Shown here in pieces: positions 1 to 25,403 of a stretch of 25,403 bases of DNA (position 1 is its first letter; each line of letters opens with the position of its first letter). Origin of the DNA: a virus. The position numbers and the translations under genes were made by a program. Below the pieces are notes generated by a model. The model worked only from the letters and a program-made list of their open reading frames with translations, did no database searches and was not told where the DNA came from. Location of the stretch: the IMG/VR virus record IMGVR_UViG_3300042863_002861, positions 1-25,403 of that record. One strand, written 5' to 3'.

Positions 1-8
1 ACTAGATT

Positions 9-40
9 AAAAAAAATCCGCCTGTAAAAAAACAAGCGGA
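9..40 (-). terminator. Rho-independent terminator of the minus-strand virion operon
   Basis: Read on the minus strand, bases 40-33 and 24-17 form an 8-bp stem (TCCGCTTG / CAGGCGGA, with one G-U pair) around an 8-base T-rich loop, followed by eight T (16-9). It lies just after the stop of the collagen-like gene at 68, the last minus-strand gene here, so it probably ends the structural transcript. Confidence 0.85.
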
Positions 41-67
41 CTCTTTAATCTTTTATTTACAATCAAA

Positions 68-277
68 TTATGGAATAAGATTAGAACTTGTTGTTCCTTG
101 AGGATCAATAGTTCCCGTTAAAGGTTTCTTTGATGATTTAATTGTAGCGGGAGTTTTAGGCTTTTTAGGCGCTAAATTTTGAATACCTTGTATTCCTTGC
201 ACTCCTTGAATTCCTTGAATTCCTTGAATTCCTTGAATCCCTTGAACCCCTTGAACTGATGTAATTTTAGTAGGCAT
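68..277 (-). CDS. Small collagen-like (Gly-X-Gln repeat) protein
   Basis: This 69-residue protein has eight consecutive G-V/I-Q triplets (about residues 10-33), then a Lys/Pro/Thr-rich tail containing KKPKTP. Gly-X-Y repeats occur in phage fibres and form collagen-like triple helices, but here no position is proline and the repeat stands alone without a fibre or trimerisation domain I recognise. It is the last gene of the minus-strand virion block, 20 bases after the 124/114-residue gene and just before a strong terminator, and shows no promoter or Shine-Dalgarno of its own. A role as a virion surface or fibre accessory is inferred only from the repeat and position. Confidence 0.7.
186..257. 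repeat. Eight tandem 9-bp repeats encoding Gly-X-Gln triplets
   Basis: Eight contiguous 9-base units, each beginning CCTTG (plus-strand view); three are identical (CCTTGAATT, 204-230) and the others differ at one to three bases. Each unit encodes one G-V/I-Q triplet of the collagen-like protein. The near identity at DNA level suggests recent expansion by slippage or recombination. Confidence 0.9.
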
Positions 278-297
278 AATTATAGTTTAGTTTCAAT

Positions 298-642
298 CTA
301 TGTAATAGGGTTAAGAATTTGATAAGGAGGAATAGCTGAGGCAATAGCTCTATTTTTAACCCAAGTTCTCAAAGGTTCGACGCTATCAATAACCGCCGTG
401 AAAGCCGCAGCAACTTCAGGCACTTCGTTAATAGCTTCCCATAGAGCCTCAGTCGTAACAACTTCTAATCCAGAAGAAGGACCAAATTCCGAAGTGTCCG
501 CATTATACGGAATCAATTCAATAGAAATTCTACCTTGAGTATTAGAAGGACAATGACAAGATAGATTGTAAATCCACTGATGGGGAAATAATTTTTCCGC
601 AGTTGACGGAATTACGACTGGAGTTTCATTTGTGATTGGCAT
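298..642 (-). CDS. Putative virion protein, unknown function
   Basis: Not a family I can name. Starting at the second methionine gives 114 residues beginning MPITNET; an upstream in-frame ATG at 672 would add ten residues (MHPHNHYGIK). I prefer 642 because the promoter-like box AGTGTATGC overlaps the 672 ATG and because GGAATAAAG precedes the 642 ATG. One 60-base line (361-420) is about 52% G+C, much higher than the neighbouring AT-rich genes and similar to the capsid gene. Together with its place at the end of the virion block this suggests an abundant structural protein. It contains a Cys-His-Cys cluster (LSCHCPS). Confidence 0.7.
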   Translation of the reverse strand: MPITNETPVVIPSTAEKLFPHQWIYNLSCHCPSNTQGRISIELIPYNADTSEFGPSSGLEVVTTEALWEAINEVPEVAAAFTAVIDSVEPLRTWVKNRAIASAIPPYQILNPIT

Positions 643-668
643 CTTTATTCCGTAATGGTTATGAGGAT

Positions 669-677
669 GCATACACT
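669..677 (-). promoter_or_regulatory. AGTGTA-box promoter candidate before the 114-residue virion gene
   Basis: Minus-strand AGTGTATGC, matching the box found upstream of several other genes. It lies about 26 bases before the preferred ATG at 642 and overlaps the alternative ATG at 672. It sits in the only sizeable gap (673-734) in this part of the minus block. Confidence 0.45.
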
Positions 678-734
678 TAATTTTTACAATCTTGAAATAT
701 TATTCTCAAAAAAGTAAATAATACTACCTATTTG

Positions 735-1571
735 CTAGTTAAGATTTTCGGGTACTCTAAATTTAGAAAGTGAAACATTCCCAACTCCAACTAATATGTT
801 AGGAAATTTTTCATTTACATAATCTAAATCTAAAATTCTAAATGATGTATCATTTACATGTATTAGATTATCTTGATTTCCATTAGTTTGCATTAATGAA
901 TTATAATTCCAATAACCTGATTTTAAATCGTTAAGTTCATTAAACGGAGTCGAGCTGAGAGATGGGAAAACTCTATCTGACATATCTCTGACAATCTTCT
1001 GAACACCCATTAAATGTTGTAAATTATCTGCAAATGCAGCAACCTGAACTGAAAAATTAGAAGATTCTAATCCTCCTAATTGAATAGGTTTATTTTCAGT
1101 AGAAATATAAGAAACAAATATACAAGGAGCTATAATTGAATCTGCCTTTATAGCTCCAGTAGGCTGTTTCAAGTAAGGGGCATACTCAAACTTATTCTCC
1201 ATGAATATCTTTTGTATTGGAGTTGTTGTTACATAGATATTAAAATCAGGAAGACTAACAGGAATACTACCCGTAATTGGAACTCCTGTATTAACTAAAA
1301 CTCTGCCATTCTTAAAATCAATAGAAAGACCGCTTACTCCTCGATTTAATGACCCTACGCCGCTTGGAATCTGAGCCCCAGATATTGAACTATCGTATAG
1401 CCATTGAGCATAGGGAGAACCATAAACATCTTTTCCGTAAAAACTTCTTGCTGGAGAAGTTAAAAACAAAGGAGCATTGACATTTCTATATGCCTCCAAT
1501 TGATTTATTAAAGAGAAATGTATATACTCTTTAAAGCTTGATATAATATCATGATCTACAATCTTTTTCAT
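735..1571 (-). CDS. Putative neck/tail-completion structural protein
   Basis: A 278-residue protein, with no catalytic motif, signal peptide or membrane segment visible. It has a middle section rich in beta-type residues (GRVLVNTGVPITG, FNIYVTTTPIQ). It shares one base with the 199-residue gene upstream and follows a run of connector-sized genes downstream of the capsid gene. Head-tail connector, tail-completion or sheath-initiator type proteins usually occupy this place in tailed phages. The assignment rests on position and size only. Confidence 0.5.
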   Translation of the reverse strand: MKKIVDHDIISSFKEYIHFSLINQLEAYRNVNAPLFLTSPARSFYGKDVYGSPYAQWLYDSSISGAQIPSGVGSLNRGVSGLSIDFKNGRVLVNTGVPITGSIPVSLPDFNIYVTTTPIQKIFMENKFEYAPYLKQPTGAIKADSIIAPCIFVSYISTENKPIQLGGLESSNFSVQVAAFADNLQHLMGVQKIVRDMSDRVFPSLSSTPFNELNDLKSGYWNYNSLMQTNGNQDNLIHVNDTSFRILDLDYVNEKFPNILVGVGNVSLSKFRVPENLN

Positions 1572-2170
1572 TATGATACTAGTTTTCTTATTATTGTTTT
1601 AGTAAATTTAGTTTTTGTATTTCTAAAAATACTAGATAGATATTTTATTTTATTTAAATCTCCTATTTCATTTAGATTATGTCCAACTTGAAAACCTAGT
1701 TTTGACCTTGCATATTTATCAGATACGAAAAAATTAGATAAGCCGGGAATGCCCTCCTCAACAACTTCTGGCCAAGATCTTCCATCTCCCCATTCATCTA
1801 ATATTATTCCTCCTGATGCTAAATCTTTACCGGATGGTCCTAATAAATTACTAAAAACTCTACCAGTTGTGCCTTTAGATAAAATATATCTTAGTCCGTT
1901 TGCTCCCTTTAAAAAAGTAAGTAATTCAAATACAGGATTTCTTGAACTTTTAAATCCCATTAAACCAAAAAGTGTTCCATTCGGTTTGGCAAAATAAGAG
2001 GATGGAGAAGATTTCGAAATAAGTTCTTTCGAAAGAGGGTGATTTAAAAGTTGCTCCTCCATATATGTCAATGACTCTCTATAGGTTTCAACTGTAGCCT
2101 GCTTTACTTTCTTATTTATCACTTTCCTGAACTCTCCTTTTAAATTTTTTAAAAAGTTTTTCTTAGCCAT
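1571..2170 (-). CDS. Putative head-tail joining (neck) protein
   Basis: A 199-residue protein with a very basic N-terminus (KKNFLKNLKGEFRKVINKKVK) and a basic C-terminus. The middle segment HPLSKELISKS...GTLFGLMGFKSSRNP resembles, from memory, a 'HPVTxEL...LFxFIGF' motif in neck/tail-completion proteins of aquatic phages. Its start and stop each overlap a neighbour by a single base, so it is translationally linked to the connector genes. The family match is from memory and unverified; a minor head or tail-completion role is the best inference. Confidence 0.5.
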   Translation of the reverse strand: MAKKNFLKNLKGEFRKVINKKVKQATVETYRESLTYMEEQLLNHPLSKELISKSSPSSYFAKPNGTLFGLMGFKSSRNPVFELLTFLKGANGLRYILSKGTTGRVFSNLLGPSGKDLASGGIILDEWGDGRSWPEVVEEGIPGLSNFFVSDKYARSKLGFQVGHNLNEIGDLNKIKYLSSIFRNTKTKFTKTIIRKLVS

Positions 2171-2625
2171 TATTCTACTTTTTTCAAATTAAGTTGATAT
2201 AAATTAAAAGTTCCTAATATTCCTAGTTTCCTTGTAGATGACAATTTTCTATAATTGTCTCCCATAAAAGTAAATCTTATTGTATCTTTCACATACTCAT
2301 AAGCATCTGCTTCCATTTGAATATTAAGTAGACCAAAATCTTGTTCTGCTTTAGCTTGGATATTTTCTCCCCCTCCAATAAATGTAGAAAAACTATCAGC
2401 AGCTTTAGGATAAATTATTCTACAATAGAAGTCAGAATACTGCTCTGTTAATGTGACATTAGGATCGCTATATTCTTGTAAATCAGAGTTGAAATTCGGA
2501 TCAAAGATAACAACATGTTCAATTGATGGCTTATAAAAACGAAGAGCTGTTTCTCTTTTGAAAGTATCAAAGATATCCTTCATTACAGATGATACTTCTG
2601 CTTTGTAGTCTTCAAGGAGATTCAT
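2170..2625 (-). CDS. Putative head-tail connector protein
   Basis: A 151-residue protein beginning MNLLEDYKAE. The ATG at 2625 overlaps the upstream stop codon (TAATG); an in-frame TTG three codons earlier is a less likely start. The sequence is a soluble mixed alpha/beta protein without recognisable catalytic motifs. It has a helical N-terminus and a C-terminal part with KLGILGTFNLYQLNL that looks like beta strands. It lies between two other connector-sized genes after the capsid gene, where head-tail adaptor proteins are normally found. Function is inferred from order only. Confidence 0.5.
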   Translation of the reverse strand: MNLLEDYKAEVSSVMKDIFDTFKRETALRFYKPSIEHVVIFDPNFNSDLQEYSDPNVTLTEQYSDFYCRIIYPKAADSFSTFIGGGENIQAKAEQDFGLLNIQMEADAYEYVKDTIRFTFMGDNYRKLSSTRKLGILGTFNLYQLNLKKVE

Positions 2626-3143
2626 TATTTCCAAATAAAGTTGATGTCACCTATCCATGCCGGAGGAGGAAGAAGATCGTAATTAGCTCCGCCAAATCTT
2701 TCGCCGTATAGGACTTGACTGGAAAATATATTTGTGCTTTTAGAGTTATTATACCATTCTGTTAATTTGTCTAAATTTTCCCTGCAATCTTTAGATAGTG
2801 TTCTAAAGGTTTTGGCTATCTCGTTCTTAGAAACTCTTCTAATAGCTCCCTGTTCATCTCCCTTTATTTCTGTCCAATCGTATCCAGCAGCTCCTAAATT
2901 TTTACCAGCTTGCTTATTGTAATAATAACAATAATACATTTCTGTATAAATACCTGAAACATTTTGAGACATATCAGGAATAATACAGTCTCCGCTTAAA
3001 GAAAAACCTTCTCCTAATCTTAAATTTAATTGTCCCAAATTGGTTTTTAGCCAAGTGGATACAGATCCTGTAGGAGTAGTTGTATCCCCAAGCGAGTCAA
3101 GTATTAAACCCGCCCAATAATATTGTTCTCCAGAGCATAACAT
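2625..3143 (-). CDS. Putative head-completion/connector protein
   Basis: A 172-residue protein starting MLCSGEQYYWAG. I see no clear family motif. It has an aromatic-rich middle (MYYCYYYNKQAGKN) and a C-terminus rich in Pro/Trp (LLPPPAWIGDINFIWK). A perfect AGTGTATAA box lies 6 bases before its ATG in the 19-base gap after the preceding gene, so it likely starts its own transcript that also covers the genes down to 68. Placement two genes after the capsid gene suggests a head-completion or adaptor protein. Confidence 0.5.
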   Translation of the reverse strand: MLCSGEQYYWAGLILDSLGDTTTPTGSVSTWLKTNLGQLNLRLGEGFSLSGDCIIPDMSQNVSGIYTEMYYCYYYNKQAGKNLGAAGYDWTEIKGDEQGAIRRVSKNEIAKTFRTLSKDCRENLDKLTEWYNNSKSTNIFSSQVLYGERFGGANYDLLPPPAWIGDINFIWK

Positions 3144-3149
3144 ATCATG

Positions 3150-3158
3150 TTATACACT
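3150..3158 (-). promoter_or_regulatory. AGTGTATAA box, 6 bases from ATG 3143
   Basis: Minus-strand AGTGTATAA followed by CATGAT and the ATG. It fills most of the 19-base gap between genes. Read as a -10 element (TATAAC), transcription would begin at or next to the start codon, giving a leaderless mRNA. Confidence 0.6.
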
Positions 3159-3162
3159 GCTT

Positions 3163-3525
3163 TTAACTTAAGGTGCGTAAAAAACCTGAACGCTCTAAGC
3201 TCTTTTTCCGCTGCTCTTCCATAGTTGTTATCTGCTCTGCTGTAAACTTCCTTGACTTCTTCGCAGCCTTTCTTTTGGCCACAACTGTTTTAAATTGGTT
3301 TATCAAAACAGCTTCCAATCTTCTTCTATCAGGAGAAGGTTTAATTCCCTTGTCCATAGCATGGGTTTGGAGATCACCCAAATTCATTTTTGATATAACT
3401 GAAGCGTACACTTTGACATCTTCTGTAGGATATTCGAATTCAGCTTTTGATCTTAAAAAATCAAACACAGATGGGTTTCTACCATTATCTCCGTGCGCAA
3501 CATTCTTCATTTCTTCTTGTTTCAT
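3163..3525 (-). CDS. SAP-like domain protein following the capsid gene
   Basis: A 120-residue, strongly basic protein. Residues about 46-78 (MNLGDLQTHAMDKGIKPSPD...) resemble a SAP-type helix-extended-helix DNA-binding motif: a 'LxxHAxxxGIKPxxDRxxL' pattern followed by a second helix. The C-terminal part is Lys/Arg-rich (KRKAAKKSRKF). It is separated from the capsid gene by a terminator and has its own promoter box (GGTGTATGT) 6 bases before the ATG. A head-associated DNA-binding or completion protein is plausible. The SAP assignment is by eye, and a second methionine at residue 6 is a possible alternative start. Confidence 0.55.
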   Translation of the reverse strand: MKQEEMKNVAHGDNGRNPSVFDFLRSKAEFEYPTEDVKVYASVISKMNLGDLQTHAMDKGIKPSPDRRRLEAVLINQFKTVVAKRKAAKKSRKFTAEQITTMEEQRKKSLERSGFLRTLS

Positions 3526-3531
3526 AAATTG

Positions 3532-3540
3532 ACATACACC
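3532..3540 (-). promoter_or_regulatory. GGTGTATGT box, 6 bases from ATG 3525
   Basis: Minus-strand GGTGTATGT, then CAATTT and the ATG. Same box and same spacing as at 3143, 8967, 9586 and 17598. It lies downstream of the capsid terminator, where a fresh promoter is needed. Confidence 0.6.
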
Positions 3541-3579
3541 AGAAAAAACGAAAAGGCATTTTTATCTATAGAAAAAGAC

Positions 3580-3609
3580 AAAAAAAACGCGAACCCAATT
3601 GGGCTCGCG
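3580..3609 (-). terminator. Rho-independent terminator after the major capsid gene
   Basis: On the minus strand CGCGAGCCC (3609-3601) pairs with GGGTTCGCG (3596-3588), nine pairs with one G-U, around the loop AATT, followed by eight T (3587-3580). It begins 22 bases past the capsid stop codon. The strongest hairpin in the window; it isolates or attenuates the abundant capsid transcript from the neck genes. Confidence 0.9.
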
Positions 3610-3630
3610 TTTTCTTAATTTTACTAATCG

Positions 3631-4737
3631 TTAGAGAACTAGACCAACGATGGCTTTCGAATCAGTAGCGATACGACCTTCTCTACGCTGAGCATAGAAG
3701 CCGAGTTTTTCGCTTCTGCGAACCCACTGGTCATCAGGCTCAACAACAGTCTCGCTACCAACTTCAGCATCGCTTTCGACGATCTTAAGGAAGGCAGGAA
3801 CCGAGAGGTCAAGACCAATGGCAAGCTGTTGAGTTGCAGCACTGAAAGCGGTTTCGCCGCCAGCAGCTGTGTAATAATCATCAAAAAGATATGAGTAAGG
3901 CTGACCTACGCCCATTTCATTTAGAGTGATTAGATTAACACCAAACAACTGAGAGATACCAGCGTTACGATAAATTTCTTCACGTAGGCTATCTGGAGCT
4001 CCAAGAGCAGTGCTTTCGCCATCATTAGGGAAAGCGGCAGTGTTCTGAGGATTATAACTGATGGCACGAATGTCACCTTCGACTTCAGGAGAAATGATAA
4101 GGTGAGTTAAGCCACGACCCGGAGTGGAGGTAGGAGTACCACCGACCCAAGAAGTGCGCAAACGCTTGACTTTAGTCCATAGGGTATTCAAGTCAGCGAG
4201 TTTAAATGTACCAGCAGTGCTACCAGCGTAAACTTGAGCTGTCCCTACTGTACGTGAATTGGCAAGAGAAGCAAGAAGAGTGGCCCAGTTCAAGTATTCG
4301 CTCTTAGCGAGGATTTCTTGGGTCATTCTTTTGATCATTGCAGTCATTACGTCAAGACGAGCGCTCTGAGCATATTGCTTTAGGCAGGAAACAGCAGAGG
4401 TTAGCGAATCAACAGTGAAACGGAAGTCATCCATACCACTTACATGGTTGGTAGCTAGACCACCAGCAATAGTTTCAGACCATACAGTCAACAAGCCTTC
4501 ACCATTTTGCTCGAAAAGATCGAGAGGGATAGAAGGATTGGTGCCGGAATCATAAGTGAACTTCTGATAAACGAGATTAGAAGTTGCAGTTTGGTCTAGC
4601 ACTTGGTCGATGGTAGGGCCAACGAAAGCTGCGAAGACTTCTTGAGCCTGCCATGACTCATCTTTGTTCCGCGAGCCCATGGCTTGCAAAATTTCACGAG
4701 TTTTAGCTTGCTCTTCTTTAGATAGATTAAGTTTCAT
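3631..4737 (-). CDS. Major capsid protein (HK97-fold)
   Basis: This 368-residue protein should form the icosahedral shell. Support is its size and its place directly after the protease-scaffold and decoration genes. A C-terminal motif EKLGFYAQRREGRIATDSKA, running into a hydrophobic VGL end, closely resembles the C-termini of phage capsid proteins as I know them. The N-terminus is helical and charged, as expected for a region in contact with scaffold. Two 60-base lines counted by hand are about 48-52% G+C, against about 30% in the neck genes, suggesting codon adaptation to high expression. A strong terminator follows. The AGTGTA box is not present upstream, so it is probably transcribed with the genes before it. 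Confidence 0.85.
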   Translation of the reverse strand: MKLNLSKEEQAKTREILQAMGSRNKDESWQAQEVFAAFVGPTIDQVLDQTATSNLVYQKFTYDSGTNPSIPLDLFEQNGEGLLTVWSETIAGGLATNHVSGMDDFRFTVDSLTSAVSCLKQYAQSARLDVMTAMIKRMTQEILAKSEYLNWATLLASLANSRTVGTAQVYAGSTAGTFKLADLNTLWTKVKRLRTSWVGGTPTSTPGRGLTHLIISPEVEGDIRAISYNPQNTAAFPNDGESTALGAPDSLREEIYRNAGISQLFGVNLITLNEMGVGQPYSYLFDDYYTAAGGETAFSAATQQLAIGLDLSVPAFLKIVESDAEVGSETVVEPDDQWVRRSEKLGFYAQRREGRIATDSKAIVGLVL

Positions 4738-4760
4738 TTTAAGTTAAATATATATATGGG

Positions 4761-5345
4761 TTAGAGTTCGACCTTAAATAGGGCATAACCATCTGCATCA
4801 GCGGCGCTCAAGAAACGACCGAAAGATGTTCCTTTTGAGTAAACGCCGACAACTCCAGAGCCATTAAGGCAATTATTAATGCCTGAACCCGGAGCAGCGG
4901 TTCCAGTAAATCCTTTCAAGGCTATTAGGCCGCGAGCAAGAATCGGAAGAGCTTCACCTGAAACGACGACTTCTTGTTCAATACGCTCGTATTTAGGGCG
5001 TGAAAGAAAAGATTCTCCGTAAGCATTGGTTTCGCGAACATCATAGAGTGCAACGCCAAGAGGAACAGTGCCTGATGGGGCAGCTTGAACTTTCCACTTA
5101 ACCTCAGAACGGTAAGAAGTTACACGAGCAGGGCCATTGCCATAAGCAGGGCCAGCACCGAGTAGAGGAGTTGGTGGACGATTAGCACCTTGGATAACAT
5201 TTAAGTTACCACTACCACCAGCAACGATAGAAACGAAAGTACCCTTATTTAAGGATGCGACGTTCGCAGAGAAGAAACCATTATAAACTTCATGTTCGTC
5301 ATAATCACGAAATGGTTTAATATTGGGGGACTGAGTTATATTCAT
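4761..5345 (-). CDS. Putative capsid decoration/stabilisation protein
   Basis: A 194-residue protein lying between the protease-scaffold and capsid genes, the usual place for head-decoration proteins. It is Gly/Ser/Ala-rich with predicted short beta strands (GTFVSIVAGGSGNLNVIQGA; GVALYDVRETNAYGESF; VVVSGEALPILARGLIALKGF), and no membrane or catalytic motif is seen. The segment 'PLGVALYDVRETNAYGE' resembles those of phage head-stabilising proteins as I recall them. Its base composition is raised like that of the capsid gene, which fits a protein made in large amounts. An alternative is a minor head protein. Confidence 0.6.
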   Translation of the reverse strand: MNITQSPNIKPFRDYDEHEVYNGFFSANVASLNKGTFVSIVAGGSGNLNVIQGANRPPTPLLGAGPAYGNGPARVTSYRSEVKWKVQAAPSGTVPLGVALYDVRETNAYGESFLSRPKYERIEQEVVVSGEALPILARGLIALKGFTGTAAPGSGINNCLNGSGVVGVYSKGTSFGRFLSAADADGYALFKVEL

Positions 5346-5359
5346 GTATTATAAATTAT

Positions 5360-5896
5360 TTAGTTTGATATTTTAGTTTTGATAGAAGACAAAAACTGTG
5401 TCCAATTTTCGAGTTTGCTTTCTTTCTCTGCTTGAGAATTAGGAACAGCGACGTTAATAGCTGAGCCCTGAACTTCTAGAACAGCGGCAGCTGACTTCGA
5501 CTTCAACAATGGCTTCATATCTTCAAGCCACTCACTGAAATCTTCATCTGATAAACCGAAAATACGCTTTGCAATAGATTTTGATGCGGCTGAATCAATA
5601 TCGAATTGTTCCTTTAAGGACTCAATTCTTTCACTGAATTTAGCCTGATCTTCTTGCGCTTTCAAAGAAGCTCTCAATTCAGATACTTCATCACGAAGTT
5701 GCTGAGATTCGTCTTCAAAATTTTTGATATTAGCTAGAGCATTTTCAAGAGCTTGCTCTTTTTCTGCTTTTTCATTTTTAAGAGCAACGAATTGATCGTT
5801 GGACTTTTCGACTTGTGAAACGACAAAATCTCTCACATCCGAAGCAGCGGCTTCGTGAAGATGGTCGATCAATTCATCTAGATTGGTATACTTCAT
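5360..5896 (-). CDS. Nested scaffold protein from an internal start
   Basis: Predicted 178-residue product (residues 308-485 of the fusion, beginning MKYTNLDELIDHLHEAA), in the same frame as the protease-scaffold. It is supported by an internal CGTGTAATT box exactly 6 bases before this ATG, the same spacing as at five stand-alone genes. It is also supported by a rise in G+C over the scaffold half. The content is a long charged coiled coil with a Lys-rich end, as expected of a capsid scaffold. Phage lambda C/Nu3 is a known precedent for a scaffold gene nested in a protease gene. Expression is an inference. Confidence 0.55.
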   Translation of the reverse strand: MKYTNLDELIDHLHEAAASDVRDFVVSQVEKSNDQFVALKNEKAEKEQALENALANIKNFEDESQQLRDEVSELRASLKAQEDQAKFSERIESLKEQFDIDSAASKSIAKRIFGLSDEDFSEWLEDMKPLLKSKSAAAVLEVQGSAINVAVPNSQAEKESKLENWTQFLSSIKTKISN

Positions 5897-6817
5897 ATGT
5901 ACAATTACACGGGTTTTTTTGTTTAGTGAAATTTTATCAGAAATTATATCAGAAATACTCCCTTCAGACTCTTCTTTATCCATTTCTTCTTCTTCGAATT
6001 CTTTCATCTCATGTTCTAAATCATCTTCTGGCTCTTCTGTTTCTTCTGGCATCTCTTCTTCTATTTTTTCTTGGAAGTCTTGATAATCCATAGAAAGAAT
6101 ACCTTTAACAGCCGCAGCTGGATTTGTAGTAAATGCGCATCCTAAGAAGCGGCAATCATCTCCTATAACTCTATAAATTTCTTCCCCTGTAGGTAAAAAT
6201 CCGCTACCTCCCATTGATGATAAATATTTTGAATATTCTTCTACGATAGCTTCGTCTTCTATAATTTTAGCTTTTCTTAAGTCTTTGCTCCCCACAGCGA
6301 GCTTATAAGTATTAAACCCAACTTCCCAACTTGTAGAGATAGCCTTGTAAGATTCGCTGTCTTCATCTTGAGAATCGAGAAGGAATTTATAAAATGTCTT
6401 GTTTGATATCTTCCAAACAATAGCAGCCAAAGATAAGTTAAATGGATCATTAGTTAATTCTTGTTCAGTTAAAGTCTTGTTTTCACCAAAAGTTGAAAAG
6501 CCATAATTAGTGATAACCCCTACTATATCTTCCCTTGAGTGTTCGATATTCATTGGTTTGAATTTCGTTGACTCAACTAAAATCTTAGCACCTTCGGTAG
6601 TTATACCATCGCCATTTAAATTTATTAAATTAATAACGGCGGCATTAAAGCATGTATAAAGAAGGTCTGGGTTGTTTTTAATTTCTTCTGAATCTGGTAA
6701 TAAAGACTTTAAATCTTCTAGTTCCATACTAGCATTGCTAACGAAACTACCATTCTTTAAAAAATTTCTTTTAAAATCAGCCTTTACTTCAAATCTAGAA
6801 ATATATTTGAACTCCAT
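5360..6817 (-). CDS. Prohead protease fused to scaffold domain
   Basis: A 485-residue fusion. Residues about 1-215 look like a phage prohead serine protease: candidate catalytic His93 in FKPMNIEHSRED and Ser161/Ser163 in AISTSWEVGF. Residues about 255-295 are a very acidic linker, and about 310-450 form a charged coiled coil typical of scaffolds, ending in a basic tail. The protease would mature the prohead and cleave the scaffold. An AGTGTAAAA box lies 7 bases before the ATG. A second box inside the gene precedes an in-frame ATG (residue 308), predicting a separate scaffold product. The scaffold half is GC-richer than the protease half. Catalytic residues are assigned by pattern only. Confidence 0.8.
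   Translation of the reverse strand: MEFKYISRFEVKADFKRNFLKNGSFVSNASMELEDLKSLLPDSEEIKNNPDLLYTCFNAAVINLINLNGDGITTEGAKILVESTKFKPMNIEHSREDIVGVITNYGFSTFGENKTLTEQELTNDPFNLSLAAIVWKISNKTFYKFLLDSQDEDSESYKAISTSWEVGFNTYKLAVGSKDLRKAKIIEDEAIVEEYSKYLSSMGGSGFLPTGEEIYRVIGDDCRFLGCAFTTNPAAAVKGILSMDYQDFQEKIEEEMPEETEEPEDDLEHEMKEFEEEEMDKEESEGSISDIISDKISLNKKTRVIVHMKYTNLDELIDHLHEAAASDVRDFVVSQVEKSNDQFVALKNEKAEKEQALENALANIKNFEDESQQLRDEVSELRASLKAQEDQAKFSERIESLKEQFDIDSAASKSIAKRIFGLSDEDFSEWLEDMKPLLKSKSAAAVLEVQGSAINVAVPNSQAEKESKLENWTQFLSSIKTKISN
5903..5911 (-). promoter_or_regulatory. Internal CGTGTAATT box, 6 bases from in-frame ATG 5896
   Basis: Minus-strand CGTGTAATT, then GTACAT and an in-frame ATG inside the protease-scaffold gene. 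It matches the other boxes at GTGTAATT (compare 8967) and has identical spacing, although here it lies within coding sequence. Confidence 0.55.
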
Positions 6818-6824
6818 GACAATA

Positions 6825-6833
6825 TTTTACACT
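6825..6833 (-). promoter_or_regulatory. AGTGTAAAA box, 7 bases from ATG 6817
   Basis: Minus-strand AGTGTAAAA, then TATTGTC and the ATG. It occupies the 22-base gap between the endolysin stop and the protease-scaffold start, so it could start the head-gene transcript. Confidence 0.55.
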
Positions 6834-6839
6834 TAAAAA

Positions 6840-7661
6840 TCAAGAAACGAAAAACTTTAATAAATTTTCAGAAGATAAGAAACCTTGAGTCTTCAAAGTT
6901 CCTCTACCAAACTTATTGAATTTCCTCATATAAATTCCATCTCCTGCTCTCTGAAGGTTTGGATCAGATGTTTCACCTGATGACGTATTCCCTTCTAAAG
7001 TAACAAGCATATCTCCCTTTATATCAAAGACAATACCTGTATGCCCTGAATCTGTTTCCCCAAATTTGGCCAACCATATACTGCCTAAAGAAGGGGTTAT
7101 AGATAAAATATTTTTAGACTTAAGTAGTCTAACATTAGTCATTACATGAGCGGTCCAGTTATTTATAAATTTTGCAGAAGATAATTTACAATCTTGAAGA
7201 GCCATTGTAACAAATGCCCCAACTGCGGCAGAACAATACGGCGCTCCGGGTGTCCAGCCTTCTATTTCTCTCATATAAGAAGATAATTTTAAAGACTGTT
7301 CTTTTTGTATGCCTTTTATATCAGGGTCATCCCATTCAGAGTTAGGTTTTATCTCGACTAAACCTTCAAATTCTTGAGCCCTTTTTAATAAATTTTTTAT
7401 AAATTCATTAGTTAATGAGCGGTCAACAGTTGCCCCTCTTTCTTCAGAAAAAGAAAAGCTATCTTTTAAAAGAGATTCAATTGTTTTACTTCCTATTATT
7501 CCATCAGCTTGCAGTCCTTTTAATTTCTGATATTGTATAACGTATTTCTGAGTTTCAGCAGAAAACTCCCCATTAGTAGATTTTATAGGATACCCAATTT
7601 TTTTTAAGAAAAGTTGAATAAGTCTAACTTCATTCCCCGAGGACCCTAATTTTAATAACAT
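6840..7661 (-). CDS. Endolysin: peptidoglycan-binding domain plus CHAP-like hydrolase
   Basis: A 273-residue lytic enzyme that should cut the host peptidoglycan. Residues 3-65 are a PG_binding_1-type domain (LGSSGNEVRLIQLFLKKIGY...GEFSAETQKYVIQYQ...ADGIIGSKT). The C-terminal domain (about 95-260) looks like a CHAP/NlpC-type cysteine hydrolase: Cys143 in PYCSAAVGAFV, His207 in SGHTGIVFD, and Glu223/Asn225 in TLEGNT. There is no signal peptide, so a holin is needed; a holin-like gene lies four genes upstream in the same block. Binding-domain-first order is unusual but known. The exact bond cleaved (amidase or endopeptidase) is not resolvable. Confidence 0.85.
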   Translation of the reverse strand: MLLKLGSSGNEVRLIQLFLKKIGYPIKSTNGEFSAETQKYVIQYQKLKGLQADGIIGSKTIESLLKDSFSFSEERGATVDRSLTNEFIKNLLKRAQEFEGLVEIKPNSEWDDPDIKGIQKEQSLKLSSYMREIEGWTPGAPYCSAAVGAFVTMALQDCKLSSAKFINNWTAHVMTNVRLLKSKNILSITPSLGSIWLAKFGETDSGHTGIVFDIKGDMLVTLEGNTSSGETSDPNLQRAGDGIYMRKFNKFGRGTLKTQGFLSSENLLKFFVS

Positions 7662-7662
7662 A

Positions 7663-8001
7663 TTATTGTTTATTTAGTTTAGAAATTTCCATAAATATTG
7701 CCATATATTCAGGAGTCAAAATAAAATTATTTTCATAAGGCATTAAGCCTTCGGCTTTTTTAACGGGAGGAGTAAGTTTATTTCCGAATTTTTCTGTCAA
7801 TAAGGAGTATCTTTCAGCTGCTCCGGGAGTTATTAAGAATCCAACATTATCAATATAAGTGATAAGCCCAGAATTCTGTTGTTGTTTATCCCAGCTAGGT
7901 TGAGACTCTTTTATAGGGGGAGGAACTATAGTTACCGAATTATTATCGGAAACACAGGAGTTCAAAAGCAAAGCTAGTAATATAGAATTAAAAAATTTCA
8001 T
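7663..8001 (-). CDS. Small lipoprotein of the lysis cassette
   Basis: A 112-residue protein with a short signal peptide (MKFFNSILLALLLNSC) and lipobox LNSC, predicting lipidation at Cys16. The mature part is Pro-rich near the start (IVPPPIKESQP) and has no known domain. It lies directly before the endolysin and overlaps the coiled-coil gene upstream by four bases. Phage spanins often comprise a lipoprotein (o-spanin, Rz1-like) paired with a membrane coiled-coil protein. This one is longer than most Rz1 proteins, so spanin is an inference from signal and position. Confidence 0.65.
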   Translation of the reverse strand: MKFFNSILLALLLNSCVSDNNSVTIVPPPIKESQPSWDKQQQNSGLITYIDNVGFLITPGAAERYSLLTEKFGNKLTPPVKKAEGLMPYENNFILTPEYMAIFMEISKLNKQ

Positions 8002-8252
8002 TTAGCTATTATTTTTCTGATTTCTTCTAAAGATAATTCTCTCTTTTCGCCTACGTTATTAACCACATCTGCGATAAGTTTTTCATCTCTATCCTTCTGA
8101 TTTATTTCTTGTTGATTAACTTCCCTTTCTTTAAATACTTCCTCGTTTTTTATTTCTATTTCTTTCTTTTTAACTTCTCTGTTAATACGAAAAATTGATA
8201 GTAATTCAGATACAGCTTTAAAAATATATTCCATAATTTTTTTCCAGTTCAT
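7998..8252 (-). CDS. Coiled-coil protein, possible inner-membrane spanin partner
   Basis: An 84-residue protein with an amphipathic/hydrophobic start (KIMEYIFKAVSELLSIFRI) followed by a highly charged helix (about residues 24-65, rich in Lys/Glu) likely to be a coiled coil. It sits between two lipoprotein genes, abutting the upstream stop (TAA then ATG) and overlapping the downstream gene by four bases. A short membrane-associated coiled coil beside a lipoprotein is reminiscent of Rz/Rz1 spanin pairs, but the N-terminal segment is weakly hydrophobic, so membrane insertion is uncertain. Confidence 0.5.
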   Translation of the reverse strand: MNWKKIMEYIFKAVSELLSIFRINREVKKKEIEIKNEEVFKEREVNQQEINQKDRDEKLIADVVNNVGEKRELSLEEIRKIIAK

Positions 8253-8708
8253 TTACAGATATTTGCTAGAGGCTGATTTACATCCAGAAGAAATTCTATT
8301 TAAAGCACTTATAAGAATTTTTCTTCTACTAGACTCTTCGAGTTGAGCACTTTGACCGTAAAAATCACCATATAAAAGTATCATATTCATAGCGAACTCA
8401 TTCCATAGAGAAGAGCTAGGAATATATTTGGAAATAATACTAGAGAAAGCTTCTACTGATATATCGTCTGCTACTGTTAAGTTCTCTATAACATAAGATA
8501 CATCATAAATAATTTGAGCAGCTTTAGCTCTCTTTTCTACAGATGCCTCCTGAGATAAAACCACTTGTGTTATATAACTTGAAGATGATTTTAAATACAC
8601 TGTAGATTTTGACAGACTATTATAAAAAGCTGCTTGCTGAGTTGAAGAGCAGCTGGATGTGAACATTGCTATTAAAAAGCAAAGCACTATTGTTTTAAAA
8701 TTTTTCAT
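8253..8708 (-). CDS. Second lysis-cassette lipoprotein
   Basis: A 151-residue protein with an N-terminal signal (MKNFKTIVLCFLIAMFTSSC) and a relaxed lipobox ending at Cys20. The mature part is largely alpha-helical, Ser/Ala-rich, and ends in a basic helix. Its start overlaps the end of the holin-like gene by 14 bases. Envelope location is well supported; a role in lysis (spanin-like) or superinfection exclusion is inferred only from context. The lack of a Leu at -3 of the lipobox is noteworthy, a form more tolerated in some non-enterobacterial hosts. Confidence 0.6.
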   Translation of the reverse strand: MKNFKTIVLCFLIAMFTSSCSSTQQAAFYNSLSKSTVYLKSSSSYITQVVLSQEASVEKRAKAAQIIYDVSYVIENLTVADDISVEAFSSIISKYIPSSSLWNEFAMNMILLYGDFYGQSAQLEESSRRKILISALNRISSGCKSASSKYL

Positions 8709-8967
8709 ATTTAACTTTTTCTATTTTTTCTTCTAAAACTTTAACACTTTCTTCAGAGTCTGCCATGTCTCTACTTTTCCGTCCCATTTGAATTAGTCCG
8801 GCCCCAATTAGAAAAGCTAAAATTTGACGAACTAGGTTTTCCCAATATTCAGGTAAGGGCTCTATACTCTCTGGATAAAAGGATATAAAAGCACATATAC
8901 CAGACACTAAACCTGCTAGAGTTGTTCTCCAACTTGGGCCTAAAAGTTTTTCTAGTGATCCTTTCAT
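8695..8967 (-). CDS. Holin-like membrane protein
   Basis: A 90-residue protein with two membrane segments (about 14-31, TTLAGLVSGICAFISFY, and 48-62, ILAFLIGAGLIQMG) joined by a short loop and followed by a highly charged C-terminal tail. The segment LLGPSWRTTLAGL is typical of small phage holins as I recall them. It shares the block with the endolysin. An AGTGTAATT box lies 6 bases before its ATG, so the lysis genes may have their own promoter. Holin would make pores that release the endolysin. Function is inferred from topology and context. Confidence 0.7.
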   Translation of the reverse strand: MKGSLEKLLGPSWRTTLAGLVSGICAFISFYPESIEPLPEYWENLVRQILAFLIGAGLIQMGRKSRDMADSEESVKVLEEKIEKVKYEKF

Positions 8968-8973
8968 ATCTTT

Positions 8974-8982
8974 AATTACACT
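8974..8982 (-). promoter_or_regulatory. AGTGTAATT box, 6 bases from ATG 8967
   Basis: Minus-strand AGTGTAATT, then AAAGAT and the ATG of the holin-like gene. It fills the 16-base gap after the PAS gene stop. Confidence 0.6.
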
Positions 8983-8983
8983 T

Positions 8984-9586
8984 TTATAAAAGCAGAATGC
9001 CGAAAAATTTTTCTATGCTTCCATCCATGTTTTTAATAGGCCAAGCTACTATAGAAACAGGCTTACAATCTTCTGTATTTAAAACAGTATTAAAATGGAA
9101 CTCTCTTTTCTGATCTATGCATGATAGCCATTCTTCTTTCATTTCTTTTCTCATATCTTTGTCTACAATGCTTAGCCATCCACTGCCGACAGCTTGCTCA
9201 AAAGTAAAGTCTGTTATGTCCATCCATTTTTTGCTTACGAAAGTATATTCTCCTTTAGAGTTTGCCTCAAAATAAGCTATACCCAAAGATGAGCTTATAA
9301 TTCTTATTTTCTGCTCTGTATGATTAAGACTATTTTCCATTCTATTCATAACATCTCTTAAAGAGTTTCCTCCATTTGGTCTAAACTCCGCTGTAACTCT
9401 TTTAAGCTCAGGTATAAGATCAAGAAATTCTGTTACAGATTTATTGGCACATGATATGCTTGCAAAAATACTTTTCAAAACTTTAAATCCGCCTATACCA
9501 AATACTATCAAGCCTGTAACAGCGGCTAAAACTTCCTGCCAATGTATAACACTGATATCGAAATTTTGGATAAAAGATAAAAACAT
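8984..9586 (-). CDS. Membrane-anchored PAS-domain protein
   Basis: A 200-residue protein with one N-terminal membrane segment (about 17-45, VLAAVTGLIVFGIGG), a helical linker with the sequence NGGNSLRDVMNRMENSLNHTEQ, and a PAS fold at about 97-199. The PAS is recognisable from GIAYFEANSKGEYTFVSKKW, GSGWLSIVDKDMRKEMKEEW and a terminal WPIKNMDGSIEKFFGI. No kinase, HTH or nuclease domain follows. It heads the lysis block with its own AGTGTAATA box 6 bases before the ATG. A sensor of a small ligand, redox or membrane state that tunes lysis is one inference; related PAS proteins in phages are known to me but their function is not. Confidence 0.75.
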   Translation of the reverse strand: MFLSFIQNFDISVIHWQEVLAAVTGLIVFGIGGFKVLKSIFASISCANKSVTEFLDLIPELKRVTAEFRPNGGNSLRDVMNRMENSLNHTEQKIRIISSSLGIAYFEANSKGEYTFVSKKWMDITDFTFEQAVGSGWLSIVDKDMRKEMKEEWLSCIDQKREFHFNTVLNTEDCKPVSIVAWPIKNMDGSIEKFFGILLL

Positions 9587-9592
9587 AACAGG

Positions 9593-9601
9593 TATTACAC
9601 T
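9593..9601 (-). promoter_or_regulatory. AGTGTAATA box, 6 bases from ATG 9586
   Basis: Minus-strand AGTGTAATA, then CCTGTT and the ATG of the PAS gene. It lies in the 68-base divergent gap with the intein-like gene at 9655; the upstream side is T-rich but shows no clear -35. Confidence 0.6.
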
Positions 9602-9654
9602 GAACAGATCTTTTTAAGAAACAAAAGTTTATGAGTTATGTAATAGTTAAATAA

Positions 9655-10536
9655 ATGATACTTTTTTGTGCTAACAAAATACTTAGACATACTGGAGTTT
9701 TATCTGCCGCAGATATCTCTATAGGAGATAGAATAGATAAAGATTGTTATAATATAATATTTAATGACGGATCAAATGTTATTCTGCCAGAGGGAGTTAA
9801 GATAAATTTGATAGATAAAAAAATAATTGAAATAAATAAAGAAAGAGATGATTGTGTATCAGGATCAAGATCAAAGTATAAGTTAAAGAAGGTTATACCA
9901 GAGTTTTCAGAGAAAAATAAAGATCCATATTTAATAGCTCTTTGTTTGTGTTTACCTTTTAAAAATGGACAAATACAAAGCAGGAAAGAATGCTTGATAG
10001 ATCTTAATAAAATAAAAAACAATTACTTCCATATAGAACTGAAGCCGTCATGTGACAATTATTATAAAATATCTGCCGAAGAAGGATATCCTAATTTATT
10101 AAAATTAGAATTAAAAAAAATAAACAACTTCACTAAATTGAAGGACAGATTTATCCCTGACGAATATTTGTATTCCTGTTTTCAGGATAGAGTAGATTTG
10201 ATAAGAGGATGCATGGATGCATGTGGGAGATTTTATAAAAATGAAACAACTTTTGAGACAAGCTCGAAACAGCTTGCTAAAGATTTCGCATTTTTAGTTA
10301 GATCTATAGGGGGATTCTGTAAAATAAGATCTAAGATATCAAAAAAAGAATACTTTATATTATCAATAAGTTTTGACACAGATTTTAATCCATTCTTAAC
10401 TAAGGCAAAAATATTTTCTCCCAGTAAGAACCCTAGAATAAGATCTATTGCGAAAATAGAAAAAGCGGGACTTCTACCTTGTTTAGAAACCCCGCTTGAA
10501 TCTGTGATTTTACAAAATCTTATAGAGATTAGCTAA
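9655..10536 (+). CDS. Free-standing degenerate intein-like protein (Hint plus LAGLIDADG remnants)
   Basis: A 293-residue protein whose architecture matches an intein with a dodecapeptide homing endonuclease. Residues 12-55 resemble Hint blocks A/B (GVLSAADISIGDRI...YNIIFNDGSNVIL). Residue 91 onward (PYLIALCLCLPFKNGQI) is the first LAGLIDADG helix, and 182-191 (LIRGCMDACG) the second, followed by FETSSKQLAKDFAFLVRSIGG. The end (IAKIEKAGLLPCLETP) resembles block F. Splicing and cleavage residues are missing: no N-terminal nucleophile, no TxxH, no C-terminal His-Asn, and the catalytic Asp of the second motif is Cys. It has its own ATG and no host protein flanks. It sits as a lone plus-strand gene between minus-strand genes and overlaps the end of phoH by 8 bases. 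Confidence 0.75.
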   Translation: MILFCANKILRHTGVLSAADISIGDRIDKDCYNIIFNDGSNVILPEGVKINLIDKKIIEINKERDDCVSGSRSKYKLKKVIPEFSEKNKDPYLIALCLCLPFKNGQIQSRKECLIDLNKIKNNYFHIELKPSCDNYYKISAEEGYPNLLKLELKKINNFTKLKDRFIPDEYLYSCFQDRVDLIRGCMDACGRFYKNETTFETSSKQLAKDFAFLVRSIGGFCKIRSKISKKEYFILSISFDTDFNPFLTKAKIFSPSKNPRIRSIAKIEKAGLLPCLETPLESVILQNLIEIS

Positions 10537-11293
10537 CTATACTCTCTTTAGTTCTTTCTTGATATTGTTCGACTTTCTTAACTACGAATTGTACAAATGG
10601 ACTTCTTACAATTTGAGAGCTATCTAGTTTAAAATATCTAAAACCATTCTCCCTTGAGTCTTCGTCCCCAAATATTTCAATAAACTTTTTGAAACCAGAT
10701 AATTTGCCTAAATCATTTTGATAAACACTATCTCCTATAACAAAAAGTTTACTATACATACTTAGACGAGTAGCGATAGTAAAAATAGAGTCAAAAGTCA
10801 TAACTTGAGATTCTTCTGATATAACAGCAGAATTATGAAAGTTATAAGATCTAAGCATTGACGTTGGGTAACATTTTATTTTTTCCTGTTCTGTTAATCT
10901 TTTTATATCATTATTAGGAATAAGCTCAGACAATGTCTGGTTTAAAGCTTCGTTATAATAAAATGTTTTTTCATCTAGGTCGCCCTTTAAGTATCCAGTT
11001 TGACCGTCTTTAGCTTGAACTAAAGATCTCAGATATACAATTTCTTTAACTATATGCATATCTAAAAGCATAAGAGATGATAGAATAGTGGTCCAACTTT
11101 TTCCCGTACCCGGCACCCCATCTATAATCACGCACTTAACTTCTTTATCTAGAGCTGCTTCTATTATTTTTTTTTGAACATCAGTTAAATCATCCCTATG
11201 CTGTATATTTAAACTGAAATTCAAATTAGAACCTTCTTTAACCTTCGATGTTTTCTTGGTTAAATCCGACAGAGCTTTTGGTTTATTTGCCAT
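10529..11293 (-). CDS. phoH: PhoH-like P-loop ATPase
   Basis: A 254-residue ATPase of the PhoH family. Walker A GVPGTGKS is at about residues 59-66, the Walker B/acidic motif AVISEESQVMT at about 156-166, and a later VIGDSVYQND region matches PhoH. PhoH genes are common in marine phages, and a role in RNA metabolism or phosphate stress has been proposed. I use the ATG at 11293 (MANKPKAL) rather than 11347 because the promoter-like box GGTGTATAA ends only 8 bases before it, which would make the longer start untranscribed. It runs convergent with the intein-like gene. Confidence 0.85.
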   Translation of the reverse strand: MANKPKALSDLTKKTSKVKEGSNLNFSLNIQHRDDLTDVQKKIIEAALDKEVKCVIIDGVPGTGKSWTTILSSLMLLDMHIVKEIVYLRSLVQAKDGQTGYLKGDLDEKTFYYNEALNQTLSELIPNNDIKRLTEQEKIKCYPTSMLRSYNFHNSAVISEESQVMTFDSIFTIATRLSMYSKLFVIGDSVYQNDLGKLSGFKKFIEIFGDEDSRENGFRYFKLDSSQIVRSPFVQFVVKKVEQYQERTKESIVS

Positions 11294-11301
11294 GCATATA
11301 A

Positions 11302-11310
11302 TTATACACC
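11302..11310 (-). promoter_or_regulatory. GGTGTATAA box, 8 bases from ATG 11293 (phoH)
   Basis: Minus-strand GGTGTATAA. It faces an identical plus-strand copy at 11319-11327 across 8 bases, making a perfect 9-bp inverted repeat between two divergent genes. This supports the phoH start at 11293. Confidence 0.6.
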
Positions 11311-11318
11311 ACAATTCA

Positions 11319-11327
11319 GGTGTATAA
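11319..11327 (+). promoter_or_regulatory. GGTGTATAA box upstream of the beta-helix gene
   Basis: Plus-strand GGTGTATAA, 24 bases before the ATG at 11352, mirror copy of 11302-11310. The leader would be about 15-20 bases, unlike the leaderless spacing elsewhere, and contains no Shine-Dalgarno. Confidence 0.5.
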
Positions 11328-11351
11328 AAATATAAGTTAATCAACAACTTT

Positions 11352-12536
11352 ATGCCTTTACCTGATAATTTTGCACTTTTAGCTCTAAGTCCTACGATTA
11401 GAGAGAATGATGGATTCCTATTTCTACAAACTGGTCAGGCAGGTTATATAGATTTAATGGTTCAATCAGCTACAGGATCACCAGTTAACATATTAAAAGT
11501 GGGATCTGGTATCCCAGTTTCTCAATATATATATGTTAATCAGAATGGTAATGATTCTACAGCTAAAAAAGAAACTATAGATTACCCTTTTAAAACTATA
11601 GCAGCAGCTTTAAATGTAGCAACTTCAAACGATACGATAGAAGTTTTTCCCGGAGTTTATAATGTATCTGGGAATATGTATAAACTTGGAGTTAATTATT
11701 ATTTAAATAAAAATACTAATATAAATTTTATAACTAGTGGAAAACTTCATATTACAGGATCTGATACTGGAGACTTTAATATATATGGTAATGGAGTTTT
11801 AACTCAAGATTCTGCATCTGATAATCTATTCCATATTTCAGGAGGAAAAGTTACTTTAGAAGTTGATAGAATTCAAGCTGCTAGTTGCAATTTTCTTATA
11901 AATGAGGTAGCAAGTTCTTTATCTTATTTAGTTATGAGAACAAAAGGAGAAGGAACTGTTGATGATGGTCACTTCTACTTTAACAATCTAAACATAAAAA
12001 ATTCTACTACAAAATTTGAAGGCATAAAGTTTAAAGGAACCTCTATATCTGTTCAAGCTAATTCTACTAAAGATATTGAATTCGAAGACTGTTTATTTGA
12101 TAGCACTGATTCTTCTCCTAGTAATCCTATTTACAGATTTACAGGTAAGTATAATTTAACTAATTGTTCTTTCACAAACTCATACCCACATTTCACAGCT
12201 CTTGGAAAATCAAGAATAAGAAATACCATATTTAATGGAGGGATAGTAGTTTCTGGGTCTAACTATTTTGATTCTTGTATTTTTGACACTAAAGCAGCCA
12301 CACTTTATCCTAATGCTTCTTTAATAACTAGTCTTGGAGGAAATTCTTTATTCTCAAATTGCTATGTTAATAACTTTAATAACAATACAAATGTATTTTA
12401 CACATTTAGATCGTCAGGATCTGCTTCTGGAGCATCAGATTTTAATATAAACGGGACATTCTCTTCTTTTGATCCTGTTTTTTCTGGAACGAGTATTAAA
12501 TTCGGTACATTCGTATATGATACAAATTTAAAATAG
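11352..12536 (+). CDS. Right-handed beta-helix protein, probable virion fibre/spike
   Basis: A 394-residue protein. The N-terminal 55 residues appear to be an attachment domain. From about residue 57 (YIYVNQNGNDSTAKK...YPFKTIAAALNVA...DTIEVFPGVYNVSG) it has the opening of a pectate-lyase-like parallel beta-helix, a pattern seen in tail-spike and fibre proteins. This is followed by about 280 residues of short Asn/Ser/Thr/Phe-rich strands and turns. No catalytic pectate-lyase residues are identifiable. It is preceded by a GGTGTATAA box and is on the opposite strand from the head genes. A tail or head fibre binding host surface polysaccharide is likely; enzymatic activity is unknown. Confidence 0.7.
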   Translation: MPLPDNFALLALSPTIRENDGFLFLQTGQAGYIDLMVQSATGSPVNILKVGSGIPVSQYIYVNQNGNDSTAKKETIDYPFKTIAAALNVATSNDTIEVFPGVYNVSGNMYKLGVNYYLNKNTNINFITSGKLHITGSDTGDFNIYGNGVLTQDSASDNLFHISGGKVTLEVDRIQAASCNFLINEVASSLSYLVMRTKGEGTVDDGHFYFNNLNIKNSTTKFEGIKFKGTSISVQANSTKDIEFEDCLFDSTDSSPSNPIYRFTGKYNLTNCSFTNSYPHFTALGKSRIRNTIFNGGIVVSGSNYFDSCIFDTKAATLYPNASLITSLGGNSLFSNCYVNNFNNNTNVFYTFRSSGSASGASDFNINGTFSSFDPVFSGTSIKFGTFVYDTNLK

Positions 12537-12554
12537 ATACAATTATTTAAATAA

Positions 12555-12563
12555 CTTGTATAA
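12555..12563 (+). promoter_or_regulatory. Weak AGTGTA-like box before the zinc-ribbon/sigma operon
   Basis: Plus-strand CTTGTATAA, 21 bases before the ATG at 12585; it matches the consensus only in the TGTATAA part. It may be a different (middle or host sigma) promoter; no clear -35 is visible. Confidence 0.3.
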
Positions 12564-12584
12564 ACTTAACACGATAATAAAAAC

Positions 12585-12941
12585 ATGCCAAATATTTATT
12601 GCCCATCGTGCGGAACTGGAAATAAATTCCTGTATGAAAAACCTAAAGTTTGTAACTCCTGCAAATTCGTTTTTGCCGCACCTCTAGTAAGTGCAGAAAG
12701 ATTAAAAAACTACGAACAAGTAAAGCAGGTTAAAAGAGTCGTAAATAATCAAGAACTTCAAATAGCAGCTTTAAGAAATATGAAGCTAGATATTGAAAAA
12801 ATTGAACCAACAAAACTTGGATCAATGATAGGTACAGATTTAAATAGCGAGTCTTTCCAAAGGAAGAAAATCTCTAAAGAGGAGTATAAAGAAAAGGTTT
12901 TCAAATCAAGTCCTGTTTCCCTAGATGATGATCAAATTTGA
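12585..12941 (+). CDS. Zinc-ribbon protein upstream of the sigma factor
   Basis: A 118-residue protein. Two Cys pairs, Cys6-Cys9 (CPSC) and Cys23-Cys26 (CNSC), form a C4 zinc ribbon at the N-terminus; the rest is charged and probably helical or disordered. Its last 17 bases overlap the sigma-factor start, so the two are almost certainly co-translated. Zinc ribbons are common in transcription or nucleic-acid-binding accessory proteins, and a partner role for the sigma factor is an inference from this coupling. It has no Shine-Dalgarno; the start is a short run of A (AAAAAC) then ATG. Confidence 0.65.
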   Translation: MPNIYCPSCGTGNKFLYEKPKVCNSCKFVFAAPLVSAERLKNYEQVKQVKRVVNNQELQIAALRNMKLDIEKIEPTKLGSMIGTDLNSESFQRKKISKEEYKEKVFKSSPVSLDDDQI

Positions 12942-13602
12942 AGATAAAATAAAATGTATTGACGCTTTAATACAAAAAAATAGAGGCCGTTGGCATCTTT
13001 CTGATATAGGCGGTTTTGGTTTTGAGGATGTTGCTCAAACTATAAGATTGCATATTTATAATAAGTGGTCTCAATGGGATCAAAAAAGACCATTCGAATA
13101 TTGGTGTAATAAAATAATAATAAACCAAATAAAGAATACTGTAAGAAATAGATATTCGAGAGATGCTCCTCCATGTTCAACATGTCCATTCGATAGAGGC
13201 ATTGATTTATGTGGGTACACAAAAAGTGGTATAAAATGTGAACAGTGTCCATCATTTAAAAAATGGGCGAAGAAAAAGCAAAATAAGTTCTTTTTAAAAA
13301 CAGCTTTATCAATAGATAGCGAAAACTTTAAGGAAACACAAGATTTCTCTGACCCAATAACCTCTATAAGATTAGAGTCTTGCGTTATAAAATTTCATAA
13401 ATTTATATGCCAGTTCCTTAACCCTAAAATGGTAAACTTCTACGGCTTGATATATATAGAGAATTTGAAAGACGAAGAAGTTATCGAAAGATTGAAAAAT
13501 ACAAATGGCAAGGGAATAACAAAGAGGCAACTAATAACAATAAGGAAGAATTTGCAAAATATAGCTAAGAAAAAAATAAGCGAATTCGACTCTGAAGAAT
13601 GA
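12925..13602 (+). CDS. Phage sigma factor with cysteine-rich insertion
   Basis: A 225-residue protein that looks like a small sigma-70-family factor. Residues 33-78 resemble region 2: FEDVAQTIRLHIYNKWSQWDQKRPFEYWCNKIIINQIKN-type pattern with the basic NTVRNRY end. Residues 84-108 hold five cysteines (84, 87, 96, 105, 108), probably zinc-binding. Residues about 155-215 resemble region 4, ending in a basic helix (GITKRQLITIRKNLQNIAKK). It would direct the host RNA polymerase to phage promoters. It overlaps the zinc-ribbon gene by 17 bases and the next gene by four. The AGTGTA boxes are the natural candidate targets. Two adjacent ATGs (12925, 12928) are both possible. Confidence 0.75.
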   Translation: MMIKFEDKIKCIDALIQKNRGRWHLSDIGGFGFEDVAQTIRLHIYNKWSQWDQKRPFEYWCNKIIINQIKNTVRNRYSRDAPPCSTCPFDRGIDLCGYTKSGIKCEQCPSFKKWAKKKQNKFFLKTALSIDSENFKETQDFSDPITSIRLESCVIKFHKFICQFLNPKMVNFYGLIYIENLKDEEVIERLKNTNGKGITKRQLITIRKNLQNIAKKKISEFDSEE

Positions 13603-14741
13603 ACTCATCAATAAGAGAAAATCTAACTAATAAATTAGGTAGAAAAATAGATAGAAAAAAGGTAAATCTTTGTGATAAAATAATTTGTCATCATAAGTAC
13701 AATCTTGATTTAATTCAACAAGAATACTTAGAAGACAATAAGAATTGCAAAGAGAGCAACATATTGTCGCTTGCTCAAGACGTTTACAAGAATCCCAAAC
13801 TGATAGAGCAGACAGAAGAGTTTAAGAATGTAAGAAAATTTTTACAAAAATTATGGAGAGGAGGAGAATATGATAACTATACAGATGAGCAGTTAGATTT
13901 TTTGTTTGAGAATGCCGAATCTCTAAGTACAAAAGAGATAGCAAAAGCTTTATTTCCTGAAAAAGAATATATTGTATCAATAAGAACAATAACTTCTCTT
14001 TTAGATGCTGCTGGATTTAGGGAAGTAAAAGACGAGGACAAAATAGAAAGGACTAATACTAGATATAATTCTCCCAGAACAGATCTCCAAGTTATAAATC
14101 TGATAAATAGATCTGATCATTCAGCAAAATATGATACTGATAAAATTGATACGAGAAAGAAAGATTCTATAGCAGCTGTAAAGAAATTCTTGTCAGCCCC
14201 ACGTTTCGTAGAGATGATATCTATGATTACAAATGTAAAACACAGAGAAGTTTTTGAAACAGAGTTTGTTAAAGCTGTTTATAATAAACCAGATCTTAAT
14301 TCTGATGAAGTTAATTTATACATAGGCTTAGCATTAGAATATGTAACTCTTATTGAGATAAGACAGCAGATAACAATTTTAAATGATAGGTTAGCAGAAT
14401 CTATGTCAGATGATGAAGAAGGTCGTAAATTTACGATGTCTTTATCTGAAGCATTAAAAGATAAAACTGCTGCATATAATCATTGTCTAGAGAGAACTTT
14501 GAAAATGACCCGCTCATTGAGTGGAGATAGAATCAAGAAATTAGAAAAACAAGCTTTAGCTAATCAAAGCTTAGCGCAGTTTATCGAACTCGTTCAAGAT
14601 GAAAAAGAAAGAAGGAGAATGATATTAATAGCTAAAGCAGAAGAGTTTAAAGTTAAAGAAAAAATACAAGAACTTGAAAATTTCTCGGAGCTTTTTGTTG
14701 AAGTTTACGGGGTTGGAAAAGAGGAGGTATTTTCTCTCTAA
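13599..14741 (+). CDS. Putative small terminase subunit or packaging DNA-binding protein
   Basis: A 380-residue, charged protein. A helix-turn-helix-like stretch is at about residues 108-140 (SLSTKEIAKALFPEKEYIVSIRTITSLLDAAGF), followed by a long helical region (about 160-370) with no known enzymatic motif. It is translationally coupled to the sigma gene (4-base overlap) and the nuclease gene (1-base overlap), two genes before the large terminase. Small terminases usually sit there, bind DNA through an N-terminal HTH and oligomerise through helices. It is longer than a typical small terminase, so this is an inference; another DNA-binding packaging cofactor is possible. Confidence 0.45.
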   Translation: MNSSIRENLTNKLGRKIDRKKVNLCDKIICHHKYNLDLIQQEYLEDNKNCKESNILSLAQDVYKNPKLIEQTEEFKNVRKFLQKLWRGGEYDNYTDEQLDFLFENAESLSTKEIAKALFPEKEYIVSIRTITSLLDAAGFREVKDEDKIERTNTRYNSPRTDLQVINLINRSDHSAKYDTDKIDTRKKDSIAAVKKFLSAPRFVEMISMITNVKHREVFETEFVKAVYNKPDLNSDEVNLYIGLALEYVTLIEIRQQITILNDRLAESMSDDEEGRKFTMSLSEALKDKTAAYNHCLERTLKMTRSLSGDRIKKLEKQALANQSLAQFIELVQDEKERRRMILIAKAEEFKVKEKIQELENFSELFVEVYGVGKEEVFSL

Positions 14742-15658
14742 TGAAATGCTTGGAATGTTTAGATGATTTCTCTACTGAGAGAGGCTTGCATTTGCATGTT
14801 TCAAAAAAACATAAAATATCTTTACAAGATTATTATCATAAATTTTTTCCTAGATTCGATTTATTTTCAAATGAAAAAATAGAATTTAAAAATTTTGAAG
14901 AATATTTTATTACTGATTTTAATTCAAAGGAGAATTTTGCTAAATGGTGCTTCTCGGAAGATGCTATAGTAGTAAGAGAATATGTAAAAAAAGCTTTTAG
15001 AAAAAGATGTTCTAAAAAAGGAACTCTTTTTGTGCCATCTAATATAGAATTGAAAAGTTTATTTTTACCATCTTGGACAGGATTAGTAAAAATATTTGGA
15101 AGTAAAGAAACTGTTGTAAAAGAATTCTCGAAAGAAAATTTGAAATTGAAATATGATTATATTTCCGAACCTTTTTTCCATGATGATGAACCTAATATAC
15201 TTATAGATACAAGAGAACAAAATGCTCTACAATTTAAAGATTCTAAAAAAATGAAATTAAGTTGTGGTGACTATACTACAACTGGACCTTTATTCTCCGA
15301 TGTTTTTATCGAAAGAAAAAGTTTAGAAGATTTAGTCTCGACTCTCACTGCGGGAGCTCAAAGATTCGATAGAGAGATCAGTAGAGCGGAAGACTTCGGA
15401 CAGTACCTCGTTGTATTAGTAGAGAATAAAGTCAGCAATGCAATAAACTATAGCCCAGAAAATAGTTTTAGTAAGTATATAAATGGTAAATTTGTATTTT
15501 TTAAAATACGAGAAATCTGCTCTAAATATAAAAACATACAATTTTTATTTTCTGACTCAAGAGAAAACTCCCAAGCTCTGATGATAAAAATTTTTAAAAT
15601 GAAAGATAAGGTAAGAAATTACGATTTAGAATTTCTTAAAGATTTTAATTTGATATAA
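14741..15658 (+). CDS. C2H2 zinc-finger plus ERCC4-family nuclease
   Basis: A 305-residue protein. Residues 3-24 form a C2H2-type finger (Cys3, Cys6, His19, His24). Residues about 153-235 are an ERCC4/XPF-type nuclease core: Asp156 and the REQ motif (158-160), GDY (176-178) and the ERKSLEDLVS motif (Glu191-Arg192-Lys193, Asp197). This family cuts branched or flap DNA. It is directly upstream of the large terminase, only one base away from its ATG, so it may process branched replicating DNA before packaging. The 12-base gap from a GGAGGT stretch makes it doubtful that this acts as Shine-Dalgarno. The family assignment is firm; the packaging role is inferred from context. Confidence 0.8.
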   Translation: MKCLECLDDFSTERGLHLHVSKKHKISLQDYYHKFFPRFDLFSNEKIEFKNFEEYFITDFNSKENFAKWCFSEDAIVVREYVKKAFRKRCSKKGTLFVPSNIELKSLFLPSWTGLVKIFGSKETVVKEFSKENLKLKYDYISEPFFHDDEPNILIDTREQNALQFKDSKKMKLSCGDYTTTGPLFSDVFIERKSLEDLVSTLTAGAQRFDREISRAEDFGQYLVVLVENKVSNAINYSPENSFSKYINGKFVFFKIREICSKYKNIQFLFSDSRENSQALMIKIFKMKDKVRNYDLEFLKDFNLI

Positions 15659-15659
15659 T

Positions 15660-17537
15660 ATGTGGAATGAAGGAGCACATCCTGTTATACTCAGGAAATC
15701 TACAAATGATCAGCTGGCAGAAATTAAAGGTATACTTTCTGAATCTGAAGCTCAACAATGGTTTGCTAGATACTGTTTAGCTAATCCAGCTTTCATGGTT
15801 TACCTTCTGACCAGAGTTCAACTCGATCCTGTTCAGGATTTATTATTGAGATCGTTTATTTTAAAAGATTATTGTCTTCTTGTAGCTGGCCGTGGATTCT
15901 CTAAATCTTTCGTAATCTCTTTATTTTGTATAATTTACGCTTTAGGCAATCCCGGAGTTAAAATTGGTATAGCTTCAGGAACTTTCCGACAGTCAAAATC
16001 TATCATGAAGCAAATTGATACTTTCGCTTCTCATCCAAAGAACGGAACTTTCTTAAGATCTTGTATTACAAAACAACTTTCAAAATCTAGCGATGCTTGG
16101 TCAATGGAAATTGGGTATTCATCTATAACAGCTATTCCATTAGGTAAGGTTAGAGGTTACCGCTTCAATGTTCTAATTGTTGATGAATTATTAGTTGTCA
16201 GTAAAGAGATTATAGATTCTATTCTTAAACCGTTCTTGATGGTTCGCCAAGACGGTCCTCAGCATGAAGAGATTACAAATGCTCAAAAAGTTTTAGTGGA
16301 AAATGGAGTTTTAAAACCAGAGGAAGTTCAACAGTTTTCTTCAAATAACAAAATTATAGGTCTATCTTCCGCTAGTTATAAATTTGAATCTCTTTATAGA
16401 GATAACTATGTACCTTATGTTAAAACGATTTTAGATCCTAATGCTGAAAATGTAAACCATTGTGTTTTCAGAATGTCTTACAGAGCTGCACCTAAAGGAT
16501 TCATGGAAGAATCAGCTATCGAAGACATGAGAAGAACGATGTCTAAATCAATGTTCGATAGAGAACTTGAAGCTATATTCGGAGATGATACTGGAGGTTA
16601 CTTTTCAGCGAAAGCCATAGAAGAAGCCAGCGTTAAACTAGGGGAATATCCTATAGTAAAAATCGTAGGAGACGCAGATAAGAAATATATTTTATCAATA
16701 GATCCTAACTACAATAACTCTGAGACTTCAGATGATTTCGCAATGGCTATCCTTGAGTTGAACGAAGAAGATGAATCTGCAATACTCGTTCATGCTTATG
16801 CTCTTCCGAATAGCACAAACGAAAAAAGATGCTTATATCTTAAGTATATTTTAGAAAAATTTAATATTGTTTATGCGATTATAGACAATAGTGGTGGCCC
16901 AGCCTTTTTACAGATAGCAAAAGAATTTAAATTAATCCCAAGAGAGCTTCACCTTTTTGATCATGACTTTTTAAACTATAATTCTCAAGAAGGTATACTT
17001 TCTTCAAAAAGCAGTTATGATCCTAAAAATGGAAAGATAGTTCACTCTCAAGCTTTCGGTGTCGGAGGATGGTTAAGATTCTCAAATGAGAATTTACAAT
17101 GGATGATTGAGAAGAAAAAGATAAAATTTGCAGCTCCAGTATTCAATGATTGCGATTTTCAAAATGCTATAAAAGAAAATTTTCCGATAGAAGATTTACA
17201 TTACTCAAAAAATCAATCAATAAGTAAAGATGAAATAAGAGAAATCGCTAAAAATGTTCAAGAAGAAATGAAAGTGGATTTCCTCGAACACTTGGGCGAC
17301 ATGATCAACTTGACAAAAAGGGAGTGCTCGCTTATAGAGGTCTCGACCAGCGTTAATGGGAATCAACAATTTGACTTGCCAGCTACAATGAAAAGAGACA
17401 ATAATCCTCACAGAGCAAGAAGAGACTCTTATACAGTTTTGCTTCTTGGTAGCTGGGGTGTCAAATGTTATTTTGATATGCACAGAGAACAAGAAATAAA
17501 TACGTCTTTCGATTTCGTTCCGAGAATGTTTAGGTAA
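15660..17537 (+). CDS. terL: Terminase large subunit (packaging ATPase and nuclease)
   Basis: A 625-residue packaging motor. The ATPase domain has Walker A AGRGFSKS (76-83) and Walker B VLIVDE (171-176). The C-terminal RNase H-like nuclease has acidic residues in LSIDPNY (Asp348), AIIDNSGG (Asp409) and RRDSYT (Asp589). Length is normal for this protein. No intein or intron is visible; the frame is continuous. It starts one base after the nuclease stop codon (ATAATATG). It is followed by a 60-base gap with a hairpin and a promoter-like box before the portal gene. It would cut concatemeric DNA and drive it into proheads through the portal. Confidence 0.92.
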   Translation: MWNEGAHPVILRKSTNDQLAEIKGILSESEAQQWFARYCLANPAFMVYLLTRVQLDPVQDLLLRSFILKDYCLLVAGRGFSKSFVISLFCIIYALGNPGVKIGIASGTFRQSKSIMKQIDTFASHPKNGTFLRSCITKQLSKSSDAWSMEIGYSSITAIPLGKVRGYRFNVLIVDELLVVSKEIIDSILKPFLMVRQDGPQHEEITNAQKVLVENGVLKPEEVQQFSSNNKIIGLSSASYKFESLYRDNYVPYVKTILDPNAENVNHCVFRMSYRAAPKGFMEESAIEDMRRTMSKSMFDRELEAIFGDDTGGYFSAKAIEEASVKLGEYPIVKIVGDADKKYILSIDPNYNNSETSDDFAMAILELNEEDESAILVHAYALPNSTNEKRCLYLKYILEKFNIVYAIIDNSGGPAFLQIAKEFKLIPRELHLFDHDFLNYNSQEGILSSKSSYDPKNGKIVHSQAFGVGGWLRFSNENLQWMIEKKKIKFAAPVFNDCDFQNAIKENFPIEDLHYSKNQSISKDEIREIAKNVQEEMKVDFLEHLGDMINLTKRECSLIEVSTSVNGNQQFDLPATMKRDNNPHRARRDSYTVLLLGSWGVKCYFDMHREQEINTSFDFVPRMFR

Positions 17538-17542
17538 ATTTT

Positions 17543-17578
17543 AAGGTTAAAATTAATTTATAGAGGTTTTTTAACCTT
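17543..17578. terminator. Hairpin between terL and the portal gene
   Basis: A perfect 10-bp inverted repeat, AAGGTTAAAA (17543-17552) and TTTTAACCTT (17569-17578), with a 16-base loop. There is no following T tract on the plus strand. It may be a weak terminator or mRNA 3'-end stabiliser for terL; the portal box lies 4 bases beyond. Confidence 0.4.
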
Positions 17579-17582
17579 TAAA

Positions 17583-17591
17583 AGTGTATAA
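17583..17591 (+). promoter_or_regulatory. AGTGTATAA box, 6 bases from ATG 17598 (portal)
   Basis: Plus-strand AGTGTATAA, then CAGTAT and the ATG. It is identical to the minus-strand box at 3143, including the 6-base gap, although the genes are on opposite strands and far apart. It gives an independent promoter to the portal gene. Confidence 0.6.
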
Positions 17592-17597
17592 CAGTAT

Positions 17598-19427
17598 ATG
17601 GCGCGTAAACCTAAAGCCGACTCTGTAGTCGTAAATTCAGACCCTTTTACTCCGAAGTTTATTTCAGAATCTGCAAGAGATTTAAGAAATAGAGGAACGA
17701 ATAGTTTTCAAAATCCTCTATCTGGTTTGTCAGGGGAAATAGAAAATATTAATAAAGGGGTATCTCCTTTTTCTAGGGATAACACTGGAACCTTAAGCGC
17801 TCAACAGGCAATTGTGCTTTGTCAAAAAGCTTATTGGAATGTAGCTATCTTCAGAAATACGATAGATATTCAAACTGAATTTGCGAATTCTAAATTAAGT
17901 TTCAGAGGCAAGAATAAAAGATCTATAAAGTTCTTTAATGAATGGTACAAGAAAATAAATGGATGGTCTTTATCTGAAAGATTCTTCAGAGAGTGGTTTC
18001 GTTCTGGAAATGTTTTTATTTATAAGTTTTTGTACAACATAACAAATATTGAAGTAAATAAAATGTCTAGAGCAGAGGTTGCGAAAAAAATACCTTTGCG
18101 TTATACTATTTTAAATCCTGCGGATATGAGAGCTGAAGGCTCTGCTACGTTTGTTAATTTCAATTACTATAAGATGCTTAACTCCTACGAGTTAGCAAGA
18201 TTGAAAGTTCCAAAGACAGAAGATGAAAAAAGGTTTATGGATTCTCTACCCGTAAAAATTAGAGATGAAATTAAAAGAGGCCAACTCCCAGAGATACCTA
18301 TCGACACGGAATATTTAACAGCTGTATTCTGCGGTAAACAAGACTACGAAGCTTTATCGGTCCCAATGTACTACCCTGTACTTTTTGATATTGATTTAAA
18401 ATTAGAATTTAAGAAAATGGAGAAGGTTATAGCCAGAACAGCTGACTATATGATCCTTCTGATTACGGCAGGTGATAAAGATAGAGATGCGAATACTAAT
18501 TCTAGAATTTTATCTGCATTACAAGATCTTTTTGAAATGGAGAGTGTGGGTAGGGTATTAGTTTCTGACTATTCCACAAAAGCAGAATTCGTTCTACCAG
18601 ATTTAAATAAAATTTTAGGACCAGAGAAATATCAGGTTGTTAATCAAGATATTGCAAATGGTTTGATGAATATATTCTGGGGAGATGAGAAGTATGCGAA
18701 CTCGATGATAAAAATAAAAGTCTTTCTAGAGAGATTAAGCTCTGCTAGACAAGCCTTTTTAAATAATTTCTTGATTCCAGAAATGGAAATGATTGCTAAT
18801 GAATTAGGGTTCACAGAAATACCAGAGCCAGTTTTTGATGAGGTAGATCTCAAGGAAGAGATCGAGTATATGAAAGTCTACACAAGACTTGCTGAAATTG
18901 GAATGTTGACACCCGAAGAACTCTTTGATGCATTCGAGACTCACTCTCTTCCTCTCTCTGAAAACTCCGTAGAAGCTCAAAATAAATTTAAAGAACTCAA
19001 GGATAAAGGTCTTTACGAACCAATTATAGGCGGCCAGAAAAAAGAAGGGCTCGGACAGTCAGTTGGTAGACCAGCAGGAACGAAAGCTCCCCAAACAACT
19101 AAAAAAGTTTCTCCGATAGGAGCATCTAAATTTAGTTTACAAAAAATATCCGATAATATCAAACTTGTTAATGATCTATCTGAAGCTGTAGAGTCTAAAT
19201 ATAGAGAGATAAACAGTATAAAGAGACTTAGCTCTAAACAGAAAGATCTCTGTTGGAGCGTAACGGAGTCTATTATTTCTTCTAAAAATTCCAACGAGTG
19301 GCAGGAGAGTATCGCCACCTTTATAGAGAACCCTATCGTCAGCCCCGACGAGAAGACCCTTAATATCGCAGCAGAGCATAATATTTCTCTATTCTTAGCA
19401 GGTTTGTTAAAGCAGTCTGAAATTTAA
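17598..19427 (+). CDS. Portal protein
   Basis: A 609-residue protein following the large terminase, in the normal place of the portal. Its make-up fits: an N-terminal clip/wing region with SFQNPLSGLSGEIENINKG and WYKKINGWSLSERFFREWFRSGN, a stem/crown region (about 285-400), and a long Lys/Thr-rich region followed by helices at the C-terminus (about 470-609). It would form the dodecameric ring through which DNA is packaged. The C-terminal ~100 residues beyond the core (from GRPAGTKAPQTTKKV) look like an added extension of unknown role. No membrane segment. It has its own AGTGTATAA box. Confidence 0.85.
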   Translation: MARKPKADSVVVNSDPFTPKFISESARDLRNRGTNSFQNPLSGLSGEIENINKGVSPFSRDNTGTLSAQQAIVLCQKAYWNVAIFRNTIDIQTEFANSKLSFRGKNKRSIKFFNEWYKKINGWSLSERFFREWFRSGNVFIYKFLYNITNIEVNKMSRAEVAKKIPLRYTILNPADMRAEGSATFVNFNYYKMLNSYELARLKVPKTEDEKRFMDSLPVKIRDEIKRGQLPEIPIDTEYLTAVFCGKQDYEALSVPMYYPVLFDIDLKLEFKKMEKVIARTADYMILLITAGDKDRDANTNSRILSALQDLFEMESVGRVLVSDYSTKAEFVLPDLNKILGPEKYQVVNQDIANGLMNIFWGDEKYANSMIKIKVFLERLSSARQAFLNNFLIPEMEMIANELGFTEIPEPVFDEVDLKEEIEYMKVYTRLAEIGMLTPEELFDAFETHSLPLSENSVEAQNKFKELKDKGLYEPIIGGQKKEGLGQSVGRPAGTKAPQTTKKVSPIGASKFSLQKISDNIKLVNDLSEAVESKYREINSIKRLSSKQKDLCWSVTESIISSKNSNEWQESIATFIENPIVSPDEKTLNIAAEHNISLFLAGLLKQSEI

Positions 19428-19428
19428 A

Positions 19429-19450
19429 AAGATTTAAAAATAAAAATCTT
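19429..19450. repeat. Short hairpin after the portal gene
   Basis: Perfect 7-bp inverted repeat, AAGATTT (19429-19435) and AAATCTT (19444-19450), loop of 8 A/T bases. On the plus strand it is followed by CGAAAAAAA, not T, so it is not a standard terminator; function unknown. Confidence 0.3.
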
Positions 19451-19461
19451 CGAAAAAAATC

Positions 19462-19489
19462 TTGACTTTCAAAAAGTATACTGTACACT
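19462..19489 (+). promoter_or_regulatory. Sigma-70-type promoter with overlapping dyad
   Basis: TTGACT (19462-19467), 16-base spacer, TACACT (19484-19489). A near-perfect 15-base dyad (AGTATAC T GTACACT, 19475-19489, one mismatch) covers the -10, a possible operator. The downstream ATG is 19513. It lacks the AGTGTA box, so it is probably read by host sigma-70, as early genes would be. Confidence 0.5.
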
Positions 19490-19512
19490 GGTGGTGTCAG
19501 TATATTTTCATT

Positions 19513-19839
19513 ATGAATCAAGAAACAAACGAAACTATTGAAGAACAAATTGCAGAAGCCTATGAAACAGATGATTCTGTTTATATCGAAATGCTTGAAA
19601 AAGAATTATGCGATTCTATCAACCAAAATGTTCTTTTCCAAGAAACTATACATTCCTTTGTAGACCTTCTTGATTTTATCAAAACTAATTTTGGTGAAAC
19701 AGCCGACTTCCCTGTTAGAATTGATAGTGATTTTTATAGAGACCAATTTATTGGAATTCTTGCTAAAACCCAAGATCTTCTTGAAGAGGCAAAGGCCATT
19801 AAAGTAGATCCTCTCGAATTGATAGACCCTCTTTTCTAG
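19513..19839 (+). CDS. Acidic small protein, unknown function
   Basis: A 108-residue acidic protein beginning MNQETNETIEEQIAEAYE; no domain recognised. A longer reading using TTG at 19462 is unlikely because that TTG is the -35 hexamer. It sits behind a sigma-70-type promoter with a dyad that could be an operator, the first gene of the accessory block. The sequence is mostly helical with a hydrophobic stretch VDLLDFIKTNF and no membrane segment. Its stop lies within a perfect 20-base palindrome. Early regulator or host-takeover protein is possible but unproven. Confidence 0.65.
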   Translation: MNQETNETIEEQIAEAYETDDSVYIEMLEKELCDSINQNVLFQETIHSFVDLLDFIKTNFGETADFPVRIDSDFYRDQFIGILAKTQDLLEEAKAIKVDPLELIDPLF

Positions 19840-19850
19840 ATCTAGAAAAG
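19831..19850. repeat. Perfect 20-base palindrome at the 3' end of the acidic gene
   Basis: CTTTTCTAGA followed by its exact reverse complement, spanning the stop codon (TAG, 19837-19839) and the first bases of the gap before 19875. It could be a protein-binding operator for the next gene, or, as RNA, a hairpin with a short loop; no T tract follows. Confidence 0.6.
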
Positions 19851-19874
19851 TTATATATAAAACCTGATTAAAAA

Positions 19875-20216
19875 ATGAGCGAATCAGACCATAGTAAAAA
19901 ATCAAAGCGTTATGATTATTGGAGCGAAGTTGTAGAAACTTCAGTCAGTAAATACAAAACTTTGAATAAAGCTTGTGAAGCCGCAAATAAATCAGGTACA
20001 CTTGATCCGAATGGTCCATTATTTGAGGCCATTTGGTCAAGTTTTGTAAGCATGTTAAGTCTTATTGATCGTGACGGATGGATCTCATGGTATATTTTTG
20101 ACAATGAATGCGGCAAGGGAAAATTGAAGTCGTCTATCGGCAAAGGTAAATCATTTTTAAAAATAGATACAAATTTAAAATTAGTTAATTTATTAGTTGA
20201 GACCGAAAAAATATGA
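19875..20216 (+). CDS. Small phage protein, unknown function
   Basis: A 113-residue soluble protein, basic at the N-terminus (KKSKRYDYW), with a central aromatic/acidic motif LIDRDGWISWYIFDNECG and a Lys/Gly-rich loop. A phrase 'WISWYIFDNxCG' recurs in hypothetical phage proteins as I recall them; no function is known to me. It starts downstream of the palindrome and a T/A-rich stretch. Its stop overlaps the next gene by four bases. Confidence 0.6.
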   Translation: MSESDHSKKSKRYDYWSEVVETSVSKYKTLNKACEAANKSGTLDPNGPLFEAIWSSFVSMLSLIDRDGWISWYIFDNECGKGKLKSSIGKGKSFLKIDTNLKLVNLLVETEKI

Positions 20217-20506
20217 GTGGAGGATACTTTGAATATAATCAATATAAATTAGAGGTAATGGCAGAAGAAATTGAAAGCTTAATAGAAAATAATAACAAAG
20301 CTCATACAAATATATATGGAGAGATTAAAGAAGCTCGTTATTTAGATTCTGAAATTATAGAAAAATTCAAAGAAGCAGCTTATAATCTTCGACGAACAAG
20401 AGACATGGTCCAAAGAATCGACTGGCTTTTAAGCTCAGACGATAGCGAACAGTCTTTCAAAAAAGGATGGGAAAAAGAAATACCTATTTCTTGGGAATTA
20501 ATATGA
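20213..20506 (+). CDS. Conserved small protein (MSGGYFEY family), unknown function
   Basis: A 97-residue, acidic, helical protein with the start MSGGYFEYNQYKLE and a C-terminal RIDWLLSSDDSEQSF motif. Proteins with this beginning (MSGG.F.Y.QY) and end (QRIDWLLSGDD) are common hypothetical proteins in bacteria and phages as I recall. Their function is not known to me. It overlaps its two neighbours by four bases each (ATGA), so it belongs to the same operon. Confidence 0.65.
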   Translation: MSGGYFEYNQYKLEVMAEEIESLIENNNKAHTNIYGEIKEARYLDSEIIEKFKEAAYNLRRTRDMVQRIDWLLSSDDSEQSFKKGWEKEIPISWELI

Positions 20507-20676
20507 TTAAAATTAGTTTCAAAAAGCTTTGGAGAATATGGTCTAAAGCTCTTGGGGAAAAAGCCGGAAGTACAGATAGCGAAGCCGATAAGGTTGCAAT
20601 AGTAAGATCCTTAATTGTAGCTTGGTATTTAATTACCAATCTATTCATTATTCTGAATGTATTGAGGCACTGGTAA
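20503..20676 (+). CDS. Small membrane protein, unknown function
   Basis: A 57-residue protein starting MIKISFKKLWRIWSKALGEKAGSTDSEADKVAIVRS, with one C-terminal membrane segment (about residues 31-52, rich in Leu/Ile/Val/Trp) ending RHW. A longer start at 20467 is disfavoured because the ATG at 20503 overlaps the upstream stop as ATGA. The GEKAG.TD.EAD..A..R pattern resembles, from memory, small membrane proteins of cyanophage-like phages. Function unknown; it could act in the envelope during infection. Confidence 0.6.
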   Translation: MIKISFKKLWRIWSKALGEKAGSTDSEADKVAIVRSLIVAWYLITNLFIILNVLRHW

Positions 20677-20686
20677 AAAAATAAAA

Positions 20687-21739
20687 ATGAAAATGTCTAA
20701 TGTATCTTTATGTGGTTTCTATGGTTTCAATAACTATGGCGACACTTTAATGCTTGATTGCCTTAGTTCTTTTTTAAGGTCCTCTGGGTTAAGCGTCAGC
20801 GTTTTTTCTGATAGGAAAAGTGACGAATCTTTTTGTTATAAAAAAGTTGGTCCTAACAAATCAGACATCATAGCTTTGGGTGGTGGAGGAATTATTACAC
20901 AAAATTTTTGGTATATAAAAGAGGGTTTGTACAAGTATCTAAGGGATGATCAAAAGCTGATTTTACTAAATGTAAATCTCACTTCAGAATCAGTTCCTGT
21001 ACTAGCTCTCCTCAAGGATAAAATCTCTCTTGCTGTTGTGAGGGATCGTTTTTCTTATGACCTTGCTTTAAAATTTTTAATGGATGAAAGCAAAGTAATT
21101 CTGGCTTCTGATATATCTTACATTTATAATGTAAAAAAGATAAACGAAGGATATACAGATTCTCTTTCTGATAAAAAAGAAAAAAAAGTTTCTGTTTGTT
21201 TAAATAGTTATATTTTTAAAGATTACTTTTCCAATGATTCTAGACAAAGAATTTACGCTGAAAAAGCTATAATAGAAATTTCTGAATTCCTAAAATGGAT
21301 GAAAACATTTAACCATAAGGTTCAACTTGTTCCATCTCAAGTAGATACAGAAGTAAATGATAACACTATCCATGGCATTCTAAATGGCTATATTGGCGGA
21401 GCAAATAAGTGGATCTACACAAACGAGCATATTGAGCATAATCTAAAAAATTCTTCTCTGATTATTTCCGCTAGATACCATACTACTTTATTTGCTATCA
21501 AAAATTCTTTACCATTTATTGATATAACTCATCATTCTAAGAATTCTAATTTACTTAAAGACTTAGGCTTACAAGAATTTTCAATCAATTACTGGAAAAT
21601 TGGTTTAGAAGACTTAAAGAAAAAAGCTTTTGAAGCTCAGAATTCAGATCTAATATCGGAAATAAGTTCTTCTTACGGTGTATCCTCTAGAGAGGATTGG
21701 AGCAAAGTCCTCGAAAAAATACGCACCTTAATTCAATGA
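20687..21739 (+). CDS. Polysaccharide pyruvyltransferase family protein
   Basis: A 350-residue enzyme of the PS_pyruv_trans (PF04230) type, which adds ketal-linked pyruvate to sugars of exopolysaccharides or cell-wall polymers. Evidence is GFYGFNNYGDTLML (10-23), DIIALGGGGII (60-70), VVRDRFSYDLA (118-127), and SLIISARYHTTLFAIKNSLPFI near 257-278, all at the expected places. It lies in an operon with a glycosyltransferase and a 45-residue protein. A role in modifying host surface sugars, perhaps to hide a receptor or block superinfection, is an inference. The second methionine (residue 3) is also a possible start. Confidence 0.8.
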   Translation: MKMSNVSLCGFYGFNNYGDTLMLDCLSSFLRSSGLSVSVFSDRKSDESFCYKKVGPNKSDIIALGGGGIITQNFWYIKEGLYKYLRDDQKLILLNVNLTSESVPVLALLKDKISLAVVRDRFSYDLALKFLMDESKVILASDISYIYNVKKINEGYTDSLSDKKEKKVSVCLNSYIFKDYFSNDSRQRIYAEKAIIEISEFLKWMKTFNHKVQLVPSQVDTEVNDNTIHGILNGYIGGANKWIYTNEHIEHNLKNSSLIISARYHTTLFAIKNSLPFIDITHHSKNSNLLKDLGLQEFSINYWKIGLEDLKKKAFEAQNSDLISEISSSYGVSSREDWSKVLEKIRTLIQ

Positions 21740-21873
21740 AAAACCAAGCACATTGTTGCAGCCCTCCACATAAAACAGAACATAACTTACGTCACTATCT
21801 AATGACAGTTTCTTTTTATGTTATGATTTTTAAATTTAAAGTTAAGAATTTTTTTAGAGAACTCTTTAAATGA
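21736..21873 (+). CDS. Hidden 45-residue Cys/His-containing small protein
   Basis: This short frame exactly fills the gap between the pyruvyltransferase and glycosyltransferase: its ATG overlaps the upstream stop (ATGA) and its stop overlaps the downstream ATG (ATGA). Protein: starts MKNQAHCCSPPHKTEHNLRH, then a hydrophobic stretch (YLMTVSFYVMIF), then a basic tail (KFKVKNFFRELFK). The Cys-Cys/His cluster could bind metal; the middle may insert in the membrane. The double ATGA overlap is the main evidence that it is real. Confidence 0.6.
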   Translation: MKNQAHCCSPPHKTEHNLRHYLMTVSFYVMIFKFKVKNFFRELFK

Positions 21874-22958
21874 AAGTCGCCTTTATAGGTAACATAAGAT
21901 CAAAGTGTGGCGTAGCTATTTATAATGAATTGCTATTCAATGCATTAGGAAAAGAAGTTGAAACTAAGTTTTTCGCAGAGAAAAACGGAGAAGAGGATAC
22001 TAAAAATATCCAGTATTGTTGGGATAGAGAAGAATTCCCAAAATTGGAATTGATAGAGGCAATTGACAATTATAAGCCTGATATAGTTTTATTTAGTCAT
22101 GAGTATGGACTTTTTCAGAAGGCTTACTTCTTTACATCTTTAGTTTCTTATTTTAGATTAAGAGGATATAAAGTTGTTACTATATTTCACTCTATATATG
22201 AGAATCATAAAGATAAGTTAGTAACAGAATCTGTTTGTAAAAATATAGTCGCCCATAGTGAGGAAGCTAGAGCGGCTTTAATTAGAAAAGGTTTAAATCC
22301 AGAGAATATAAATGTAGTTCCTCACGGCTGCTCGTTCGCAACCAAAGAAAATAAAATACTCCCAAAATTATGGAATCATTTAGGCAATGATCATGTAGTT
22401 CTCCAAGCAGGATTCTTATTTTACTATAAATCTCATTTGCATATGCTTGATGTAATAAAAGATTTAAAGTCTAAGTATAAAGATATACTTTATGTTATAG
22501 TCGCATCAGAGAATCCCCTATGTAAAGATGAACATAACAAGCTTCATAAAGAGATATGCGAAAAAATAGAAAGTTTAGATCTTACGCATAACGTAATAAT
22601 AGATAGAGGCTTCGTTTCGCATTCTGTCCTAATGTCTTATATTAGAACGAGTTCTGTATTTGTCTTGCCATACAAGCCAGATCCAGAATTCGATGTTTAT
22701 GCAGCAAGCGGGATGGCGAGGGTTGCTTTGCAAACATCTACTCCTTTGATTACTTCTAATGCTAATTTATTTAATGGTATGGAGAAGGTCGCAGTAGCGT
22801 GTAGTTCTAAAGAACAGTGGGTAAAAGAAATTTCTGATATATTTGAGGGTAAATTTGACAAGGCTAAGATGATAAATGATAGAGAAAAGTTTTTAGAAGA
22901 AAATTCTTGGTCGAACTGCTCTAAAAAGTTATTAAATATATTTAAGTCAGCTAAATGA
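21870..22958 (+). CDS. GT4-type glycosyltransferase
   Basis: A 362-residue GT-B-fold glycosyltransferase. The N-terminus MKVAFIGNIRSKCGVAIYNELL is the nucleotide-binding glycine-rich start. NIVAHSEEARAALIRKGLNPENINVVPHG (125-153) is a typical junction motif, QAGFLFYYKSHLHMLDVIKDLK (179-200) the second Rossmann part. LPYKPDPEFDVYAASGMARVALQTSTPLI (266-294) matches the donor-binding loop of the GT4 subfamily. It should transfer a sugar from a nucleotide-sugar donor, possibly to a surface polysaccharide modified by the pyruvyltransferase. It overlaps both neighbours by four bases. Confidence 0.85.
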   Translation: MKVAFIGNIRSKCGVAIYNELLFNALGKEVETKFFAEKNGEEDTKNIQYCWDREEFPKLELIEAIDNYKPDIVLFSHEYGLFQKAYFFTSLVSYFRLRGYKVVTIFHSIYENHKDKLVTESVCKNIVAHSEEARAALIRKGLNPENINVVPHGCSFATKENKILPKLWNHLGNDHVVLQAGFLFYYKSHLHMLDVIKDLKSKYKDILYVIVASENPLCKDEHNKLHKEICEKIESLDLTHNVIIDRGFVSHSVLMSYIRTSSVFVLPYKPDPEFDVYAASGMARVALQTSTPLITSNANLFNGMEKVAVACSSKEQWVKEISDIFEGKFDKAKMINDREKFLEENSWSNCSKKLLNIFKSAK

Positions 22959-23413
22959 AAAAGTGCGGCAAATGTAAAACTTATTTAGAGGAAAATCAAT
23001 TCTCTTTTAGGAAGGGGAGGCTACAAAGCTTTTGCAAGGAATGCCAAAAAAATTACTCGAAAGAGTATAGACAGAAATATAAAAAGAATTGTCGGGACAA
23101 TTTGAAAGAATGGAGAGAAGAGAATTCCTCTGATAGAAAATTAACCAAACAGCAAGTCCTTCAAGAGAGTTTTAGATCTAAAATGAGAAGGGTACTAAAT
23201 GCAAAGAATAAAGATAGGATAGATAAAGTATTCGGATATTCTTCTACTGATCTAATAAGTTTCTTGAAAAAAACATTTGACAAACTTCCGGGTAAAGGGT
23301 ATTATATATCATATAAAACTCCATTAAGTGATTTTGATCTATCTAATTCTGAAGAGTGGGGTAAGGCCGCTCATTTTGATAACTTAACTTTAAAATTAAA
23401 AGAGACAAAATAA
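22955..23413 (+). CDS. Zinc-finger HNH-like protein with lost catalytic motif
   Basis: A 152-residue protein. N-terminal C4 zinc ribbon: Cys4, Cys7, Cys27, Cys30, followed by a basic helix (NYSKEYRQKYKKN). The C-terminus resembles free-standing HNH endonucleases, with a PLSDFDLSNSEEWGKAAHFDNLTLKL region (123 onward) matching 'PLSxFDLxxPEExxKAxHYxNLQPL' as I recall. But the HxDH core expected before it reads YISYKT (117-122), so the catalytic His and Asp are absent. The frame is intact, suggesting a DNA-binding function without cleavage. It overlaps the glycosyltransferase by four bases. Assignment by eye. Confidence 0.6.
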   Translation: MKKCGKCKTYLEENQFSFRKGRLQSFCKECQKNYSKEYRQKYKKNCRDNLKEWREENSSDRKLTKQQVLQESFRSKMRRVLNAKNKDRIDKVFGYSSTDLISFLKKTFDKLPGKGYYISYKTPLSDFDLSNSEEWGKAAHFDNLTLKLKETK

Positions 23414-23414
23414 T

Positions 23415-23753
23415 ATGACGAAAGAATTAGAAATGAGGATAGCAAATAAGTATCCTAAACTTTGTGCCGACTATCTTGATGAAGAAGCTCAAACTGCTTT
23501 CTATTCATTTGAGTTCGGAGACGGATGGTTTGATTTAATAGACAGCACTCTCGCAGAGGTTAATGAATTGTGTGAGAAATCAGATTTTGAGGTTAAGATA
23601 TACCAAGCTAAGTCTAAGTTTAGTGAGCTTAGATTGTATTTTAGTATAGCTCCTAATCAAAAAGGTGTTCGTATTCAACAGGCTATAGCTCAACTTGATA
23701 GCATAATAGAAAAAGCAATCATAAACTCAAAAACAATAAAAGAAAATATATGA
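23415..23753 (+). CDS. Small phage protein with 'FGDGWFDLIDS' motif
   Basis: A 112-residue acidic protein. The motif FEFGDGWFDLIDSTLAEVN followed by VKIYQAKSKFSELRLYFSI resembles a family of small phage and bacterial hypothetical proteins ('CGDGWFxLID...QVKEKFGxLRFYY') as I recall. In those, a C-terminal Cys-rich part often follows and is missing here. No function is known to me. It lies two bases after the HNH-like gene and overlaps the next gene by four bases. Confidence 0.6.
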   Translation: MTKELEMRIANKYPKLCADYLDEEAQTAFYSFEFGDGWFDLIDSTLAEVNELCEKSDFEVKIYQAKSKFSELRLYFSIAPNQKGVRIQQAIAQLDSIIEKAIINSKTIKENI

Positions 23754-24007
23754 GAAAAGAAAATAATATCAACGAAGAAACTAATCAAAAAATAGAAACC
23801 AGTTTGAAAAAACTTAACATGTATAAGAAGTCTATTCAAGCTTATGGAACATTACAAGAATCCTTATATATACAAGCGAAGTCTTTATTTGAAAATCCTG
23901 AAGATGATTACATATTTGAGTTCCTATTCAATCCGTCTGAATATGTTAATCACGACTATGACAATATGGTTAATCGAAAAATAATTGAAAATCTAAAAAT
24001 CGCATGA
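23750..24007 (+). CDS. Small protein, unknown function
   Basis: An 85-residue acidic, mainly helical protein starting MRKENNINEETNQ. I recognise no family. It contains a helical stretch ESLYIQAKSLFENPEDDY and ends RKIIENLKIA. Its start and stop overlap both neighbours by four bases, so it belongs to the same operon as the transglutaminase-like gene. No membrane segment or signal peptide is seen. Confidence 0.5.
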   Translation: MRKENNINEETNQKIETSLKKLNMYKKSIQAYGTLQESLYIQAKSLFENPEDDYIFEFLFNPSEYVNHDYDNMVNRKIIENLKIA

Positions 24008-24426
24008 AAAAAATATCCCAAGAAAAGCTAACTCAAACTACTGATTGGATAGAGTTCTCTAAAAAATTTGTCGGAGATAGTAATTACAATATGCCTACTA
24101 AGAACTGGATTAAACTTGAGTTTAGTCCTTTCTTCATGGGTATTTTGAAAAATCTAAGTCTCCCTTATTCTTTTAAATTCGATTGTGATGACTATGCCTC
24201 TCTATACAGAGTGCTTGCTCAAATTTGTCACAAGAAAAGCGCAGGCAATGGAGAGGGAATCGCAGTCGCGGAAATTATGTACAAGCCGAATTGGGCAAAT
24301 GGCTTAAACCATGCCATTAACGGAGCTTACACTGAAGAAGGCTGGGTCTTCATTGAACCTCAAGGTGGACAAATAATCAAACTAACAGAAGAAGAAATTA
24401 ACTCTATATACTATGTACGTTTATAA
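24004..24426 (+). CDS. Transglutaminase-like/cysteine-protease-like protein
   Basis: A 140-residue protein. A catalytic-type triad order is visible: Cys61 in KFDCDDYASLY, His103 in LNHAINGAYT, and Glu118 in WVFIEPQGGQI, as in transglutaminase-like domains (Cys...His...Asp/Glu), about the right spacing. The 'FDCDDYA...HAxN...EPQ' pattern is known in phage hypothetical proteins as I recall. It could cross-link or cleave proteins, or act on peptidoglycan; no substrate can be named. It lacks a signal peptide, so it acts in the cytoplasm or is released on lysis. It is followed by a short lipoprotein overlapping it by 14 bases. Confidence 0.6.
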   Translation: MKKISQEKLTQTTDWIEFSKKFVGDSNYNMPTKNWIKLEFSPFFMGILKNLSLPYSFKFDCDDYASLYRVLAQICHKKSAGNGEGIAVAEIMYKPNWANGLNHAINGAYTEEGWVFIEPQGGQIIKLTEEEINSIYYVRL

Positions 24427-24565
24427 AACTATTTTAATTTTATTCGCAATGCTATCTAGTGGGTGTATTTCTTTAGAGCAAACTTCAACTACAAATGAGC
24501 CAATTGTAATTATGAAGTCTCAGACTCTAAAGCAAGACTTCCCCAAGGTAGACTATGTTGAATAA
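24413..24565 (+). CDS. Hidden 50-residue lipoprotein
   Basis: A short protein with a signal peptide MYVYKTILILFAMLSSGC and a lipobox ending at Cys18 (L at -4). The mature part is Thr/Glu-rich and ends KVDYVE. Start overlaps the transglutaminase-like gene by 14 bases and its end overlaps the next gene by 11 bases. There is no Shine-Dalgarno. The strong signal-peptide pattern in such a short frame is the main support. It would reach the outer side of the inner membrane or the outer membrane; superinfection exclusion is a known job of such phage lipoproteins, but is only a guess here. Confidence 0.6.
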   Translation: MYVYKTILILFAMLSSGCISLEQTSTTNEPIVIMKSQTLKQDFPKVDYVE

Positions 24566-24770
24566 ATTCAAGTTAATATTCCTTTTGCTATCATCTGATT
24601 ACTATATTGTTCCAAAAAAACAAATGGATAATTGGATCTATGATTTAGATAATCTAAAAAAAAGAGTCGATACTTGCAGTAGCAAAAATGTGTGCTATAT
24701 TCTAATGGGAAGGATAGAGTCTATGTCAAATATCACAAGATATATTTTAACTTTTAATCGTAAGAAGTAA
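24555..24770 (+). CDS. Small protein with hydrophobic N-terminus, unknown function
   Basis: A 71-residue protein starting MLNKFKLIFLLLSSDYYIV, a short hydrophobic start not long enough to be a clear membrane segment, then a Lys-rich helical region (WIYDLDNLKKRVDTCSSKNVC) and a basic C-terminus (YILTFNRKK). No family is recognised; two Cys are close (42 and 47). It overlaps the lipoprotein by 11 bases and the next gene by one base (TAATG). Confidence 0.5.
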   Translation: MLNKFKLIFLLLSSDYYIVPKKQMDNWIYDLDNLKKRVDTCSSKNVCYILMGRIESMSNITRYILTFNRKK

Positions 24771-25399
24771 TGGCCCAAATGGTTCTAAATCACAATGTTG
24801 ATAACCTAAAATGTTTAGTAAGAGTATCTCACTTAACTCATAATCCAGAGGATCGTGATAAATATCATAACGCTTATATATTCGCTATCCAATCTATATC
24901 TGGGAAAATCTTAACATTTCACATCATGACTGATTACGGCATGATGAGAAGTAGAGTCCCTATTAGCGAGATATTCCTATCTGAACCAACTAATGACATT
25001 CCTTTCCATTTCAAACAACTCTGGGATTGCTTTAGTGAAAACGTATCTGTAATTACTTATGAATACCTATATGAAAAGAGGTGTGAAGTATTACTAAAAG
25101 ATGGATCTAAAATTTGGGCAACTTATCTATTTACAGTAGATTGGTATAGTAATGCTTATTCAGATGAACCTTCTGATTATAAATGCGGTCATATTTTAGT
25201 AGCAGACGACGGCTATTTGTTATGCCAACCAAATAACAGAATATTCTGGAGAGATTCTAACTGGGTTACAAAACCCTTCCCATTCAAAACAAAAAGCATA
25301 AAAGTCGATAATAATTTACCTTCTGTAGAAACAGTCTCTGATAAATGGGTCACTGAAGATACTGATTCTTATTATTACGATATAACTAAAAAAGTATAA
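24770..25399 (+). CDS. Conserved phage protein, unknown function
   Basis: A 209-residue protein recalled as a widespread hypothetical protein in T4-like cyanophages and other aquatic phages. Characteristic stretches are CLVRVSHLTHNPEDRDKYHNA, FHIMTDYGMMRSRVPISEIF, LWDCFSENVSVITYEYL and GHILVADDGYLLCQPNNR. The fold appears to be mostly beta; no catalytic motif or membrane segment. It overlaps the preceding gene by one base. At its stop (TAATG) another ATG begins at 25399, so the operon probably continues past the window. The family resemblance is from memory. Confidence 0.65.
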   Translation: MAQMVLNHNVDNLKCLVRVSHLTHNPEDRDKYHNAYIFAIQSISGKILTFHIMTDYGMMRSRVPISEIFLSEPTNDIPFHFKQLWDCFSENVSVITYEYLYEKRCEVLLKDGSKIWATYLFTVDWYSNAYSDEPSDYKCGHILVADDGYLLCQPNNRIFWRDSNWVTKPFPFKTKSIKVDNNLPSVETVSDKWVTEDTDSYYYDITKKV

Positions 25400-25403
25400 T
25401 GCT

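Follow-up and report, generated by a model that had tools for sequence, protein, structure and literature searches.

A short box with the core RGTGTA has, with a probability of roughly three in four, the role of sole promoter element for a phage ECF-type sigma factor encoded by ORF 12925-13602, and the first genes that it governs would mostly be leaderless. The analysed stretch, referred to here as the window, is the whole IMG/VR record IMGVR_UViG_3300042863_002861 (25,403 bases, GC about 33%), which is classed as linear and is probably a fragment. The phage appears to belong to a large, uncultured group of tailed phages. At the DNA level, named relatives gave no match to the window, and its terminase large subunit (15660-17537) and portal protein (17598-19427, plus strand) reached only 21-28% identity to named phages among the matches listed, the portal being a distant match to Bacillus phage Slash and its relatives. 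The sole match from a genome collection was a phage-like contig in a Halobacteriovorax MAG, in which the gene order is the same and GTGTATA precedes the portal and PhoH genes; the contig is a weak hint at Halobacteriovorax as the host. Further products encoded here include a probable major capsid protein (3631-4737), named from its position and size and 37% identical to the protein at the corresponding position in L048, an endolysin-like protein (6840-7661) in the unit headed by the gene with its ATG at 8967, and PhoH (10529-11293, minus strand). Searches of the window for tRNA genes and Rfam families found none. Outside the window, gene calls were mechanical ATG ORFs. Because the boxed units contain the portal gene, the capsid operon and lysis functions, they are presumably late genes.

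All box coordinates given here refer to the 8-base core. On the minus strand, AGTGTATA (3151-3158), GGTGTATG (3533-3540) and two copies of AGTGTAAT (8975-8982 and 9594-9601) begin 15 nt before the start codons at 3143, 3525, 8967 and 9586, respectively; AGTGTAAA (6826-6833) begins 16 nt before the ATG at 6817, whose gene probably heads the capsid operon, and GGTGTATA (11303-11310) begins 17 nt before the PhoH ATG at 11293. On the plus strand, AGTGTATA recurs at 17583-17590, 15 nt before the portal ATG at 17598. An earlier note on this DNA had listed these seven sites as a box RGTGTAWDN and proposed leaderless late promoters, and all of its coordinates are correct, as are the gaps that it gave between box and ATG (6, 6, 7, 6, 6, 8 and 6 bases, that is, five of 6, one of 7 and one of 8). 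An eighth and a ninth site were found in addition: plus-strand GGTGTATA at 11319-11326, 33 nt before the ATG at 11352, is the divergent partner of the PhoH box, and minus-strand AGTGTATG at 670-677 overlaps the first listed ATG of ORF 298-672. An alternative start of this ORF at 642 would put the latter box 35 nt upstream. Four other motif matches (8594, 13103, 24326 and 24462) are located inside coding regions and appear to be accidental or codon-driven. The box precedes the first gene of a unit and not the overlapping genes, and the observation that translationally overlapped genes lack it holds. The further claim that most virion genes are boxed stands only by way of operons: seven genes have a box of their own, and these include PhoH, which is no virion gene.

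Raw abundance of the motif is weak evidence: the window holds 13 sites where 7.3 are expected, and 13 was reached in 5 of 100 shuffles, so that a positional test was needed. RGTGTA was found 15-18 nt upstream of the ATG at 7 of the 36 gene starts in the window; when the upstream regions were dinucleotide-shuffled 2000 times, the same position gave 0.063 on average and at most 2 (Poisson P about 7e-13). The comparison with shuffled sequence proposed in the earlier note thus gave a weak result for the count and one far above chance for the distance to start codons. When gene calls were set aside, ATG peaked 15, 16 and 17 nt after RGTGTA (19, 15 and 17 occurrences versus about 4 at other offsets), and GTG and TTG showed no peak. 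Leaderless initiation would favour such an ATG-only partner, although ATG is also the commonest start codon in such genomes. The consensus reads aaAwwRGTGTAww; in L122, the box is altered to CGTGTA. Among 51 aligned non-redundant sites, no column exceeded 0.35 bit beyond an A-rich stretch from -5 to -2, confirming that the box is not accompanied by a constant -35.

Comparison with relatives showed that the boxes are conserved beyond their surroundings. G012 shares about 82% DNA identity with the window over the main shared 19 kb, and the seven boxes are identical at 48 of 49 bases, compared with 38 of 59 in the box-to-ATG spacers and 157 of 210 in the 30 nt upstream of the boxes. In the more distant G011 (about 68% DNA identity), four boxes stand at the same spacing before the portal gene, the homolog of the gene at 6817, the PhoH gene and the counterpart of the gene at 9586. 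The portal box was present in 12 of 12 relatives searched. G012 also keeps the box at 670-677, but about 41 nt ahead of a different gene, which favours a promoter. The PhoH box and the box at 11319 together form a dyad, TATACACY-N8-RGTGTATA (11303 to 11326), which is a perfect inverted repeat; relatives keep its 8-bp spacing while the N8 sequence differs, and this too favours a promoter. Furthermore, an intrinsic terminator with a 16-pair stem and a T tract (3581-3616, minus strand) lies between the capsid gene and the box at 3533-3540, so that the next gene needs a new start. In G012, compensatory changes preserve the stem (CGCGAGCCC/GGGTTCGCG versus CGCAAGTCC/GGGCTTGCG). Since a terminator scan of the window showed no excess (9 versus 9.5 in shuffles), the assignment of this terminator rests on its stem length and covariation. 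A terminator-like hairpin (10463-10497, minus strand) also lies just after the PhoH gene.

The box was furthermore found to accompany a sigma factor gene across viral contigs. A sigma profile search matched 283 viral contigs, of which the best-scoring 80 were kept, and 69 divergent loci were chosen solely for their sigma homolog (32-39% identical). In an unsupervised positional 6-mer search of these loci, GTGTAA (66 versus 5.6) and AGTGTA (65 versus 6.4) ranked highest, with their enrichment located at -14 to -17 from the start codon. After removal of similar upstream regions, the box occupied positions -18 to -14 in 39 of 366 starts, against 0.54 expected. The corresponding figures were 2 of 201 starts versus 0.9 expected in 80 sigma-less marine T4-like contigs of similar GC, and 1 of 258 versus about 0.6 in five named phages. 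The box thus tracks the phage sigma through 32-39% identity, in freshwater and marine contigs alike. In a 104 kb relative, box-before-ATG sites numbered 7 versus 0 for a reversed-pattern control. Altogether, cross-family conservation, the fixed distance, the ATG-only partner, the adjacent terminator and sigma co-occurrence lend good support to the promoter reading. A looser presence test (GTGTA 12-25 nt before any ATG gene, on contigs no shorter than 8 kb) was dropped; it was positive in 36 of 36 sigma loci and in 20 of 36 controls.

The proposed reader of the box, which the earlier note did not name, is the ECF-like sigma factor of ORF 12925-13602 (plus strand), recognized by its Sigma70_r2 match, by Foldseek and by its co-occurrence with the box. 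The ORF sits between a zinc-ribbon ORF and the run leading to the nuclease, terminase and portal genes. Its product scores 24.6 bits against Sigma70_r2 (Pfam PF04542, region 2), for which the curated cut-off is 24, and six homologs (five divergent ones and the 75%-identical G011 homolog) also exceed the cut-off, at 24.8-30 bits; the one from G011 also matched phrog_1740, a family of phage sigma factors (7e-5). An AlphaFold model built from 27 homologs reached pLDDT 76 and pTM 0.39, an earlier model from 5 similar sequences having been poor (pLDDT 58.8). Among the 50 best Foldseek matches in the PDB, almost all were sigma factors or sigma-RNAP complexes, with matches 3 and 9 bearing integrative-model titles; the matches are individually weak, the best being M. 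tuberculosis ECF sigma H (E 1.7e-3, probability 1.00). Viral models matched by Foldseek included many phage sigma factors, among them the ECF sigma of Cronobacter phage GAP52. As modelled, the protein has a sigma fold, and the arrangement of its domains is uncertain. Besides region 2, it has a cysteine cluster (conserved C84, C87, C96 and C108) and a C-terminal helical part, in which helices H167-178, H183-194 and H200-220 occupy the region-4 position. This part gave no Pfam region-4 match and, judged only by position and helix pattern in the model, could be region 4. No homology was detected by hhalign between the window sigma and phiEco32 gp36 (probability 0.1, E 0.64), distant homology being possible, or between the window sigma and the Slash ECF sigma, and tblastn of three sigma proteins against 50,697 phage records returned no match. 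Co-occurrence with the box in one family, together with analogy to known phage systems, suggests that the ORF 12925-13602 product reads the box, and it presumably does so with the host core RNA polymerase; no close relative without the sigma gene was found in which a parallel loss of the box could be seen. The neighbouring gene (12585-12941, plus strand) encodes a zinc-ribbon protein that may be a partner of the sigma factor. In 31 of 31 readable loci, the product of the gene just upstream of the sigma gene is a small protein carrying two CxxC pairs, and in five of the 31 this upstream gene has its own box, so that the sigma unit could activate itself. Possible roles for this invariant neighbour include co-activator, anti-sigma or assembly factor.

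According to the proposed mechanism, the phage sigma would turn the core RNA polymerase of the host toward the late genes, using the box as a single -10-like promoter element with no -35 and starting transcripts some 6-8 bp past it. Counted from the first base of the box, the usual distance to the ATG is 15-17 nt; most units would hence have a leaderless first gene, with an mRNA that starts at the AUG or no more than 1-2 nt away from it, and a minority of boxes standing further off would give short leaders. In phiEco32, transcription starts 6-8 bp downstream of the element tAATGTAtA, which lacks a -35 (PMC8948821); by this rule, transcripts of the 15-17 nt class are likely to start on the ATG or at most 1-2 nt from it. 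In a survey of bacterial genomes, TA-like -10 signals located about 10-12 nt upstream of the start codon were taken to mark leaderless genes (PMC3160421); in the 15-nt class, the TA of the box starts at -11. Shine-Dalgarno cores were found in none of 39 boxed starts versus 41 of 314 unboxed starts (P 0.014), such sites being rare everywhere in the window. Leaderlessness is not universal, since transcripts from the boxes at 11319 and 670 would carry leaders of about 20 nt or more. Leaderless expression, as proposed in the earlier note, is likely by analogy for the boxes at 15-17 nt and for the first gene of an operon only, and does not extend to the boxes at 11319 and 670 (33-35 nt). Its description as unusual for a tailed phage was overstated: phage transcripts have been called "often leaderless" (PMC5312081), and leaderless phage messages are already known in principle.

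The two distant boxes, together with boxes in other clades that stand 20-27 nt from the ATG, speak for a reading in which the box is a promoter whose start lies further downstream or upstream, so that its transcripts would carry short leaders and not be leaderless. The phiEco32 start-site rule, moreover, derives from a different sigma. This reading is nevertheless unlikely, though it carries some weight, given the sharp peak at 15-17 nt, the lack of room for a leader plus ribosome site if transcription starts 6-8 bp on, and the absence of Shine-Dalgarno cores from the boxed starts.

It is improbable, to a further degree, that the box is read by the host RNA polymerase with a housekeeping or alternative sigma, the phage sigma serving other genes. 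The box does resemble a -10 element, and a high-GC region of G012 contains TTGAC, a 17-bp spacer and then TGTAA, as in host-type promoters. However, the boxes themselves lack a -35, and the only candidate host MAG, that of Halobacteriovorax, shows little excess of box-before-ATG sites (77 versus 60 for the reversed-pattern control), whereas the box follows the phage sigma across divergent contigs from both habitats. Sigma-70-like sites numbered 79 in window positions 1-20000 versus 76.9 in shuffles. With consensus-like sites at this chance level, ordinary host sigma-70 promoters were rejected.

A translation signal in the mRNA, that is, a non-canonical ribosome-binding element, is very unlikely. 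In its favour, the box ends 6-8 nt before the ATG, as a Shine-Dalgarno site would, and few Shine-Dalgarno sites exist among the window genes. Against this, the box stands only before the first genes of units and tracks a sigma factor, which favours a promoter over a translation signal; one box directly follows a conserved terminator, a divergent dyad is present, and some boxes lie 33-41 nt from their starts, those at 33-35 nt being too far for a ribosome-binding element. The box also has no evident complementarity to the anti-Shine-Dalgarno sequence CCUCC, which counts against such a signal. Finally, an operator of a dimeric regulator would account for the perfect, conserved inverted repeat and for the arrays of related GGTGTAAC iterons in G012, but it is the least probable reading, with only the slightest chance of being correct, because the remaining boxes are single half-sites and an operator needs no fixed distance or orientation to the start codon.

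The single-element promoter proposed here can be compared with several known systems. T4 late promoters consist of a -10-only TATAAATA element read by the phage sigma gp55. They resemble the present case in combining a -10-only late promoter with a phage sigma, but TATAAATA is not the box found here, and marine T4-like contigs lack the AGTGTA signal. The middle/late promoters of phiEco32 gp36 are similar in having one element of related sequence (tAATGTAtA versus aRGTGTAww here) and no -35, and in depending on a phage-encoded ECF-type sigma that serves virion genes, a link to the box that is drawn here by analogy. The RGTGTA core is similar but not identical to the phiEco32 element, for which the matches found are placed mostly some 40-47 nt upstream of the gene, a Shine-Dalgarno site intervening, whereas the box lies 15-17 nt away and abuts the ATG. 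In addition, phi32_gp36 was reported to lack region 4 (PMC8948821), whereas the protein described here has a C-terminal helical part in the region-4 position and a cysteine cluster; it is not assigned here to the phiEco32 sigma family. In phage 7-11, the ECF-like sigma SaPh711_gp47 likewise directs late genes, and the Cronobacter phage GAP52 sigma, which was grouped with that of 7-11 (PMC8948821), is among the best viral fold matches of the window sigma. The 7-11 consensus, however, is bipartite (GTAAtg-(16)-aCTA), in contrast to the single element here. Leaderless bacterial genes of the TANNNT type (PMC3160421) share a -10-like element about 10-12 nt before the start and an mRNA beginning at the AUG, but they are read by host sigma-70, whereas a highly specific GTGTA core and a phage sigma are proposed here. 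Thermus phage P23-45 provides a further case of -35-independent late transcription in a tailed phage. Its extended -10 middle/late promoters retain host sigma-A, of which region 4 is displaced by gp39 (PMC7403470), and unlike the present case no phage sigma is involved.

These results offer a candidate pair of one-element promoter and sigma factor, together with an invariant zinc-ribbon neighbour. For a group whose sigma has no detectable homolog among named phages in the collection searched, the box, the sigma factor and the spacing rule constitute a predicted regulatory code, through which operons and start codons could be called from sequence alone. The system is also a compact case in which the promoter would fix the start of translation as well. 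More tentatively, and at somewhat less than even odds, a whole lineage of uncultured aquatic phages may run a dedicated leaderless late programme, in which a zinc-finger-bearing ECF-like sigma, its gene always next after that of the zinc-ribbon protein, would read a single box and set the start on the AUG, thereby separating the transcription and translation of virion genes from those of the host. If so, the first message of each late unit would bypass the Shine-Dalgarno route.

In the relative G012, which shares about 82% DNA identity with the window phage over the main common 19 kb, a motif search located a region rich in RGTGTAAC at 28.5–36.5 kb (L035:8500–16500), beyond the stretch covered by the window and with a GC content of 45%. 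RGTGTAAC occurs there in the majority of its 67 copies, all on the minus strand, and many of them are arranged as 17-bp tandem iterons (GGTGTAACATGGYGCAT). Promoter-like TTGAC(A/G)-N17-TGTAAC sequences adjoin the iterons, a facing TTGACA-N17-TGTTAC lies on their opposite side, and 73-bp tandem repeats are also found within the region. The relative G010 carries RGTGTAAC 28 times (L037/L038), and the paired iteron was absent from the seven other relatives searched. The arrangement in G012 resembles operator arrays on small genes, which are probably early genes.

Within the window itself, GC rises to as much as 0.458 in the stretch comprising the probable capsid gene and its neighbour (3631–5000, minus strand), against approximately 0.30–0.34 across most of the window, perhaps a sign that a protein made at high levels is under codon selection. 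The boxed gene at 8984–9586 (minus strand) encodes a protein with a hydrophobic stretch at its N-terminus and a weak, below-cut-off match to a PAS domain (PAS_4, E 0.0012), a combination unusual in a phage. A 293-aa ORF at 9655–10536 (plus strand) gives weak matches to terminase large subunit profiles (phrog_19299, 7.7e-7); a full terminase is separately encoded at 15660–17537, and instead of a terminase the ORF may be a segment resembling an intein or a homing endonuclease. Among small genes whose function is unknown, at 20687–22958 (plus strand), a glycosyltransferase gene is found close to one for a polysaccharide pyruvyl transferase-like protein.

In all 31 sigma loci in which the gene immediately preceding sigma was readable, that gene encodes a zinc-ribbon protein (12585–12941, plus strand in the window), and in five loci it has its own box. 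The single bacterial-genome match of the sigma profile was L122 (PBIO01000004.1), a phage-like contig within a Halobacteriovorax MAG; it hints weakly at Bdellovibrio-like predators as hosts of these phages.
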